A DNA stretch of 64,000 bases from Amycolatopsis sacchari. Lineage in GTDB: Bacteria > Actinomycetota > Actinomycetes > Mycobacteriales > Pseudonocardiaceae. The stretch spans positions 496,001-560,000 of the forward strand of contig NZ_FORP01000001.1 in NCBI RefSeq assembly GCF_900114035.1. Reading direction: 5' to 3'. The notes beneath the pieces were generated by a model. The model saw only the letters and a program-made list of their open reading frames with translations. It did no database searches and was not told where the DNA came from. The position numbers and the translations under genes were made by a program. This document shows, piece after piece, positions 1 to 64,000 of this stretch (within the stretch, counting starts at the first letter, position 1; each line of letters starts with the position of its first letter).

Positions 1-50
1 AAGACCTGATGAAGTGTATAACGCCATATACCGCACGGGTTTGACGCGAC

Positions 51-860
51 TCATCGTGGCTGGGCACCCCGGCATCCGGCTTCCAGTTCAAAACTCGCGA
101 CGACGCAGACCGAAGCCTGCGGCCGGGACACGCGGTCGAACTTCCGGTGCGGGTTGGCCCGCAGTAGTGCGGCGGCGCCCGGCGGGTGGTCGATCCCGTC
201 GCCTTCGGAGCTGATGGAGGTGCCGACGAACTCGGTGGCCACCACGGGCGAGGTGGGATCGTCGAAGTCGGCGTGCACGTCGGCGACGAAGTTGCCGTGG
301 GCGTTGTGGAACAGCCAGTCCTTCTGCGGGGCACCGAGCATCGTGTGTGCCGGGCTGCGGTACTGGCGGGTGTCCAGGACGTGGAAGTCCACGAGGTCCC
401 CGAGCACCAGCCTCCGGTGGATCCGGATGTCCGGCCCGGTGGGGCGCTGGGCGCGGCGCAACGGCAGGTGCTCGTAGTACGCCTGGAAGGCCGCCGCCCG
501 GCGTGCACGGAACTCGCCGCGCGGTATGCCGGTGTCGGAGTGGTCGCCGGCCCAGTTGTTCTGCACCTCGTGGTCGTCGAACACCGCGATCCACGGGAGG
601 GCCGCGTGGGCCGCCTGGAGGTTCGTGTCGGACTTGTACTGGGCGAAACGCACCCGGTAGTCGGCCAGTGTCCGCAGTTCGCGCGGGGGAGGTGCCCGCG
701 CCCGATGCCGCCCTGCGAACCGCCTTCGTAGATGTAGTCGCCGAGGAACACCACCAGGTCCAGCTCCTCCTCGGCGAGGTGGGCGTGGGCGGTGTAGTTC
801 TCCGAGGCGCGGATCGCGGCGATGACGTCCTCGCGCCAGCAGATGGCCCAGCGCGGGCAG
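51..860 (-). pseudogene. PhoD-like phosphatase, C-terminal half, broken
   Basis: Remnant of a PhoD-family secreted alkaline phosphatase/phosphodiesterase. Reading on the minus strand, one frame gives ASENYTAHAHLAEEE followed by the metal-site motif VFLGDYIYEGG. The frame is then lost near 680-690, where one base seems missing, and the next frame continues YKSDTNLQAAHAALPW and FDDHEVQNNWAGD, both hallmarks of the family. After QKDWLF the reading jumps straight to NFVADVHADFDDP and ATEFVGTSIS, so roughly 90-100 residues of the catalytic core, including the DGWDGY-type region, are absent. The N-terminal Ig-like domain is not present upstream. A frameshift plus an internal deletion make a functional enzyme very unlikely. 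The missing N-terminal part resembles a fragment near 27.0-27.2 kb. Confidence 0.8.
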
Positions 861-983
861 TTGTTGCAGGGCCTGGCGTGCCGACAGCGGGCAGCCGCAG
901 GTTGGCGACCCTGGCCTGCTCGGACGGCGCGGCGGACACGGGCGGCAGCCCGGTCGGGCCGCCCGGCCCCGGATCAGGGGGGA

Positions 984-1652
984 TCAGGACGCGGGGAGGC
1001 GATAGACGTCGGTGCGCCACAGCTGCGCGGTCTCGTCCAGCTGCGTCCAGTCGTCAGCGCGGCGGAATCCCCGTTCGGCCAGCGCCGCGTCGACCTCGGC
1101 GGCGGTGGCAGCCGCAGGGACAACGAGGTCGCCACCGCGCGGCTGGCCCTCGACGACCACGGCCTCGCCGTGGCGGCGATTCCAGTGCGTGGCGAACCGG
1201 TCCGGTTCGACGACGGGCCCGGCCGGCATGTCGGCGATCGCGGTCAGCCACGATACGCCGAGTTCCTTCAGGCGGACGTCGTCGGGCTTGCCGTCCAGCT
1301 CCAGCACCTGGTTCTGGGTGAACAGCGGATCGCCGTCGGCGTCGCAGCCCACGGTGAACAGCCCGAGGTCGGCGACGTAGGTGCAGCTCGTGCCGATCCA
1401 CTCGTAGGCAGGTTCCTCGTAGACGGTGAACCCGACCGCGGGGGCTTTCTCGATCAGCGCGTGCGCCAGGACGATGGCGCTGCCGCACGGGAAGCTGGCG
1501 GCGGTGTACCGCTCGGCCAGGTGCAGGGTCGTGTTGTCCGCGGCCTCGTCGTAGGCCAGGTCGTACTCGGCGAGGGTGTCGAGCACGGTGCGCACGCGGT
1601 GCGGCGGCACCGGAGGTCCAGTCGCCCATTTCGGATCCGCTGGGCGGCACAC
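984..1652 (-). CDS. hypothetical protein
   Basis: An open frame of about 222 codons that I do not recognise. It is acidic, without signal peptide or membrane segments, and has the look of a folded cytoplasmic protein (stretches such as YEEPAYEWIGTSCTY and DLGLFTVGCDADGDPLF). The start is uncertain: the first in-frame start gives an unusual MCRPADPKW leader, and a GTG near 1595 beginning VRTVLDTLAEYDLAYDE may be the true one; neither has a convincing ribosome site. It lies just upstream of the broken PhoD fragment on the same strand and could itself be truncated at its N-terminus. Confidence 0.5.
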   Translation of the reverse strand: MCRPADPKWATGPPVPPHRVRTVLDTLAEYDLAYDEAADNTTLHLAERYTAASFPCGSAIVLAHALIEKAPAVGFTVYEEPAYEWIGTSCTYVADLGLFTVGCDADGDPLFTQNQVLELDGKPDDVRLKELGVSWLTAIADMPAGPVVEPDRFATHWNRRHGEAVVVEGQPRGGDLVVPAAATAAEVDAALAERGFRRADDWTQLDETAQLWRTDVYRLPAS

Positions 1653-1984
1653 GACCGTTCAGCGCGGCCCGCGGCACACCGGCTGCCGAATCCCTGGGCT
1701 TCCTCGCCAGCTGGACCAGTGAGCAGACCGGCAGTCAGCGGCGCCCGTAACGCCCGGCCCGGCCCCCAGCGCGCCGTAGTAGCGGTGGCTCGCCGCGAGG
1801 CCGGCGAGCAGCAAGCAGGGTCCTCATCGGACCGACGCGCGGCCTGGCGTCCTACGGACACGCCCGCACCGGCAGCGTTCTGAACGCTCCTCCGGTGCGG
1901 GCCGGAAAAGGACTGGGCGGCTTCCAGCAGCCGGTGCTACGGTCGCGGCTCCCCGAGCCACGAAGGCCGATCCGGAGGTACTGC
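1653..1984. other. intergenic region without a clear gene
   Basis: No frame here has a good ribosome site or recognisable protein sequence. It separates the divergent hypothetical gene and the MFS transporter and should hold the transporter promoter. The only confident element is the GGAGG ribosome site at 1974-1978 in front of the transporter. Confidence 0.4.
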
Positions 1985-3259
1985 ATGCTGCGAGGACTCC
2001 TGCCCGGTACGGCACCGCTGCGGAGTTCCCGGGATTTCCGGTTGCTGTGGTGCTCCGGGTTCGTCACCTCGTTCGGGACCGTGCTCACGTTGCTCGCCAT
2101 CCCGGTGCAGATCAAGGAGATCACCGGCTCTCCGCTCGCGGTCGGCCTGCTGGGCACGGTCGAGCTCGTGCCGATGGTCGTCTTCGGGCTGTACGGCGGG
2201 GTGCTCGCCGACGCCCTCGACCGGCGGCTGATGGCGGTGGTCACCGAGCTGGTCCTCGGGGTGCTCTCGGCCGGGTTGCTGGTGAACGCGTTGCTGGACC
2301 GGCCCCTGCTCTGGCCGTTGTACGCGGCCGTCAGCGCAGCGGCCGTGGTGCAGGGGCTCCAGGGACCGGCGCTGACCGCGATGGTGCCGCGGCTGGTGCC
2401 CGCCGACCTGATGGCCGAGGCGATGGCGCTGAACTCACTGCGCGCCAACATCTCCGCGATCGGCGGCTCCGCTGTCGCCGGCGTGCTGATCTCCCTGCTC
2501 GGTCTGCCGACCGCGTACCTCGTCGACGTCGTCACGTTCGCGTGTTCGGTGCTGCTGATGCTCCGGGTGCGGCCGCAGCCGGTCACCGGTCACTCGTCGG
2601 CGCCGTCGCTGAGCCCGCTGGCCGCGGGAGTCCGGTACGCGCTGGCCCGGCCCGTGCTGGTGGGCAGTTACTTGGTGGATCTGGTGGCCACCGCGCTGGC
2701 CCTGCCGTTCGCGCTGTTCGCGTTCCTCGCCGCGGATCTCGGCGCGGATCTCGGCGCGCCGTGGACGCTGGGCCTGATGTTCTCCGCGACCGCCGCCGGT
2801 GGTGTGCTCGCGGCCGCCACCAGCGGATGGGCGGCGCGGATCCGGCGGCACGGCGTGGCGACGCTGCTCGCCTCCGCCGCCTGGGGGGTGGCGGTGGCCG
2901 GTGCCGGGCTCAGCCCGTGGTGGCCGCTGACACTCGGCGCGCTCGCGCTCGGTGGTGCGGCCCACTTCGTCGCCGACCTCTTCCGCGGTGTGCTGTGGAA
3001 CCACCTCGTCCCGGACCGCTTGCGCGGTCGCCTGGCGGGCATCGAACTGCTGGTCGGCTCCGCGGGCCCGCAGCTGGGCGACTTGCGGGCGGGCGTGTTC
3101 GGCGGTTTTCTCGGCATCCGGCGCGCGGTGTGGACCGGCGGGCTGGCGTGCGTCGCCGGAATCGGCATGGTCGCCGCGGGGGCCCGGGCGCTGGTGCGAT
3201 ACGAGTACGAACCGGCCGAATGCGAGGCCGGGCGGCTTTGTTCCCCGGTGCCGGATTGA
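1985..3259 (+). CDS. MFS transporter, EntS-like exporter family
   Basis: A 424-residue major facilitator with about twelve hydrophobic segments. The N-terminal LRSSRDFRLLWCSGFVTSFG and the loop between TM2 and TM3 (GGVLADALDRR) match the MFS_3/EntS exporter group, which export siderophores, antibiotics or small metabolites at the plasma membrane. The ATG at 1985 has GGAGG six bases upstream, so longer starts are rejected. The substrate cannot be told. It stands alone, followed by convergent decayed genes. Confidence 0.85.
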   Translation: MLRGLLPGTAPLRSSRDFRLLWCSGFVTSFGTVLTLLAIPVQIKEITGSPLAVGLLGTVELVPMVVFGLYGGVLADALDRRLMAVVTELVLGVLSAGLLVNALLDRPLLWPLYAAVSAAAVVQGLQGPALTAMVPRLVPADLMAEAMALNSLRANISAIGGSAVAGVLISLLGLPTAYLVDVVTFACSVLLMLRVRPQPVTGHSSAPSLSPLAAGVRYALARPVLVGSYLVDLVATALALPFALFAFLAADLGADLGAPWTLGLMFSATAAGGVLAAATSGWAARIRRHGVATLLASAAWGVAVAGAGLSPWWPLTLGALALGGAAHFVADLFRGVLWNHLVPDRLRGRLAGIELLVGSAGPQLGDLRAGVFGGFLGIRRAVWTGGLACVAGIGMVAAGARALVRYEYEPAECEAGRLCSPVPD

Positions 3260-3293
3260 GCCATTTCCGGCTCCCGGCGTCAGGTTGTCCCGC

Positions 3294-3696
3294 TCAACCG
3301 AGGCCGGTCGGGACCAGGCTCGCGGTGAGGGTGGGATCCCAGTAGTCCCGCCAGGTGATGCCCTTGCCGTCGCGGATCCGGACGACGTCGGCGTAGCGCA
3401 CCTCGTAGGGCTGCTGGGTGGGTGTGACGGCGCCGTCCACCACGAACTCGGCGATGATCACCTTCCGGTCCGTGGTCTCCAGGATCGCCAGGTCGCGCAC
3501 CTCGTGGAAGTCGGGGTAGTTGTGGATGTGGCTCCAGATTTCGTCGCGGCCTTCGAGGCGCTTCGGCCAGCCGTCGGGGGCGAACGGGTGCTCCATCACG
3601 GCATTCTCGGCGGACACGTCGAGGAAGGCCGTCATGTCCTTGCTGAGCAGGATGTCGAGTGCGCGACGGAAAGACGTCGGCGGGGCCGTCGGCCAT
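3294..3696 (-). pseudogene. SnoaL/NTF2-like protein with a frameshift near its start
   Basis: The downstream part encodes a typical small SnoaL-like fold protein (FRRALDILLSKDMTAFLDV, then HPFAPDGWPKRLEGRDEIW, ending PTGLG). The natural start, ATG at 3696 with a GGAAAGG-type ribosome site, opens MADGPADV in a different frame. Removing one T from the TTT run (AAA at 3670-3672 on the plus strand) joins them as MADGPADVFRRALDILLSKDM, exactly as expected for the family. So either the gene carries a one-base insertion or the sequence has an error there. Translation from an internal ATG at MTAFLDV would lose the first helix. It probably formed an operon with the TetR gene just upstream. Confidence 0.75.
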
Positions 3697-3723
3697 GGTG
3701 CGGCCCCTTTCCTTGTGGCGAAA

Positions 3724-4128
3724 CTACTCGGTTTCTCTGCCGATGAGCAGGGACTCGCAGAGCTCCGTGAGCCAGGTGAGGTCGGTGGTTCCCCGTAGCC
3801 GCGGATCGTCGCGCCACCGCCGGACGATCTCCGTCCACATCTGCTCGTGGCGCGCGGGGATGTGCCGTCGGCTCTCCGCGAGCAGCAACGGGTCGTGCCG
3901 GGCCGCCTCGGCGAGTGACTGCAAAAGCATGCCGTTCGCGTCGATCGCCGAGGCGGCGAGCCGCAGACCGGACAGGACGTCCTCGCGCAAGGAGCCGTGC
4001 GCCGGCACGCTCCATTCCCGGGAAACGTTCCGCCGGACCGCGGCGACGAACAATTCCTGCTTGCTCGACCAATGCCGGTAGAGGGTGGCCTTCGAAGCAC
4101 CGGTCACGACGGCGACGGCACGTCCCAA
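3724..4128 (-). pseudogene. TetR-family regulator lacking its N-terminal helices
   Basis: The frame contains the recognition-helix part of a TetR DNA-binding domain, GASKATLYRHWSSKQELFVAAVRR, followed by a helical ligand-binding region of ordinary length ending LLIGRETE. The usual first 25-30 residues (helix 1 and the T-IA-AG start of helix 2) are missing: upstream there is only MGRAVAVVT from a TTG codon, and the earlier sequence is not TetR-like in any frame. A deletion at the 5' end is the simplest reading. It sits about 30 bp before the SnoaL-like gene, which is also damaged. Confidence 0.7.
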
Positions 4129-4194
4129 ACCCTAGTTGTGCCACCGACCCTCATCGTCCACAGGTTGCGCCGTGGCAGGCGGGGCGGCTCGGCC

Positions 4195-6240
4195 TTACCT
4201 CCGCCGCGCGGGGCAGACAGCGCTGAGGTCGGCGATGAACGTCGTGCTCGGCGCACCCAGGCCGGTGGCGTCGTCGTAGCCGGCCGTCGCCTGCAGCACG
4301 CCGTCCTCCCCTTCGGTGAACAGCATCGGGTCGGTCTGGGCCGGTGACTCGAAGCCGTACTCGATCGGCGGGTGGGCCGGATCAACCGGCAGGATGTCGC
4401 GGTACGCCCCGGTGGCCCGCGCGCGGTACAGCAGCGGGTTGACGAAACCCAGCGGGTGCCCGACCGCCTGGATCACGTCGGCCTCCATCCCGGCCAGCAG
4501 CGGAGACGAAAGGCTCGTGCCGCTGCCCTGGGCCGCCTCGTCGTACTGCCCCTCGACGAGCGCCCCGGTGTAGCCGATGAGCGTGGGAATACCGGCGTCC
4601 AGCGCAATGTCCGGTCCGGCGCGGCCGGGCCGCTGGCTGCCGTCCAGCGTGCTCAGCTCGGTCGGCACGACCGGTTTCTGGTAGTCCGGCTGCGGGTAGT
4701 AGGGGCTGACCCCGCCACCGGTGCCGCCATCGAAATCGCCCGGCGGAGCAGGCTGGTACCCGGTTCCGTCGGCGTTCGGCTGGGTGACGTGCCGCCCCCA
4801 CGGGTAATCCCCGATCACCGAGCCGTCCGCGCCGAGGGCCAGGCTGGTCCCGCCGACGTCGGTGGACCAGGGGTCGTCGGCCGGGAAGGCCACGTAGACC
4901 GGTTTTCCGGAGAGCGTGTTACCGCTGTCGCCCGCGGAGAAGTCGAACCCGATACCCTCCAGGGCGCCCTGTTCCAGGATTTCGTCCCAGGGCAGCAGGT
5001 CGGCGGGCCCGTAGGTCTGCTCACCCCGTGCCCACGAGCCGGTGGCGACGTCCGCGAGCCGCTCGTCCACGACCTTGGTCACCGCGTCGAGGCCGTGGCG
5101 AAAATAGTCAGACCCGGCCCCGGAAAAGGTCGTGCAGTCCATGCCGACGTAGACCAGTTTCGCGTCCGGCGCCGCCAGGTGCACCGCCTCGATGTCGATG
5201 GCCGACTCGATCCATTGCCCGGCCAGGCCGCCAGGCGCGTTCGAGTGGGACGCGGCGGCGGCCGAATCGCTGGTGCAGTGGGATGACGACGGGGGGCTGA
5301 CGTCGTCCTCGACGTACTGCCCTGGCGCGAAACCGGGCAGGTCGTGGTCGGCAAAGAACCGGTCGGCGTCCGCGGGCATGTCGGGATTGCGGTCGTCCAG
5401 GACGACGGCGACCGTGGCGCCCTTGCCGCTCTGCGGGCTGGTGTCCAGCCCGTAGGCATGCCGCATCTGCTGCGGGGTGTACCCGCAGATCGGGGTGGGT
5501 GCGGTGGTCTGGCCGAAGGCCTCGGGAATCGGCGTGGTGTGCTCGGCCCAGTAGTGCGAGCAGGGGATGTCCGTCGCGCTCGCGGTCCGGGTGGTGCGGG
5601 CCGCCGGGACGGTGGGGGAGTCGTTGGGCGAGCCGGTTGTCCTGGGCAGCGCCGTTTCGTCGAAGCCGGTGATGCTGAGGATGTCCGGCCCCAGTTCGGC
5701 CGGGACCGTGAGATCACCGGTCACGCCGACCTGCCGGAAGGTGGAGCTGCCGATGGGGGCCGGGCTGTCGTACTCGTCGACCCGGGTGGCGAAGGCCGTG
5801 TCGAAGGTGGCGGCCGTGGTGGTGATGCCGAGGTAGTGGTCGGTGGTCGCGGTGATCGTGATGCCCTGGCCGGTCAGCCAGTCGCGCACCGCGGCGACCT
5901 GGTCGGCCGTCGGGCCGAACGTCCGCTGGAACTGCGCCGGGGTCAGGAAATGGCCGTACTGCGGCGAATCCGGATCGGACACGCCCGTCGCGGCGGCCGC
6001 GACACCCGGCCGGTCGGCCAGGTACACCCGCAGGTTGAGCACCTGGGCCGGGTCGAGCGGTTTGCTGGTGCCGGACAGGTTCGTCGGATCGGGGCTGGGC
6101 AGCACGACCCTGGACGGGACCGAGGCCGCGCCGGCGGGCGGCGAAGGAGCCATCAGCGCCCCCGCGGCGACCAGCGTCAGCGCCGCCCCGCCCCAGCGTC
6201 GGGCCCGCCGCCGGGCCGCCGCGTACACATGCACAGACAT
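4195..6240 (-). CDS. secreted S53 peptidase (sedolisin/kumamolisin type)
   Basis: A 681-residue acid-acting serine-carboxyl endopeptidase. Residues 1-40 form a signal peptide (Arg-rich start, LTLVAAGALM core, PPAGAA cleavage region). The pro-kumamolisin activation domain covers about 45-195. The catalytic domain carries the expected residues: Glu345 and Asp349 in WIESAIDIE, the oxyanion Asp438 in FSAGDSG, and the nucleophile Ser576 in GSGTSLSSP. The calcium-site region near the C-terminus (RDILPV... GYDDATGLGAP) is also present. Length matches a full pro-enzyme, so it should be secreted and self-activated at low pH. It is monocistronic; the ATG is the only sensible start before the signal peptide. 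Confidence 0.93.
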   Translation of the reverse strand: MSVHVYAAARRRARRWGGAALTLVAAGALMAPSPPAGAASVPSRVVLPSPDPTNLSGTSKPLDPAQVLNLRVYLADRPGVAAAATGVSDPDSPQYGHFLTPAQFQRTFGPTADQVAAVRDWLTGQGITITATTDHYLGITTTAATFDTAFATRVDEYDSPAPIGSSTFRQVGVTGDLTVPAELGPDILSITGFDETALPRTTGSPNDSPTVPAARTTRTASATDIPCSHYWAEHTTPIPEAFGQTTAPTPICGYTPQQMRHAYGLDTSPQSGKGATVAVVLDDRNPDMPADADRFFADHDLPGFAPGQYVEDDVSPPSSSHCTSDSAAAASHSNAPGGLAGQWIESAIDIEAVHLAAPDAKLVYVGMDCTTFSGAGSDYFRHGLDAVTKVVDERLADVATGSWARGEQTYGPADLLPWDEILEQGALEGIGFDFSAGDSGNTLSGKPVYVAFPADDPWSTDVGGTSLALGADGSVIGDYPWGRHVTQPNADGTGYQPAPPGDFDGGTGGGVSPYYPQPDYQKPVVPTELSTLDGSQRPGRAGPDIALDAGIPTLIGYTGALVEGQYDEAAQGSGTSLSSPLLAGMEADVIQAVGHPLGFVNPLLYRARATGAYRDILPVDPAHPPIEYGFESPAQTDPMLFTEGEDGVLQATAGYDDATGLGAPSTTFIADLSAVCPARRR

Positions 6241-6351
6241 GCTGCTCCGTTCCTGAGAAAGCTGGCGAGGACATCCCGTAAGACGCGGCGCGACACCGGC
6301 TTCGTTGAGGAGACTGGAACAGGTCTTCGACCCGCCGCCGCAGGGTGCCCG

Positions 6352-7140
6352 TTAGGGCAGGCTGGCCACAACGATCATCCGCCTGTGATCGGCCGTCAGC
6401 GGTCGTCCGTCCTCGCCGTGTCCGGTCACCGCGGCGAACCCCGCTGCGAGCAGCCAGTCGCGGAGCTCGGGGAACCCGAACAACCGCTTGACGAAGGACG
6501 TCCGGCGGGATCGCCCATCGCGAAGGACCGTTCGCTCAGCCTCGAACCGCCCGGTCAACGCGTCGAGGCGGTAGCGGTCGACGAGCATGTCACCGTCGTC
6601 TCGCGCTGCCACGACCCGCGAGGGCGTGTACGCAGCGAGAAACGACGTGAGGTTGTCCAAGTCCATCACCAGCCGGCCGCCCGGCCGCAGGGCGCCGACG
6701 ATGGCCCGCAGGACGACGCGGTTGGTGGTGTCGTCGAAATAGCCGAACGCCGTGGACCAGTTGATCACCCGGTCGAACCGTGCCGTCCACGGAATCCGGC
6801 GCATGTCGCCGGCCACGTACTCGACGCTGACGCCGATGGCAGCCGCGTCGGCGCGGGCCCGCTCCAGGAAAACGGCCGAGGAGTCGAGACCGGTGACCCG
6901 GCAGCCGCGCGCGGCGAGACGATTGGCCAGATCCCCGTGCCCGCAGGCGAGGTCCAGCACGCTCAGGTTCGGTCGCAGATCCAGCAACCGCCACGCCAAC
7001 TCCGCGACCGTCTCGCCCGACAACCCAGTGGCGGGAAGGGCCGGTCCTCGCCCGGGGAATCCGGTTCCGCCATCGGGAGCAGCGAAGAAATGCAAGTAGT
7101 CTTCGTCGTACATCGCCGCCGCGTCGAACAGGTCGCTCAT
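6352..7140 (-). CDS. class I SAM-dependent methyltransferase
   Basis: About 262 residues. Motif I of the SAM-binding Rossmann fold is clear (VLDLACGHGDLANRLAARG, then VTGLDSS), followed by a motif II/post-I acidic loop (VEYVAGDMRRIPW) and RPGGRLVMDLDN. The start at MSDLFDAAAMYDEDYLHFF is chosen because this opening is typical of the family; a longer in-frame start exists at 7182 but adds an unlikely leader. The acceptor substrate is unknown. It lies between the S53 peptidase and the fdhA remnant on the same strand without tight coupling. Confidence 0.85.
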   Translation of the reverse strand: MSDLFDAAAMYDEDYLHFFAAPDGGTGFPGRGPALPATGLSGETVAELAWRLLDLRPNLSVLDLACGHGDLANRLAARGCRVTGLDSSAVFLERARADAAAIGVSVEYVAGDMRRIPWTARFDRVINWSTAFGYFDDTTNRVVLRAIVGALRPGGRLVMDLDNLTSFLAAYTPSRVVAARDDGDMLVDRYRLDALTGRFEAERTVLRDGRSRRTSFVKRLFGFPELRDWLLAAGFAAVTGHGEDGRPLTADHRRMIVVASLP

Positions 7141-7264
7141 GCCGCGGAGATTAGAGAGGATCACTAACCCGGGCAACACCATTACCGGCTGCGATGCCGA
7201 TCGCGCCGCAGCCGGTGCGGTGGAGGTCCCCGGCGTGCGCGGGCACGGTTTCCAGCTTGCTCGG

Positions 7265-8315
7265 TTACGGCCGCAGCAGGACCTTGGTCCAGCCGTTCTC
7301 GCGGTGGTCGAACTTGTCGTAGCCTTCGGCGGCGTCGTCGAGGCGGAGTTCGTGGGAGACGAGGAACGACGGGTTCGCGCGGCCCGCGACGATCAGGTCG
7401 CGCAGCTGCCGGTTGTAGCGCTTGACCGGGTACTGCCCGGTGCCCATGTGCTGACCCTTGCTGAACAAAGTGCCGTACTGGAAGGGAATCCGGGCCCTGC
7501 TGGGCCTGTTCGGTCGCGGCCCCGGGGTCTTGGGGCAGGTACACGCCGACGACGCCGATCCCGCCCGTCGACCGCACCGACTCGACGAGCTTGTCCAGCA
7601 CGAGTTCCGGATGCTCCTGTCCTGAGGGGTCGTGTGCCTGGTAGCCCACGGCTTCGACGCCGCAGTCGGCGCCCTTCCCGCCGGTCGCGTCGAGGATCTG
7701 CTGGGCCGGGTCGGCCTGGGAGAAGTCGACCGGCTGCGCGCCGATCTTCTCGGCGAGCGCGAGCCGTCCGGGTTCCTTATCCACCACGAAAACCTTGGCG
7801 GCGCCCCGGATGATCGCGCTGTGCGCGGCCATCAGCCCGACGGGCCCCGCGCCGAACACCACCACCGACTCGCCGGGACGCAACCCGGCGAGTTCGGCGC
7901 CGTGCCAGCCGGTGGGGAAGATGTCGGAGAGCATGGTGAAGTCGTTCTCGTGGTCGTTGCCAGGCGGCAGCCGGAGCAGGTTGAAGTCCGCGTGGGGCAC
8001 GCGGAGGTATTCGGCCTGCCCGCCGTCGTAAGGGCCCATGTTGGCGTAGCCGTAGGCCGCGCCGTCCATGCCTTCGGTGGGGTTGGTGCGCAGGCAGAAC
8101 GACGCCCAGCCAGCCTCGCAGTTGCGGCAGGACCCGCAGGCGATGTTGAACGGCACCGAGACGCGGCCACCGGCCTCGATGCGGCCGACGGCGCTGCCCG
8201 CCTCCGCCACGACGCCCATGTTCTCGTGGCCGAGGATCTTGCCTTCCTCCACCGAAGTGCGGCCTTCGTACATGTGCAGATCGGATCCGCAGATGTTGGT
8301 GGTGGTGATGTGCAC
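7265..8315 (-). pseudogene. fdhA: glutathione-independent formaldehyde dehydrogenase, frameshifted
   Basis: Zinc-dependent alcohol dehydrogenase family. The first part is nearly canonical: ITTTNICGSDLHMYEGRT (catalytic zinc Cys), GHENMG, the structural-zinc cysteines in ACGSCRNCEAGWASFC, and the NAD fold VVVFGAGPVGLMAA. After EQAQQG the frame is broken near 7487-7495; removing one C of a GGGCCC run restores QQGRIPFQYGTLFSKGQHMGTGQ and continues to HRENGWTKVLLRP. The normal N-terminal 30 residues (MKAVVYKG...) are also missing: in-frame sequence upstream of HITTTN is unrelated and reaches a stop near 8391 with no ATG. Two independent lesions suggest a pseudogene rather than one base-calling error. 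Confidence 0.85.
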
Positions 8316-8803
8316 GATCGCATCACCCGGCGACGAGCGGTCCAGGCGGCCTACCCGAGCCTGCGGCGGGTAAACGTCGCCGCGCGCTCAGGGCAGGACG
8401 AGCAACCCGGTCGGCATTGCGGCACCGGATGACCGGAATGGAAGCGGTGGAGACCGCCGGCACCAGCCTGAGCACGCGAAGGGGACTGGCACACGTCCGG
8501 CGTGAGTCGCGAGCAGGGCGACCAACACCGCGCGCGGTCGGACGAACCGGAGGCCACGCGGTTTCCGGCGCCGTGTGGCCCGACGCGGCGTACGGCGTCC
8601 CCGGGGTTTGCCCTGCCCGGTGGTGGACGGGGGAAGGCCGGCAGGGGCGAGCGCGAACAGCGGCCCGGTTGAGCTCACGGTGACGCGCCCGGCTGTGCAG
8701 CTCGAACCGGTCGACGCTGCGGTAGTACTCGGGCAGCGTCACGGCGACCAGGACCAGCGCGCCGTTGACCGTGCTCCACACCGCTCGCGCGCCGGCACGG
8801 GGT
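8316..8803. other. gene-free or degenerate stretch
   Basis: I see no complete gene. On the minus strand a hydrophobic piece (VNGALVLVAVTLPEYYRSVDRFEL, near 8690-8780) looks like the tail of a membrane protein, but it has no supported start or stop. The stretch lies between the decayed fdhA and the hemerythrin-like gene and fits the general erosion of this end of the window. Confidence 0.4.
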
Positions 8804-9367
8804 TCAGCCGTTACGGTTGCGCAGCGCGTCGCGCAGGCGGTCGATGAGCCCGGCGCCGGGGTCGAGGATCAGGTTGGCCGGGGGCTTGTCGGGTGCGGCA
8901 GGGTGCGGTCGGGTGGGGGCGATCTTCTTGGCCTTGACCACCTTCTCGCCGAGTTCGCGCAGTTCCTCGGCGCTGCAGGCCTGCTGCAGTTTGGGCAGGA
9001 GGTCTTCTTCTTCGTCCTTGATGTGGTGGCGGATGTCCTTCATCAGATCGCCGAGCAGCTGGTCGAAGCGGGGGTCGTCGGCGGGAACGTTCTCTAGCTG
9101 CTTCATCACCTGTTCTGCTTCCGCGTGTTCCTCGAGTTCGTGGTCGGCGAGCTCGTCGCCGTTGTCGAGGTAGCGGCGGGCCGCGGGGTACATGAGCTGT
9201 TCCTCGGCCACGGAGTGTCGCACCAGTTCGGTGATGACGTGGTCGGCGAGCCGCCGGCGGTGGTCAGGGGTGCCCTCGCCGGTTTCCAGCTCCTGGAAGA
9301 TCTGCTCGACCTCGCGGTGGTCGGTGGTGATGACGGAGATCAGGTCGGTCTTGTCAGTGGCGGTCAT
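8804..9367 (-). CDS. hemerythrin HHE-domain protein
   Basis: A 187-residue cytoplasmic four-helix protein of the HHE cation-binding family, which binds a di-iron (or similar) centre and is linked to oxygen, NO or redox sensing. The metal-ligand pattern is intact: TTDHREVEQIFQELE, RHSVAEEQLMYP, DHELEEHAEAEQV and IRHHIKDEEEDLLP. The C-terminal 40 residues (PTRPHPAAPDKPP and on) are proline-rich and probably disordered. The ATG at MTATDKTD follows a GGAG-like site; the longer upstream frame is rejected because it encodes no family sequence. It is monocistronic; partners are not evident. Confidence 0.88.
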   Translation of the reverse strand: MTATDKTDLISVITTDHREVEQIFQELETGEGTPDHRRRLADHVITELVRHSVAEEQLMYPAARRYLDNGDELADHELEEHAEAEQVMKQLENVPADDPRFDQLLGDLMKDIRHHIKDEEEDLLPKLQQACSAEELRELGEKVVKAKKIAPTRPHPAAPDKPPANLILDPGAGLIDRLRDALRNRNG

Positions 9368-9763
9368 CTCGACGCTCCGTTCGGGAAGGAATCGGACGGG
9401 CTCTGGCGTACCCTCTCCGTCGCGGATGAACCGCGTCAGCAGAGTGTGCCTGGTTCGGCTCGGCGCAGCTTCCCGAGCATTTCTTCGGCGTCGGCCAGCT
9501 GAGGCGCCCATTTCGGACGGGCCATGCCGGCCCCTCTCCACAATGGAGTGTCCGCGGGACCAGCGCGGCTTCGTTCTGTGGGCCGTACCGCGGTTCCGCG
9601 AGCACCTGTCGCACGATGCCGTGTGGCGTCAGTGCGATGTCCGCCGGTACGCGTGACCGGGTCCGTGCCGGCCCACCGTCAAGAAATGGAACACGTCACG
9701 GCGACGGCCCGCTCGTAGCGTCCGTTGCGACGCGGACGCACCCGCACCAGCAACGAGAACGGA
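9368..9763. other. divergent intergenic region with a possible 29-codon ORF
   Basis: This region separates the hemerythrin-like gene (minus) and the Baeyer-Villiger monooxygenase (plus). On the minus strand at 9436-9525 a 29-codon frame, MARPKWAPQLADAEEMLGKL ending GTLC, has a GGAGAGG-like site upstream and could be a small protein or the remnant of a larger one. Nothing else is recognisable. The plus-strand promoter of the catabolic island should lie in its right half. Confidence 0.35.
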
Positions 9764-11371
9764 ATGAAGATGACACAGTCGGGTACTTCGTACGACGCAG
9801 TCGTGGTGGGCGCCGGATTCAGCGGCCTGTACGCGCTCCACAAGCTCCGCGACCACTTGGGGCTCTCGGTCCGGCTCTTCGAGAAGGGCACGAGCGTCGG
9901 CGGCACATGGCACTGGAACCGTTACCCGGGAGCGCTTTCGGACAGCGAGACCTACGTCTACGCCTACTCCTTCGACGACGACCTGCTGCAGCAGCAGGAT
10001 CTGTCCACCCGGTATGCCACCCAGCCCCAGGTACTGCGCTATCTGGAGAGCGTCGTCGAGAGGAAGGACCTCGCGCGCGACATCCAGCTGGACACGACGG
10101 TCAACGCCGCCCGCTTCGACGAGACCGCGAACCAGTGGGTGATCTCGACGAGCACGGGGCAGACCGTCACCTCGCGCTACCTGGTGACGGGGCTGGGACC
10201 GCTGTCGGCCGCGAACGTCCCCGAGATCGACGGGATCGACACCTTCGACGGACAGGTCATCCATACCAGCAAGTGGCCCGAGACCCACGACTTCACCGGC
10301 AAACGCGTCGGAGTGGTCGGCACCGGCTCCACCGGTGTCCAGCTGATCACCGCCATCGCGAGTGAGGTGGGGGAGCTCACCGTCTTCCAGCGCACACCGC
10401 AGTACTGCGTGCCACTGCGGAACCGGCCGCTGGAGCCGCAGGAGATCGCCGACATCCGGAGCAACTACAAGGAGATCTGGAACTCGGTTTACAACTCGGG
10501 GCTGGGGTTCGGCTTCGTGGAGTCGGAGATCCCGGCGATGAGCGTGTCTCCTGAGCAGCGCCGCGCGATCTTCGAGGAAGCCTGGCAGAAGGGTGGCGGC
10601 TTCTACTTCATGTTCGGGACCTTCAGCGACATCGGCACCAACCCGGAGGCGAACGAGGAGGCCGCGGCCTTCATCCGCACCAAGATCGCCGAGATCGTCG
10701 ACGACCCCGAAACAGCCCGGAAGCTCACCCCCACCGACTACTACGCGCGGCGCCCCGTCTGTGACTCCGGCTACTACGCGACCTTCAACCGCGACAACGT
10801 CTCGCTGGTCGACGTCCGGGAGACGCCGATCGTGAAGGTGACGCCGCGAGGAGTGGTTCTTTCCGACGGTGCCGAGATCGGCCTGGACGTGCTGATCTTC
10901 GCCACCGGTTTCGACGCCGTCGAAGGCAGCTACCGCTCCATCGACATCCGCGGCCGTGGTGGCGTGAAACTGGCCGACCACTGGTCGGAGGCGCCGAGGG
11001 GGTACCTGGGAATGACCGTGGCCGGGTTTCCCAACCTGTTCACGATCTTCGGGCCCAACAGCAGCTTCTGCAACAACCCGCCCATGATCTCCTCGCAGGT
11101 CGACTGGATCGGGCGGACCGTCGGCTTCCTGGAGCGCAGTGAGCACACGCTGATCGAGCCGACCGGCGCGGCCGAGGACCGGTGGATGCGGCAGTGCGAG
11201 GACATCGCGAACCAGACGCTCTTCCCCAAGGTCGAGTCGTGGATTTTCGGCCACAACGTCAAGGGCAAACCCACCACCGCCCGCTTCTACATGGGTGGCC
11301 TGTCGACGTACCGGGGAATCCTGGACGAGGTCACCGAGAACGGCTACGACGGCTTCGTGCTCAGCAGCTGA
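9764..11371 (+). CDS. Baeyer-Villiger monooxygenase (cyclic ketone type)
   Basis: A 535-residue FAD- and NADPH-dependent flavoprotein that inserts one oxygen next to a ketone carbonyl to give an ester or lactone. It has the FAD Rossmann motif GAGFSG at residues 16-21, the diagnostic BVMO fingerprint F162-DGQVIHTSK-W172 (FxGxxxHxxxW), and the NADPH motif GTGSTG at 187-192. Length and FGPNSSFCNNPPM near the C-terminus resemble the cyclohexanone/cyclopentanone monooxygenase class rather than simple FMOs. A second ATG lies at 9770. It opens the catabolic island, about 50 bp before the enolase-family gene, so its product may be processed by the downstream acid and CoA enzymes. The real substrate is unknown. 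Confidence 0.92.
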   Translation: MKMTQSGTSYDAVVVGAGFSGLYALHKLRDHLGLSVRLFEKGTSVGGTWHWNRYPGALSDSETYVYAYSFDDDLLQQQDLSTRYATQPQVLRYLESVVERKDLARDIQLDTTVNAARFDETANQWVISTSTGQTVTSRYLVTGLGPLSAANVPEIDGIDTFDGQVIHTSKWPETHDFTGKRVGVVGTGSTGVQLITAIASEVGELTVFQRTPQYCVPLRNRPLEPQEIADIRSNYKEIWNSVYNSGLGFGFVESEIPAMSVSPEQRRAIFEEAWQKGGGFYFMFGTFSDIGTNPEANEEAAAFIRTKIAEIVDDPETARKLTPTDYYARRPVCDSGYYATFNRDNVSLVDVRETPIVKVTPRGVVLSDGAEIGLDVLIFATGFDAVEGSYRSIDIRGRGGVKLADHWSEAPRGYLGMTVAGFPNLFTIFGPNSSFCNNPPMISSQVDWIGRTVGFLERSEHTLIEPTGAAEDRWMRQCEDIANQTLFPKVESWIFGHNVKGKPTTARFYMGGLSTYRGILDEVTENGYDGFVLSS

Positions 11372-11421
11372 TCGTCGACCATTGACACCGACTGCACGAA
11401 TCCGGCAGCCAGGAGGCGAGT

Positions 11422-12576
11422 TTGAGCGGCCCCGATCCTGACCTCGACATCCGGACCATCGAGGCCTTCCCGATCTCCCTGCCACTGGTGGACGGCCCGA
11501 GGCTGGCGTTGGGGCGGGCCGTCAAGCGCGACGCCGTGATCGTGAAGGTCACAACGGCCGGCGGCCTCGTGGGGTACGGCGAAGCGCATCACGGACGGGC
11601 GGCGGGTGTGGTCGCGAGGATCGTCGATTCCGTTCTTCCGGACCTCGTGCTTCCCGCCTCGGCGCTGGACGTCGTCGGCATCTGGCGACGGGTGTACGAC
11701 GGCCAGCTGCGCAGCCACGGTCTCGGCGCGGCGACGGTGCTGGCGATGAGCGGCCTCGACATGGCGTTGTGGGACATCAGGGGCAAAGCGGCCCGCTGGC
11801 CTCTCTACCGCATGCTCGGAGGCACACGGCGCGACCTCCCGGCTTATGCCGGGGGCGTCGCGCTGGGCTGGCAACCCGTGCCGCGACTGGTCGAGGAGGT
11901 CGCTGCCGCCACGGCACGGGGATACCGCGCGGTCAAGCTCCGCGTGGGTGAACGGCCCGACCTGGATGCGGCACGCGTCTCGGCCGTGCGAGCGGCCGAC
12001 GAGCGGCTCACGATCATGGTTGACGCCAATACGGCCTACTCGCCGGGTGAGCTGGTCCGGGCATTGCCGTCCTTCGAGGAGACAGGCGTCGAGTGGATCG
12101 AGGAGCCGTTCGCGCCACAGGCCGTAGACAGCTACCGGCGGGCGGCCGGTCTCACCCGGATCCGGCTCGCCGCGGGCGAGAACCTGTACACACGTTACGA
12201 GTTCGCGCCGGTTCTCCGGTCTGGCTTCCTCGGGGAGGTCCAGCCCGACGTCGCGAAGACCGGTGGCGTCACCGAGTTCATGAGGATCGCCGCGCTGGCA
12301 TCGGCGGCCGGAGTGCGGGTCAGCCCGCACAGCTCCGTGACCGGGCTCAGCCAGGCCGCGACCGTCCACGTGCTGTCCGCGATCGACAACCCCGGCTTCT
12401 ACGAGTCGGACGTCACCCCCGAGCACGCCTTTCGTGAGCGGTTGACCTCGACGCCGCACGACACGAGCTCGCCCGGTACTGTCCGGGCGCTTGATGCCCC
12501 GGGGCTCGGGGTGCGCGTCGACGAGGACTTCATCGCCGCGCATCCCTTCGTCCCGGGGCCCAACTTCGTCCCGTGA
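11422..12576 (+). CDS. enolase-superfamily enzyme (mandelate racemase/muconate cycloisomerase group)
   Basis: A 384-residue TIM-barrel enzyme that removes a proton alpha to a carboxylate and then racemises, cycloisomerises or dehydrates. Active-site residues can be placed: K172 in AVKLRVG (KxR, where many have KxK), metal ligands D201 (MVDANTAY), E227 (WIEEPF) and E253 (AAGENLY), and H303 in SPHSSVTG as the second base. The start is TTG at 11422, five bases after a perfect AGGAGG, so I trust it. It follows the BVMO by 50 bp. Acid-sugar dehydratase, muconate-type lactonase or racemase are all possible; the sequence alone does not decide. Confidence 0.88.
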   Translation: MSGPDPDLDIRTIEAFPISLPLVDGPRLALGRAVKRDAVIVKVTTAGGLVGYGEAHHGRAAGVVARIVDSVLPDLVLPASALDVVGIWRRVYDGQLRSHGLGAATVLAMSGLDMALWDIRGKAARWPLYRMLGGTRRDLPAYAGGVALGWQPVPRLVEEVAAATARGYRAVKLRVGERPDLDAARVSAVRAADERLTIMVDANTAYSPGELVRALPSFEETGVEWIEEPFAPQAVDSYRRAAGLTRIRLAAGENLYTRYEFAPVLRSGFLGEVQPDVAKTGGVTEFMRIAALASAAGVRVSPHSSVTGLSQAATVHVLSAIDNPGFYESDVTPEHAFRERLTSTPHDTSSPGTVRALDAPGLGVRVDEDFIAAHPFVPGPNFVP

Positions 12577-12615
12577 ACATCAGCTCCGCCGGAAACGACG
12601 TGGCGGACATCCGAG

Positions 12616-14319
12616 CTAGCCGACCTCCACGTGGGTCGTGGGCACCGAAATTCGGTACGCCCGGATCTTGGCGTACAGCGTGGGACGGGAAACGCCCAGT
12701 TCGCGCGCGGCGACGGTCTTGTTCCCGTTGGCGCGGGTGAGCACCCTGGTGATCACCTCCGCCTCGGCTCGCTCGATGAGCGAGAGATGACGATTGGTCC
12801 AGGTCTCCAGCCGCACGCTGTCGGGCAGGTGGGCCGGATTCACCACGGTGCCGTCCGAGCTCACGACCGCGGTGCGCACGGCTTGGCGCAACTCCGCGAC
12901 GTTGCCGGGCCAGGTGTAGCGCTGGAGCACCTCCCGGGTCTCCGGCGCCAGCGGCACATCGCCGGCGAAGGTGTCGGCGAGCGGCTGGATCTCGTCCTGG
13001 CGGTTCCGGAGCGGCCCCAGGTCGATGACGGTGGCGCCGAGGGCGTCCACGATCGAGAGCAGCCACGCGGGCTGCTCCCCGCGCCCCACCGTGACGGTCG
13101 CGCCGAGCCGTGGGGGTTCGGCCGCCGCGGACAGGATGCTCGCGACCGCCCGGGCGGTGCGCTGGTCCAGGCTGTCCAGATGGGTGACGACCAAGGGCGT
13201 CGTGCGGTTCAGGGACCGGCGAAGCATACCCAGCCAGGCCTCCGGGCCGTCGGCCGCGATGTCGGAGGCGTCGAGGACCTCGGCCCCGGCTCCCAGGGCG
13301 TCGACGACCACGTGCTTCTTGCCCACCCCGGGTTCGCCACGCAGGACGACGGCACCACCGTCGCGCACCACGCGACCGACGGTCTCGCGGACCCGGGCGT
13401 GCGCCGAAGCCGTGGCGCCGTGCGGCGGCCCCGCGCTCACGGTGGGCACCGGCGTCTCGTGCTGGGGAGTGTCGAAGACCAGGAGCGCACCGAGGAGGCT
13501 CTTGCCGTCGAAGATGGCGCGGACGGTCGCGCTCCACCCCGGCGCCACCTCTATCGTGAGGTCAGGGCCGTCGACCGTGTCGAGAACGCGACCCCAGAGC
13601 ACCTCGTGCCGGAAGTTCGGGACCGGGGCGAGATGGTTGCCGATGATCAACTCGCTGTTCAGGGCGACGACCGGGTGGGCGCTGCGCGCGCGAGCGTCGA
13701 GGAACGCATCGAGCAGCCGGCGCTCGCGCGCCCCGGCCGCATCCTTCAGCGCGGTCTGGACCTCGCGTGCCATCTTCTGCACCAGCGGCGCGACGGCCGA
13801 TTCCTGGTAGTTCGGCGACCAGGTCAGGTTGATGGTGCCCAGGATCCGGTGCGTTATCGGGTCGACGACCGGGGTCGCCACGCAGTTGAACCGGTGGAAC
13901 GCCTCCCGGTAGTGCTCCTCGGACCGGACCGCGGCCGTCCGGCCGACCTCCAGCGAGGTGCCGACCGCGTTGGTCCCGATGAGCTCCTCGTTGAACGAGT
14001 GCCCGACCAGCAGGCCGGCCAGGTCGAGCTGGTGGCGCAGGCGCGAATCGGGAGCCCAGCGCCACAGGACGTGGGCGGCCCCATTCGCCATGGCCAGGCA
14101 GGTCTCGGAGTCCGCCAGCAGCTCGGCCATCTCGGTCATGAGGGGGATGGCGACCCGGGCGAAGCGGCTCTCGATGTCGATCTCGATGCGCTCGAAGTCC
14201 TGCGCCAGCGGGCTGACGCCGCTGAGTCGCGAGCGCCGCCACGAGGTCAGGATCTCTTCGCGCAGGTCAGGAGGCTCATCGCCGTGCTGGAAGGCCTCCC
14301 ATGCGAGTCGGCTGGACAT
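12616..14319 (-). CDS. AcoR-like GAF/AAA/Fis transcriptional regulator without GAFTGA
   Basis: A 567-residue regulator of the island, transcribed away from the MaoC gene. A GAF-type sensor region covers about 70-200 (FNEELIGTNAVGTSLEVGR). A degenerate AAA+ region follows with a Walker-A-like GEPGVGKK (328-335) and the C-terminal WPGNVAELRQAV (470-481). A Fis-type helix-turn-helix lies at 533-553 (NKTVAARELGVSRPTLY). The sigma-54 contact motif GAFTGA is absent, so it probably works with ordinary sigma factors. Such proteins usually activate catabolic operons on binding an intermediate. The start at 14319 has a GAGAGGTGA site; longer starts are rejected. Confidence 0.88.
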   Translation of the reverse strand: MSSRLAWEAFQHGDEPPDLREEILTSWRRSRLSGVSPLAQDFERIEIDIESRFARVAIPLMTEMAELLADSETCLAMANGAAHVLWRWAPDSRLRHQLDLAGLLVGHSFNEELIGTNAVGTSLEVGRTAAVRSEEHYREAFHRFNCVATPVVDPITHRILGTINLTWSPNYQESAVAPLVQKMAREVQTALKDAAGARERRLLDAFLDARARSAHPVVALNSELIIGNHLAPVPNFRHEVLWGRVLDTVDGPDLTIEVAPGWSATVRAIFDGKSLLGALLVFDTPQHETPVPTVSAGPPHGATASAHARVRETVGRVVRDGGAVVLRGEPGVGKKHVVVDALGAGAEVLDASDIAADGPEAWLGMLRRSLNRTTPLVVTHLDSLDQRTARAVASILSAAAEPPRLGATVTVGRGEQPAWLLSIVDALGATVIDLGPLRNRQDEIQPLADTFAGDVPLAPETREVLQRYTWPGNVAELRQAVRTAVVSSDGTVVNPAHLPDSVRLETWTNRHLSLIERAEAEVITRVLTRANGNKTVAARELGVSRPTLYAKIRAYRISVPTTHVEVG

Positions 14320-14498
14320 GCTCACCTCTCTCATCGCCACGTGTGTCTCCCAGCATGGAGCCCAGTGGCAGGAGTCACATTGTAAGAAACTTGAACGGGG
14401 AACGGGGGGCATCCACCGGCGAGACTTCCGGACGCAGGGCCGCCGCCGATCGTGCCGGCGCGGCCAGGACCCGGAGTCAGGAAGAGGTGGACCCGAGC

Positions 14499-14948
14499 AT
14501 GTCGACCAGGCCTCCCGCTCGGTTCGAAGACATCGCGTTCGCGGAGCTGCGGGTCGGAAAGCCGTACCGCACCAGCTACGAGCTCGGCCTCGATCTGGTG
14601 GCGGCTTTCCGGGCGGCCGCCGCACCTGGGCGCAACCAGATCCCGCACGTGGGCGAGCTCGTGCCGCCGGCGGTGTACTCCACCTTCCGGCCGATGTTCG
14701 AGGCACTGGGCGGACGGATGGAGCAGGGGACCATCCACACCCACCAGTCGGTCACCGTGGCCACCCCGCCGGCACGGGCCGGGGATGTGCTCGACGTCGA
14801 GGTGACCGTCGTCCGGGCCGAGGAGACCGCGGACCGCCGCCGCCTCGTCGAGGTGGCCACCGAGTACCGGCACGAGGGGCGCCGCGTGTGCAGCACCCGC
14901 AGCCGCTACCTGTGGGGGTTCTCGGCCGCGCGTGAGGACGAGCGATGA
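14499..14948 (+). CDS. MaoC-like hot-dog protein, first of a pair
   Basis: A 149-residue single hot-dog domain, FAS1-type dehydratase or thioesterase-like (ELRVGKPYRTSYELGLDLVAAF, QGTIHTHQSVTVATPPARAGD). The usual catalytic Asp/His hydratase motif is not evident, so it may be the non-catalytic partner of the next protein, as in the heteromeric MaoC hydratases known from actinobacterial steroid degradation (inference). ATG at 14499 has GAAGAGGTGG upstream. Its stop overlaps the next start by four bases (ATGA), giving translational coupling and probably equal amounts of both subunits. Confidence 0.8.
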   Translation: MSTRPPARFEDIAFAELRVGKPYRTSYELGLDLVAAFRAAAAPGRNQIPHVGELVPPAVYSTFRPMFEALGGRMEQGTIHTHQSVTVATPPARAGDVLDVEVTVVRAEETADRRRLVEVATEYRHEGRRVCSTRSRYLWGFSAAREDER

Positions 14949-15307
14949 CCACGGTCCTGCGTATGACGTTCGGCCAGGACGACGTGGACCGGTTCGGCCG
15001 GTTCAGCGGCGGTGACGGCCGAATCCACACCGACCCCGGCTACGCGCGTTCGACGCCGTTCGGCCGGACCCTGGTCCAGGGCATGCTGCTGGTCGCCCTC
15101 GTCGAGCGTGCGGTGGAGCTCGTGGAGTCCCCGGCGCGGGCTGACTCGCGGCTCGACGTCACCTTCGTCGCGCCCGTCGGGGTTGGCGACGAAGTCGCGA
15201 TCACGCACACCCGCAAGGGCACGAGTGCGCGGTTCGAAGCGACCACCAGCGCCGGGACCGTACTGGTCGCCGTCCTGCACCCGACCGAGGAGACCCAGTG
15301 GCCCTGA
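14945..15307 (+). CDS. MaoC-like enoyl-CoA hydratase, second of the pair
   Basis: A 120-residue hot-dog protein with the R-hydratase region FSGGDGRIHTDPGYARSTPFG followed by the conserved LVQGMLL helix. It should hydrate or dehydrate a CoA ester in a beta-oxidation-like step. Oddly, the catalytic Asp and His are four residues apart (D-G-R-I-H), whereas R-hydratases usually have D-x-N-P-x-H; the missing residue and Asn could change the chemistry. It overlaps both neighbours (ATGA before; a GTG start inside its end), so the three genes are one translational unit with the acyl-CoA synthetase. Confidence 0.82.
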   Translation: MTTVLRMTFGQDDVDRFGRFSGGDGRIHTDPGYARSTPFGRTLVQGMLLVALVERAVELVESPARADSRLDVTFVAPVGVGDEVAITHTRKGTSARFEATTSAGTVLVAVLHPTEETQWP

Positions 15308-17490
15308 GCGAGCTCGACCGCGGCCGCACCACGCCGCCCGCTTCGAACCTCGACGCCCTGTTCCGGCCGGCTTCGGTCGTGGTGGTCGGGGCGTCGAACG
15401 AGCGCACGAAGATCGGGGGCCGCCTGCTGAGCCACCTGCTGCGCTACGGGTACACGGGACGGCTGTACGTCGTCCACCCGTCCGACCCGGCAGTGCAGGG
15501 CGTCGCCGCGTACCGTTCGGTCGACGAGCTGCCCGCGGACAGCGCCCTGGACCTGGCGATCGTGGCAGTGCCCGCCGTGCGGGTGCCGGAGACGATCCGG
15601 TCGCTGGCCCACCGCGGTGTCCGCGTCGCCGTCATCGTCAGCTCCGGCTTCGGCGAGACGGGAGACGCGGGCCGCGCGCTCGAGGACGAGGTCCGCGACT
15701 GCGCGCGGCGCAGCGGCATGCGGGTCCTCGGGCCCAACTGTCAGGGTGTGGCGAACACGTCGGTGGGACTCGCGGCCTCTTTCTCCTCCGTGTTCGGGCG
15801 CACGGAGGAGGTGCCGGACGGGACCACAGCGGTCATCAGCCAGAGCGGGGCCATGGCCGCGGTGCTCACCGAGCTGTCCTCCGGGCACGTCGACGGTGTT
15901 CGCTACTGGGCGGCCACCGGCAACGAGCTCGACCTGACCGTGGCCGACCTCGTCGCTGAGGTCGCGACCGACCCCGGCGTCCGCGTGGTGCAGGTCTACC
16001 TGGAGAACATGCGCGCCGCCGATCGCCTGGTCCAGGCAGCACGGACCGCGCACGAGCGGGGAGCGGCTGTCCTCGTGCTGAAGGCGGGAGCGTCGGAGGA
16101 GGGCGCCCGGGCCGCCTCCTCCCACACCGGCGCCCTGGCCCAGGAGGACAAGGTGGTCGATGCGTTCCTGTCCCGCCATGGTCTGGTGCGTGCTCGGGAC
16201 GCTCGCCAGATGAGCGAGCTGGCCCGCCTGTTCGCGGGGCGGAAGAAGCCGCGGGGCAACCGCGTCGGCATCGTCACCAACTCCGGCGGCCTCGGCGTGC
16301 TGCTGGCCGACGAGGCCGCGGTCAACGGGCTCGCGATGGCCGAATTCGGCCCGGACACCCGCACCAGGCTCACCGAGACCCTGCCACCCTTCGCGGCGAC
16401 GGCCAACCCGATCGACGTGACCGCTCAATTGCTCAGCCGCCCGGAGCTGCTCGGCGCGGCGATCCGGGCGGTGGAGGCCGAGCCCGGCGTGGACGTGGTC
16501 GTCGTCGCTCTCGGCATCCTCGGCGACTACTACGATCTCGACCGGATCCTCGCCGACGTGGTCGAGCTGGACCGCCGGACCGAGAAGCTCGTCGTGGTGT
16601 GCTGGGTCGCCGGTGACGCCGCGATGCCCGGGCGGCTGGCCGGCGCCGGGATTCCGACGTACGACGACACCGCCGCGACCATGAGGGCGCTCGGCGCCTT
16701 CGTCGCCCATGCGCGGCACGTCGAGCGCGAGCGCCGCGCCGACCCGCAGACGTCCGTGCCGACCGCCCGGCTGACCGGCCCGCTGCCGCGCGCGGCGGGC
16801 GGCCCCCTGTCCGAGGCCGCGGGCAAGCGGTTGCTCCGCTCGTGGGGCCTGCCCGTCGTCGACGGCCGGCTGGCCGTGTCGGCCGACGAGGCCGCGGCGG
16901 CCGCTCGCGAGCTGGGTTTCCCGGTCGTGCTGAAGGTTTCCGCCGCCGGGCTCGCGCACAAGACAGAGCTGGGGCTGGTCGACGTCGGCATCGGCGACGA
17001 GGCCGAACTGCGGGCGGCGGCCGCGCGGATGCTGGCGGCCACCGAGGCGAACGTCCACGGAGACGGCCAGGTCGACGGGCTCCTGGTCGAGCCTTGCCTC
17101 GACGGCGGGCTCGAGATGAGCGTGGGGCTGCTGCGGGATCCGTCAGTCGGGAACGTGGTGGTCGTCGGTGCGGGCGGCACGGCGGCCGAGGTGCTCGCCG
17201 ACGTGCAGCTGCTCATCCCGCCGCTCACCACTGAGCTGGTGCGCGAGGCCATCCATCGCCTCCGCGTAGCCCCTCTGCTCCACGGCTTCCGTGGCGCACC
17301 GGCGCGTGACGTCGACAGCCTCGTGCGGTTGGTGCTCGACCTGGCAACCACCCCGGCGGTCCTGGCCGGCCAGGTGGCGTCCCTCGACCTCAATCCCGTG
17401 CTCGTGATGCCGTCCGGTCAAGGGTCGGTCGCCGTCGACGTCGCGCTCACGCCCGGACATCCCACCTCTGACATCAAGGAAGGCAGATGA
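15298..17490 (+). CDS. ADP-forming (NDP-forming) acyl-CoA synthetase
   Basis: A 730-residue single-chain enzyme joining a carboxylic acid to CoA with ATP giving ADP and phosphate. The order is: CoA-binding domain (LFRPASVVVVGASNERTKIG from about residue 20), succinyl-CoA-synthetase-like domains (VLGPNCQGVANT, SQSGAMAA), the phosphohistidine region SSHTGALAQED, and a C-terminal ATP-grasp domain (SEAAGKRLLRSWGLPVVDG, VLKVSAAGLAHKTELGLV). The GTG start lies within the end of the preceding hydratase gene. Its stop overlaps the next ATG (ATGA). In context it should activate an acid produced by the aldehyde dehydrogenase or by lactone opening. Confidence 0.92.
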   Translation: MALSELDRGRTTPPASNLDALFRPASVVVVGASNERTKIGGRLLSHLLRYGYTGRLYVVHPSDPAVQGVAAYRSVDELPADSALDLAIVAVPAVRVPETIRSLAHRGVRVAVIVSSGFGETGDAGRALEDEVRDCARRSGMRVLGPNCQGVANTSVGLAASFSSVFGRTEEVPDGTTAVISQSGAMAAVLTELSSGHVDGVRYWAATGNELDLTVADLVAEVATDPGVRVVQVYLENMRAADRLVQAARTAHERGAAVLVLKAGASEEGARAASSHTGALAQEDKVVDAFLSRHGLVRARDARQMSELARLFAGRKKPRGNRVGIVTNSGGLGVLLADEAAVNGLAMAEFGPDTRTRLTETLPPFAATANPIDVTAQLLSRPELLGAAIRAVEAEPGVDVVVVALGILGDYYDLDRILADVVELDRRTEKLVVVCWVAGDAAMPGRLAGAGIPTYDDTAATMRALGAFVAHARHVERERRADPQTSVPTARLTGPLPRAAGGPLSEAAGKRLLRSWGLPVVDGRLAVSADEAAAAARELGFPVVLKVSAAGLAHKTELGLVDVGIGDEAELRAAAARMLAATEANVHGDGQVDGLLVEPCLDGGLEMSVGLLRDPSVGNVVVVGAGGTAAEVLADVQLLIPPLTTELVREAIHRLRVAPLLHGFRGAPARDVDSLVRLVLDLATTPAVLAGQVASLDLNPVLVMPSGQGSVAVDVALTPGHPTSDIKEGR

Positions 17491-18971
17491 CCACGCAAGC
17501 ACCCAGCACACTCCAGCACTACCGGATGATCATCGGCGGCGAGCGGGTCGACAGCCGGGGCGGCGCCACGTTCGCCTCCCGGAACCCCTACACCGGACTC
17601 GACTGGGCGCAGGCGCCCGACGGAACGGCCGAGGACGTCGATCACGCCGTGCGCTGTGCCCGGGCGGCGATCGAGGGGCCCTGGGGACGGATGACCGCCA
17701 CCCAGCGCGGCCGGATCATGCGCCGTGCCGCCGATCTCCTCGAGGAGAACGCGGACCGGCTCGCGGAGATTGAGACGCGCGACTCCGGCCGCGTCATCCG
17801 GGAAACCCGGAGCCTGGCCCGCTACATGCCGGAGTGGTTCCACTACTTCGCGGGCCTGGCCGACAAGATCGAAGGGGCCACGATCCCCAGCGACAAGCCG
17901 GGCTTCGCCCTCTACACCCGCCCCAAGCCGGTGGGGGTGGTGGGCGCGATCGTGCCGTGGAACTCGGCACTCCTGATGCTCGCGTTCAAGCTCGCGCCCG
18001 CACTGGCCGCCGGTTGCACGATAGTGGTCAAGCCGAGCGACTTCACGCCCGCCACCGCACTGGAAGTCGCGGACCTGCTCGAGCAGGCAGGACTGCCGGG
18101 CGGGGTGGTCAATGTGGTCACGGGTGTGGGACCGACCGTGGGCCAGGCGCTCGTCGCGCACCCAGGCGTGGACAAGGTCGCGTTCACCGGCTCGACCACC
18201 ACGGGCATCGCGGTGGCACGAGCGGCCGCGGACAACCTGACGCGCGTCAGTCTCGAACTCGGGGGCAAGTCTCCACAGGTGATCTTCCCCGACGCCGACC
18301 TCGACGCCGCGGTCAACGGCGTGCTGGCCGGGATCTTCTCGGCCAGCGGGCAGAACTGCATGGCCGGCTCCCGCGTGATCGCTCACCACGAAATCCACGA
18401 CGAGCTGGTGAAGCGCGTTGCCGAGCGCGCCGCGACGCTCGTGGTCGGTGATCCGATGGACCCGGAAACGGATATGGGCCCGCTGATCAACGACGCGCAA
18501 CTCCGCAGGGTCCTCGACTTCTGCGACTCGGCACGCGCCGAGGGGGCCTCCATCCGCCACGGCGGGAACCGGCACCGCGACGGCGGACTGCTCGTCGAGC
18601 CGACGGTCATCGCCGACGCCGGCCGGGAGATGCGGGTGTTCCGCGAGGAGATCTTCGGGCCGGTCGTGACCGCGCTGACCTTCGAAACCGAGGCCGAGGC
18701 GATCGAACTGGCCAACGACACGCCGTACGGTCTGGCCGGCGCGGTGTGGACCAAGGACATCCAGCGTGCACACCGGGTGGCCGACGCCATCAACGCCGGC
18801 ACGGTGTGGATCAACGCCTACCGGGCGATCGCCCCCGGTGCGCCGTTCGGAGGCATGAAGCACAGCGGCATCGGGCGGGAGAACGGCATCGAGGCGGTGC
18901 GTGACTTCCTGGAGACGAAGACGATCTGGATCGAGCTGACGGGGGAGAGCCGTGATCCCTTCGCACGCTGA
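17487..18971 (+). CDS. NAD(P)-dependent aldehyde dehydrogenase
   Basis: A 494-residue ALDH superfamily enzyme that oxidises an aldehyde to an acid. The catalytic cysteine is in SGQNCMAGSR, the general-base glutamate in LELGGKSP, the cofactor-binding turn in FTGSTTTG, and the oxyanion Asn in VPWNSALL. Its length is the family norm. It is coupled to the genes on both sides: the ATG overlaps the synthetase stop, and the next gene starts inside its end. Together with the two SDRs it can take an alcohol to an acid ready for CoA activation. The substrate is not determined. Confidence 0.92.
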   Translation: MTTQAPSTLQHYRMIIGGERVDSRGGATFASRNPYTGLDWAQAPDGTAEDVDHAVRCARAAIEGPWGRMTATQRGRIMRRAADLLEENADRLAEIETRDSGRVIRETRSLARYMPEWFHYFAGLADKIEGATIPSDKPGFALYTRPKPVGVVGAIVPWNSALLMLAFKLAPALAAGCTIVVKPSDFTPATALEVADLLEQAGLPGGVVNVVTGVGPTVGQALVAHPGVDKVAFTGSTTTGIAVARAAADNLTRVSLELGGKSPQVIFPDADLDAAVNGVLAGIFSASGQNCMAGSRVIAHHEIHDELVKRVAERAATLVVGDPMDPETDMGPLINDAQLRRVLDFCDSARAEGASIRHGGNRHRDGGLLVEPTVIADAGREMRVFREEIFGPVVTALTFETEAEAIELANDTPYGLAGAVWTKDIQRAHRVADAINAGTVWINAYRAIAPGAPFGGMKHSGIGRENGIEAVRDFLETKTIWIELTGESRDPFAR

Positions 18972-20331
18972 CCCCGGCCTGGCCGAGCTCCTCGATTCCC
19001 TGCCCGCGGACCGGGTGATCACGGACCCGGACCGGATGGCCGGTTACCGGTGGGACCGGGCCCGTGCCCCGGAGGTGGGCACGCCACTCGCGGTAGTTCG
19101 GGCCACCAGCACGGAGGACGTGCAGGCCGCGGTGAGGTTCGCGGCACGGCACGCGATCCCGGTCGTGCCGCGGGGTGCCGGTTCCGGCCTCTCCGGCGGC
19201 TCGTCGGCCGTCGACGGGTGTCTGGTCGTCTCGACCGAGCGCATGTGCGACATCGAGGTGGACCCGGTCACCCGGACGCTGGTCACCGGTCCCGGAGCGC
19301 TGAACGCACAGGTCAAGGCGGCTGCCGCCGCGCATGGTCTGTGGTACCCGCCCGACCCGTCGTCGTACGAGTTCTGCAGCATCGGAGGCAACGTCGCCAC
19401 CAACGCCGGCGGGCTGTGCTGTGTGAAGTACGGGGTCACCACCGACTACGTGCTCGGCCTGACCGTCGTGCTTGCGGACGGCACGGCGGTGGAGCTGGGA
19501 GGCCCGCGGCTGAAGGATGTCGCGGGCCTCTCCCTCACGAAGCTCTTCGTCGGCAGCGAGGGCACCCTCGGGATCGTCACCCGGATCGTCCTGCGGCTGA
19601 TCCCGGCGCAACGCATCCCGTCGACACTGGTGGCGACGTTCGCCGCCCTCGATGCGGCGGCCGAGGCGGTCTTGGCCATCACCCGGAGGATGCGGCCCTC
19701 GATGCTCGAATTCATGGACAAGGTGTCGATCAACGCCGTCGAGGACGTGACACGGATGGGGCTCGACCGCGGCGCCGAGGCCATGCTGGTCATCCAGACC
19801 GACGAGCCTGCCGGGCACGCCGCCGTCGAGATCGCGGACATGTCCCGGCTGTGTGAGGAACACGGCGCCACCGAGGTCTTCTCGACCGATGAGGCGGAGA
19901 CCGGCGAGATGTTCGTGACGGCCCGCCGCATGGCGATCCCCGCCGTCGAGCAGAAGGGCTCCCTGCTGCTCGAGGACGTGGGCGTGCCGCTACCGCGGCT
20001 GGGTGCCCTGGTCCGGGGCATCGAGGAGATCTCACGCGCCCGGGACATCGTCGTCGCCGTGATCGCCCACGCCGGCGACGGGAACACCCACCCCCTCGTG
20101 GTCTTCGACCCCACCGACCCGGGGCAGACCGCACGTGCCCAGGCCGCTTACGGCGAGATCATGGACCTGGCCATCGCGCTCGACGGCACGATCACCGGTG
20201 AACACGGGGTGGGGCGCCTCAAGAAGCCCTGGCTCGGCTCCTATCTCGGCGACGACGCGCTGGCTCTGAACCACAGGGTGAAGCAGGCCTTGGATCCGCA
20301 GGGAATCCTCAACCCCGGAGCCGTTTTCTGA
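18952..20331 (+). CDS. FAD-linked 2-hydroxyacid oxidase/dehydrogenase, GlcD-like
   Basis: A 459-residue VAO/PCMH flavoprotein with the FAD PP-loop PRGAGSGLSGG, the second FAD segment PDPSSYEFCSIGGNVATNAGG, and a C-terminal FAD-oxidase domain ending with HAGDGNTHP and GEHGVGRLKK. Relatives oxidise glycolate, D-lactate or D-2-hydroxyglutarate to the 2-keto acid and pass electrons to the respiratory chain. No iron-sulfur partner (GlcF) is nearby, so it probably uses quinone or another acceptor alone. GTG at 18952 overlaps the aldehyde dehydrogenase gene by 20 bases. It is the last gene of the operon and is followed by a strong terminator. Confidence 0.88.
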   Translation: MIPSHADPGLAELLDSLPADRVITDPDRMAGYRWDRARAPEVGTPLAVVRATSTEDVQAAVRFAARHAIPVVPRGAGSGLSGGSSAVDGCLVVSTERMCDIEVDPVTRTLVTGPGALNAQVKAAAAAHGLWYPPDPSSYEFCSIGGNVATNAGGLCCVKYGVTTDYVLGLTVVLADGTAVELGGPRLKDVAGLSLTKLFVGSEGTLGIVTRIVLRLIPAQRIPSTLVATFAALDAAAEAVLAITRRMRPSMLEFMDKVSINAVEDVTRMGLDRGAEAMLVIQTDEPAGHAAVEIADMSRLCEEHGATEVFSTDEAETGEMFVTARRMAIPAVEQKGSLLLEDVGVPLPRLGALVRGIEEISRARDIVVAVIAHAGDGNTHPLVVFDPTDPGQTARAQAAYGEIMDLAIALDGTITGEHGVGRLKKPWLGSYLGDDALALNHRVKQALDPQGILNPGAVF

Positions 20332-20341
20332 CGACGCCGCA

Positions 20342-20376
20342 GCGGGTGGCTCGCGGCCATACGGCGAGCCACCCGC
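20342..20376. terminator. bidirectional hairpin terminator
   Basis: A perfect 13-bp inverted repeat, GCGGGTGGCTCGC and GCGAGCCACCCGC, with a 9-base loop, lies between two convergent genes (GlcD-like oxidase and SDR). No long T run follows, as is common in high-GC actinomycetes. Confidence 0.8.
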
Positions 20377-20424
20377 TTCCGTGCTTCAGGAGCCGGGGAC
20401 CGCGGTCCACGACCCCGCGCGGCG

Positions 20425-21264
20425 TCACTTGATGAGGACTCCGGCGTCGATCGGGAGGGTGATGCCGGTGACGTAGCGAGCGGCATCACTGGCCAGGTAG
20501 ACCACGGCCTCGGAGACGTCCGAAGCTTCGACCCACGGGATCGGCATGACGTGGAAGTCGTGGTACGGCGAGCTCGGGTCGAGCGCGTCCTCGCGCGTGG
20601 GGTGCTCGAGGTGGGCGAGGAAGATCTTCCGTATCACGTCGTTGTCGATCATGTCTGTGTCCACATTGGTCGGACAGACCACGTTGACGCGGATCCGCTC
20701 CTGGCCGAGCTCGACCGCCAGGGTCCTGGCGAGGCCGACCACGCCGTGCTTGGCCGAGGTGTAATGGCCGAGCTGCGGCACCGCCTTGAGCCCGGAGACC
20801 GAGCTGGTGACGATGATCGAGCCGCCCTCGCCCTGCTCCCGGACGATCGGCAGGGACGCCTTGAGGGTGTGCCACACACCGGTGAGGTTGATGTCGATCA
20901 TCTGCTGCCACATGAGCGGCTCGATCTCCAGCGCCGGGGCGATGGTGCAGATACCGGCGTTGGCGACCACCACGTCGAGGCGGCCGAGCTCGGCCACTCC
21001 GGCCTGAACGGCTTGCTCGAGCCGGGCGAGGTCACGCACGTCGGCCTTGGTGGCGAAGATGCGCCGGCCGAGCGCCTCGACGGCCCGTACGGTCTCGTCC
21101 AGGTCCGCCTTGGTGGCCAGGGCGTAAGGCACCGACTCCACGTCCTCGCAGATGTCCACCGCGATGATGTCCGCGCCCTCGCGCGCCAGGTGCAGGGCGT
21201 GGCTCCGTCCCTGTCCGCGGGCGGCACCGGTCACGAAAGCCACCTTTCCGTCCAGTCTCCCCAT
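20425..21264 (-). CDS. mycofactocin-type SDR alcohol dehydrogenase
   Basis: A 279-residue short-chain dehydrogenase with TGAARGQGRSHALHLAREGADIIAVDICED, catalytic Ser in TSSVSG, and YTSAK. Between beta-2 and helix C it has the insertion YALATKADLDETVRAVEALGRR, which marks the mycofactocin-coupled (nicotinoprotein, carveol dehydrogenase-like) subfamily. Such enzymes keep NAD(H) bound and hand electrons to the redox peptide mycofactocin. The likely job is oxidation of a secondary alcohol to a ketone, a natural substrate for the BVMO. ATG at 21264 has GGGAGAG upstream. It is divergent from the second SDR, suggesting shared control. Confidence 0.9.
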   Translation of the reverse strand: MGRLDGKVAFVTGAARGQGRSHALHLAREGADIIAVDICEDVESVPYALATKADLDETVRAVEALGRRIFATKADVRDLARLEQAVQAGVAELGRLDVVVANAGICTIAPALEIEPLMWQQMIDINLTGVWHTLKASLPIVREQGEGGSIIVTSSVSGLKAVPQLGHYTSAKHGVVGLARTLAVELGQERIRVNVVCPTNVDTDMIDNDVIRKIFLAHLEHPTREDALDPSSPYHDFHVMPIPWVEASDVSEAVVYLASDAARYVTGITLPIDAGVLIK

Positions 21265-21430
21265 CACGTCTCTCCCGTCTTTGGTCGATCGGATCGATCA
21301 CGACGCTAGGTGTGCGGGTCGCTGACGGCACTGTTGCGATTTCTTACGTCTGAAGCTCTTTCGCCGCTGCGATTCTTCCGGTGTCCGCCGCCACGGCGCA
21401 ACGAGGCACGTAGCAGAAGGGACCAGGAAC

Positions 21431-22306
21431 GTGGGACGACTTGCTGGAAAGGTCGCACTGATCACCGGAGCCGCACGCGGCCAGGGACGCGCACACGCCG
21501 TCCGGCTCGCCGAGGAGGGCGCGACGATCATCGCGACCGACCTGTGCGAGCAGCTGGACAACGTCGGCTACCCGCTCGCGACTCCGGCCGACCTCGAGGA
21601 GACGGCTCGTTTGGTCGAGAAGCAGGACCAGGCCTGCCTCGCCGTCAAGGCCGACGCTCGCGACGCGCAGCAGATGGCCGCCGTCGTGGCCCAGGCCATC
21701 GCGGAGTTCGGGAAGATCGACATCCTGGCCGTCAACCACGGGATTCTCATCGCGGAGCCGTGGGACCAGTGGACGGAACACGACTGGAACACGGTCATCG
21801 ACACGAACCTGAACGGCGTCTGGAACGCCACCCGGCCGGTGTTGCCGCACATGGTCGAACAGGGGTCCGGGTCGGTCATCTTCACCGCGTCGGTCTCCGG
21901 GCTGCTGGCCCAGGTCGGCATGCTGCCTTACAACGCCTCCAAACACGGAGTGGTCGGCCTGATGCGCTCGCTGGCCGCCACCATGGGGCCGCACAACGTG
22001 CGGGTGAACACCGTCTGTCCCGGCAACGTCGGATCGCCGATGCTGCTCAACGACATGATCGCCAAGATGTTTTCCGGCGGTGCAGCGGACGCCACGATCG
22101 ACGACATCCGGTTCCCGGCGCAGGCCATGAACCTCCTCCCCGTGCCGTGGGTCGAACCGGTCGACGTCTCGAACGCGGTGCTGTTCCTCGCCTCGGACGA
22201 GGCCCGCTACATCACCGGCACCAATCTCACCGTCGACGCGGGCTTTTTCACCACCCCTCGTGGCGTCCCGGCGATCGCCGCCGAGCGTCTGGCCGCACTG
22301 GACTGA
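21431..22306 (+). CDS. mycofactocin-type SDR alcohol dehydrogenase
   Basis: A 291-residue paralogue of the divergent SDR, with TGAARGQGRAHAVRLAEEGATIIATDLCE and the same subfamily insertion (GYPLATPADLEETARLVEKQDQ). Catalytic Ser is in TASVSG and Tyr/Lys in YNASK; the usual NAG is NHG. The GTG start follows an AGGA site. It heads an operon with the ABC importer genes, so the imported compound is likely its substrate or a close precursor. The two SDRs may act on different hydroxyls or stereoisomers. No mycofactocin biosynthesis genes are in this window. Confidence 0.9.
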   Translation: MGRLAGKVALITGAARGQGRAHAVRLAEEGATIIATDLCEQLDNVGYPLATPADLEETARLVEKQDQACLAVKADARDAQQMAAVVAQAIAEFGKIDILAVNHGILIAEPWDQWTEHDWNTVIDTNLNGVWNATRPVLPHMVEQGSGSVIFTASVSGLLAQVGMLPYNASKHGVVGLMRSLAATMGPHNVRVNTVCPGNVGSPMLLNDMIAKMFSGGAADATIDDIRFPAQAMNLLPVPWVEPVDVSNAVLFLASDEARYITGTNLTVDAGFFTTPRGVPAIAAERLAALD

Positions 22307-22349
22307 CCGCCGGATCTCTTCCCGGTGCCCACAACCTCAGGGAATCACC

Positions 22350-23324
22350 ATGAAATTCTCCTACCGGGTGGCAGCCGTCGGCGCGTCACTCCTGCTGGCC
22401 TCCGCGTGTGCCGCCACGGCCGGCTCGAACAAGAAGGACGGCGACTACGTCATCGGCGTGACCACCCTGTTCTCGTCGCCGATCATCAACGAGTACACCC
22501 GCGGCATGCAGGAGGCCGTGCAGGGGACCGGCGTCACCCTCAAGATCAACACCTCCGACAGCGACGTTTCCAAGGAAGCCTCGCTCATCGACACCTACAT
22601 CACCCAGCACGTCGACGCCATCCTGGTCGACCCGATCTCCGCCAACGGCTCCGTCCCGGCGATCCGGCGGGCGGTGAACGCCGGCATAACGGTCCTGTGT
22701 TACGACACCTGCATCGAGGACAGTGCCCGGCAGCAACTGATCAAGGGCTACCTGACCTCCGACCAGGAGGGGCTGGGACGCACCGCCGGTGAGGCCGCGG
22801 CGAAATACATCACCGAGAAGCTCGGCGGTCATGCCAAGATCGGGATTCTCAGCTGCGACGCGAGCTACGCCATCTGTGGCCAGCGTCAGAAGGGTTTCGA
22901 GTCCGCGCTGGCGCCCGGCTCGTACGACATCGTGGCCAAACAGGAGGGTTACGTCGTCGACAAGGCCAAGCCACTGGCCTCCGACATGCTCACGGCACAC
23001 CCCGAGCTCAACCTCATTTTCGGGCAGAACGAGGGCAGCGCGATCGGCGCCGCGCTGACCGTCAAGTCCGACCAGCGCGCCGGCGTGCACGTCTTCGGAA
23101 TCGACATCACCACGGTCATCGCCGATTTGATGCTGCAGCCCGACCCGGCGCTGCTGTTCACCGCCGGACAGGACGCGGGCAAGCTCGGCGCCGACGCCGT
23201 CCGCGCCACCGTCGCCGTGCTGAACGGGACGCCGCCGGTCAAGGAGACCCAGCTCATCGCCGCGGTTCCCTATTCCGCCGACCACCCGGAGACCCTCCGT
23301 GCCTACATCGATGAGCGCAAGTAG
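22350..23324 (+). CDS. ABC importer substrate-binding lipoprotein (CUT2/RbsB-like)
   Basis: A 324-residue periplasmic-binding-protein-type lipoprotein anchored outside the membrane. A signal peptide ends in the lipobox LLASAC. The mature part is a type I binding fold (YVIGVTTLFSSPIINEYTRGM, DAILVDPISANGSVPAI, NLIFGQNEGSAIGA), the class binding ribose, galactose, inositol, rhamnose and AI-2. ATG at 22350 has a GGGA site. The next gene starts within its last codons. The ligand cannot be deduced; in this setting it may be a cyclitol, a glycoside or another polar ring compound. Confidence 0.88.
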   Translation: MKFSYRVAAVGASLLLASACAATAGSNKKDGDYVIGVTTLFSSPIINEYTRGMQEAVQGTGVTLKINTSDSDVSKEASLIDTYITQHVDAILVDPISANGSVPAIRRAVNAGITVLCYDTCIEDSARQQLIKGYLTSDQEGLGRTAGEAAAKYITEKLGGHAKIGILSCDASYAICGQRQKGFESALAPGSYDIVAKQEGYVVDKAKPLASDMLTAHPELNLIFGQNEGSAIGAALTVKSDQRAGVHVFGIDITTVIADLMLQPDPALLFTAGQDAGKLGADAVRATVAVLNGTPPVKETQLIAAVPYSADHPETLRAYIDERK

Positions 23325-24858
23325 CGCCCCGGGCACGCTCCCGGCCATCTCGGTCCGGGGGGCGAGCAAGGCCTACGGTTCACTCCAGGCGCTGCGTGAT
23401 GTCGACCTCGAGGTGGCGCCCGGTGAGGTCCGGGCTCTCCTCGGGCTCAACGGGGCGGGCAAATCGACACTGGTGAAGATGCTCAGCGGTGTGGTCGTCC
23501 CGGATGCCGGGGTGATCCGCGTTGCCGGGGCCGAAACCGTTTTCCGTTCCCCGCACCACGCTATGGGCTGCGGGGTCGCCACCGTCCATCAGGAGCTGAG
23601 TCTGGTACCGGGGCTCAGCGTGGCCGACAACGTTTTCCTGGGACGGTGGCCGACGCGGCCCGGGTCCGTCGTCGACCGCCGCGCCCTGCAGGATGCGGCG
23701 AAGCAGGTGCTCGAACGCGTGCACTGCTCGGTGGCTCCGGCCACGCGGACCGGGAAGCTGTCCATCGGTCAGCAGCAGCTCGTGGAGATCGCGCGGGCCG
23801 TGGGGCGGGAGTCACGGGTCCTGATCCTCGACGAGCCGACCAGCTCCCTGTCTGCGCAGGAGGCGGACGACTTGATCGCGCTCGTGAAGCGGCTTGCGGC
23901 GACGGGCGTGGCGGTCATCTACATCTCGCACCGCATGGACGAGATCCACTGTGTCGCGGATTCGGCGACCGTGCTGCGGGACGGTCAGCTGGTCGGCACG
24001 GTGGCGATGGCGGAGACCACCTCGAGAGCGCTGTTCGGGATGATGACCGGACACCGGCAGCTCGAACCCGGCGAGGCGCCCGCTCGTCCGGTGGACTCGC
24101 CGGTGGTGCTGAAGGTGCGCGGCCTGCGCAGCGACGCACTCCGCGGAATCTCCTTCGACCTCCGCGAAGGGGAGCTGCTGGGCGTGGCCGGGGTACTCGG
24201 CTCCGGCCGCACTAGCCTGCTCGAGGCGCTGGCCGGCGCGCGGCCGAGCACGGGTGCGGTCACGGTGAACGGCGTCTCCGCCGAGCGCCGCACCGTGGGC
24301 CGGATGAGGCGCCACGGAGTCGGGCTCGCGCCGGAGAACCGCCGTACGCACGGACTGGCGATGTCCCTGCCGATCCGGAGCAACATCCTGATGGGATGTC
24401 TGCCCCTCGTGAGCCGGGCGGGCGTGGTCTCGTCGGGCTCCGGGGGGCGCCTGCTGCGGCAGACGATGGAGCGTCTCAGGGTGCACTGGCGGCTCAACGA
24501 TCCGCCGTCGACCCTCAGCGGTGGCAACCAGCAGCGGGTGGTGCTCGGGCGCTGGCTCGCGAACGGGGCCACCGTGCTCCTCCTGGACGAGCCGACGCGT
24601 GGCGTCGACATCCGGGGCAAGCGCGAGATCTACGACCTGCTGCTGGAGCTGTCCGCTTCCGGCGTCAGCACCATCTTCGCCACGTCCGAGTTCGAGGAGC
24701 TGTACCGGCTCGCCACGCGTTCGCTGGTGCTCCGGCACGGAGAACTCGTCGGGGACGTCGACTTGCGCGACACCGGCGAGGAGCAGCTGATGATGCTCGC
24801 GATGGGCGAGGAAGGACTCTCACTACCGACGAGGACGGGGACCGACAATGAAGACTGA
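23299..24858 (+). CDS. ABC importer ATPase, two nucleotide-binding domains (RbsA-like)
   Basis: A 519-residue duplicated ATPase of the CUT2 group. Domain 1 has GLNGAGKST, the signature LSIGQQQLVEIAR and Walker B LILDEPTSSL. Domain 2 has a degenerate Walker A (GVLGSGRTS), signature LSGGNQQRV and LLLDEPTRGVD. This asymmetry is normal for RbsA/AraG proteins. GTG at 23299 has GGAG seven bases upstream and overlaps the binding-protein gene; an ATG at 23311 is the alternative. Its end overlaps the permease start. Confidence 0.92.
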   Translation: MPTSMSASSAPGTLPAISVRGASKAYGSLQALRDVDLEVAPGEVRALLGLNGAGKSTLVKMLSGVVVPDAGVIRVAGAETVFRSPHHAMGCGVATVHQELSLVPGLSVADNVFLGRWPTRPGSVVDRRALQDAAKQVLERVHCSVAPATRTGKLSIGQQQLVEIARAVGRESRVLILDEPTSSLSAQEADDLIALVKRLAATGVAVIYISHRMDEIHCVADSATVLRDGQLVGTVAMAETTSRALFGMMTGHRQLEPGEAPARPVDSPVVLKVRGLRSDALRGISFDLREGELLGVAGVLGSGRTSLLEALAGARPSTGAVTVNGVSAERRTVGRMRRHGVGLAPENRRTHGLAMSLPIRSNILMGCLPLVSRAGVVSSGSGGRLLRQTMERLRVHWRLNDPPSTLSGGNQQRVVLGRWLANGATVLLLDEPTRGVDIRGKREIYDLLLELSASGVSTIFATSEFEELYRLATRSLVLRHGELVGDVDLRDTGEEQLMMLAMGEEGLSLPTRTGTDNED

Positions 24859-25888
24859 CCTGGCCGAGCCCGCCGCCACCGAACTTGTGCGGCCTGCACG
24901 CCCGAGCTTGCTCGCGCGCATCAAGCATCTGGATCACATCGGGCTGCTGACGGCGACGGTCCTGCTCTTCGTGGTCCTGTCGCTCTGCGCGCCGTACTTC
25001 ATGACGACCAAGAACCTGCTCAACGTGCTGCAGCAGTCCGCGTTCGTCGGTGTGATCGCGCTGGCGATGACCTTCGTGATCGTCGCCGGAGAGATCGACA
25101 TCAGCGTGGGGTCGGCGATGGCGTTCGCCTCCTCCTTGTTCGGGGTTCTGGTCACCGACCACGGGTGGTCGCTGCCGCTGGCCGCACTCGCGGTGCTGCT
25201 CGTGGGTGCGGTCACCGGGCTGCTCGCGGGGCTGGTACGTGTCTGGTTCGACGTGCCGTCCTTCATCGTCACGCTGGCGCTCTTCAGCATTTTGCGCGGT
25301 CTCGCCCAGATGCTGACCGACGCCGTGCCCGTGCAGATCTCCAGCGCGGGGTTCAGCCAGTGGGGCAACGGCGACGTGTTCGGCGTACCGGTGCCGGCCG
25401 TCATCATGTTCCTGTTCCTCGCCGTGAGCTGGTTCGTGCTGACCCGCACGACCTTCGGCCGCTCGGTCTTCGCGGTCGGCGGGAACCCGGACGCGGCCCG
25501 GCTCTCCGGCATCAGCGTTGGCCGCATCCGCGCGCTGGTGTTCGGCCTCACCGGAGCGGCCGCGGGGCTGGCCGGCGTCCTGCAGTCCGCGCAACTGAGC
25601 TCAGGGGACTCCACCATCGGGGTGGGCGCTGAGTTCACGGCGATCTCCGCGGTCATCATCGGCGGTGCGAGCCTGTTCGGTGGCCGGGGTTCGGTGGTCG
25701 GAACCTTCCTGGGGGTCATTTTTCTCGGACTCCTCAACAACGGGATGGTGCTGCTGGACCTCAGTTCGTATGCGCAGGGTGTGGCCCGCGGTGTCATCGT
25801 CCTGCTGGCTGTCGTCATCAGCACCCGGCGGGAGGGCGTGCGCCTGCGCACTCTGCTCGGGTTCGTGTTCCGGCGCGCCCGATCCTGA
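24848..25888 (+). CDS. ABC importer permease (RbsC-like)
   Basis: A 346-residue membrane protein with about eight to ten hydrophobic segments and the CUT2 permease signatures VIVAGEIDISVGSAMA and GNPDAARLSGISVGRIRAL, where the cytoplasmic loop meets the ATPase. A single permease gene means a homodimer, as in ribose uptake. It ends the operon SDR, binding protein, ATPase, permease, and is followed by a strong hairpin. Confidence 0.92.
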   Translation: MKTDLAEPAATELVRPARPSLLARIKHLDHIGLLTATVLLFVVLSLCAPYFMTTKNLLNVLQQSAFVGVIALAMTFVIVAGEIDISVGSAMAFASSLFGVLVTDHGWSLPLAALAVLLVGAVTGLLAGLVRVWFDVPSFIVTLALFSILRGLAQMLTDAVPVQISSAGFSQWGNGDVFGVPVPAVIMFLFLAVSWFVLTRTTFGRSVFAVGGNPDAARLSGISVGRIRALVFGLTGAAAGLAGVLQSAQLSSGDSTIGVGAEFTAISAVIIGGASLFGGRGSVVGTFLGVIFLGLLNNGMVLLDLSSYAQGVARGVIVLLAVVISTRREGVRLRTLLGFVFRRARS

Positions 25889-25923
25889 AGCACCGGCGGT
25901 CGGCTTCGGAGCGCGACGTGCGC

Positions 25924-25966
25924 ATCCGCGCTGAGCAGCCCGCTCGGCGTGCTGCTCAGCGCGGAT
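25924..25966. terminator. hairpin terminator
   Basis: A perfect 16-bp inverted repeat, ATCCGCGCTGAGCAGC and GCTGCTCAGCGCGGAT, with an 11-base loop, lies between the importer operon and the converging DHA2 remnant. It even covers the last codons of that remnant, so it can stop transcription from both sides. Confidence 0.8.
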
Positions 25967-27000
25967 CGGCGAAATCCTCCGGCTCGATGGCGGACGTGCG
26001 CGTTTCGGGTTTTCCGGTTCGCAGGATCAGGCCGCAGGCCACGGCACCGGCGGCGAAGATCGCGCACGAACACCAGAACGCCACGGCATAACCGTGGATC
26101 GCGGCGTCCGCCTGGACGATCCGGCTGGTGCCGTCCTTGCCGGCGAGGTACCGGGTCAGCGCGGCGGCGGCGATTGAGTTGAGCAGTGCGATGCCGACCG
26201 AGCCGCCGATCTGCTGGGCGACGTTGACGGTGGCCGAGGCGACGCCGGCGTCCTGGGACTGGACGCCGGTGGTGCCGGCGTTCATCGCGGGGGCGATGGT
26301 GGCGCCGACACCGAGGCCGAAGAGCATCAGTGGGCCGAGGATGTTTCCGGTGTAGGAGCCGGCCGGGCCGATGCGGGTGAGCCAGGCCATCGCGCCTGCC
26401 GCGATGAGCATGCCGGCCGCCACCGGGAACCTCGCGCCGAAGCGGGGGTAGAGCTGCGTGGTGCACGCTCCTCCGGCGATCACGAGGGTGGCGACCATCG
26501 GCAGGAACGCGACGCCGGTCATGGCCGGTGAGTAGCGCAGGCTCTGCTGCATGTAGTAGTTCAGGAACAGGAACTCGCCGAACAGGCCGATGCCGCCGAT
26601 GAAGATGGCGAGGTGCAAGCCGCCGCGGGTGCGGTCGAGAACGACGCAGCGGCAGCAGCGGGTGCACGGCGCGGGTCTGCCACCAGGCGAACACCGCGAG
26701 CAGGGCCACGCCTCTGGCAAGGAAACCCCAGGTGCCCGGAGCGGACCAGGGGTGTGATTCCGCGCCGGCGAACCCGTAGACGACACCGAACAGGCCCACG
26801 CAGCCGATGAGCGTGCCGGGGACGTCCAGTCGCGGCCCCCGGCTGGTCTTGGCCTGGCGAGGGAGAGAACAGCGGCACCGATGACGGCCATGAGGCTGAT
26901 GGCGACGTTGACGTAGAGCGTGAACCGCCAGTTGAGGAATTCGGTGAGTATGCCGCCGAGGAGCATGCCGACCGCGGCACCCGGGCCGGAGACACCGCCG
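25956..27000 (-). pseudogene. DHA2-family MFS transporter, truncated and frameshifted
   Basis: Remnant of a 14-TM drug exporter. It starts in the middle of the protein (GVSGPGAAVGMLLGGILTEFLNWRFTLYVN, normally after TM4). Near 26,850 it changes frame to LDVPGTLIGCVGLFGVVYGF and FLARGVALLAVFAWWQTRAVHPLLPL, and near 26,640 it changes again to LHLAIFIGGIGLFGEFLFLNYYMQQ. The rest runs intact to EPEDFADPR. The first four TM segments are missing; their place is taken by a PhoD-like fragment. Two frameshifts and a 5' deletion mean it is not functional. Confidence 0.85.
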
Positions 27001-27199
27001 AACCTCGACGTGCACCGCGTGTGCGTCCTCCGGTGTGGCGAGCACGGTGCCGCTCCGCTCGACGCGGGAAAACCGCTCGTCGGCCGCGACCTGCCACTCC
27101 ACGGGTACCGGTGCGCCAGGCATGCCGCCGAGCCCGGCGAGCGCGGTCGCACCGAGTGCGGCCGCGCTCGCCGGGCAGCACGCGGCGGTTCGGTCTCAT
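27001..27199 (-). pseudogene. PhoD-like phosphatase N-terminal fragment
   Basis: From ATG 27199 the reading MRPNRRVL looks like a twin-arginine export signal. After one extra C it continues in another frame as ASAAALGATALAG, then GGMPGAPVPVEWQVAADERF and VERSGTVLATPEDAHAVHVEV, the N-terminal beta-sandwich of PhoD-family phosphatases. About 35 residues that usually link signal and domain (the FTLGVASGDP... region) are missing. Where the domain should continue, the sequence passes directly into the DHA2 transporter remnant. It is complementary to the C-terminal PhoD piece at the start of the window and lies on the same strand. Confidence 0.7.
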
Positions 27200-27230
27200 A
27201 CCCCGGACACGGGCGGGACGGCGACGCGGC

Positions 27231-28265
27231 TCAGTCGCCGAGCGCCTTGCGCACGCGCGGCAGGACTTCGGTGCCGAGCAGTTCGATCGCCGTCATGACC
27301 TTCTCGTGCGGTACGCCGGACCAGTCCATCTGCATCGCGTACCGGTCGGCGCCGGTCAGCTTGCCCACGCTGATGATGCGGTCGGCGACCTCCTCGGGCG
27401 TGCCGACGAACAGGGCCTGCGCGTTGTGGGTGTAGGCGTCGTACTCGGCGCGGGTGGGGATCGGCCAGCCGCGGGCCTTCGCCCCGTACTTCATGGTTTC
27501 CAGCCAGTACGGGTAGAAGGTGTCCTTGGCCTCCTGCGCAGTCCTCGCGATGAAGCCGATCGCACCCATCGTGACGTGCAGGTCCTCCTTCGCGTGCCCC
27601 ACCGACTCGCCTGCGCGGCGGTAGAGGTCGACCAGCGGGGCGAAGCGCTCGGGGCGCCCGCCGATCACCGCGTAGACCACGGGCAGGCCGAGCAGGCCGG
27701 CGCGGGCGGAGGACTCCGGGTTGCCGCCGGTGCCGATGGAGATGCGCAGGTGGTCGCGGTACGGGCGCGGGTAGATCTGGGCGTTTTCCAGCGGCGGGCG
27801 GAACCGGCCGGACCACGTGAGCGGGCGCTCGCGGTCGATGCGCAGCAGCAGGGCAAGCTTCTCGTCGAACAGGTCGTCGTACTCGGCCAGGTCGGCGCCG
27901 AACAGCGGGAAGGACTCGGTGAAGGAGCCGCGCCCGGCGAGCAGTTCGGCGCGGCCGCGGCTGAGCTGGTCGAGCGTGGTGAACTGCTGGTACAGCCGGA
28001 CCGGGTCTTCGGTGGAGAGCACGGTGACGGCGCTGCTGAGGGTGATCTGCCGGGTCACGCTCGCGGCGGCCGCGAGGACGGTGCCGGGGTTGGAGATCGC
28101 GTAGTCCTCCAGGTGGTGCTCGCCCAGCCCGTAGAACGACAGGCCCAGTTCGTCGGCGAGCTTGATGCGCTCGAGCGTCTGCGCGAGCTTGTCCGCCACG
28201 GAGTCCTGCTCGCCGGTGAGGGGGTCGCGGTGGCGGTCGCCGAAGCTGTAGATGCCGAGTTCCAT
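27231..28265 (-). CDS. LLM-class flavin-dependent oxidoreductase
   Basis: A 344-residue luciferase-like TIM-barrel monooxygenase or dehydrogenase (MELGIYSFGDRHRDP, ISNPGTVLAAAASVTRQI, SVGHAKEDLHVT). The region LELAGRG-like (AELLAGRGSFTESFPLFG) and ISIGTGGNPES fit the FMN-using branch, though F420 use cannot be excluded. ATG at 28265 has AGGGA upstream; frames running further upstream are antisense to the GH3 gene and rejected. It is monocistronic and divergent from the glucosidase gene. The substrate is unknown. Confidence 0.88.
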   Translation of the reverse strand: MELGIYSFGDRHRDPLTGEQDSVADKLAQTLERIKLADELGLSFYGLGEHHLEDYAISNPGTVLAAAASVTRQITLSSAVTVLSTEDPVRLYQQFTTLDQLSRGRAELLAGRGSFTESFPLFGADLAEYDDLFDEKLALLLRIDRERPLTWSGRFRPPLENAQIYPRPYRDHLRISIGTGGNPESSARAGLLGLPVVYAVIGGRPERFAPLVDLYRRAGESVGHAKEDLHVTMGAIGFIARTAQEAKDTFYPYWLETMKYGAKARGWPIPTRAEYDAYTHNAQALFVGTPEEVADRIISVGKLTGADRYAMQMDWSGVPHEKVMTAIELLGTEVLPRVRKALGD

Positions 28266-28394
28266 GGTCCCTGCCTTTGGTTGACGTGTCATCGACACTA
28301 ACAGGACGAGCCGCGCTTTTAGTCCGCGCGGGAGTGGACCGGACCAGTGCCGAATGCGACTTTCGGACCCTTCCCTCCCGCCGGGTTGTGGAAT

Positions 28395-28426
28395 ATGTTG
28401 TGACGCGCAACATTGCTCGATCGAGC
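28395..28426. promoter_or_regulatory. inverted repeats in the LLM/GH3 divergent region
   Basis: Two nearby dyads: ATGTTG-N7-CAACAT (28395-28413) and the perfect 12-bp palindrome GCTCGATCGAGC (28415-28426). They lie between divergent starts at 28265 and 28512 and are plausible binding sites for a regulator of the glucosidase gene. No regulator gene is adjacent. Confidence 0.4.
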
Positions 28427-28511
28427 GGCTCCACCCACCCCGACGGGCCGGCGCACTTCTGGCGCGGCCCGACCCGGTCCTGCACGCACCCTGCAACGGA
28501 GGAGGATTCGT

Positions 28512-30431
28512 GTGAGAACGCTTTCCCGCAGACGCAGTTCCCGCTTCGCGGGGGCGGTGCTCGCGGCCGCCGCGCTGACCGCGACCGCGGTACCCGCCGC
28601 GAGCGCGGCGCCGGTCACCGCCGAGCGCACCCCGGCCTACCTCAACGCCCGGCTCCCGGTCGCCCAGCGGGTCGCGGACCTGCTCGGCCGGATGACGCTG
28701 GCGGAGAAGGTCGGCCAGATGACCCAGGCCGAGCGCGGCGCCATCGACTCCAGCCAGCAGCAGATCACGGACCTCGCCCTCGGGTCCGTGCTCTCCGGCG
28801 GCGGTTCGACGCCCGCGGACAACACCCCGGCCGGCTGGGCGGACATGGTCGACGGCTACCAGTCGCGAGCGCTGGCCACGCGGCTGCACATCCCGCTGCT
28901 GTACGGCGTGGACTCGGTGCACGGCCACAACAACCTGGTCGGTGCCACGATCTTCCCGCACAACATCGGTCTCGGCGCCACGCGTGATCCGCGGCTGGTG
29001 CGCGAGGTCGAGCACATCACCGCCACCGAGACCAGGGCGACGGGCCCGCAGTGGGCGTTCGCGCCGTGCGTGTGCGTCGCGCGGGACGACCGGTGGGGCC
29101 GCACCTACGAGTCGTTCGGCGAGGACCCGAAGCTGGTCCAGCAGATGACGACGGCGATCGACGGGTTCCAGGGCACCAGCCCGAAGGACCTCGCGAAGCC
29201 GGACCACGTGCTGGCGACCGCGAAGCACTTCGCCGGTGACGGCGACACCACCTACGGCACGTCGACGAGCGGTACGTACACGACCGACCAGGGTGTGACG
29301 ATCACCGACTGGCAGCACTTCGCGCAGGTCGACCTCGCGCCCTACGTCACGGCGGTCCAGCAGCACGACGTCGGCAGCATCATGCCGTCGTTCTCCAGCG
29401 TGCAGTGGACCGACCGGCCGGGCAGCACGCCGGTGAAGATGACGGCGAACAAGGAACTGCTCACCGACGTCCTGAAGCGCAAGATCGGCTTCGACGGGTT
29501 CCTGATCAGCGACTGGGAAGCCATCCACCAGCTGCCGGGCGACTACGCCACGCAGGTCCGCACCGCGGTCAACGCGGGCGTGGACATGTTCATGGAGCCC
29601 TACAGCGCGCCGCAGTTCGTGTCGACGCTGACCGCCGAGGTGCAGGCGGGCCGGGTGCCGGTGTCCCGCATCGACGACGCCGTGAGCCGGATCCTCAAGG
29701 CGAAGTTCGAGCTGGGCCTGTTCGAGCACCCCTACACCGACCGCTCGAACGCCGGTACGATCGGTTCGCCGCAGCACCGGGCCGTGGCGCGGCAGGCGGT
29801 CGCCGAGTCGCAGGTGCTGCTGAAGAACTCGGGTGGCGCGCTGCCGCTCAAGCCGTCGCAGAAGATCTACGTGGCCGGCGTGAACGCCGACGACCTCGGC
29901 AACCAGGCCGGTGGCTGGACGGTGACGTGGCAGGGGCAGTCCGGGAACACGAGCTTCCCGGGCACCACGATCCTGCAGGGCATCCAGCAGGTGGCGCGGA
30001 ACGTCACCTACAGCGCGGACGCGTCGGCGCCGACCGCCGGTGCGGACGTGGGTGTCGTCGTGATCGGTGAGACCCCTTACGCGGAGGGCGTCGGCGACGT
30101 GGGCAACGGCCACACGCTGAACATCTCGGCCGCCGATCGGGCGAACATCGACAAGGTGTGCGGCGCGATCAAGACGTGCGTCGTGCTCGACGTCGCGGGC
30201 CGGCCGCAGATCGTGACCGACGAGCTGGGCAAGATGGACGCCTTCGTGATGTCCTGGCTGCCCGGCAGCGAGGGCGCGGGCGTGGCCGACGTGCTGTTCG
30301 GCAAGAAGCCGTTCACCGGGAAGCTCTCGGTGAGCTGGCCGCGCAGCGAGGCGCAGGAGCCGATCAACATCGGTGACCGGAACTACGACCCGCTGTTCCC
30401 CTACGGCTACGGGCTCACCACCCGCCGGTAG
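28512..30431 (+). CDS. secreted glycoside hydrolase family 3 beta-glucosidase
   Basis: A 639-residue exo-acting glycosidase. Residues 1-33 are a signal peptide (RRRSSRFAGAVLAAAALTATAVPAASA). The GH3 N-terminal barrel contains IPLLYGVDSVHGHNN, ATAKHFAGDGDT and the nucleophile Asp334 in LISDWEAI. The C-terminal GH3 domain ends at NYDPLFPYGYGL, with no fibronectin-III domain, which is the exo-1,3/1,4-glucanase (ExoP/plant ExoI-like) layout. GTG at 28512 has GGAGG six bases upstream. It stands alone. Likely role: releasing glucose from beta-glucans outside the cell. Confidence 0.93.
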   Translation: MRTLSRRRSSRFAGAVLAAAALTATAVPAASAAPVTAERTPAYLNARLPVAQRVADLLGRMTLAEKVGQMTQAERGAIDSSQQQITDLALGSVLSGGGSTPADNTPAGWADMVDGYQSRALATRLHIPLLYGVDSVHGHNNLVGATIFPHNIGLGATRDPRLVREVEHITATETRATGPQWAFAPCVCVARDDRWGRTYESFGEDPKLVQQMTTAIDGFQGTSPKDLAKPDHVLATAKHFAGDGDTTYGTSTSGTYTTDQGVTITDWQHFAQVDLAPYVTAVQQHDVGSIMPSFSSVQWTDRPGSTPVKMTANKELLTDVLKRKIGFDGFLISDWEAIHQLPGDYATQVRTAVNAGVDMFMEPYSAPQFVSTLTAEVQAGRVPVSRIDDAVSRILKAKFELGLFEHPYTDRSNAGTIGSPQHRAVARQAVAESQVLLKNSGGALPLKPSQKIYVAGVNADDLGNQAGGWTVTWQGQSGNTSFPGTTILQGIQQVARNVTYSADASAPTAGADVGVVVIGETPYAEGVGDVGNGHTLNISAADRANIDKVCGAIKTCVVLDVAGRPQIVTDELGKMDAFVMSWLPGSEGAGVADVLFGKKPFTGKLSVSWPRSEAQEPINIGDRNYDPLFPYGYGLTTRR

Positions 30432-30439
30432 CCCCGCCG

Positions 30440-30484
30440 GACCCGGTGCCCGCCTCGTTCCCGCGGCGCGGTGGGCACCGGGTC
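30440..30484. terminator. hairpin between convergent genes
   Basis: Inverted repeat GACCCGGTGCCC and GGGCACCGGGTC directly after the glucosidase stop, with its right arm covering the stop codon of the convergent polymerase gene. Confidence 0.6.
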
Positions 30485-31448
30485 ATCCCCCTTCGGCTTG
30501 ACGCCGGGCGCGAGCCCGGCGTTTTCCTTCGTGCATGGCCTGGACGCGGGCGATGGGGATGGCCCTGCCCTCCTCGACGAGGTCCTCCGGCAGCGGCTGG
30601 GGCTCGGGCATCAGCTCGGCCCACGGGTCGGCGTCGCCGAGGCGTTCCAGCGCGGTGCGGATCGTGAAGTCGCCCGGGGTCCCGGAGTCCAGCTCCGCCC
30701 AGTCGAGGGGGAAGGACACCGGCAGCCCCGGGCGCACGCGGGGGCTGTACACCGAGACCACGGTCGCGCCGCCGGCGCGGGTGGAGTCGAGGAACACCTT
30801 GCCGTGCCGGTCCTCCCTGATGAACGCGGTGGTCGCGAGCGCGGGGTCGAGCCGCTCGGCCCGCGCGCCCAGCGCCCGCCCGGCCGCGGCGGCCTGCTCG
30901 GCGTCCACGCCCGGGGCCAGCGGGACGAAGACGTGCACCCCCTTGGCGCCGCTGGTCTTCACCGCTCCGGCGAGCCCGCTGTCGGCGAGGGCCTGGCGCA
31001 CCAGGTGCGCCGCCTGGACCGCGAGTGCGAACGAGTCGTCCTGCTCGGGCGGGTCGAGGTCGAGCACGAGGTGGGTGGGGTGCTGCGGCTCGCTCGCGGC
31101 GGCGAGGCCGGGGTGGTACTCGATGGCGCGCTGGTTGGCGAACCACAGCAGGGTGCGCCGGTCGTCGCAGAGTGCGTAGGTGACCTGGCGGCGGGAGCTC
31201 TCGGCCCACAGGGTCGTGCGCGGTACCCACTCCGGCGTGTACTTCGGCAGGTTCTTCTGCATGAACGCGTCCTGCCCGCGCAGCACGCGGATGACCGACA
31301 GGGGGCGGCCGCGCAGGGCGGGCAGCATCCGGTCCGCGACGGCGTCGAGGTAGTCGACGAGGTCGCGTTTGACGGCTCCCGCGCCGTCGAACAACGGCTG
31401 GTCCAGGTGGGTCAGCGCGACGCCGTCGCGTTCGTCGTTCCCGCTCAT
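30483..31448 (-). CDS. stand-alone LigD-type polymerase (PolDom) of the AEP family
   Basis: A 321-residue archaeo-eukaryotic-primase-type polymerase, like the polymerase domain of LigD used with Ku in non-homologous end joining. Visible are the catalytic acid pair D130/D132 in LVLDLDPPE, KTSGAKGVHVFVPL, and SVYSPRVRPGLPVSFPLDW. The ligase and phosphoesterase domains are absent and no Ku gene is nearby, so it is one of the separate PolDom proteins common in actinobacteria. ATG at 31448 has only a weak ribosome site. The last residues are Arg-rich (KRRARARRQ). Confidence 0.9.
   Translation of the reverse strand: MSGNDERDGVALTHLDQPLFDGAGAVKRDLVDYLDAVADRMLPALRGRPLSVIRVLRGQDAFMQKNLPKYTPEWVPRTTLWAESSRRQVTYALCDDRRTLLWFANQRAIEYHPGLAAASEPQHPTHLVLDLDPPEQDDSFALAVQAAHLVRQALADSGLAGAVKTSGAKGVHVFVPLAPGVDAEQAAAAGRALGARAERLDPALATTAFIREDRHGKVFLDSTRAGGATVVSVYSPRVRPGLPVSFPLDWAELDSGTPGDFTIRTALERLGDADPWAELMPEPQPLPEDLVEEGRAIPIARVQAMHEGKRRARARRQAEGG
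30501..30525 (+). terminator. intrinsic terminator inside the antisense gene end
   Basis: ACGCCGGGC-gcga-GCCCGGCGT followed by TTTT reads as a classical Rho-independent terminator on the plus strand, i.e. for the glucosidase transcript. It lies within the last codons of the polymerase gene on the other strand, in the part coding its Arg-rich tail. Confidence 0.7.
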
Positions 31449-31546
31449 CCGGACAGCCAACCAGGCGCGGCCCCGGTCGGCAACTGTCTACTGTGGACTC
31501 GACTGTCTGGTACACTGAGGACGACGGCGGGAACGAGAGGGGTGGC

Positions 31547-31858
31547 ATGCGGGGTACCGGGGAGCGGATTTCCCGGCACCGGTCCGTGTTCCTGCTGCTC
31601 GCCGTCGCCACCTTGCTGCTGTCGCTCGCGACGCCGACCTGGCCCGGTGCCGCTCCCCGGCACACCGACCGCGTCGCCGTGCTCGCGCAGCAGCCGTTGC
31701 CGCACTGCGCGGTCGCGTCCGTGCCCGTCGTGCTGCCGCCCGGCTGCCCCGAACCGCCGCCGTTGCGTCCCGCGCTGGACGCGCCGAGGGTCGCGTCGTG
31801 GGTGACCCGGCCCGGCGTGCCGTCTCACGTCTCCGCACGGGATCCCCCGGTCTCCTAG
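31547..31858 (+). CDS. small secreted or membrane-anchored hypothetical protein
   Basis: 103 residues with an N-terminal hydrophobic segment (VFLLLAVATLLLSLATPTW), then a Pro-rich, Ala/Val-rich tail with two cysteines (PHCAVASVPVV, PPGCPEP). ATG at 31547 has a good GAGAGGGGTGG site. I do not recognise it. It lies 72 bp before the antiporter gene with a hairpin between, so both could share a promoter near 31,480-31,520, with the hairpin tuning read-through. Confidence 0.55.
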   Translation: MRGTGERISRHRSVFLLLAVATLLLSLATPTWPGAAPRHTDRVAVLAQQPLPHCAVASVPVVLPPGCPEPPPLRPALDAPRVASWVTRPGVPSHVSARDPPVS

Positions 31859-31878
31859 GCACCGAATCCCGTCCACGC

Positions 31879-31901
31879 CACCACTCCCGACCGGGGTGGT
31901 G
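31879..31901 (+). promoter_or_regulatory. hairpin in the antiporter leader
   Basis: A 9-bp stem (CACCACTCC pairing with GGGGTGGTG, one G-T pair) with a 5-base loop lies between the small secreted gene and the antiporter. It may be an attenuator or a weak terminator; no T run follows. Confidence 0.4.
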
Positions 31902-31930
31902 TGCTTCCGCCTGCCTTTCGGAGACCCCTC

Positions 31931-33127
31931 ATGACGACCGGACACGCCCTGCTCGCCGTCGGCGGTGCCTTCCTGGCCGCCGGCCTGCTCGCCCGAGCCG
32001 GCCGCCGCATCGGCCTTCCCACCATCGCCCTGTTCATGCTCGCCGGATTCCTGTTCGGCCCCAACACCCCTGGACTGTCGCTTGTGGATGATCCGGCCGA
32101 GCTCGGTGTGCTGGCCGGGCTCGGGCTGGTGTTCCTGCTGTTCTCGCTCGGGCTGGAGTTCTCGCTCGGCGACCTGGTCGCCGGCGGGCGCAGGCTCGCC
32201 GCCGCGGGCGCGATCTACCTCGTGCTCAACATCGGCGGCGGGCTCGCCTTCGGGTTCGCGCTGGGCTGGGGGAGCAGGGAGGCGCTCGTGCTCGCCGGGG
32301 CCGTGGGCATCTCGTCCTCGGCGATCGTGACGAAGCTGCTGCTGGAGACCGGGCGGATGCGCCACCCGGAATCACGGCTGGTGCTGGGCATCGTCGTGCT
32401 GGAGGACGTCTTCCTCGCGCTGTACCTGGCGATGTTGCAGCCGGTGCTGGGAGCCGCCGACGGCCTGGGCGCGGCGCTGGCCGAGTTCGGCAAGGCGTTC
32501 GGGTTCCTGGTGGTGCTCGCGGCGCTCGCGCGGTGGGGCGGGCGCGCGGTGTCGCGTCTGCTCGGTTCGGCCGACGACGAACTGCTCACCGTGTGTTTCG
32601 TCGGGATGGCGGTGCTCGGGGCCGCGGTGGCCGAGGAGCTGGGGGTGTCGGACGCCATCGGCGCGTTCATGGTGGGTGTGCTGCTGGGCGGCTCCTCGGC
32701 CGCGCCGCGCATCCACCGGCTGGTCCAGCCGCTGCGGGACGCGTTCGGCGCGTTGTTCTTCTTCATCTTCGGCCTGAGCATCGACCCGCGTGCGGTGGGC
32801 CCGGTCGTGGTGCCGGTGCTCGTGGCGGTGGTGCTGACGGTCGTGCTGAACCTCGCCGCCGGCGCGGCCGCGGCGAAGCTGCACTCCTACGACCGGCAGG
32901 CCGCGGTGAACGTGGGTCTGACGGTGCTCACGCGGGGTGAGCTGTCGCTCGTGCTGGCGGCGCTGGCCGGTGCCGCGGGGCTGGATCCGCGGATCTCTCC
33001 CTTCGTCGCGGGGTACGTGCTGCTGCTCGCGGTCGTCGGGCCGCTGGCGGTGCTGCGCTCGGACCGCCTCACGCGCCTCCTGCCCGCCCGGCTGTTCCGC
33101 GTGGAGGCGGGCAGGCCGGGCGGGTGA
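31931..33127 (+). CDS. CPA2-family cation:proton antiporter (Kef-type)
   Basis: A 398-residue integral membrane protein with about twelve or thirteen hydrophobic segments: LGLEFSLGDLVAGGRRLA, the conserved AVGISSSAIVTKLL, and VSDAIGAFMVGVLLGG. There is no TrkA-N nucleotide-binding domain at the C-terminus, so it resembles the bare membrane part of KefB/YbaL. Likely role: K+ or Na+ efflux against H+. ATG at 31931 is preceded by GGAG. It is convergent with the small secreted gene on the other side. Confidence 0.88.
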   Translation: MTTGHALLAVGGAFLAAGLLARAGRRIGLPTIALFMLAGFLFGPNTPGLSLVDDPAELGVLAGLGLVFLLFSLGLEFSLGDLVAGGRRLAAAGAIYLVLNIGGGLAFGFALGWGSREALVLAGAVGISSSAIVTKLLLETGRMRHPESRLVLGIVVLEDVFLALYLAMLQPVLGAADGLGAALAEFGKAFGFLVVLAALARWGGRAVSRLLGSADDELLTVCFVGMAVLGAAVAEELGVSDAIGAFMVGVLLGGSSAAPRIHRLVQPLRDAFGALFFFIFGLSIDPRAVGPVVVPVLVAVVLTVVLNLAAGAAAAKLHSYDRQAAVNVGLTVLTRGELSLVLAALAGAAGLDPRISPFVAGYVLLLAVVGPLAVLRSDRLTRLLPARLFRVEAGRPGG

Positions 33128-33131
33128 GGCG

Positions 33132-33389
33132 TCAGGACTGCGGGACCATGAGCGGCTCGTTGCGCAGGTACAGCACCGGTCCCACGCAGTGCCACTGGCC
33201 GGGCAGCCAGCGGCCGGCGAGCTGCCCGGCCATGCCGGCGGCCTCGCAGAAGTAGCTGCTGCCGAAGTCCTGCACCTTGGTCCAGTCGCCGTCGTCGGAC
33301 GTCACGGCCGACGCCGGGAGCGGGGCCAGCACCAGTGCGGTGCCGGCCGCGGCGGCGGTGGCGAGGCGGCGGACGGTCCTACGGTTCAT
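33132..33389 (-). CDS. small secreted protein
   Basis: 85 residues with a clear signal peptide (MNRRTVRRLATAAAAGTALVLAPLPASA). The mature 57 residues hold two cysteines (YFCEAAG and QWHCVGP) likely to form a disulfide, plus several Trp. ATG at 33389 has GGAGGAG upstream and overlaps the end of the terpene cyclase gene by 11 bases, so the two are probably co-transcribed. Function unknown. Confidence 0.75.
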   Translation of the reverse strand: MNRRTVRRLATAAAAGTALVLAPLPASAVTSDDGDWTKVQDFGSSYFCEAAGMAGQLAGRWLPGQWHCVGPVLYLRNEPLMVPQS

Positions 33390-34461
33390 GTCTCCTCCAC
33401 GGGGTTTCCAACGGGTCCCACCACCAGGCGATGGCGGGGATGGGCAACGGGTCCTGCCGGGTGTCGGAGGGCGTGCCGGCCCAGCCCGGCCCGGCGGACA
33501 CCGGCTGGGCGCCGTAGCCGCGGTAGCGCGGCACGCGCAGCGCCCAGTCGGTGTTGCCGCGGATCGCGTGCCCGAGGCAGTCCAGGTACGCGCGGAGCGC
33601 GGGGCTCGCGTCCGGTCCGGACGCGACCCGCTCCCGCACGGTCAGGAACCGCGCCATGACGCGGTCCCTGAGGCGGTAGGCCTCGGCGAGGGCCTCCTCG
33701 GGGGAAAGTCCCTCGGCGGCACGCAACACGGTGATCAGGTTCTGGTCGGTGTGGTCCTCGGTGGTCTCCTTCCGGTGGGAGTGCAGGTCGTTGTCCCACG
33801 ACGCGATGAGGTTGGCCATTTCGGTCAGTGCGCGCACGGCCGGGGAGTCCAGCTCCGCGGCCGGTACCTCGGCCCCCATCGCGATCTCCAGCAGGGCGAG
33901 GGTGGGCGGGCCACCCGAGCTGCCCAGCCGCATCGCGGTGTAGTCGTCCAGGGTGGGCACGCGGCCCGCGGCCCGGTTCGCCACCTGCCAGGCGACGCCG
34001 AACAGCCAGGCGCGGTGGGCGTCGGCGAACCGGCGGGCCTGCACCGGGGTGCCGCAGGCGGCGATGGCGCGGCCGATGTCCTGCAACGCCAGGACGAACG
34101 GGTCGCCGGAGGACGGGTCGTGCCACGGGTTCTCCAGCGCCCGCTGCAGCGGGCCGACCATGGCCAGGAACCGGGCAGGGTCCGCGCTCAGCTCGCCGGC
34201 GTCGCACCGCACGTCGTCGAACGCGAATCCCCAGTAGACCCAGTGCACCGCGGCCTGGAGCCCGTCCCGGCACCCGTGCGGGGCGAACCGGGCGTAGAAC
34301 TCGGCGCTGTTCGTGCCGAGCACGCGGGCGCGCCCGCGTGCGTCCCCGTAGAACCGGAACCGGTCGAGCCAGGTGACCGCCGTGCGCTCGATCTCGTCGA
34401 CGTCCGGGTGGATCGCCGGCTCGATGGGGCAGTAGAACGGGCGCAGCTCGAGCGTGGTCAT
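33379..34461 (-). CDS. class I terpene cyclase
   Basis: A 360-residue cyclase that ionises a prenyl diphosphate and cyclises the cation. It has the Asp-rich metal motif FDDVRCD (D82, D83), the pyrophosphate-sensing Arg178 in YTAMRLG, the NSE triad NDLHSHRKE (N224, S228, E232), and the C-terminal RYRGY. Length and motifs fit a bacterial sesquiterpene (or diterpene) cyclase. The product cannot be told from sequence; geosmin synthase is excluded because that enzyme is double-length. ATG at 34461 has AGGAG. It is divergent from a prenyl diphosphate synthase, which should supply its substrate. Confidence 0.92.
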   Translation of the reverse strand: MTTLELRPFYCPIEPAIHPDVDEIERTAVTWLDRFRFYGDARGRARVLGTNSAEFYARFAPHGCRDGLQAAVHWVYWGFAFDDVRCDAGELSADPARFLAMVGPLQRALENPWHDPSSGDPFVLALQDIGRAIAACGTPVQARRFADAHRAWLFGVAWQVANRAAGRVPTLDDYTAMRLGSSGGPPTLALLEIAMGAEVPAAELDSPAVRALTEMANLIASWDNDLHSHRKETTEDHTDQNLITVLRAAEGLSPEEALAEAYRLRDRVMARFLTVRERVASGPDASPALRAYLDCLGHAIRGNTDWALRVPRYRGYGAQPVSAGPGWAGTPSDTRQDPLPIPAIAWWWDPLETPWRRHEP

Positions 34462-34781
34462 GGGCGGCTCCTGGCAGGACGTGCGGGCACGACGGCGGAA
34501 AAAGCCGTGCGCGAAAAGGGATTTCGGATTTTCCGGCGAGCGCCGGTGAGATCACTATGACCGCCCCCGCCGCCCGGCAGCAACAGCAGTCACGCGAACG
34601 AGTAGCGGATTGCCTTGGTGCGCAAGGGGTTTACGCAGCGGTGCGGGTTTCGCCCATCCGGTCGGTGCGGGCGGCCCGGACGAGTGGTGGGGATCGCCCC
34701 CTGGTTTTGCCCGTGGTGCCGGTGTTATCTAGCGCGACGGGCGCCGGCACGCCCGGAACCGTCGTTTCGCGAGGAGGCACC
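34462..34781. other. divergent promoter region of the terpene genes
   Basis: A 320-bp gap between the cyclase (minus) and the prenyl synthase (plus). An in-frame extension of the synthase runs back to 34557, but has no ribosome site and no family sequence, so I treat it as non-coding. The region is slightly less GC-rich than its surroundings. I could not define a convincing -35/-10 pair. Confidence 0.45.
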
Positions 34782-35876
34782 ATGTCAGCTCGGCTCGTCG
34801 ACGTGTCACCGGCCCCCGAGCCACGGGCACCGGTGGAAGGGGACTTCGGCTGGTTGCGGCGCCGCGTCGACGCGGTGCTCGACGAGTTCCTGGAGGCGCA
34901 GGCGCGGCACCCGGTGGACGCGTGCCTGCCGCCGCTCGTCGACGTCGTGCGGGAGTTCGTGCGCGGCGGGAAACGGCTGCGGCCGCTGTTCTGCTACTGC
35001 GGCTGGCTGGCCGCGGGGGGTGCGCCGGAGGGCGGCCCGGTGGTGAAGGTGGGAGCGGCGCTGGAGCTGTTCCACACGTTCGCGCTCATCCACGACGACC
35101 TGATGGACTCCTCGCGGCTGCGGCGCGGCCGCCCGACCGTGCACCGGGTGCTCGCGGACCGGTACTCCGGCAAGGACTCCGAAGCGGCGGCCCGGTTCGG
35201 GCTCAACGCGGCCATCCTGGTCGGCGACCTGTGCCACGCCTGGTCGGACGAGCTGCTGTGCGCGGCGGGCGAGCGGTGGCGCCGGCGCGCGGAGCCGGTG
35301 CTGCACGCGATGCGCACGCAGGTGATGGCGGGCCAGTACCTCGACCTGGCGGGGGAGCGGACGGACGACGCGCTCGACCGCAGCTGGCGCGCGCTGCGGC
35401 ACAAGACCGCCGGGTACACGGTGGAGCGTCCGCTGCAGGTCGGGGTGATGCTCGCCGACGGCGGCCCGGAGGTGCTGCGGCTGTGCACCGCCTACGGCAG
35501 GCCGCTCGGTGAGGCGTTCCAGTTGCGTGACGACCTGCTCGGGGTGTTCGGCTCGCCCGAGGTGACCGGCAAACCGGTGCTCGACGACCTGCGCGAGGGC
35601 AAGCCGACCGTGCTGATGAACCTGACGTGGCAGCGGGCGGGTGCCCGGCAGCGGGCGGTGATCAAGGAGCTGCACGGGAACCGGGAGCTCGACGACGCCG
35701 GTGCCGAGCGGCTGCGGGAGATCATCCGCCGGACGGGTGCGGACTCCGCCGTCACCGAGCTGATCGAGCTGAAGACCGCGCAGGCGCTCGCCGCGCTCGA
35801 CGCCGCACCCGTCCCGGCGCGGGCGCGCACCGCCGCCACCCAGCTCGCCGACGCCGTCGCGCGGCGCACCCGATGA
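34782..35876 (+). CDS. polyprenyl diphosphate synthase (FPP/GGPP type)
   Basis: A 364-residue trans-isoprenyl diphosphate synthase. It has GGKRLRPLF, the first Asp-rich motif HDDLMDSS (D105, D106, D109), and the second in QLRDDLLGVFG, with GKPTVLM. The residue five positions before the first Asp is Phe (FALIHDD), which in this family tends to limit product length to C15, though C20 is possible. ATG at 34782 has GAGGAGG just upstream. It is divergent from the terpene cyclase and is followed immediately by an ABC exporter, so the three functions likely act together. Confidence 0.92.
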   Translation: MSARLVDVSPAPEPRAPVEGDFGWLRRRVDAVLDEFLEAQARHPVDACLPPLVDVVREFVRGGKRLRPLFCYCGWLAAGGAPEGGPVVKVGAALELFHTFALIHDDLMDSSRLRRGRPTVHRVLADRYSGKDSEAAARFGLNAAILVGDLCHAWSDELLCAAGERWRRRAEPVLHAMRTQVMAGQYLDLAGERTDDALDRSWRALRHKTAGYTVERPLQVGVMLADGGPEVLRLCTAYGRPLGEAFQLRDDLLGVFGSPEVTGKPVLDDLREGKPTVLMNLTWQRAGARQRAVIKELHGNRELDDAGAERLREIIRRTGADSAVTELIELKTAQALAALDAAPVPARARTAATQLADAVARRTR

Positions 35877-35896
35877 CCGCCGAGGAAGGAGACCGA

Positions 35897-36523
35897 GTGT
35901 CCACGAAGGACCCAGTTCTGCACGCGATCGACCTGCACAAGTCCTACGGGCACCGCAGTGTGCTGTCCGGGGTGGAGTTCGAGCTGCGCCCCGGTGAGCT
36001 GCTGGGGATCATCGGCGAGAACGGTGCGGGCAAGAGCACCCTGCTGCAGATCCTCGCCGGCGTGCTGCGGGCCGACCGCGGCGAGGTCCTGCACCGGGGC
36101 AGCCTCGGCTACTGCCCCCAGCGCATCGTCGTGAACGACGAGCTGACCGTGGGCCAGCACCTGCGGTACTTCCAGAGCGCGTACCACATCGCGAGCCTGG
36201 CGCGCGCCGAGCAGCTGCTGGAACGGCTCGGGCTGGCGCCCTACCGCACGATCCGCGCCGGTTCGCTCAGCGGCGGCACCCGGCAGAAGCTCAACCTCAC
36301 GCTCGCGCTGATGCACGACCCGGACGTGGTGCTGATGGACGAGCCGTACCAGGGTTTCGACTGGGAGAACTACCTGACGTTCTGGCAGCTGGCCACGGAG
36401 CTGCGCGACACCGGGCGGTCGGTGCTGGTGATCTCCCACATCGCGCACGACACCGAACGGTTCGACCGGCTGTTCCACCTGGAGTCGGGCCGGGTCGTGG
36501 CGGCCGAGCGGGTGGCGTCATGA
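35897..36523 (+). CDS. ABC transporter ATPase
   Basis: A 208-residue single ATPase domain: Walker A GENGAGKST, Q-loop CPQR, signature LSGGTRQKL, Walker B VVLMDEP, and switch His in ISHIAHD. GTG at 35897 has a strong AAGGAG site; an ATG overlapping the synthase stop at 35873 is an alternative. It ends in an ATGA overlap with the permease gene. With its partner it forms an exporter of the ABC-2-like type. Confidence 0.9.
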   Translation: MSTKDPVLHAIDLHKSYGHRSVLSGVEFELRPGELLGIIGENGAGKSTLLQILAGVLRADRGEVLHRGSLGYCPQRIVVNDELTVGQHLRYFQSAYHIASLARAEQLLERLGLAPYRTIRAGSLSGGTRQKLNLTLALMHDPDVVLMDEPYQGFDWENYLTFWQLATELRDTGRSVLVISHIAHDTERFDRLFHLESGRVVAAERVAS

Positions 36524-37452
36524 CCACGGTGCAGACACTGGTCACCGGCGCGCGACGGTGGCGGGCGGACGTGCTGGGCGGCACCACGTGGCAGGCGGCG
36601 CTGCTGCGGGCCGTCGGGTTCGAGACGGCGCAGCACCTGCGCAACCGGCTGGCGCTGACGCTCGTGGTGTTTTTCATCCCGGTGTGGCTGGCGATCGTGC
36701 GCACGATCATCCCCGCGCGGCCGGTCGCCTACCTGTCGCGCATCACCGACGCGCCGATCACGGTCGACGCGGGGCGGCTGGCGCTGATCTCGGCCGTGCT
36801 CAACGCGACCACGCTGATCATCGGGTTCATGTTGTTCGCGACGGTGCGGCGGGCGCGCGAGTTCGACCAGCGGCTGGTGCTGGCGGGGTACCCGCGCCCG
36901 TGCCTGCTGCTGGCGAAGCTGATCGGGCTGGGGCTGGTCGCGCTGACGGTGGGCGGCTACGCCACGATCGTGCTGTCGCTGTACACCGACGTGCGCCAGC
37001 CGGGGCTGCTGTTCCTGAGCCTGGTCGCGGGCGGGCTCGTCTACGGCGGGCTGGGGATCGCGCTCGGGGTCGCGGTGAGCACCGAGCTCGCCGGGATGTT
37101 CGTGATCATCATGGTCAGCCTCGTCGACGTGATGGTGCAGAACCCGGTGATCAACCCCGGCCGCAACCAGACGGTGCTGCAGTTCCTGCCGACCTACGGG
37201 CCGATGCAGAGCGCGGTGGCGGCGACGTTCACCGACACGGGGTCGTTCGGGTACCTGATGCTGGGACCGTTGTGGCTGCTGGTGTTCGCGTTGTTCGGAC
37301 TGTCGGCGTTCTACCTCCGGACGAAGGACCACACGCGCAGCGAGGCCGATGCCCCCACGGCCGCGGTGACGGTGCGCCTGCTGCCGGACGGCACCTTCGA
37401 GATCGAGTCGCGCCGGGGTCCCGTCGTCGTTCAGGAGGTCGAGCGGCGCTGA
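36520..37452 (+). CDS. ABC-2-like exporter permease
   Basis: 310 residues with six hydrophobic segments (for example LALTLVVFFIPVWLAIV, LLLAKLIGLGLVALTVGGY, MLGPLWLLVFALFGL) and a polar C-terminal tail. There is no binding protein, so this is an exporter. It is coupled by ATGA to the ATPase. A terpenoid or lipid cargo is suggested by the upstream prenyl synthase but is not shown. Confidence 0.85.
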   Translation: MTTVQTLVTGARRWRADVLGGTTWQAALLRAVGFETAQHLRNRLALTLVVFFIPVWLAIVRTIIPARPVAYLSRITDAPITVDAGRLALISAVLNATTLIIGFMLFATVRRAREFDQRLVLAGYPRPCLLLAKLIGLGLVALTVGGYATIVLSLYTDVRQPGLLFLSLVAGGLVYGGLGIALGVAVSTELAGMFVIIMVSLVDVMVQNPVINPGRNQTVLQFLPTYGPMQSAVAATFTDTGSFGYLMLGPLWLLVFALFGLSAFYLRTKDHTRSEADAPTAAVTVRLLPDGTFEIESRRGPVVVQEVERR

Positions 37453-37470
37453 GCCGCGCTATCGTGAACC

Positions 37471-37950
37471 ATGCGCTTCCGGTGGCGCAGTTCCCCCGCG
37501 CACCGCGGTGGCCAGGGCGATGTGGCCCTCGATCCGGCCGCCGCGCGGTCACTGCGGCCGGTGACGCTCCTGGAACTGGTCCGGCGAGCGATCGCGTTGC
37601 AGGCGGAGGCGCACGAGGTGATCGTCGCGTGCGGGCGCCCGGGGGAGACCCCGTGGGCGGTGGCGCGGCGCGGCCGCCGGGTCGCGGGTGAGTACGCGCG
37701 GCTGCAGGGCTGGGCGCAGGACCTGTGCGAGGACGAGGCACCGGGGTCGCTGCCCCGGCGGGTGGCGGAGCTGCTCACCTACCACACCGAGATGCTCGAC
37801 CTGAGCCTCAAACTGGCGTTCCCCCGGTACCGCTCGGAGCGGCTCGAGGCGCGGCGCCGGGCGCTGACGGGGCTGGGCGAGCCCGCGCGGGTGCTGCGCG
37901 AAACCGAGGTGGAGCTGCGGTTGTGGGCCGGGGACCCGGGGTCGTCGTGA
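37471..37950 (+). CDS. hypothetical helical protein
   Basis: 159 residues, Arg- and Leu-rich, predicted mostly helical (LLELVRRAIALQAEAHEVIV, RVAELLTYHTEMLDLSLKLAF), with no signal peptide or membrane segment. I do not recognise it. It lies 18 bp after the exporter permease and may be in the same operon, though the ribosome site is weak. Confidence 0.6.
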   Translation: MRFRWRSSPAHRGGQGDVALDPAAARSLRPVTLLELVRRAIALQAEAHEVIVACGRPGETPWAVARRGRRVAGEYARLQGWAQDLCEDEAPGSLPRRVAELLTYHTEMLDLSLKLAFPRYRSERLEARRRALTGLGEPARVLRETEVELRLWAGDPGSS

Positions 37951-38064
37951 TGTCCTAGACTGGGCGCGGCGGTGGGGCCCGCCGCATCCCGCACGGGGGA
38001 AACCGCGAGACGTTCGCCAACGGTCCCTGCCAGTGACTCGACGCTGCTGGTGGAGGCAGACCGC
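37951..38064 (+). promoter_or_regulatory. structured leader of the fluoride-channel genes
   Basis: A 114-nt leader before fluC. It contains GGCGGTGGGGCCCGCC (stem with a GGTGGGGCC loop) like the 5' half of the crcB fluoride riboswitch, and a downstream GGTCCC that could pair with the loop, as the pseudoknot does. The conserved GATG element is not clearly present, so this is only a candidate. A GGAGG ribosome site precedes the ATG. Confidence 0.3.
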
Positions 38065-38541
38065 ATGCACGACCCCGTGGACCCCGACGTGTCGCTCGCC
38101 GTGCCGCAGCAGCGGCGGGAACTGCGTGACCGGCCCGGCACCGTACTCGGCGTGATCGCCCTCGGTGGCGCGAGCGGGGCGCTCGCGCGGTACACCGTCG
38201 GCGCGCTGCTGCCGCACCAGGCCGGGCAGTGGGCGTGGTCCACGCTGCTGATCAACGTGAGCGGCTGCCTCGCGATCGGGGTGCTGATGGCGCTCATCGA
38301 GCACGTCTGGCCGCGACAGCGGCTGCTCCGCCCGTTCCTCGGCGTCGGTGTGCTGGGCGGCTACACGACGTTCTCCACGGCGACGCTCGACGTCGTGCAG
38401 CTGGTCGACGCCCACCGGCCGGCGCCGGCGTTGCTCTACCTCGGCGGCACCGCGCTCGCCGCGCTGGCAGCGGTCGCGCTCGGTTCGCTGGCGACCACCG
38501 CGTTGCTCACCCGGCCCGCTGCTGAGGGAGAGCTGTCGTGA
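38065..38541 (+). CDS. crcB: fluoride channel Fluc, subunit 1
   Basis: 158 residues, four TM segments after a 25-residue polar start. Family motifs are present: LGGASGALARYTVG, TLLINVSGCLAIGVL, and the Phe-containing GGYTTFSTATLD that lines the pore and coordinates the central sodium. Fluc channels let toxic fluoride leave the cell. The ATG at 38065 has GGAGG. Its stop overlaps the next start (ATGA), which matches organisms that make a two-gene, heterodimeric channel. Confidence 0.92.
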   Translation: MHDPVDPDVSLAVPQQRRELRDRPGTVLGVIALGGASGALARYTVGALLPHQAGQWAWSTLLINVSGCLAIGVLMALIEHVWPRQRLLRPFLGVGVLGGYTTFSTATLDVVQLVDAHRPAPALLYLGGTALAALAAVALGSLATTALLTRPAAEGELS

Positions 38542-38903
38542 CGGTGCTGCTCGTCGCGCTCGGCGCCGCGGTCGGTGCGCCGGCGCGGTACCTGCTCGAC
38601 CGCGCGGTGCAGGCGCGGCACGGCTCCCGGTTCCCCTGGGGCACGCTGACCGTCAACGTGCTCGGCTGTTTCCTGCTGGGACTGCTGACGGCGCTGCCCG
38701 CCCCGTCGCTGCTCGCGTCCTTGCTGGGCACGGGTTTCTGCGGCGCGCTGACGACGTATTCGACGTTCAGCTACGAGACGTGGAAACTGGTGCGCTCCGG
38801 TTCCTGGCTGCCCGCGGTCTCCAACATGGTGGTGTCGCTGGTCGCCGGGCTCGGCGCGGCATACGTGGGCATCGTGTTCGCTGGCGCCTGGTTATTCCGT
38901 TGA
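38538..38903 (+). CDS. crcB: fluoride channel Fluc, subunit 2
   Basis: 121 residues with four TM segments: GAAVGAPARYLLDRAV, GTLTVNVLGCFLLGLL, and GALTTYSTFSYETWKL. It is the second half of the heterodimeric fluoride exporter channel, translationally coupled to subunit 1. In two-gene systems the subunits insert in opposite orientation. Confidence 0.92.
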   Translation: MTVLLVALGAAVGAPARYLLDRAVQARHGSRFPWGTLTVNVLGCFLLGLLTALPAPSLLASLLGTGFCGALTTYSTFSYETWKLVRSGSWLPAVSNMVVSLVAGLGAAYVGIVFAGAWLFR

Positions 38904-39026
38904 CGGCCTGCCGGACCATTCCTTTGTGGACGGCCGGCCGAGCGGTCGCCGATCCGTCACATCTTGTCGAGAACCGGTCACAAAACCCGGGCAGCACCGG
39001 CACCCCGGCGGCCGATCGTCGGAGGC

Positions 39027-39602
39027 ATGACCGAACCGACCACACCGCGTGCCGCCGGGTACCGGGAACCGGTCCTGCGCGTGGCCACGTTCGTCCTGGC
39101 CGTGTTGTTGCTCCCGGTCGCGGCGCTGCGAGCACCCCGCCGGGCACGGCACGTGGCCTGCCAATGGGCGCTGGGCCTGCGGTTCCCCGGGGAGACCTTG
39201 GCGGGGCTGTCCCCGGAAACCCGGGCGGCGTTCACCCGCGCCCGTACGGTGGGGTTCTGGCGGGACGGCCAGCTGATCGGCCTCACCTCGGGACACCGGG
39301 ACAGCGGCGAGCAGCTGCGGCTGTACGCAGCCGAAGTCCGGCGCACCGGGTCCGACGAGGCGGCGCGGCGGCGCGTCCTGCCGCCGGAGGAATCCGCCCA
39401 CGTCCGGGGGACGGCGCTGGACGTCCGCCCGCGCGAAGGCGCGCGGTGGCTGGAACAGCACGGCGCGCAGTACGGCCTCCACCGGACCTACGACAACGAG
39501 TGGTGGCATTTCGAGTACTTCCCCGCGGACGCCGGCCCCCCGCCGCGCCGCGCACACCCCGGAACGGTGGCATCGCCCCGTCCCGCCCGCGCGGCGCGAT
39601 AG
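39027..39602 (+). CDS. VanY-like D,D-carboxypeptidase (peptidase M15)
   Basis: A 191-residue zinc D,D-carboxypeptidase that trims the last D-Ala of peptidoglycan precursors. One N-terminal TM segment (VATFVLAVLLLPVAALRA) anchors it outside. Zinc ligands are H125 and D132 (SAHVRGTALD) and H161, with catalytic E158 (NEWWHFEY). GGAGG is present but only one base before the ATG, so initiation may be weak or start elsewhere. It lies 30 bp before a two-component system, as vanY-type genes do, but no vanHAX genes are here, so it probably serves normal wall remodelling. Confidence 0.85.
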   Translation: MTEPTTPRAAGYREPVLRVATFVLAVLLLPVAALRAPRRARHVACQWALGLRFPGETLAGLSPETRAAFTRARTVGFWRDGQLIGLTSGHRDSGEQLRLYAAEVRRTGSDEAARRRVLPPEESAHVRGTALDVRPREGARWLEQHGAQYGLHRTYDNEWWHFEYFPADAGPPPRRAHPGTVASPRPARAAR

Positions 39603-39632
39603 GTTCGGATCCGTACCACCGGAGGAGGGGAG

Positions 39633-40334
39633 GTGCCGGTGTCCCGGTTGCTGTTGGTCGAGGACGACGCCGTGCTGGCGGAGGTGCTGTCCCGCGCGCT
39701 GCGCGACCTCGGCCACGCGGTCACCGTCGCGGGCAGCGGTGAACAGGCGCTGGAATCGTTGTACGAGCACGGAAACCCCGTCGATCTCGTCCTGCTGGAC
39801 GTGATGCTGCCCGGTGTCGACGGCTTCGAGGTGTGCCGGAGGATCCGCGCCCGCGACACCACGCCGGTGATCCTGCTGACCGCGCGCGGCGACCCGATCG
39901 ACGTCGTCGCCGGGCTGGAGGGCGGCGCCGACGACTACGTGGTCAAACCGGTCCAGCCGCGGGTGCTGGACGCCAGGGTGAAGACCGTCCTGCGCCGCGC
40001 CACGCCCGCGGCGCCGCCCGACGCGGCGCCGCCGGTGCTCACCCTCGGTGAGCTCGCCGTCGACCGGGCCGCCTGGCTGGTGACGCGTGGCGGCGAGGAG
40101 GTCCACCTCACGCCGACGGAGCTGCGCCTGCTGTTCGAGTTCGTCGACCACCTCGGCCAGGCGCTCAGCAGGCGCACCCTGCTGCAGCGGGTGTGGGACT
40201 ACGGCTACAGCGGGGACGCGAGGCTCGTGGACGCGGCCGTGGCCAGGCTGCGGGCGAAGATCGAGCCGGACCCGGCCAACCCCTCGTTGCTGCGCACCGT
40301 GCGGGGAGTCGGCTACCGGCTGGTCAAACCGTGA
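39633..40334 (+). CDS. OmpR-family response regulator
   Basis: 233 residues: receiver domain with acidic pocket VEDD (10-12), phospho-acceptor D56 in VLLDVMLPG and conserved Lys in YVVKP, then a winged-helix DNA-binding domain ending RTVRGVGYRLVKP. The GTG start has a strong GGAGGAGGGGAG site. Its stop overlaps the kinase start (GTGA). It probably regulates the upstream VanY-like gene and other envelope genes. Confidence 0.92.
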   Translation: MPVSRLLLVEDDAVLAEVLSRALRDLGHAVTVAGSGEQALESLYEHGNPVDLVLLDVMLPGVDGFEVCRRIRARDTTPVILLTARGDPIDVVAGLEGGADDYVVKPVQPRVLDARVKTVLRRATPAAPPDAAPPVLTLGELAVDRAAWLVTRGGEEVHLTPTELRLLFEFVDHLGQALSRRTLLQRVWDYGYSGDARLVDAAVARLRAKIEPDPANPSLLRTVRGVGYRLVKP

Positions 40335-41776
40335 AGCGTCGCCTCGGGCTGGGCGCGCGGATCGCGATCACCGTGGTGCTGACCACCGTGGGGGCCTCCG
40401 CCGCGCTCGCCGTCGCGGTCTACACCACCCAGTCCGCCTCGGCGAGGGACCGCTTCGTCACCTCGGCGACTCTCGGGTTCCGGTCGGACGTGCAGCAGGC
40501 CGTGGAGCACCGCGCGCCCTGCCGGGCCGCGGTCCCCGACTGCACGGTGGACGCCGCCGCGGAGTACATGGGCGGGCGGCTCGGGCTGACCTGGGCGCTG
40601 GTCGACCTGCGGCAGGAGGCGCCCGGTCCGCGGGAGCGCGGGTTCGTCCCCGTCCAGGGGAACACCGGCTGGCGGGACGGTCAGCTCCCGGTCGACCGGG
40701 TCGAGCAGGCACGGGCCGCGGGCGGCGAGCCGGTGACCTACGACTACACCGGGCCCGACGGCTCGTTCTTCGTGGTGACCGGGCTGATCGCCCCGGGCAT
40801 CGTACTGGCGGAGTTCTACAACACCGCCGGGCTCGACCGCGAGATCGGCAACCTGCGCACCCAGCTCGCCGTGCTGACCGTGGTGGTCGCCCTCACCGCG
40901 GCCGCCATCGCGTTGCTCGCGGTCCGGCAGATCCAGCGGCCGGTCCGGGCCGCGGCGGTGGCGGCGCGGCGGCTCGGGGCAGGCGCGCTCGACACCCGGT
41001 TGCCGGTCCACGGGCGGGACGAGCTCGCCGAACTCGCCGGGTCCTTCAACCTCATGGCGCAGCGGCTGGGCGAGTCGATCGACGAACTGCGCCGCAAGGA
41101 CGCCCAGCAACGCCGGTTCGTCGCCGACGTGGCCCACGACCTGCGAACCCCGCTCGCTTCGCTGGCCGTGCTCACCGACAGCCTCGACAGCCCGGACCAC
41201 CCCGACCGGGCCCGGTCGGTCGAGCTGCTCGGCACCCAGGTCCGCCGCCTCGGCGCCCTCGTCGAGGACCTGCTGGAGATCTCCCGCATCGACGCGGGCG
41301 TGGCGGAGTTCCGGCCCGAGCCCATCGACCTCGCGGAACTGGTGCGTGACGCGATCGGCATGGTCTCGACGGGGGAGGAGGTCGCGCTCACCGCGACCGG
41401 GGACACCACCGTCGAGGGTGACGCGCGGCGCGTGCACACGATCGTGCGCAACCTGCTCAGCAACGCCGAGCACCACGGGGCACCGCCGGTCGGCGTGACC
41501 ATCGACGGCACCGACCCGCACCTGGTGACGGTGACGGTCGTGGACCACGGGCCGGGCGTGCCCGCCCACCTCGCTCCCGTGGTGTTCGACCGGTTCGTGC
41601 GCGGGGACCGCGCCCGGTCCTACACCGCGGGCAGCGGGCTGGGCCTGTCGATCGCCCAGGAGAACGCGATCATGCACGGCGGCCGGATCACGGTGCGCGA
41701 CGTCGAGGGGGCGGGCGCCGCGTTCACCCTCACCCTGCCGCGTGGGTCGACGCCCGCACGACGAGTTCCGGGGTGA
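40331..41776 (+). CDS. sensor histidine kinase
   Basis: 481 residues: TM1 at about 10-35, an extracytoplasmic sensor of about 140 residues with two cysteines (APCRAAVPDC), TM2 near 175-200, HAMP, the phospho-acceptor His in VADVAHDLRTPLASL, and an ATPase domain with N box NLLSNAEHHG, DHGPGVP, and GSGLGLSIA. GTG start coupled to the response regulator. Its last 47 bases overlap the end of the convergent LacI gene, an unusual sense-antisense overlap. Confidence 0.92.
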   Translation: MKRRLGLGARIAITVVLTTVGASAALAVAVYTTQSASARDRFVTSATLGFRSDVQQAVEHRAPCRAAVPDCTVDAAAEYMGGRLGLTWALVDLRQEAPGPRERGFVPVQGNTGWRDGQLPVDRVEQARAAGGEPVTYDYTGPDGSFFVVTGLIAPGIVLAEFYNTAGLDREIGNLRTQLAVLTVVVALTAAAIALLAVRQIQRPVRAAAVAARRLGAGALDTRLPVHGRDELAELAGSFNLMAQRLGESIDELRRKDAQQRRFVADVAHDLRTPLASLAVLTDSLDSPDHPDRARSVELLGTQVRRLGALVEDLLEISRIDAGVAEFRPEPIDLAELVRDAIGMVSTGEEVALTATGDTTVEGDARRVHTIVRNLLSNAEHHGAPPVGVTIDGTDPHLVTVTVVDHGPGVPAHLAPVVFDRFVRGDRARSYTAGSGLGLSIAQENAIMHGGRITVRDVEGAGAAFTLTLPRGSTPARRVPG

Positions 41777-42785
41777 ACACCACCTGCTGGTGCTCGTGGT
41801 GCGGATCGGCCGTCTCCTGCAGCAGGAGTTCCGCCGCCGTGCGGCCGAGCTGCCGCCGCGGCTGGCGGACCGAGGTGAGCGGGACCGCGGCGGCCGCCGC
41901 GAAGTCGATGTCGTCGTAACCCACGATCGCGAGATCGTCGGGCACCCGCAGGTGCAGGCTCACGCACGTCTGCAGCAGGCCCAGCGCCAGCAGGTCGTTC
42001 ACGCAGAACGCCGCCGTCGGGCGCGCCGGCGCCGGCAGGCCGGCCAGGCGCGCGCCGGCGTTGCGGCCGTCGGCGACCGTGAGGCCCGCCGTGGTCAGGT
42101 CCACCAGGTGGTCCGGGCCCAGCCCGGCCTCCGCCAACGCCCGCAGCGCGCCCTCGCGCCGGTCCCGCACCTGGCCCGACGTCGCGGGGCTGCCGATGAA
42201 CGCGATCCGCTCGTGCCCCCTCTCGACGAGGTGCTGGACCGCGATCATCCCGCCGTGCACGTCGTCCACCGCGACCGAGCAGTGCGTGGCCGCCGTGCGC
42301 GTGCGGTCCACGATCACCACCGGCGTGCCGCGCAGGGCGATTTCGTCCAGGACGGCCGCGTCGGGGTCGACCGGGGTGATCAGCACGCCCTGCACCCGCT
42401 GCTGCTCCAGCCTGCTCAGGTAAGCGCTTTCCCGTTCCGCGCGGTTGTCGCTGTTGCACAGGAACAGCGACAGGTCACCCTCGTCCGCCGCGTCCTCCAC
42501 GCCCGCGGCGACGTCGGTGAAGAACGGGTTGCTGCCGTCGAGCATCACGTAACCCAGCACGCGGCTGCGCCCGGCGCGCAGCTGGCGCGCCGACTCGTTG
42601 CGCACGAACCGCAGCTCCGCCATCGCCGCCTCCACCTTCGCCCGCGTCCGCGGGCTGACGCGGTCCGGCCGGTTGAGCACGTTGGACACCGTGCCCAGTG
42701 AAACGCCGGCCAGCGCGGCCACGTCCTTGATCCCCGCGACGCGGGGTTCGGCCGGACCGGCCTCGTGGGCACCGTGCACCGCCAT
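41730..42785 (-). CDS. LacI-family repressor of the rhamnose regulon
   Basis: 351 residues: N-terminal HTH (IKDVAALAGVSLGTVSNVLNRPDRVS) with the hinge helix, then a sugar-binding periplasmic-type core (SNPFFTDVAAGVEDAADEGD, FIGSPATSGQVRDRREG, IVGYDDIDFAAAA). It is divergent from the rhamnose importer operon; two TGAAAC-type operator candidates lie in the gap. Rhamnose or a phosphorylated intermediate is the likely inducer. ATG at 42785 has GGAGG. Its 3' end overlaps the histidine kinase gene. Confidence 0.9.
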   Translation of the reverse strand: MAVHGAHEAGPAEPRVAGIKDVAALAGVSLGTVSNVLNRPDRVSPRTRAKVEAAMAELRFVRNESARQLRAGRSRVLGYVMLDGSNPFFTDVAAGVEDAADEGDLSLFLCNSDNRAERESAYLSRLEQQRVQGVLITPVDPDAAVLDEIALRGTPVVIVDRTRTAATHCSVAVDDVHGGMIAVQHLVERGHERIAFIGSPATSGQVRDRREGALRALAEAGLGPDHLVDLTTAGLTVADGRNAGARLAGLPAPARPTAAFCVNDLLALGLLQTCVSLHLRVPDDLAIVGYDDIDFAAAAAVPLTSVRQPRRQLGRTAAELLLQETADPHHEHQQVVFTPELVVRASTHAAG

Positions 42786-42799
42786 CGGAAAGCCTCCGT

Positions 42800-42811
42800 T
42801 GAAACGTAACA
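42800..42811. promoter_or_regulatory. candidate LacI operator near the repressor gene
   Basis: TGAAACGTAACA shares 9 of 12 positions with the perfect dyad in front of the importer operon. It lies about 15 bp before the repressor start, a good place for autorepression. Confidence 0.5.
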
Positions 42812-42885
42812 GCGAGGTGAATCCTGGTCGCGCAACGCGACCGGGAGCGAGAAAACCCCTTCTGATCAGCGGTGGAACGAGTTCA

Positions 42886-42915
42886 TTGACAGTGTGATCG
42901 GATGCATAGTAGCGT
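42886..42915 (+). promoter_or_regulatory. promoter of the rhamnose operon
   Basis: A consensus -35 hexamer TTGACA (42886-42891) is followed after 18 bases by TAGCGT (42910-42915), a TAnnnT-type -10. Transcription would begin near 42,921, just before the operator. Confidence 0.55.
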
Positions 42916-42931
42916 CACCGCGCCAGGTTTG

Positions 42932-42943
42932 TGAAACCTTTCA
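42932..42943. promoter_or_regulatory. LacI-family operator
   Basis: TGAAA-CC-TTTCA is a perfect dyad typical of LacI-family sites. It lies 15 bp before the importer start codon and just downstream of the predicted transcription start, where bound repressor would block transcription. Confidence 0.7.
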
Positions 42944-42957
42944 TTCCGGAGGTCGCG

Positions 42958-44475
42958 ATGGAGCGCCCACACCCGGGCCGCGTGCCCCTGCTGGAGGTCC
43001 GCGGCGTCACGAAGTCCTTCGGGGCGGTCGCGGCCGTCGCCGGGGTCTCTTTCCCGCTGTACGCGGGGGAAGCGCACGCGCTGGTGGGGGAGAACGGTGC
43101 GGGCAAGTCGACCATCGTGAAGATGCTCGCCGGGGTGCACCGCCCCGACACGGGCACGCTGCTGGTGGACGGGCAGCCCGTCGAGTTCTCCTCACCCGCG
43201 GACGCGAAGGCCGCCGGGATCGCGGTGATCTACCAGGAACCCACGCTGTTCCCCGACCTTTCGGTCGCGGAGAACATCGTGATGGGCCGCCACCCGCGCG
43301 GCAGGCTGGGGATGATCGACCGCGCGGCGATCCGCGCCGAGGCCGAAGCGTTGTTCACGCGCCTGGGCGTCCGGATCGACCCGTCGCGGCCCGCCCGCGG
43401 GCTGTCCATCGCGGACCAGCAGATCGTGGAGATCGCGAAAGCGCTTTCCGCCGACGCGCGCGTGCTCGTCATGGACGAGCCGACCGCGGCGCTGAGCCTC
43501 GTCGAGGTCGAGCGGCTGTTCTCCGTCGCGCGAGCGCTGCGCGAAGAGGGGGCGGCGATCATGTTCATCTCGCACCGCTTCGAGGAGATCACGCAGCTGT
43601 GCCAGCGCGTCACGATCATGCGTGACGGCAGGCACGTCTCCACCGACCCGGTCGAGGACCTGAGCGTCGACGAGATGGTCAAGCGGATGGTCGGCCGTGA
43701 GCTGGACGCGTTGTTCCCCAAGCAGGACGTCGAACCCGGCGAGGTCGTGCTGGAGGTCGAAGGCCTGACCAGGGAAGGCGTTTTCCGCGACATCTCCTTC
43801 TCCGTGCGGGCGGGCGAGATCGTCGCCTTCGCCGGGCTGGTGGGGTCCGGCCGCTCGGAGGTCGTGCAGGCGGTGTTCGGGGTGGACGAACGCGACGCCG
43901 GAACCGTGAAGGTGGCCGGGAAGAAGCTGAAACCTCACGCGCCCCGCGCGGCGATGGCCGCGGGCATGGCTCTCGTGCCGGAGGACCGCCGTCAGCAGGG
44001 GCTGGTGATGGACCTGTCGATCGAACGCAACGTCACGCTGCCGCGCTCCCGCGCACTGTCCACTTTGGGCTTCCTCTTTGGACCAGGTGAGCGTCGTGAG
44101 GCGTTGCACTGGACGAAACGGTTGCAGACCAAGTACGGCCGCCTCGGCGACCCGGTGGGCACCCTCTCGGGCGGCAACCAGCAGAAGGTCGTGCTCGCGA
44201 AGTGGCTCGCGATGGCGCCGAAGGTGCTGATCGTGGACGAGCCCACCCGCGGAATCGACGTCGGCACGAAGGCGGAGGTGCACCGGCTGATGTCGGCGCT
44301 GGCCGCCGAGGGCGTCGCGGTCGTGATGGTGTCCTCGGAACTGCCGGAGGTGCTGGGCATGGCCGACCGGGTGCTGGTGATGCGCGAGGGCCACCTGGTG
44401 GCGGAGATCCCGCGCGCCGAGGCGACCGAGGACTCGGTGATGTTCGCGGCGATGGGACAAGGAGCCGCGGCGTGA
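42958..44475 (+). CDS. rhaT: rhamnose ABC importer ATPase
   Basis: A 505-residue duplicated ATPase of the CUT2 group. Domain 1 has GENGAGKST, LSIADQQIVEIAKAL and LVMDEPTAAL; domain 2 has the degenerate GLVGSGRSE, LSGGNQQKVVLAKWL and LIVDEPTRGID. The assignment to rhamnose rests on the operon: mutarotase, isomerase, aldolase and kinase follow. ATG at 42958 has GGAGG; the GTG at 42931 would put the operator inside the coding region and lacks a site. GTGA coupling to the first permease. Confidence 0.88.
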   Translation: MERPHPGRVPLLEVRGVTKSFGAVAAVAGVSFPLYAGEAHALVGENGAGKSTIVKMLAGVHRPDTGTLLVDGQPVEFSSPADAKAAGIAVIYQEPTLFPDLSVAENIVMGRHPRGRLGMIDRAAIRAEAEALFTRLGVRIDPSRPARGLSIADQQIVEIAKALSADARVLVMDEPTAALSLVEVERLFSVARALREEGAAIMFISHRFEEITQLCQRVTIMRDGRHVSTDPVEDLSVDEMVKRMVGRELDALFPKQDVEPGEVVLEVEGLTREGVFRDISFSVRAGEIVAFAGLVGSGRSEVVQAVFGVDERDAGTVKVAGKKLKPHAPRAAMAAGMALVPEDRRQQGLVMDLSIERNVTLPRSRALSTLGFLFGPGERREALHWTKRLQTKYGRLGDPVGTLSGGNQQKVVLAKWLAMAPKVLIVDEPTRGIDVGTKAEVHRLMSALAAEGVAVVMVSSELPEVLGMADRVLVMREGHLVAEIPRAEATEDSVMFAAMGQGAAA

Positions 44476-45533
44476 ACGCGATGAAAGTGGCGGCGCCCGC
44501 GCCGCGTGAGGCGACCACACCGGGAGGGCGTTCGGTGGTGGGCACGGTGTTCAAGGCGCGCGAGTCGGGCATCGTGCTCGCGCTGGTGGTGCTCGTCGCG
44601 TTCACCGCGACGCAGAACTCGCGGTTCCTGTCCGGGCAGAGCATCCGCGACATCCTCCTGGGCACCGCGATCCTCGCGGTGCTCGCGGTCGGGCAGGCGA
44701 TCGTGATGATCACCCGCAACATCGACCTGTCCGTCGGGTCGGTGCTGGGACTGTCGGCGTTCGCCGTCGGTGCCCTGCTGCGGGACAACCCGGGCCTGCC
44801 GGTGGTCGTCGCGCTGCTCGCCGGGCTCGGCCTCGGCGCCGCGTGCGGGCTGCTCAACGGGGTGCTCGTGCGCTTCGGGCAGGTGCCCGCGCTCGTGGTC
44901 ACCCTCGGCACGCTGTACGCCTACCGCGGGATCATCTACTTCTGGGCGGGCGGCCAGCAGATCAACGCCGACAAGCTGCCCGGCTCGTTCCTGTCCTTCG
45001 GGCACGACTCGTTCCTCGGCATCCCGTGGCTGGTGCTGATCGCGGTGGTCGTGCTCGTCGTGGCCGGGATCGTGCTGCGCAACTACCGGGCCGGCCGCGA
45101 GCTGTACGCGATGGGCTCCAGCCCGCAGGCCGCCGAGCTGGCGGGCATCAAGGTCGGGCGCAACACGATCGCGGCGTTCCTCGTCAGCGGCGCGCTGGCC
45201 GGGGTCGCGGGCGTGTTGTTCGCCGCCCGGTTCGGCACGATCGACGCCGCCGCGGGCAACGGGTACGAACTCAACGTCGTCGCGGCCGCGGTCGTCGGCG
45301 GGGTGGCGGTGTTCGGCGGCAGCGGCACGGTGTGGGGTGCCGGGCTCGGCGCGCTCCTGCTCACCGTGATCGGCAGCGCGCTGGCCGTGCTCGACATCAA
45401 CCAGTTCTGGCAGCAGGCCATCGTCGGCGCGCTGATCCTGCTGGCCATCGGCGCGGACCGGCTCGTGGCCGTCCGGGTGCAAAAGACACTGTCAGGGCGC
45501 TTGGAGACGCAGAAGAGGGATTCCCATGTCTGA
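44472..45533 (+). CDS. rhaP: rhamnose ABC importer permease 1
   Basis: 353 residues with about ten hydrophobic segments and the CUT2 signature VMITRNIDLSVGSVLGL plus GSSPQAAELAGIKVGRN. It pairs with the next gene to form a heterodimeric channel, which is the known layout of the RhaSTPQ system. GTG at 44472 overlaps the ATPase stop (GTGA); an ATG nine bases later is possible. The end overlaps the next gene by eight bases. Confidence 0.88.
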   Translation: MNAMKVAAPAPREATTPGGRSVVGTVFKARESGIVLALVVLVAFTATQNSRFLSGQSIRDILLGTAILAVLAVGQAIVMITRNIDLSVGSVLGLSAFAVGALLRDNPGLPVVVALLAGLGLGAACGLLNGVLVRFGQVPALVVTLGTLYAYRGIIYFWAGGQQINADKLPGSFLSFGHDSFLGIPWLVLIAVVVLVVAGIVLRNYRAGRELYAMGSSPQAAELAGIKVGRNTIAAFLVSGALAGVAGVLFAARFGTIDAAAGNGYELNVVAAAVVGGVAVFGGSGTVWGAGLGALLLTVIGSALAVLDINQFWQQAIVGALILLAIGADRLVAVRVQKTLSGRLETQKRDSHV

Positions 45534-46518
45534 CAAGGCAACGCGGCCGGCGTGGCTGTCGCGGCTAGCGAGCTGGGACGCCGCCGTCATCGTGGTGACG
45601 ATCGTGGTCCTGGTGATCGCCTCCGGCGCGGTCGAGAACTTCGGCACCAGCCGCAACTTCACGTTCCTGCTGCTGGACCTGCTGCCGATCGCGCTCGTGG
45701 CGCTGCCCATGACGTTCGTGGTCGTCACCGGGGAGATCGACCTGTCCGTGGCCTCCACGCTCGGGCTCACGTCCGCGGTGATGGGTGACCTGTGGAACCG
45801 GGGGATGACGATCGAGTCGATCATCCCGCTGTGCCTCGTGCTGGGGGCGGTGCTCGGCGCGCTGAACGGGTTCTTCGTCACGGTGCTGAAACTGCCGTCG
45901 CTGGCGGTCACGATCGGCACGCTGGCGCTCTACCGCGGGCTGGCGTTCGTGGTGCTGGGCGACAGCGCGGTGGCCGACTTCCCGCGCGACTACACGTCGT
46001 GGGTCACGGGCACGATCAGCGACGGGCCGATTCCCAACGTGCTGATCCCGCTCGTGGTGCTGGCGGTGGTCTTCGGCGTGGTGCTGCACGCGACGCCGAT
46101 CGGGCGCGCGGTGTTCGCCGCCGGGGCGAACGAGCAGGCGGCCCGCTTCGCCGGGATCCGCGTGGGGCACCTGAAGTTCTGGCTTTACGTCGTGTCGGGC
46201 GCGGTCGCCGGGCTGGCCGGGGTGCTGTGGACCCTGCGGTACTCCAGCGCCCGCGCGGACAACGGTTTCGGCCTGGAACTCGCCGTCGTCGCCGCGGTGC
46301 TGCTGGGCGGCGTCTCCATCTTCGGCGGCAAGGGGACGCTGCCGGGCGTGCTCGCCGGCGTGGTGCTGCTGGCGACCCTGCAGAACGCGCTGCGCCTGCA
46401 GGACGTGTCGAACGAGGCGCTCAACATCGTCACCGGCGTGCTGCTGATCATCTCGGTGCTCCTGCCCAACCTCGTCACCAGAACCCGGGCTTCGCTGCGG
46501 CGCCGGGCTACAACCTAG
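45526..46518 (+). CDS. rhaQ: rhamnose ABC importer permease 2
   Basis: 330 residues, ten or so hydrophobic segments, VVVTGEIDLSVASTLGL and GANEQAARFAGIRVGHLKF. It overlaps permease 1, so the two subunits are made together. The binding-protein gene follows after 13 bases with AGAAAGG as ribosome site. Confidence 0.88.
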   Translation: MSDKATRPAWLSRLASWDAAVIVVTIVVLVIASGAVENFGTSRNFTFLLLDLLPIALVALPMTFVVVTGEIDLSVASTLGLTSAVMGDLWNRGMTIESIIPLCLVLGAVLGALNGFFVTVLKLPSLAVTIGTLALYRGLAFVVLGDSAVADFPRDYTSWVTGTISDGPIPNVLIPLVVLAVVFGVVLHATPIGRAVFAAGANEQAARFAGIRVGHLKFWLYVVSGAVAGLAGVLWTLRYSSARADNGFGLELAVVAAVLLGGVSIFGGKGTLPGVLAGVVLLATLQNALRLQDVSNEALNIVTGVLLIISVLLPNLVTRTRASLRRRATT

Positions 46519-46531
46519 AAAGGCAAACTCC

Positions 46532-47596
46532 ATGACCAAGCGACTCCTCGCCGGTGCGGTGTCAGCGGCCCTGGTGTTGACGCTCGCCGCGTGCGGTGGG
46601 ACCACCAAGAACGACAGCTCTTCGTCCGGCGGTGGTGGCCAGTCCACCGCGCAGGCCGACCCCAACGCCGCCACCAAGACCGGCGTGAAGATGGCCTTCC
46701 TGCCCAAGCAGCTCAACAACCCGTACTCGGACATCGAGGTCGGCGGCGGCAAGGCCGCGCTCGACGAGCTCAAGGGCGAGTACAAGCTGGTCGGCCCCAA
46801 CGACGCCAGCGCGTCCTCGCAGGTCAGCTACATCAACACGCTGATCCAGCAGCAACAGGACGTCATCGGCATCGCCGCGAACGACCCGAACGCGGTGTGC
46901 CCGTCGCTGAACCAGGCCCGCAACGCCGGGATCAAGGTCGTCGCGTTCGACTCGGACGCCGCCAAGGACTGCCGCGACGTGTTCATCAACCAGGCCACCA
47001 CGCAGGGCATCGGCGAGCAGCTGGTGAAGATGGCCAGCGAGCTCGCGGGCGGTTCCGGTGAGATCGCGATCCTGTCGGCGACCCCCAACGCCACCAACCA
47101 GAACGCCTGGATCGAGGTCGTCAAGCAGGAGCTGGCCAAGCCGCAGTACGCGGGCCTGAAGCTGGACAAGATCGCCTACGGCAACGACGACGACCAGAAG
47201 TCGTTCCAGGAGGCGCAGGGGCTGCTGCAGTCGTTCCCGAACCTCAAGGTCATCGTGTCGCCGACCACCGTCGGCATCGCGGCGGCGGCCCGCTACATCT
47301 CCTCGTCCAGCTACAAGGGCAAGGTCGCGGTGACCGGGCTCGGCACGCCCAACCAGATGCGCCAGTACGTCAAGGACGGCACGGTGCAGCAGTTCGCGCT
47401 GTGGAACCCCGCCGACATCGGCTACCTGGCCGCCTACGCGGGCGTCGCGCTCGCGTCGGGGCAGATCACCGGCGCCGAGGGGCAGAAGTTCAAGGCGGGC
47501 AAGCTCGGTGAGTACACGATCGGCGCCGGTGGCGAGATCGTGCTCGGCCCGCCCACCGTGTTCACCGCCCAGAACATCGACCAGTACAACTTCTGA
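46532..47596 (+). CDS. rhaS: rhamnose-binding lipoprotein
   Basis: A 354-residue lipoprotein: signal VSAALVLTLAAC with the lipobox cysteine followed by GG, a Ser-rich linker (NDSSSSGGGGQ), then a type I binding fold (KMAFLPKQLNNPYSD, GIAANDPNAVCPSLNQARNAGIKVVAFDSD, AILSATPNATNQNAW). These match the RhaS subgroup. It is the last transport gene, and a strong hairpin follows it. Confidence 0.88.
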   Translation: MTKRLLAGAVSAALVLTLAACGGTTKNDSSSSGGGGQSTAQADPNAATKTGVKMAFLPKQLNNPYSDIEVGGGKAALDELKGEYKLVGPNDASASSQVSYINTLIQQQQDVIGIAANDPNAVCPSLNQARNAGIKVVAFDSDAAKDCRDVFINQATTQGIGEQLVKMASELAGGSGEIAILSATPNATNQNAWIEVVKQELAKPQYAGLKLDKIAYGNDDDQKSFQEAQGLLQSFPNLKVIVSPTTVGIAAAARYISSSSYKGKVAVTGLGTPNQMRQYVKDGTVQQFALWNPADIGYLAAYAGVALASGQITGAEGQKFKAGKLGEYTIGAGGEIVLGPPTVFTAQNIDQYNF

Positions 47597-47602
47597 GCAC
47601 TT

Positions 47603-47635
47603 CCGGCCGGGCCGCGCGTCCCGCGGCCCGGCCGG
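47603..47635 (+). terminator. intra-operon hairpin after the binding-protein gene
   Basis: A perfect 14-bp stem, CCGGCCGGGCCGCG and CGCGGCCCGGCCGG, with a 5-base loop, sits between the binding-protein and mutarotase genes. It has no T run. It probably protects the upstream mRNA or partly terminates, giving more transporter than enzyme. Confidence 0.6.
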
Positions 47636-47655
47636 GTTCCACGGAGGACGTGATC

Positions 47656-47982
47656 GTGGCCCGATACTGCTTCTGCCTGCAGGTGAAACCCGAGCGGATG
47701 ACCGAGTACGCGCAGCGGCACCGCGCGGTGTGGCCGGAGATGCGGCAGGCGCTGACCGACACCGGCTGGCGCAACTACTCGCTCTTCCTCCGCGACGACG
47801 GCCTCCTGATCGGCTACGTCGAAGCCGACGACCTCGAAGCCGCCCAGGCCGCGATGGCCCGCACGGAGGTCAACGCCCGCTGGCAGGCGGAGATGGCCGG
47901 GTTCTTCACCGGCCTCGACGGCCGCGGCCCCGACGAGGGTTTCCAGCTGCTCACCGAGGTCTTCCACCTAGAAGGAAAGTGA
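47656..47982 (+). CDS. rhaM: L-rhamnose mutarotase
   Basis: A 108-residue dimeric ferredoxin-like protein interconverting alpha and beta anomers of L-rhamnose. Conserved parts: CFCLQVKPERMTEYAQRHRAVWPEM, NYSLFLRDDGLLIGYVE, and the C-terminal FQLLTEVFHLE. The GTG at 47656 is eight bases after GGAGG; the GTG at 47650 is too close to it. Confidence 0.9.
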   Translation: MARYCFCLQVKPERMTEYAQRHRAVWPEMRQALTDTGWRNYSLFLRDDGLLIGYVEADDLEAAQAAMARTEVNARWQAEMAGFFTGLDGRGPDEGFQLLTEVFHLEGK

Positions 47983-47987
47983 TCCAC

Positions 47988-49154
47988 GTGTCCGACCTGA
48001 CTGCTGTGAAGTCCGCGCTGCGGGCCCAGCGGATCGAAACCCCGTCCTGGGGCTACGCGAACTCCGGCACCCGCTTCAAGGTGTTCCCGCAGCCGGGGGT
48101 GCCGCGCACGCCCGAGGAGAAGATCGCCGACGCGGCGACCGTGCACCGGTTCACCGGGGTCGCCCCGAGTGTGGCGCTGCACATCCCGTGGGACCGCGTC
48201 GAGGACTACGGCGCGCTCGCCCGCTACGCGCGGGACCTCGGCGTCGAGATCGGCGCGATCAACACCAACGTCTTCCAGGACGAGGACTACAAGCTCGGCT
48301 CGGTCACCAACCCGGACCCCGGCATCCGCCGCAAGGCCACCGACCACCTGCTCGAGGCGATCTCCATCATGGACGCCACGGGCTCCCGCGACCTGAAGCT
48401 GTGGTTCTCCGACGGCATCAACTACCCCGGCCAGGACGACCTGCGCGACCGGCAGGACCGGCTGTCCGCCGCGCTGCACGAGACCTACGAGCGGCTCGGC
48501 GACGGCCAGCGGCTGCTGCTGGAGTACAAGCTGTTCGAGCCCGCCTTCTACGCCACCGACGTCCCGGACTGGGGGACCTCCTACGCGCACTGCCTCGAGC
48601 TCGGTCCGAAAGCGACGGTGTGCATCGACACCGGCCACCACGCGCCGGGCACGAACATCGAGTTCATCGTCGCCTTCCTGCTGCGGGCCGGGAAGCTCGG
48701 CGCGTTCGACTTCAACTCCCGCTTCTACGCCGACGACGACCTGATGGCCGGCGCCGCGGACCCGTTCCAGCTGTTCCGCATCATGTACGAGATCGTCCGC
48801 GGGGACGCGCTCGACCCGTCCTACGGCATCAGCTTCATGCTCGACCAGTGCCACAACATCGAGCGCAAGATCCCCGCGATCATCCGCTCGGTGATGAACG
48901 TCCAGGAGGCCACCGCCAAGGCACTGCTGGTCGATCGTGACGCGCTGCGCACCGCCCAGCGTGAGGGGAACGTCCTGGAGGCCAACGCGATCCTGATGGA
49001 CGCCTACAACACCGACGTGCGGCCGCTCCTCGCCGAACTGCGAGAGGAGGCGGGCCTGGATCCCGACCCGGTCGCCGCCTACCACCGCAGCGGGTACCAG
49101 CAGCAGATCGAGGCCGAGCGGGCCGACGGCCGGCAGGCCGGATGGGGAGCCTGA
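47988..49154 (+). CDS. rhaI: L-rhamnose isomerase (RhaI, xylose-isomerase-like)
   Basis: A 388-residue TIM-barrel isomerase converting L-rhamnose to L-rhamnulose. Metal and substrate residues lie in VALHIPWD, LLLEYKLFEPAFYATDVPDWG, VCIDTGHHAPGTNIEF, and FDFNSRFYADDDL, the pattern of the Pseudomonas stutzeri/actinobacterial type rather than E. coli RhaA. GTG at 47988 is preferred, with AAGGA about ten bases before; a GTG nine bases upstream is too near the site. The next gene begins five bases after its stop. Confidence 0.9.
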   Translation: MSDLTAVKSALRAQRIETPSWGYANSGTRFKVFPQPGVPRTPEEKIADAATVHRFTGVAPSVALHIPWDRVEDYGALARYARDLGVEIGAINTNVFQDEDYKLGSVTNPDPGIRRKATDHLLEAISIMDATGSRDLKLWFSDGINYPGQDDLRDRQDRLSAALHETYERLGDGQRLLLEYKLFEPAFYATDVPDWGTSYAHCLELGPKATVCIDTGHHAPGTNIEFIVAFLLRAGKLGAFDFNSRFYADDDLMAGAADPFQLFRIMYEIVRGDALDPSYGISFMLDQCHNIERKIPAIIRSVMNVQEATAKALLVDRDALRTAQREGNVLEANAILMDAYNTDVRPLLAELREEAGLDPDPVAAYHRSGYQQQIEAERADGRQAGWGA

Positions 49155-49159
49155 GAACC

Positions 49160-51190
49160 ATGACCGTGCCGGAAGAACTCATCGCCCGCAGCAACGCGCT
49201 GGGCGCCGACCCCCGCAACACCAACTACGCCGGCGGCAACACCTCCGCCAAGGGCAGCGAGACCGACCCCGTCACCGGACAGCCCACGGAACTGTTGTGG
49301 GTCAAGGGATCCGGGGGCGACCTCGGCACGCTGACCGAGGCCGGGCTCGCCGTGCTGAGGCTGGACCGGCTGCGCGCACTGGTCGACGTCTACCCCGGTG
49401 TCGAGCGCGAGGACGAGATGGTCGCCGCGTTCGACTACTGCCTGCACGGCCGCGGCGGTGCCGCGCCCTCGATCGACACCGCCATGCACGGCCTCGTCGA
49501 CGCCACCCACGTCGACCACCTGCACCCGGACTCGGGCATCGCGCTCGCCACCGCCGCCGACGGTCCCGCGCTGACCAAGGAGTGCTTCGGCGACCGCGTG
49601 GTGTGGGTCGACTGGCGCCGCCCCGGGTTCCAGCTCGGCCTCGACATCGCCGCCGTGAAGAAGGCCAACCCGCAGGCGATCGGCGTGATCCTCGGCGGGC
49701 ACGGCATCACCGCGTGGGGCGCCACGTCCGAGGAGTGCCGGCGCAACTCGCTGGACATCATCCGCACCGCCGAGAAGTTCCTCGCCGAACGTGGCGGGGC
49801 CGAGCCGTTCGGCGCCGTCGTGCCCGGGTTCGAGCCGCTGCCGGAGCAGGAGCGCAGGGAACGCGCCGCCGCGCTCGCCCCGGTGGTCCGCGGGCTCGCC
49901 TCGACCGACCAGCGCCAGGTCGGCCACTACACCGACACCGACGTGGTGCTGGACTTCCTGTCCCGCGAGAAGCTCCAGCCGCTCGCGGCGCTGGGCACGT
50001 CCTGCCCGGACCACTTCCTGCGCACCAAGGTCCGCCCCCTCGTGCTCGACCTGCCCGGCAGCGCGCCGCTGGAGGACGTGCTCGCGCGGCTGAAGGAACT
50101 GCACGCCGCCTACCGCGAGGACTACCGCGCCTACTACGAGCGGCACGCCACCCCGGACAGCCCCGCCATGCGCGGCGCCGACCCGGCCATCGTGCTCGTG
50201 CCCGGCGTGGGCATGTTCTCCTTCGGCAAGGACAAGCAGACCGCGCGCGTGGCGGGCGAGTTCTACGTCAACGCCATCAACGTGATGCGCGGCGCCGAAG
50301 CCGTCTCCACCTACGCGCCGATCCCGGAGAGCGAGAAGTTCCGGATCGAGTACTGGGCACTGGAGGAGGCCAAACTCCAGCGGATGCCCAAGCCGAAACC
50401 GCTCGCGGGCCGCATCGCGCTCGTCACGGGCGCGGGCTCGGGCATCGGGAAGGCCATCGCCGAACGCCTCGCCGCCGAGGGCGCCTGCGTCGCGATCGCC
50501 GACCTCAACGCCGACGCCGCCGAACAGGTCGCCCGCGGCATCGGCGGCACCGACAAGGCGGTCGCGGTGACGGCCAACGTCACCGACGCCGACGCCGTGC
50601 AGGCCGCGATCGACGCGACCGCGCTCGCGTTCGGCGGGGTGGACCTGGTGGTCAACAACGCCGGGCTGTCGATCTCCAAGCCACTGCTGGAAACCACCGA
50701 AAAGGACTGGGACATCCAGCACGACGTGATGGCCAAGGGCTCCTTCCTGGTCTCGCGCGCGGCGGCGAGGGCGATGATCGCGCAGGGGATGGGCGGTGAC
50801 ATCGTCTACATCTCCTCGAAGAACTCCGTGTTCGCGGGCCCCAACAACGTCGCGTACGGGGCGGCGAAGGCCGACCAGGCGCACCAGGTGCGGTTGCTCG
50901 CCGCCGAACTGGGCGAGCACGGCATCCGCGTCAACGGCGTCAACCCCGACGGCGTCGTGCGGGGCTCCGGCATCTTCGCCGGGGGCTGGGGCGCGCAGCG
51001 CGCCGCGGTGTACGGCGTGCCGGAGGAGGACCTGGGCAAGTTCTACGCCCAGCGCACCATCCTCAAGCGCGAGGTGCTGCCCGAGCACGTCGCCGCCGCG
51101 GTGTTCGCGCTCACCGCGGGCGACCTGACCCACACCACCGGCCTGCACGTGCCCGTCGACGCGGGCGTGGCCGCCGCTTTCCTGCGCTGA
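49160..51190 (+). CDS. bifunctional rhamnulose-1-phosphate aldolase / lactaldehyde dehydrogenase
   Basis: A 676-residue fusion. Residues 1-400 are a class II aldolase (NYAGGNTSAKG, zinc histidines in THVDHLHPDS and GGHGITAW), splitting L-rhamnulose 1-phosphate into DHAP and L-lactaldehyde. From about 412 an SDR domain follows (ALVTGAGSGIGKAIAERLA, NNAGLSIS, YGAAK near 566), which should oxidise lactaldehyde to lactate. Such RhaD-SDR fusions are known from Bacillus, Chloroflexus and actinobacteria. The fusion means the reactive aldehyde can be handed on directly. Confidence 0.92.
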   Translation: MTVPEELIARSNALGADPRNTNYAGGNTSAKGSETDPVTGQPTELLWVKGSGGDLGTLTEAGLAVLRLDRLRALVDVYPGVEREDEMVAAFDYCLHGRGGAAPSIDTAMHGLVDATHVDHLHPDSGIALATAADGPALTKECFGDRVVWVDWRRPGFQLGLDIAAVKKANPQAIGVILGGHGITAWGATSEECRRNSLDIIRTAEKFLAERGGAEPFGAVVPGFEPLPEQERRERAAALAPVVRGLASTDQRQVGHYTDTDVVLDFLSREKLQPLAALGTSCPDHFLRTKVRPLVLDLPGSAPLEDVLARLKELHAAYREDYRAYYERHATPDSPAMRGADPAIVLVPGVGMFSFGKDKQTARVAGEFYVNAINVMRGAEAVSTYAPIPESEKFRIEYWALEEAKLQRMPKPKPLAGRIALVTGAGSGIGKAIAERLAAEGACVAIADLNADAAEQVARGIGGTDKAVAVTANVTDADAVQAAIDATALAFGGVDLVVNNAGLSISKPLLETTEKDWDIQHDVMAKGSFLVSRAAARAMIAQGMGGDIVYISSKNSVFAGPNNVAYGAAKADQAHQVRLLAAELGEHGIRVNGVNPDGVVRGSGIFAGGWGAQRAAVYGVPEEDLGKFYAQRTILKREVLPEHVAAAVFALTAGDLTHTTGLHVPVDAGVAAAFLR

Positions 51191-51200
51191 GGGGGAGACC

Positions 51201-52618
51201 ATGTCCTTGGAGCGCATCACGCCGCGCCGCACCCGCGTCGGGCTCGTCTCCGGCGGGCTCGGGGCGTACTGGCCGCAGTTCCCGGAGCTGCTGCCGCAAC
51301 TCCAGGCCTCGGCGCGGCGCGTGGCCGAGCGTCTGTCCGGTTTGGACTGCGAGGTGGTCGACGCCGGGTTCGTCTCCGACGCGCGGGAAGGCGCGGCCGC
51401 GGCGGAAACACTGCGCGTGGCCGACTGCGACCTGATCATCGGGTTCCTGACGACGTACCTCACGTCCAGCATGCTGGCCCCGGTCGCCCAGCGCAGCGGC
51501 GCCCCGGTGCTGCTGATCAACCTCCAGCCCACGGAGGCCATGGACCACGCCACCTTCGACACCGGCGCCTGGCTGGCCTACTGCGGCGCGTGCCCGCTGC
51601 CGGAGATGGCCAACGCCTTCCGCCGCCTCGGGGTGGAGTTCCGCTCGGTTTCCGGCCACCTGGAGGACGAGCGGGCCTGGACGCGGATCGAGCGGTGGAT
51701 CAAGGCCGCCGGCGTGCGGGCGGCGTTCCGGCACGGCCGCCACGGCCTGCTCGGCCACCTGTACCCGGGCATGCTCGACGTCGCGACTGACCCGACGCTG
51801 GTGCCGGCCCAGCTCGGCGGGCACGTGGAGATCCTGGAGGTCGACGACCTGCGGGTCCGCGTCGAGAAGGTCACCGACGACGAGACCCGGGCGAGGATGG
51901 ACCTCGCCCGCGAGGTGTTCACCGTGCACTCCTCCGTCACCGAGGAGGATTTCGCCTGGGGCGCCAGGGTTTCCGTCGCGCTCGACCGCCTGGTCGAGGA
52001 CTTCGCGCTGGACTCGCTGGCCTACTACCACCGCGGGCTCGACGGGGAGACCCACGAACGCGTCGGCGCCGGGTTCATCCTCGGCGCGTCGCTGCTCACC
52101 GCGCGCGGCATCCCCGCCGTCGGCGAGTACGAGCTGCGCACCTCGCTCGCGATGCTGCTGATGGACCGGCTCGGCGCGGGCGGGTCCTTCACCGAGCTGC
52201 AGGCGCTGAACTTCCGCGACCGGGTCGTGGAAATGGGGCACGACGGGCCCGCGCACCTGGCGATCAGCGCGCGCAAACCGCTGTTGCGCGGGCTCGGCGT
52301 GTACCACGGCAAACGGGGCTGGGGCGTGTCGGTCGAGTTCGACGTCCAGCACGGCCCGGTCACCCTGTGCGGGCTCGGGCAGCACCGCGACGGCAGGTTC
52401 GTGCTCGTGGCCGCGGAGGGCGAGGTCGTGCCGGGGCCGCTGCTGGAAATCGGCAACACCACCTCGCGCGTGGACTTCGGCTGCGACCCGGGGGAGTGGA
52501 CCGACGCGTGGTCGGCCAGCGGGGTGGACCACCACTGGGCGCTCGGGACCGGCCACCGGGTCGCGGAGCTGACCGCCGTCGCGGATCTGCTGGGCCTCGA
52601 ACTGGTCGTGGTACGGCC

Positions 52619-52622
<4 letters not shown>
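51201..52622 (+). CDS. L-fucose/arabinose isomerase-family protein
   Basis: 473 residues with the AraA/FucI fold: RVGLVSGGLGAYWPQFPELLPQ, DLIIGFLTTYLTSSM, RHGRHGLLGHLYPGMLDV, and VGAGFILGASLLTARGIPAVGEYELRTSLAM. Key Glu and His residues of the manganese site appear likely (PAVGEYE; ending DHHWALGTGHR). The operon already has a rhamnose isomerase, so this protein may isomerise another deoxy-sugar, such as L-fucose or L-arabinose, that can enter the same pathway, or may have a new role. Strong GGGGGAG site; stop overlaps the kinase start. Confidence 0.85.
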
Positions 52623-54078
<1,456 letters not shown>

Positions 54079-54082
<4 letters not shown>

Positions 54083-54264
54083 CGATCACCCTCAAACGGC
54101 GGGAACTGGACCTGCGCGCCGAAGACCTGACGCTCAACGCCATCGTGCGACGCCTGGAGCTGTCCGGTCGCAGGGTGCGCCGCCGCCCGCGGGCCCTCTG
54201 CGACCGCCTCGGTTTCGCGGCACCCGTCCAGGCAGTGGAGACCGCCAGGCGAGACCTGCAGTAG
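54079..54264 (+). CDS. possible small basic protein at operon end
   Basis: A 61-codon frame starting with GTG in a GTGA overlap with the rhamnulokinase stop: MTITLKRRELDLRAEDLTLN, then an Arg-rich middle (RRLELSGRRVRRRPR) and ARRDLQ. The coupling geometry is like the other genes of the operon. I do not recognise it; it may be a real small protein or a chance frame. Confidence 0.35.
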
Positions 54265-54347
54265 GCGGTCCGTTCCGGGCACCATGGCAAGCCCCTCCTC
54301 CTGCAACGAGCACGTCAGAACCGCCGCCGAGGCGGCCCCCTGACGGG

Positions 54348-55013
54348 TCAGCCGAACGTCGCCCCGGCGAGGATCGCGTCGATGCGCGCGTCGAGGTCGG
54401 GGGAGGCGGCGTACTCGGTCACCAGGATCTTGCTCGTCGGCAGCCACCACATCCGGACCTGGTTGTTCTGCGTCGCGTCCGCGCAGGTGACCTGCCAGCG
54501 TGCGTACTCGGCCTTCTTCGGGCCGATCGGGGCGAGACCGGACTCGATCACGGTGCTGCCGGTGGCTTCCGGGCCCGACCCGGGCGGCGCGGACGGGGTG
54601 ATGCACTGCGGCACGTCCGTGCCCGTGTACCAGCCGTAGGGCCGGTTCACGCTGGGGGCGTTGAAGGGCGCGTTCGGGTCGTTCGCCGCCGCGCGCAGGT
54701 CCAGCATCCGCGCCACGCACTGCGCCGACCCGTCCGAGACGCACCCGTCGAGAGCGCCGCCCGAGGAGGCGCCGGTGTACCGCATGCCCTGCGGCAACGT
54801 CACGGTCATCGTCGCCACCGTCACCGTGCCCCCCGGCGCCGATGAAGCCGATGACGACGACGGTGCCGCGGACCGCGACGACGAAGGCGCCGCCGAGGAC
54901 GAGCTCGTCCCCGCCGCGAAAGGCTGTCCCTTCACCGCCTCCGTGCACCCCGCGACCGCCAGCGCCACGATCCCGGTCAGCAGTACGCCCCACACCGATC
55001 TGCTCCGCACCAC
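54348..55013 (-). CDS. secreted lipoprotein of unknown function
   Basis: 221 residues: signal VWGVLLTGIVALAVAGC (lipobox AVAGC), a Ser/Ala/Pro linker of about 35 residues, then a compact domain with four cysteines (DGCVSDGSAQCVARML, PQCITPS, VTCADATQ) and a Trp pair (VRMWWLP). The start is GTG with AGGGAAAGGG upstream. Such lipoproteins are common in Pseudonocardiaceae and have no known activity. Confidence 0.75.
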   Translation of the reverse strand: MVRSRSVWGVLLTGIVALAVAGCTEAVKGQPFAAGTSSSSAAPSSSRSAAPSSSSASSAPGGTVTVATMTVTLPQGMRYTGASSGGALDGCVSDGSAQCVARMLDLRAAANDPNAPFNAPSVNRPYGWYTGTDVPQCITPSAPPGSGPEATGSTVIESGLAPIGPKKAEYARWQVTCADATQNNQVRMWWLPTSKILVTEYAASPDLDARIDAILAGATFG

Positions 55014-55194
55014 CGCATGCCCTTTCCCTCACCGGCCGGCACCCACTCCGACGCGGCCGCCGCGCCGGAGGTTCGCGACAGCATGGCATGCCGCGCACGT
55101 TGCACGGCGGAGCGCCGGGGTTGCCCACTATGCTGTGCTGACCGCGCCGACCGCCGAGGCCGGCACCCGACACAGCGAGGACGAGCAGGCACCG

Positions 55195-56403
55195 ATGGTG
55201 GCTCGGGATGCTGCGCTCACCCGCGCACCTTCTCCGGAACGGCTGGGGCCCACCCGGGTCCTGCTGATCGAGGACGACGACGGTGACGCCCTGCTCGTGG
55301 AGGAGCTGCTCATCGACGTCGGCGCGGCCGTCGAGCTGCAGCGCGTCCGGTCGCTGGCCGAGGCCCGCCCGTACCTGGCCGGTGTCGCGTGCGTGCTGCT
55401 CGACCTGGGCCTGCCCGACACCCACGAGCTCGAAGGCGTCCGCTGGCTGCAGGCGCACCGCCCCGACGTCGCCGTGGTGGTGCTGACGGGGCTGGCCGAC
55501 GAGTACCTCGGCGAGCACGCCGTGCGCGCCGGCGCCCAGGACTACCTGGTCAAGGGCCAGGTCGACGGGCAGCTGCTGGACCGGGTCATCCGCTACGCGA
55601 TCGAACGCGTGCGCTCCGAGGAGGTCCAGCGCGAGCTGCGGGAAGCCCGCATCTACGCCGAGGAGAACACGCGCCTGGAGCGCGGCCTGCTGCCCTCGCC
55701 GCTGGTGTCGGACCCGGAGCTGACCGTCGCGAGCCGGTACTCGCCCGGCGGGCAGCGGTTGCTGCTGGGCGGCGACTTCTACGACGTCGTGCAGGCCGCC
55801 GACGGCTGGGTGCACGCCGTGGTCGGCGACGTCTGCGGGCACGGCCCCGACGAAGCCGCGCTGGGGGTGTCGATGCGCGTGGCGTGGCGCACGATGGTGC
55901 TCGCCGCGCGCCCCACCGTCGAGGTGCTCACCACCCTCGACCAGGTCTTCGCCCACGAACGGCACAAGAAGGCGCTGTTCACGACGCTCACCATGCTGTC
56001 GATCGACCCGAGCCGCCGGTTCGTCCGCGTGTACCTCGCGGGCCACCCGCCGCCGCTGGTCATCACACCCGGCGGGGTGCGGCAGCTGGAGGCGCCGCTG
56101 CGCCCGCCGGTGGGCATCGGCGACGGCTCGGTGTGGCCGAGCGCCGACCTGCCGCTGGACCGCCGCTGGTCGATCCTGATGTACACCGACGGCCTGATCG
56201 AGGGCCGCATCGGCGCGGGCAGCAGGCGGCTGGACGTGGACGGGCTGCTCGGGCTCGTGGAATCCGTGCTGCCCGCGGGTTATCCGGCGCGCGGCGCCGA
56301 GGAAGGACTGCTGGACGACGTGATCGAGCGGGTGCGTGCGCTCAACGGCGGCGATCTGGACGACGACCTGGCGGTGCTCGCGCTGGGCGGAGGCGCCCGG
56401 TGA
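55195..56403 (+). CDS. receiver-domain PP2C (SpoIIE/RsbU-type) phosphatase
   Basis: 402 residues: a CheY-like receiver (RVLLIEDDDGDALLVEELL, phospho-Asp70 in VLLDLGLPD, YLVKGQ) joined by a helix to a SpoIIE-type Ser/Thr phosphatase (GGDFYDVVQAADGWVHAVVGDVCGHGPDEAA, LAGHPPPLVI, LYTDGL-like MYTDGLIEGR, DDDLAVLAL). Phosphorylation should switch its activity on an anti-sigma-factor antagonist. GTGA coupling to the kinase gene makes that kinase its likely partner. Confidence 0.9.
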   Translation: MVARDAALTRAPSPERLGPTRVLLIEDDDGDALLVEELLIDVGAAVELQRVRSLAEARPYLAGVACVLLDLGLPDTHELEGVRWLQAHRPDVAVVVLTGLADEYLGEHAVRAGAQDYLVKGQVDGQLLDRVIRYAIERVRSEEVQRELREARIYAEENTRLERGLLPSPLVSDPELTVASRYSPGGQRLLLGGDFYDVVQAADGWVHAVVGDVCGHGPDEAALGVSMRVAWRTMVLAARPTVEVLTTLDQVFAHERHKKALFTTLTMLSIDPSRRFVRVYLAGHPPPLVITPGGVRQLEAPLRPPVGIGDGSVWPSADLPLDRRWSILMYTDGLIEGRIGAGSRRLDVDGLLGLVESVLPAGYPARGAEEGLLDDVIERVRALNGGDLDDDLAVLALGGGAR

Positions 56404-57995
56404 CGGTCGAAGCACCTCCCGCCCCCGTCGAGCGGGAACCGCGCCGCCACGCGCACCGCTGGCCGCTGCGCCGCATCACCAGCGTCGGCGTCGCGATCGT
56501 CGCCGCGTTCTCGGTGATCTCGATCGTGGTCGGCGTCATCGCGCTGACCAGCCTGTCCACCGCCCGCAGCCGCGTCATCGACCGGATCGACCCCGCGCTG
56601 CAGCAGTCCCTGCGCCTGGAGGCCGCGCTGGTCGACCAGGAGACCGGTGTGCGGGGCTACGGACTGGCCACCCAGCAGGACTTCCTGCAGCCCTACACCA
56701 ACGGGCTGGCGGCGCAACGGGACGCCGTGGACCGGCTCACCGGACTGCTGGGCTCCGACCTGCCCGAGGCGGCCGCGGGACTGCGCGAGGTCGTGACCCT
56801 CGCCGATGCGTGGCGCACGGAGTACGCGGAGCCGACGATCCAGCTGGTCCGGACCACCGGGCAGCCCGCCGTGGGCACCGGCGTCGACCGCGGCAAGAAC
56901 GCCTTCGACGCCGTGCGCACCGCGGTGACGGCGCTGCAGGACGAGCTGAACACCGCCCGCCAGCTGGGCACGGCCACGCTGAACCGCACGTGGGTCGTGC
57001 TCTACGTGGCCTGCATCGCGATCGCCGTGGTGTTCGTGCTGATCGTGTTCGCGCTGGCGTTCGGGCTGCGCGCCGCCGCCATCACGCCGCTGACCCGGCT
57101 GGCGCGGGAGGTTCGCGTGGTCGCCGACGGCGACTTCGCGCACGAGGTCGCGCAGAGCGGGCCGCGCGAGGTGCGGGAGCTGGGCGACGACGTGAACCGG
57201 ATGCGTGAGCGCATCCTCCAGGAGCTCTCGGCGCTGCGGTCCGCGCACGCCGTGCTCGACGCCCGCACGCAGGACCTGGAGCGGTCCAACGCCGAGCTGG
57301 AGCAGTTCGCCTACGTGGCCTCGCACGACCTGCAGGAGCCGCTGCGGAAGGTCGCGAGTTTCTGCCAGCTGCTGCAGCGCCGCTACGCCGGGCAGCTCGA
57401 CGAGCGGGCCGACCAGTACATCGGTTTCGCCGTGGACGGCGCGAAACGCATGCAGGTGCTCATCAACGACCTGCTCGCGTTCAGCCGCGTCGGGCGCATC
57501 GTCCGCGAGGCAGTGCCCGTGTCGTGCGAGAAGGTGGTCGAGCAGGCGAAGACGAACCTGGCCACCGCGATCGAACAGTCCGGCGCGACGATCGAGGTGG
57601 GCGAGCTGCCCACCGTGCGCGCCGAGGTACCCCTGCTCACCGCGGTGTTCCAGAACCTGCTGGGCAACGCGCTGAAGTTCCACGGCGACAACCAGCCCCA
57701 CGTCACCGTCACGGCGGAACGCGACGGTGATTTCTGGCGGTTTTGCGTGCAGGACAACGGGATCGGCATCGACCCGGAGTACGCGGAGCGGATCTTCGTG
57801 ATCTTCCAGCGCCTGCACGCGAAGGCGGACTACCCCGGCACCGGCATCGGGCTGGCGATGTGCCGGAAGATCGTCGAACACCACGGCGGCACCATCTGGC
57901 TCGACACCACGGTCCAGACCGGTGCCCGGTTCTGTTTCACCCTGCCCGTGCTCCAGGAGGAGAAGGAAACCGATGACCATCCCGGAACCGCTTGA
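56400..57995 (+). CDS. CHASE3-domain histidine kinase
   Basis: 531 residues: TM1 near 30-52, an extracytoplasmic CHASE3 helical sensor ([29 protein letters not shown]), TM2 near 200-225, HAMP, a coiled segment, then HisKA of the bacteriophytochrome-like type ([19 protein letters not shown]) and an ATPase domain ([38 protein letters not shown]). It overlaps both neighbours, so three proteins form one signalling unit. Confidence 0.92.
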
Positions 57996-58416
57996 CGTCG
58001 TCGACGTCCTGCTCGTCGAGGACGACGACGGTGACGTCCTGATGACGCAGGAGGCGTTCGAGCACCACAAGATCCGCAACAAGCTGCACGTCGTCAAGGA
58101 CGGTGAGCAGGCGCTGCAGTTCCTGCACCGCGAGGGCGAGTACGCCGACGCGCCGCGCCCGGGTCTGATCCTGCTCGACCTGAACCTGCCGCGCCGCGAC
58201 GGGCGCGAGGTGCTGGCGGAGCTGAAGAACGACCCGGAGCTGCGCGTGATCCCGGTCGTGGTGCTCACGACGTCCGAGGCGGAGGAGGACATCCTGCGCA
58301 GCTACAGCCTCCACGCCAACGCCTACGTCAGCAAACCCGTCGACTTCGAACGGTTCATCGAAGTGATCCGCCAGATCGACGACTTCTTCGTCACCGTGGT
58401 CAAACTGCCGCAGTGA
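57973..58416 (+). CDS. Rcp1-type single-domain response regulator
   Basis: 147 residues, a receiver only: [21 protein letters not shown], phospho-Asp69 in [34 protein letters not shown]. It matches the Rcp1 group that takes phosphate from HDLQEPLR-type kinases. It overlaps the kinase gene by 23 bases. With no output domain it could be a phosphate sink or feed another protein. Confidence 0.92.
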
Positions 58417-58420
58417 CATG

Positions 58421-58452
58421 TGGGGCGGGCCTGGCGACCCAGGCCCGCCCCA
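58421..58452. terminator. bidirectional hairpin terminator
   Basis: A perfect 14-bp stem, TGGGGCGGGCCTGG and CCAGGCCCGCCCCA, with a 4-base loop, lies between two convergent genes. Confidence 0.8.
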
Positions 58453-58457
58453 GCGTC

Positions 58458-59447
58458 CTAACCGGCCAGTGCCGGGATCACGTCACGCACGAACAGGTCG
58501 ATGCTGGAGCGGTCGTAGGCCGCGTCGGCGAAGTACGTGATCGCGTACGTCATCCCGAGGCCACGCAGCTCGGTGAGCCGCTCGGCGATCTGCTCCGGCG
58601 TGCCGACCAGCGGGCCGGTCTCGAAGGCCCGGTACGTCGACTCCAGCACGTCCGCGGGCAGGTGCGGCTGGAAGTGCGAGCGGAGCCACGCCAGCCGGTC
58701 CCGCACGTCCTTCTCGGTCTCGCCGATCACCACGTTGTAGTTGGCCGAGCGCACGATCGCGTCGAAGTCGGTGCCGACGTCCTTGCAGTGCGCGGCCAGC
58801 ACCTCCGACTTGTGGGCGAAGTCCTCGGGACCGCCGGCGAAGTTGGTGTAGTTCGCGTACTGCGCGGCGATCCGGAGCGTCTTCTTCTCGCCGCCACCGG
58901 CGATCCACAGTGGAATGCCGCCCTCCTGCAGCGGCAGCGGGCGGGAGATCGCACCGTCGACGTGGTAGTGGCGGCCGTCGAGCGTGGCCTTGCCCTCGGT
59001 CCACAGCTGCCGCATGATCTGCACGCCCTCGTCGAGCATGCCCAGCCGCTCCCCGGCGGGCGGGAACCCGTACCCGTAGGCGCGCCACTCGTGCTCGTAC
59101 CAGCCGGCGCCGATGCCCATCTCCACGCGGCCGCCGGACACGACGTCCGTGGTGGCCGCGAACTTCGCGAGGTAGGCGGGATTGCGGTAGGCCATGCAGG
59201 TGCACATCTGGCCCAGCCGCACCCGGCTGGTCGCCGCGGCGAACGCCGCCATCAGCGCCCACGCCTCGTGCGTGGCCTCCTCGGTGGCCACCGGCGTGGT
59301 GTGGAAGTGGTCGTAGACCCAGATCGACTCGAAGGGTCCCTCCTCGGCGATCCTGGCGATGCCGAGCATGGTGTTCCACTGCTCGGCGGGGTCGATACCG
59401 GCCAGATCCAGGCGCCAGCCCTGGGGCACGAACAATCCGAATCGCAT
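58458..59447 (-). CDS. LLM-class F420-dependent oxidoreductase
   Basis: 329 residues, luciferase-like barrel: MRFGLFVPQGW, ESIWVYDHFHT, RVRLGQMCTCMAYRNPAYLAKFAATTDVVSGGR, GIGAGWYEHEW. These features are typical of the F420-using actinobacterial subgroup. ATG at 59447; only a few bases separate it from the P450 stop upstream, so the two are co-transcribed and may act on the same compound. Confidence 0.88.
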   Translation of the reverse strand: MRFGLFVPQGWRLDLAGIDPAEQWNTMLGIARIAEEGPFESIWVYDHFHTTPVATEEATHEAWALMAAFAAATSRVRLGQMCTCMAYRNPAYLAKFAATTDVVSGGRVEMGIGAGWYEHEWRAYGYGFPPAGERLGMLDEGVQIMRQLWTEGKATLDGRHYHVDGAISRPLPLQEGGIPLWIAGGGEKKTLRIAAQYANYTNFAGGPEDFAHKSEVLAAHCKDVGTDFDAIVRSANYNVVIGETEKDVRDRLAWLRSHFQPHLPADVLESTYRAFETGPLVGTPEQIAERLTELRGLGMTYAITYFADAAYDRSSIDLFVRDVIPALAG

Positions 59448-59461
59448 GGCCGAAATCCTAG

Positions 59462-60607
59462 TCACCGCCGCACCGGCAACGCGACCGGTCGCCACGTCCC
59501 CGGATCCGGCGCCCGCTCCACCGGGTCGGCGAGCGCGAGATCGGGAAAACGGCCCAGCAGGGCCGAAATCGCCACCTCGGTCTGCACGCGGGCGAACGAC
59601 GCGCCGAGGCAGAAGTGCGGCCCGTGGGCGAAACTCAGGTGCTGGGCACCCGGCTCCCGGGTGATGTCGAACCGGTCGGGGTCGGGGAAGACGCGCGGAT
59701 CCCGGTTGGCGGCGGCGATGACGACCGTGACGGGTTCGCCCTCCGGGATCCGGACCCCGCCGATCTCCGCGTCCTCGGTACCGAACCGGGGCACGGTCAG
59801 CGGCTGCGGGCCGCACCACCGCAACGCCTCCTCGACGGCCCTCGGGGCGAGCGCCGGATCGGCCCGCACCGCGGCGAGCTGCTCGGGGTGGGTGAGCAGG
59901 GCTTCGACCGCGTTGGCGACGAGGTTCGCCGGGGTCTGTCCGGCGAGGACCAGGTGCCAGACGAGCGTGACCGTGTCCACTTCGGACAGATCTGTGCGCA
60001 GCAGGTCGGTGACCAGGTCGTCGCCCGGCGCCACCCGTGCGCGCGCCACGGTGCCCTTCGCGTCCTCGATGGCCGAGGGCAGCGCCTCGGCGAACGCCGG
60101 CCCCGCGCCGGTGGCGATCGTCGCGGCGTAGGAGTGCCACCGTGGCCGGTCCGCGCCGGGGACCCCCACGAGCTCGCAGATCACCTCGACCGGCAGCGGC
60201 CGCGCGAAGTGCTCCAGCAGGTCGACCGGGCCGTCCGGGAGCGCGTCGAGCAGCCGGTCCACGATGCGCGCCACGCGCGCCCGGAAGTCCTCGGCACGGC
60301 GAGGCGTGAAGGCGGGGGCGACGGTGCGGCGCAGGCGGAGGTGCTCGTCGCCGCCGACCTCCTGCATCGTGCGCAGGTAGGGCCGGCAGTGCTCGGGCAC
60401 GTCCGGCCGCAGGTAGCTGGCCGAGCTGGGGCCGAAGCGGGGATCGGCGAGCAGTTCGCGAGCCTCCGCGTGCCGCAGCACGGCCCACATCGAGCCGAAG
60501 CCCGGTGCGAGCAAGCGCGCGACGGGGCTCTTCTCGCGCAGGGCGCCGTAGGTGGCGAAGGGATCGTGCAGCACGGCGGGGTCGGACAGGTCGAGTTCGG
60601 GCACCAT
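59462..60607 (-). CDS. cytochrome P450
   Basis: 381 residues, soluble bacterial P450. The heme-binding loop FAHGPHFCLG places the thiolate at Cys333; the ExxR motif is EEALR. In the I helix LVLAGQTPANL the acid of the usual A-G-x-(D/E)-T is Gln while Thr is kept, so proton delivery may differ from normal hydroxylases. ATG at 60607 has GGAGG. Divergent from the TetR gene across a palindrome that overlaps its promoter region, so TetR control is likely. Substrate unknown. Confidence 0.92.
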   Translation of the reverse strand: MVPELDLSDPAVLHDPFATYGALREKSPVARLLAPGFGSMWAVLRHAEARELLADPRFGPSSASYLRPDVPEHCRPYLRTMQEVGGDEHLRLRRTVAPAFTPRRAEDFRARVARIVDRLLDALPDGPVDLLEHFARPLPVEVICELVGVPGADRPRWHSYAATIATGAGPAFAEALPSAIEDAKGTVARARVAPGDDLVTDLLRTDLSEVDTVTLVWHLVLAGQTPANLVANAVEALLTHPEQLAAVRADPALAPRAVEEALRWCGPQPLTVPRFGTEDAEIGGVRIPEGEPVTVVIAAANRDPRVFPDPDRFDITREPGAQHLSFAHGPHFCLGASFARVQTEVAISALLGRFPDLALADPVERAPDPGTWRPVALPVRR

Positions 60608-60627
60608 GTGGCCTCCAGGGGAAAATT

Positions 60628-60646
60628 CAGATGATGTCATCATCTG
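60628..60646. promoter_or_regulatory. perfect 19-bp palindrome, likely TetR operator
   Basis: CAGATGATGTCATCATCTG is a perfect dyad with a single central base, in the 88-bp gap between the divergent P450 and TetR genes. Position and size are those of a TetR-family operator controlling both. Confidence 0.8.
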
Positions 60647-60695
60647 GATGGTGAAGGTAGCTTGAAGGCCGTCGTGAGGCAATGACGGGGGTGGC

Positions 60696-61781
60696 ATGGC
60701 TCGGCTCACCAGGGCCCAGGCGCAGGAGCGCAACCGGGCGAAGGTGCTGGCCGCCGCGCGCGCGGAGTTCGCCGAACGCGGCTTCCGGGACGCGAAGGTG
60801 GACGCGATCGCCGAGCGGGCCGAGCTGACCAGGGGCGCGGTCTACTCGAACTTCCCCGGCAAACGCGCGCTGTACTTCGCCGTGCTGGCCGATCTCGCCG
60901 AGAACGCTTCCCGTCCGCCCGGGGCGCGGCCCGGCGCGACCGCGAAGGACTCCGTGGCCTCCTTCGCTCGGGCGTGGGTCTCCCGGCTCGACGAACCGCC
61001 GCTCGGCCGGGACCTGCTGCCGGAGGTGATGGCGGACGAGCGGCTGCGCGCGGCGTTCACCCAGCTCATGCGGCTCGACGCGGTGCTGCTGTCCCTCGCG
61101 TGGGAGGCGCTGGAACCGCCGCCGAGCCCGCCGGGTGCGCCCCCGGTCCGGCTCGTCCGCGCGGCCGGCGCCGTGCTCACCACCCTGCAGGGCGCGACCC
61201 AGCTCGCCGCCGCGGCACCGGGGTTCGCCGAGCCGTTCGACGTGATCAGCGCGTGCGAACGGCTGACCACGTTGGAGCTCAACGACTTCTGGGCCCCTCC
61301 GCCGCTGCGTGAACCGTCCCGTGCGGACGAACCGTGGCCCGCCGCCGAACGCGTCGACGCCGTGACGGGTGAGCCGGTGCGGGTCGACGGCGTGATCGCG
61401 GTGCTGGGGCCGCACCGCCTGGCCGCGGTCGAGGAGGCGGTGCGGGCCGGGGCGGAGGTCACCGCGGTCCTGGTCGCCGACGAGCCCGCCGAGTTCCTGC
61501 CGCTCGCCCGCTGGGCGGTCGCGGAGACGGCGCACTGCCTGCGGCAGGCCTTCCCGCGTACCGCCTGGCCCCGGCTGCGGGTGGTGTTCGACGACGACGG
61601 ACGGCTGGCCGCGGCGGCCGGTGTCATGCCGGGCGACGACACGGAAACCGCTTTCCTGGCCGTGGGCGGCCGGATCGTGGCACGCGCCGACGGCGCTTCC
61701 GCCTGCGACGCCGTGGCCACCGAGGCGTCCGGTTTGTTACGTTCCGGGCATGGACGAGCGGCGCGTGACCTCCGCGGCTGA
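60696..61781 (+). CDS. TetR-family regulator with an extra C-terminal domain
   Basis: 361 residues, about 150 longer than usual. Residues 1-60 hold the HTH (RAEFAERGFRDAKVDAIAERAELTRGAVYSNFPGKRALY), then a ligand domain to about 215. Residues 225-345 form an additional alpha/beta domain (RVDGVIAVLGPHRLAAVEEAV, RLRVVFDDDGRLAAAAGV, TETAFLAVGGRIVARADG) that reminds me of the C-terminal half of a thioredoxin/peroxiredoxin-like fold, without an obvious active-site cysteine pair. ATG at 60696 has GGGGGTGG. It overlaps the next gene by 32 bases. Confidence 0.88.
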   Translation: MARLTRAQAQERNRAKVLAAARAEFAERGFRDAKVDAIAERAELTRGAVYSNFPGKRALYFAVLADLAENASRPPGARPGATAKDSVASFARAWVSRLDEPPLGRDLLPEVMADERLRAAFTQLMRLDAVLLSLAWEALEPPPSPPGAPPVRLVRAAGAVLTTLQGATQLAAAAPGFAEPFDVISACERLTTLELNDFWAPPPLREPSRADEPWPAAERVDAVTGEPVRVDGVIAVLGPHRLAAVEEAVRAGAEVTAVLVADEPAEFLPLARWAVAETAHCLRQAFPRTAWPRLRVVFDDDGRLAAAAGVMPGDDTETAFLAVGGRIVARADGASACDAVATEASGLLRSGHGRAARDLRG

Positions 61782-62379
61782 GCTGTTCGACGCCATCGGC
61801 GCCGGGTACGAGGACGCGTTCGGCCGCCCGCCCATCCTGACGCGCGCCGTGCGCGAGCTGCTGGCGGTCCTGCCGCCCGGGGCCCGGGTGCTCGACATCG
61901 GCAGCGGCACCGGCCGTCCGGTCGCGGCGGAGCTGGCCGCCGCGGGCTGCCGGGTCACCGGGCTGGACGTCTCGCCCGTGATGGTTGAACTCGCCACCCG
62001 GAACGTGCCGGACGCGCGGTTCGAACTGGCCGATGTGCGCACCTGGACCTCACCGCCGGCGTCCTGGGACGCGGTGTGCGCGTACTTCCCGTTCCTGCAG
62101 ATGCCGCGCGCCGACACCGAAGCGGTCCTCGCCCGTGTCGCGGAGTGGCTCGTGCCGGGCGGCTACCTGTCGTTGATCACGGTGCCGATGGACGCCGAGG
62201 ACGTGCCGGTCGAGTTCCTCGGTCACCAGGTGCGGCTCACCAGCTTCGCCGCGCCGGACCTGGAAGCCAGGGTCGCCGCCGCCGGGCTCACGGTGCTGTC
62301 CACCCACTCGGAGGTCTTCGCGCCGGACCAGCCGGGCGCGAGCCCCGAGGAACACCTGCTGCTCACCGCGCGGCGCTGA
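61750..62379 (+). CDS. class I SAM-dependent methyltransferase
   Basis: 209 residues: motif I RVLDIGSGTGRPVAAELAAAG, then VTGLDVSPVMVELA, FELADVRTW and EWLVPGGYLSLI. It starts inside the end of the TetR-family gene, so both are co-transcribed; the target might be linked to the P450 compound. Its 3' end overlaps the convergent Lrp gene by 17 bases. Acceptor unknown. Confidence 0.85.
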   Translation: MDERRVTSAAELFDAIGAGYEDAFGRPPILTRAVRELLAVLPPGARVLDIGSGTGRPVAAELAAAGCRVTGLDVSPVMVELATRNVPDARFELADVRTWTSPPASWDAVCAYFPFLQMPRADTEAVLARVAEWLVPGGYLSLITVPMDAEDVPVEFLGHQVRLTSFAAPDLEARVAAAGLTVLSTHSEVFAPDQPGASPEEHLLLTARR

Positions 62380-62845
62380 CCTCGTCCGCCGCCTCCAGCA
62401 GCGCGGTCGTGCGGTAGGGGATGAGGTCGCGCATCAGCAGCGCGCTGCTCGTGCGCCGGATCCCGCGGCAGGAGAGGATCCGCTGGCCCACCCGGTACAG
62501 GTCGTCGGGATCGCGGGCGACGACCTGCAGCACGATGTCGCCGTCCCCGGTGGTCGCCGCGCAGTGCAGGATCTCCGGGATCCGCCGCAGCGCGGCCACC
62601 GCCTCGTCGAGCCGCGCCTGCTCGACCTCCGCGGTGACGAGCGCCTTCACCGCGTACCCCAGCGACGACGGCCGCACCCGGTCGCTGTGCGGGCGCAGCA
62701 CGCCGGCGTCCTGCAGCCGCGCCAGCCGGGTCTGCACCGTCTTGCGCGCCAGGCCCAGCCGCTGCGCGAGCAGCAGCACCGGCACGCGCGGGTCGTCGTC
62801 GAGCGCGCGCAGGATCCGGCGGTCCGTCGCGTCGAGAGTGCTCAC
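62363..62845 (-). CDS. Lrp/AsnC-family regulator
   Basis: 160 residues: N-terminal HTH (LDATDRRILRALDDDPRVPVLLLAQRLGLARKTVQTRLARL) and a C-terminal RAM ligand-binding domain (GYAVKALVTAEVEQARLDEAV, CAATTGDGDIVLQVVARDPDDL). GTG at 62845 has AGGAG. Divergent from the keto acid decarboxylase gene with a 102-bp gap, so an amino acid or keto acid probably controls that gene through it. Confidence 0.9.
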   Translation of the reverse strand: MSTLDATDRRILRALDDDPRVPVLLLAQRLGLARKTVQTRLARLQDAGVLRPHSDRVRPSSLGYAVKALVTAEVEQARLDEAVAALRRIPEILHCAATTGDGDIVLQVVARDPDDLYRVGQRILSCRGIRRTSSALLMRDLIPYRTTALLEAADEVSAAR

Positions 62846-62947
62846 GTTGACTCCTGTCTGCGCGCCAAGAACGCTTCCAGTGCGCAATCTGACTACTCCA
62901 CCGACATCACATTGTTCACGGTGACCCGGCAGTGCCTGAATCGGGGC

Positions 62948-64000
62948 ATGAGCACCGAACCCACTGTGTCCGTCGCGGCCTACCTCGCCGCGCGGCTGCG
63001 CCAGCTCGGGGTCGAGCACCTGTTCGGCCTGCCGGGCGACTTCAACCTGGCCCTCCTCGACGCACTGCTCGACGGCACCGGCCTGACGTGGGTCGGCAGC
63101 ACCAACGAGCTCAACGCCGCCTACGCCGCCGACGGCTACGCCCGCGTGCGCGGCTTCGGCGCCCTCGTCACCACCTACGGCGTGGGCGAACTGTCCGCCA
63201 TCAACGGCGTCGCGGGTTCCTTCGCCGAGTCCGTGCCCCTCGTGCAGATCACCGGCGCCCCGGCCACGACCGCCGCCCGCGCCGGGTCGCTGACGCACCA
63301 CACCCTCGCCGACGGCGACTTCGGCCACTTCGCCCGCGCCTACGCCGAGGTCACCGCCGCCGCGGAGGTCCTCACCGAACAGCACGCCGCCGACCAGATC
63401 GACCGCGTCCTCGCCGCCGCCCTGCGAGAGTCGAAACCCGGCTACCTGAGCGTGCCCGTGGACGTCGCGACCGCCCGCGTGTCGGCCGCCCGGCTGGAAA
63501 TCCCGTTGCGGCGCCCCGAAAGCGACTCGCAGGCGCTGGCCGCGTTCACCGCCGCACTCGGCGAGCACCTGCGTGGCGCGCAGCTCACCTTGCTGGCCGG
63601 GCACCTCGCGCGCCGCCGCGACCTCGGGCAGGTGCTGCGCCGCATCGCCGACTCCGGACTCGCCAGGGTCGCGACCCTGCTCGGCGCCAAGGGCCTGCTC
63701 GACGAGCGGCACCCCGCCTCGCTCGGGGTCTACATCGGCGGCTTCACCGCCGACGACGACGTGCGCCAGGCCGTGGAACAGGCCGAATCGCTCGTCGTCG
63801 TGGGCGCGGTGTTCAGCGACCTGGTCACCGGCATGTTCACGCACGACCTCGACCTGACCCGCGCCGTCGTGCTGGACCTGCACCAGGCGAGGGTGGGGCT
63901 CGCGGAGTTCCCCGGCGTGGAACTGGCCGACGCCGTGGCCGCGCTGGCCGACCTCGTCGACCGGGCGGGCCGCGCCCCGTTGCCCGCCCCCGCGGCGTCA
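62948..64000 (+). CDS. thiamine-diphosphate 2-keto acid decarboxylase, 3' end outside window
   Basis: The first 351 residues of a pyruvate/indolepyruvate/branched-chain keto acid decarboxylase; the frame is open to the window end. The catalytic Glu54 (NELNAAYAADGYARV) and the tandem histidines at 117-118 (LTHHTLADGDF) are those of the non-oxidative decarboxylase group. They convert 2-keto acids to aldehydes. The neighbouring Lrp regulator suggests a link to amino acid breakdown (Ehrlich-type). The C-terminal ThDP-binding domain is not in the window. Confidence 0.9.
   Translation, partial: MSTEPTVSVAAYLAARLRQLGVEHLFGLPGDFNLALLDALLDGTGLTWVGSTNELNAAYAADGYARVRGFGALVTTYGVGELSAINGVAGSFAESVPLVQITGAPATTAARAGSLTHHTLADGDFGHFARAYAEVTAAAEVLTEQHAADQIDRVLAAALRESKPGYLSVPVDVATARVSAARLEIPLRRPESDSQALAAFTAALGEHLRGAQLTLLAGHLARRRDLGQVLRRIADSGLARVATLLGAKGLLDERHPASLGVYIGGFTADDDVRQAVEQAESLVVVGAVFSDLVTGMFTHDLDLTRAVVLDLHQARVGLAEFPGVELADAVAALADLVDRAGRAPLPAPAAS

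Follow-up and report, generated by a model that had tools for sequence, protein, structure and literature searches.

Does a run of catabolic genes in Amycolatopsis sacchari, a soil-type bacterium of high GC content, in which a Baeyer-Villiger monooxygenase (BVMO) and CoA-activation genes stand beside a sugar-type importer, serve a single pathway, or have two unrelated gene sets come to lie next to each other? Within the window, the whole 64,000-nucleotide stretch that was analyzed, the block at 9764–25888 comprises 13 open genes in five strand blocks, two of which are tight operons according to Pfam/NCBIfam matches and ORF geometry (Table 1). The DNA is GC-rich and the opposite strand also has long open frames; genes were chosen over these frames by a coding-type GC content per codon position together with family matches. 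All of the genes named in an earlier sequence-only reading are found here and are open. The same reading described largely translationally coupled operons, which holds for two stretches: MaoC1–MaoC2–ACS–ALDH–GlcD, with junctions of −4 (MaoC1/MaoC2), −10 (MaoC2/ACS), −4 (ACS/ALDH) and −20 (ALDH/GlcD), and SDR2 with the importer, with junctions of +43 (SDR2/binding protein), −14 (binding protein/ATPase) and −11 (ATPase/permease). It does not hold for the block as one operon, because the regulator and SDR1 are both encoded on the minus strand. The BVMO and enolase-superfamily genes are separated by +50, and GlcD and SDR1 converge with 93 bp between them.

Table 1. Features of the block, in window coordinates
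Feature	Position	Strand	Basis
Type I Baeyer-Villiger monooxygenase, cyclohexanone-monooxygenase type	9764..11371	+	fingerprint, PDB match, tree
Enolase-superfamily (mandelate-racemase-like) enzyme	11422..12576	+	PF13378, PF02746, 3bjs, residues
AcoR/DhaR-like putative activator; start uncertain	12616..~14340	-	AAA lid + Fis HTH
Intergenic, divergent regulator vs MaoC-ACS-ALDH-GlcD operon	14341..14498	.	geometry
MaoC1, putative hot-dog-like partner protein, no Pfam family	14499..14948	+	predicted fold, position
MaoC2, MaoC-domain protein, altered hydratase motif	14945..15307	+	PF01575
ADP-forming acyl-CoA synthetase (ACS), both halves in a single chain	15298..17490	+	Pfam/NCBIfam
Aldehyde dehydrogenase (ALDH)	17487..18971	+	Pfam/NCBIfam; relatives beside BVMOs
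GlcD-like FAD-linked 2-hydroxyacid oxidase/dehydrogenase	18952..20331	+	Pfam/NCBIfam
SDR1, mycofactocin type (carveol-dehydrogenase-like)	20425..21264	-	TIGR03971; PDB carveol dehydrogenases
Intergenic, divergent SDR1 vs SDR2	21265..21430	.	geometry
SDR2, mycofactocin type, heads importer operon	21431..22306	+	TIGR03971
CUT2 substrate-binding protein, lipobox-like sequence	22350..23324	+	PF13407, 131 bits
CUT2 ATPase, two ABC domains	23311..24858	+	Pfam/NCBIfam
CUT2 permease	24848..25888	+	PF02653, 153 bits

Type I BVMOs are recognized by a FxGxxxHxxxW(P/D) fingerprint and two GxGxxG motifs, and the enzyme encoded here carries both GxGxxG motifs and the fingerprint FDGQVIHTSKWP. The top PDB match is the cyclohexanone monooxygenase (CHMO) of Thermocrispum (725 bits), with steroid and phenylacetone monooxygenases at 475–495 bits, and by sequence the enzyme is of the cyclohexanone-monooxygenase rather than the phenylacetone/steroid type. 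In a tree that contains the BVMOs of chn-type clusters, characterized CHMOs not being among its sequences, it falls within a clade (100/93) whose 32 rows include 27 from loci with a lactone-hydrolase-type gene. Neither Pfam nor NCBIfam identifies a lactone hydrolase among the 13 block genes, which leaves the proposed opening of the ring as a lactone with no dedicated enzyme in the block. A chn-type hydrolase query gives nine matches elsewhere in the genome (best 43% and 40%) and no close one; the hydrolases beside related BVMOs at 20 other loci are 75–99% identical to the query. When 52 BVMO loci were read, a mycofactocin-type SDR (at least 180 bits) was present in seven, against ∼0.8 expected, a coarse estimate obtained by assuming the genus SDR density for all BVMO loci. 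None of these seven has a hydrolase (at least 150 bits), versus 23 of the other 45. The pairing of BVMO with ALDH recurs in three genomes (G013, G002, and G017; BVMO 58–59% and ALDH 58% identical).

The chn clusters of Rhodococcus sp. YL-1 pYLL2 and Polaromonas JS666 plasmid 2 share with the block a CHMO-type BVMO (53–60% identical), an SDR alcohol dehydrogenase, a regulator, and an ALDH (the last not in the JS666 stretch shown). Unlike them, the block has no lactone hydrolase and, as judged by Pfam, no 6-hydroxyhexanoate (Zn) alcohol dehydrogenase, its ALDH differs, and it adds the mycofactocin SDRs, the enolase-family and GlcD genes, the ADP-forming synthetase, the hot-dog pair, and the importer. 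A neighboring Zn-alcohol dehydrogenase gene (7182–8315) scores best with another type, and covers that model only in part. The block might be a broken-up chn pathway for a simple cycloalkanol, with the hydrolase acting in trans and the importer incidental, and the clade of the BVMO, the nine hydrolase matches, and the expectation that cycloalkanols need no importer are all in keeping with this. We nevertheless consider it unlikely, given that a close hydrolase is missing from the genome, that the Zn-alcohol dehydrogenase and chn-type ALDH are likewise absent, and that enolase-family, GlcD, and CoA-ligase genes are unexpected in a route from cyclohexanol to adipate.

The enolase-superfamily enzyme matches PF13378 (195 bits) and PF02746 (54 bits), and its best solved relative is 3bjs (363 bits). 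The mandelate-racemase subgroup is defined by KxK or KxR, Asp-Glu-Glu metal ligands, and a His on the opposite face; the K-x-R, D, E, E, and H residues are all there, in KLR, VDAN, EEP, GEN, and PHS, which places the protein in this subgroup. Against NCBIfam it scores 171 bits with arabinonate dehydratase, below that model's cut-off, and 111 bits with muconate cycloisomerase (cut-off 335), and its annotated plasmid relatives (46–53%) sit in hydroxyacid or carbohydrate-importer clusters. One proposal has this enzyme open the lactone made by the BVMO in a beta-elimination, the muconate cycloisomerase reaction in reverse, with the unsaturated acid passing directly to the synthetase and the hot-dog pair. 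Such chemistry would explain why the block has neither a hydrolase nor an acyl-CoA dehydrogenase, as well as the 50-bp BVMO–enolase pair and the ligase/hot-dog trio, and it can call on the muconate cycloisomerase match; that match, however, is far under its cut-off and is exceeded by sugar-acid dehydratases such as arabinonate dehydratase, the residues, His included, are those of the mandelate-racemase type, the plasmid relatives lie in the settings just described, the elimination would require a carboxylate positioned beta to the oxygen of the lactone, and the hot-dog pair is without the hydratase motif. We regard this proposal as very improbable.

That motif, D-x4-H, is the catalytic signature of (R)-hydratases of the MaoC type and is absent from both MaoC1 and MaoC2, and a role for the pair as a hydratase is for this reason not supported. 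MaoC2, which matches PF01575 (44 bits), reads SGGDGRIH, with Gly in place of the motif residue in all three MaoC2 sequences aligned. MaoC1 has no credible Pfam match (a single chance-level one at E up to 1) and, with the longer frame, none in NCBIfam; hhalign relates it to MaoC2 with a probability of 7%. Its predicted fold (pLDDT 60) has HadAB/MaoC chains as its best Foldseek matches (E ∼4e-5). The description of two MaoC-like proteins therefore stands for MaoC2, whereas MaoC1 may be MaoC-like, a low-confidence assignment drawn from the predicted fold and the gene position. The MaoC1–MaoC2–ACS trio is kept together in two genomes of another genus (G225 and G308); no ligase ortholog is found in 18 genus-mates, and a scan of genome contigs with the ligase gave 12 relatives at 30–37% identity. 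The regulator matches only AAA lid and Fis HTH families in Pfam, and its best NCBIfam model is DhaR, at 113 bits versus a cut-off of 551. Both GAFTGA and the G-x4-GK(S/T) Walker A motif, which mark the AAA+ domain of sigma-54-dependent activators, are missing. Sigma-54-independent AcoR-like regulators occur in actinomycetes, and the protein is likely the activator of the divergent MaoC–ACS–ALDH–GlcD operon.

SDR1 and SDR2 score 402 and 367 bits against TIGR03971, both above the cut-off of 300, and the PDB matches of SDR1 are carveol dehydrogenases. Mycofactocin biosynthesis, judged from MftC alone among the mft genes, is represented elsewhere in the genome by this maturase (653 bits, cut-off 265). 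Mycofactocin-coupled SDRs, which include carveol dehydrogenase, hold their bound NAD in a non-exchangeable form, according to PMC5264612. The block differs from such SDRs, as presented in the available portions of that paper and of PMC3023750, in that SDR2 leads a CUT2 importer operon. The association of an importer with a mycofactocin-type SDR, as first proposed for this locus, is supported at the level of a shared operon.

The importer has the CUT2 composition, a Peripla_BP_4 binding protein, a twin-ABC ATPase, and a BPD_transp_2 permease, and none of the CUT2 equivalog models listed reached its cut-off (best shown for the ATPase, 25 vs 191). Its nearest relatives lie in Dak1/Dak2–aldolase clusters or beside aldose epimerase, GMC oxidoreductase, and galactonate dehydratase genes, and its permease is 56–59% identical to those of DhaK/DhaL-linked importers. 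More broadly, CUT2 sugar/polyol operons (Rhizobium plasmids; G001, G012, and G010, with Dak1/Dak2-type genes) have binding proteins 32–41% and permeases 43–59% identical; no BVMO, mycofactocin SDR, or ADP-forming ligase was seen in the stretches read. A sugar or cyclitol is a candidate substrate. The glycosylated terpenoid suggested earlier fits poorly with small-sugar contexts and with a block that holds no glycosidase. There is, however, a GH3 gene (28413–30431) 2.5 kb downstream of the block.

The importer's relatives also favor treating the locus as two unrelated neighbors, a cyclic-ketone unit at 9.8–20.3 kb (BVMO, enolase family, MaoC–ACS–ALDH–GlcD, and the AcoR-like protein) and a sugar/cyclitol uptake-and-oxidation unit at 20.4–25.9 kb (SDR1, SDR2, and the CUT2 importer). 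The halves are linked by adjacency only, with SDR1 convergent to GlcD, and the genome has 36 PF13407 matches, so that chance adjacency of such an importer is not rare. Within the stretch read, a CUT2 ATPase (at least 150 bits) occurs in none of the 45 BVMO loci that lack a mycofactocin SDR. Genus-mate G006 has two loci that pair such an SDR (one above and one slightly below the TIGR03971 cut-off) with CUT2 genes. Around them lie GMC, Gfo/Idh/MocA, and xylose-isomerase-like genes, which makes for a context of sugar or cyclitol type, with no BVMO. Set against this are the excess of mycofactocin SDRs at BVMO loci, the absence of ligase and binding-protein orthologs alike from the 18 genus-mates, and a collinear precedent in genus-mate G014. 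Two independent units are in our view a real possibility, with the balance tilted somewhat against them.

In G014, a BVMO, a mycofactocin SDR, a CUT2 importer, and a CoA ligase form a single collinear run. Related sets occur in G204, where 26 kb separate the BVMO from the CUT2 ATPase, on a Cnuibacter plasmid, but with SDRs of the ordinary kind, and on Rhodococcus qingshengii VT6 pLP1, without a BVMO. The G014 and pLP1 clusters likewise combine importer, mycofactocin SDRs, and CoA-dependent degradation genes, but they use another CUT2 subtype, an AMP-type ligase, and thiolase/OB-fold genes, pLP1 also includes acyl-CoA dehydrogenases, and neither is orthologous to the block. A CUT2 ATPase is near 5 of the 40 genus-mate mycofactocin SDR loci read (91 in total), where ∼2 are expected (P 0.02–0.11); the ATPases of these systems are 34–37% and the permeases 27–33% identical to those of the window, and by these identities they belong to a different subtype. 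No second genome with the gene set was found in the samples searched, which were 61 genomes for the ligase and binding protein, 19 for the BVMO, and, family-wide, 297 for the ligase and BVMO only, with the best three or four candidates per genome scored; in plasmid searches all relatives were below 60% identity. Co-occurrence of the halves therefore survives as a loose theme, exemplified by G014, and not as an orthologous block; the CUT2 subtype differs and the enrichment is weak. Searches that took in few subscription journals returned no paper in which a CUT2 importer is described together with either a BVMO or mycofactocin SDRs. We consider it highly unlikely that CUT2 importers are recurring, so far unrecognized partners of mycofactocin SDRs in CoA-dependent alicyclic/terpenoid-type degradation and that, in this island, an enolase-superfamily enzyme replaces the lactone hydrolase through elimination.

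Signs of acquisition and of joint control were also sought. There are modest GC dips at 9–12 and 20–24 kb, no tRNA within the window, and no boundary repeats of note at the block. Genes flanking the block are conserved across the genus: the left ones match in 13 of 19 genomes (at least 75% in 12 of 18 others) and the right ones in 14 of 19 (at least 75% in 10 of 18 others, the split copy of G017 excluded); the two flanks are ∼1 Mb apart in G006 and ∼2 Mb apart in G001, so no empty site can be read there. Among shared promoter words, a 10-mer and an 18-mer appeared favored over 15 shuffles. With 300 shuffles of two kinds, the 10-mer was reached in 44–45 and the 18-mer in 11–16, and the five remaining lengths in 69–172 of 300. 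As seven word lengths were tried, these counts are no evidence for a shared regulator site, and with no word clearly exceeding shuffles the idea of co-regulation found no backing, which also accords with two separate units. A sigma-70 scan gave 0 sites, and a terminator scan found 3 versus 4.5 in shuffles.

The reading that we tentatively prefer, at somewhat less than an even chance, is that the block forms a mosaic catabolic island, probably acquired, that handles a small, polar alicyclic compound bearing hydroxyl groups, either a cyclitol-like molecule or a hydroxylated cyclohexane. The gene families and geometry, the BVMO clade, the BVMO–ALDH pairing, the MaoC trio, MftC, the SDR2–importer operon, the seven BVMO loci with a mycofactocin-type SDR and no hydrolase, the small-sugar neighbors of the importer's relatives, the missing ligase and binding-protein orthologs in genus-mates, and the G014 run argue for it. 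Against it stand the failure to find an orthologous island in the sample, the link between the halves by adjacency only, the weak CUT2 enrichment with its differing subtype, the G006 loci, the lack of a lactone hydrolase, an acyl-CoA dehydrogenase, and the D-x4-H motif in the block, and the promoter-word result. The catabolic character first assigned to the locus, with alcohol oxidized to ketone by an SDR, ketone to lactone by a CHMO-type BVMO, and CoA activation, fits the gene families, and the block resembles a rearranged cyclohexanol-degradation route beside a sugar-type importer, plausibly a pathway for a small water-soluble ring compound. In this island, the ring compound would enter through the CUT2 importer, and its alcohol would be oxidized to a ketone by a mycofactocin-type SDR, with electrons passing to mycofactocin. 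The BVMO would convert the ketone to a lactone, which may open spontaneously or through a hydrolase encoded elsewhere. The resulting aldehyde or 2-hydroxy acid would be oxidized by the ALDH and the GlcD-like enzyme, an alpha-hydroxy acid may be dehydrated or epimerized by the enolase-superfamily enzyme, and the ADP-forming synthetase would make a CoA ester for the hot-dog pair. The block offers a test case for a cyclohexanone-type BVMO re-used in a pathway without the customary lactone hydrolase. If the two halves cooperate, CUT2 importers would count among the systems by which alicyclic carbon sources are taken up, and a dedicated import route would be linked to the mycofactocin redox pool.

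The sequence-only reading had listed BVMO, CoA-activation, mycofactocin SDR and importer genes between 9764 and 25888. That inventory is correct, with the reservations that the only sign of MaoC1 being MaoC-like is a predicted fold of low confidence and that the block is not a single operon.

Features of the window and of comparison loci (L numbers, coordinates within each locus)
Feature	Coordinates	Strand	Content
Window	C32:496001-560000		genome 7.59 Mb, 72 contigs
Kumamolisin-like peptidase	4195-6240	-	large; pro-kumamolisin activation domain, weak S8 match
Zn-dehydrogenase	7182-8315	-	related to glutathione-independent formaldehyde dehydrogenase; model positions 42-339 of 397, 286 bits vs cut-off 637; looks incomplete
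Island	9764-25888		thirteen open genes, five strand blocks
Block 1		+	BVMO-enolase; 50 bp apart
Block 2		-	AcoR/DhaR-like regulator
Block 3		+	MaoC1-MaoC2-ACS-ALDH-GlcD; all junctions overlap
Block 4		-	SDR1
Block 5		+	SDR2-SBP-ATPase-permease; 43 bp gap, then two overlaps
GH3 glycosidase	28413-30431		2.5 kb past permease, outside the block, behind minus-strand genes
Possible terpenoid locus near island	33379-36523	-/+	terpene synthase (-) beside polyprenyl synthetase and ABC ATPase (+)
PF13407 protein	41730-42785	-	with the next, 16-21 kb downstream of island
Second CUT2-type binding protein	46532-47596	-	genome's best PF13407 match, 213 bits
G014 C22 run	L147 1198-13134	-	BVMO, SnoaL-like, mycofactocin SDR, luciferase-like, SDR, CUT2 ATPase, permease, binding protein, SnoaL-like, AMP ligase, thiolase, OB-fold
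G006 C1 loci	L117 6875-15432; L118 9145-19791		mycofactocin-kind SDR + CUT2
R. qingshengii VT6 pLP1	L234 6235-24816		CUT2, two mycofactocin SDRs, MaoC pair, thiolase/OB-fold, ligase, two acyl-CoA dehydrogenases

The BVMO carries the type I fingerprint, and among solved structures it comes closest to cyclohexanone monooxygenases (that of Thermocrispum, 725 bits; others so named, 662-673), with steroid and phenylacetone monooxygenases scoring lower (475-495 bits). Up to 20 kb was read around its relatives at 52 loci, three of them under 13 kb, covering every genus place outside its own genome but G017 at 2.13 Mb (24 of 25) and every place in other genera but G251 C2, a mirror of G235 (30 of 31). 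The search of the family genomes that gave the latter places scored the best four candidates in each genome, so the number of places from it is a lower bound. A hydrolase of the cyclohexanol/cyclohexanone (chn) type, an alpha/beta hydrolase at 150 bits or more, is found at 23 of the 52 loci (only 42% identical at one, L141), 22 of them with a regulator match as well, and a mycofactocin-type SDR (at least 180 bits) is found at seven. No locus among the 52 has both at these thresholds; the hydrolase match at L147 scores 70 bits. A tree was built from 66 sequences, namely the 65 matches at the chosen loci, none dropped, and the window copy. In it the window BVMO stands alone on a long branch (0.78), which makes its exact place unsure, within a starred clade of 32. 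Hydrolase-bearing loci supply 27 of these members, three from one Pseudomonas plasmid locus, and adjoining the clade is a pair of BVMOs, one from genome G204 and one from a Cnuibacter plasmid, each with an ADP-forming synthetase gene next to it. By these comparisons the window BVMO seems to derive from cyclohexanone-type stock, though it occurs here without the hydrolase and with mycofactocin SDRs.

SDR1 and SDR2 both score above the cut-off of TIGR03971, the mycofactocin-type model, and the maturase MftC is encoded in the same genome at C34. TIGR03971 enzymes appear to keep their NAD bound and to depend on an external partner (PMC5264612, PMC3023750).

The importer is a complete CUT2 system. 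Its SBP finds its best genus match at 40% (G001 and G012), and the nearest complete importers, in the genus-mates G001, G012 and G010 (permease 56-59%, ATPase 47%, own SBP 32-33% identical), adjoin Dak1, Dak2 and DeoC/LacD-aldolase genes, as verified with Pfam for G001 and by reading for G010. Rhizobium plasmid relatives (37-41%) lie with an aldose epimerase and a GMC oxidoreductase, in one of two loci also with a galactonate dehydratase. These neighbours suggest that the ligand is a small polyol or resembles a sugar.

The earlier proposal that the BVMO and importer halves belong together is supported as a loose theme only. SDR2 links a carveol-dehydrogenase-type enzyme to the importer, and the clearest example of such a cluster with a CUT2 importer is the uninterrupted one-strand run of the genus-mate G014. 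Looser sets occur in G204, where ~32 kb hold a BVMO, several mycofactocin-type SDRs (one directly upstream of the CUT2 set), an ADP-forming synthetase and an AcoR-like gene, with 26 kb from BVMO to CUT2 ATPase, and on the Cnuibacter plasmid, where ~17 kb hold a BVMO, ADP-forming synthetase, ALDH, AcoR-like regulator and CUT2 genes with ordinary SDRs. The pLP1 cluster, one of six plasmid SDR loci opened from 45 records found, contains no BVMO and resembles steroid side-chain modules; among the other five, that of R. ruber has a BVMO relative and no CUT2 ATPase match.

Against these cases stand weak enrichment, a different CUT2 subtype and the sugar-type loci of the genus-mate G006. The 105 SDR hits above cut-off make up 93 loci, 91 outside the own genome; among the 40 best-scoring of these, which were read, five have a CUT2 ATPase within ~10 kb. 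About two are expected from 396 PF13407 matches in 19 genomes, LacI-type proteins included (P = 0.02, 0.05 and 0.11 at 15, 20.4 and 25 importers per genome). BVMO loci show a CUT2 ATPase in 1/7 with a mycofactocin-type SDR and 0/45 without, a count not independent of the former because G014 is in both and other places overlap. The CUT2 sets at the five places are of another subtype than the island importer (ATPase 34-37% identical to its ATPase, vs 47% in the nearest complete importers; permease 27-33%, vs 56-59%). The two G006 loci, chosen for SDR-CUT2 closeness and thus outside the count, have SDRs 44% and 48% identical to SDR1 (one just under cut-off), GMC, Gfo/Idh/MocA and xylose-isomerase-like neighbours, and no BVMO match at either. 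The SDR-importer pairing therefore also occurs in apparently plain sugar or cyclitol catabolism, possibly mycofactocin-linked. Among the island promoters, no shared word exceeded shuffles. The theme of CUT2 with mycofactocin SDR is real but modest, and the window importer is of the sugar/polyol kind.

MaoC1-MaoC2-ACS is a portable module. The ACS has no ortholog in 18 genus-mates (best match 41%); its best matches among 297 family genomes are in G225 (59%) and G308 (49%), of another genus, and each holds the trio (ACS 57% and 47% by tblastn, MaoC1 39% and 47%, MaoC2 43% and 38%, respectively). Around it, no BVMO, ALDH or importer of the island kind was found in the ~56 kb (G225) or ~20 kb (G308) read; both genomes have BVMO relatives, on other contigs. 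D-x4-H is absent from MaoC1 and MaoC2, and Gly occupies the aspartate position of this motif in all three MaoC2 sequences aligned, so we do not call the hot-dog pair a hydratase.

The enolase-family enzyme has residues of the mandelate-racemase kind; of the proteins with a solved structure, 3bjs comes nearest to it (363 bits), and it is 46% identical to a Polaromonas JS666 plasmid 1 protein that we assume to be 3bjs itself. Its top NCBIfam models, all under cut-off, are sugar-acid dehydratases. One annotated plasmid relative neighbours hydroxyacid dehydrogenases and an ALDH, another adjoins a carbohydrate importer, and for two more, from records without annotation, an ALDH relative lies ~3 kb off.

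In the pathway we propose, the cell would take up a small polar ring compound, a mycofactocin SDR would oxidise it and the CHMO-type BVMO would convert the product to a lactone. Once the lactone is opened in trans, the ALDH and the GlcD-like enzyme would carry the oxidation further, and the ADP-forming synthetase would activate the resulting acid. Lactone opening is the weakest point of this scheme, because the genome's best matches to a chn-type hydrolase, on other contigs, are 43% and 40% identical to the query, vs 75-99% for those beside related BVMOs at 20 other loci. All protein families in the island are already known, and no published description of this gene combination was found in the literature searched, mostly outside subscription journals; we file the island as a new variation on known alicyclic-alcohol catabolic clusters.
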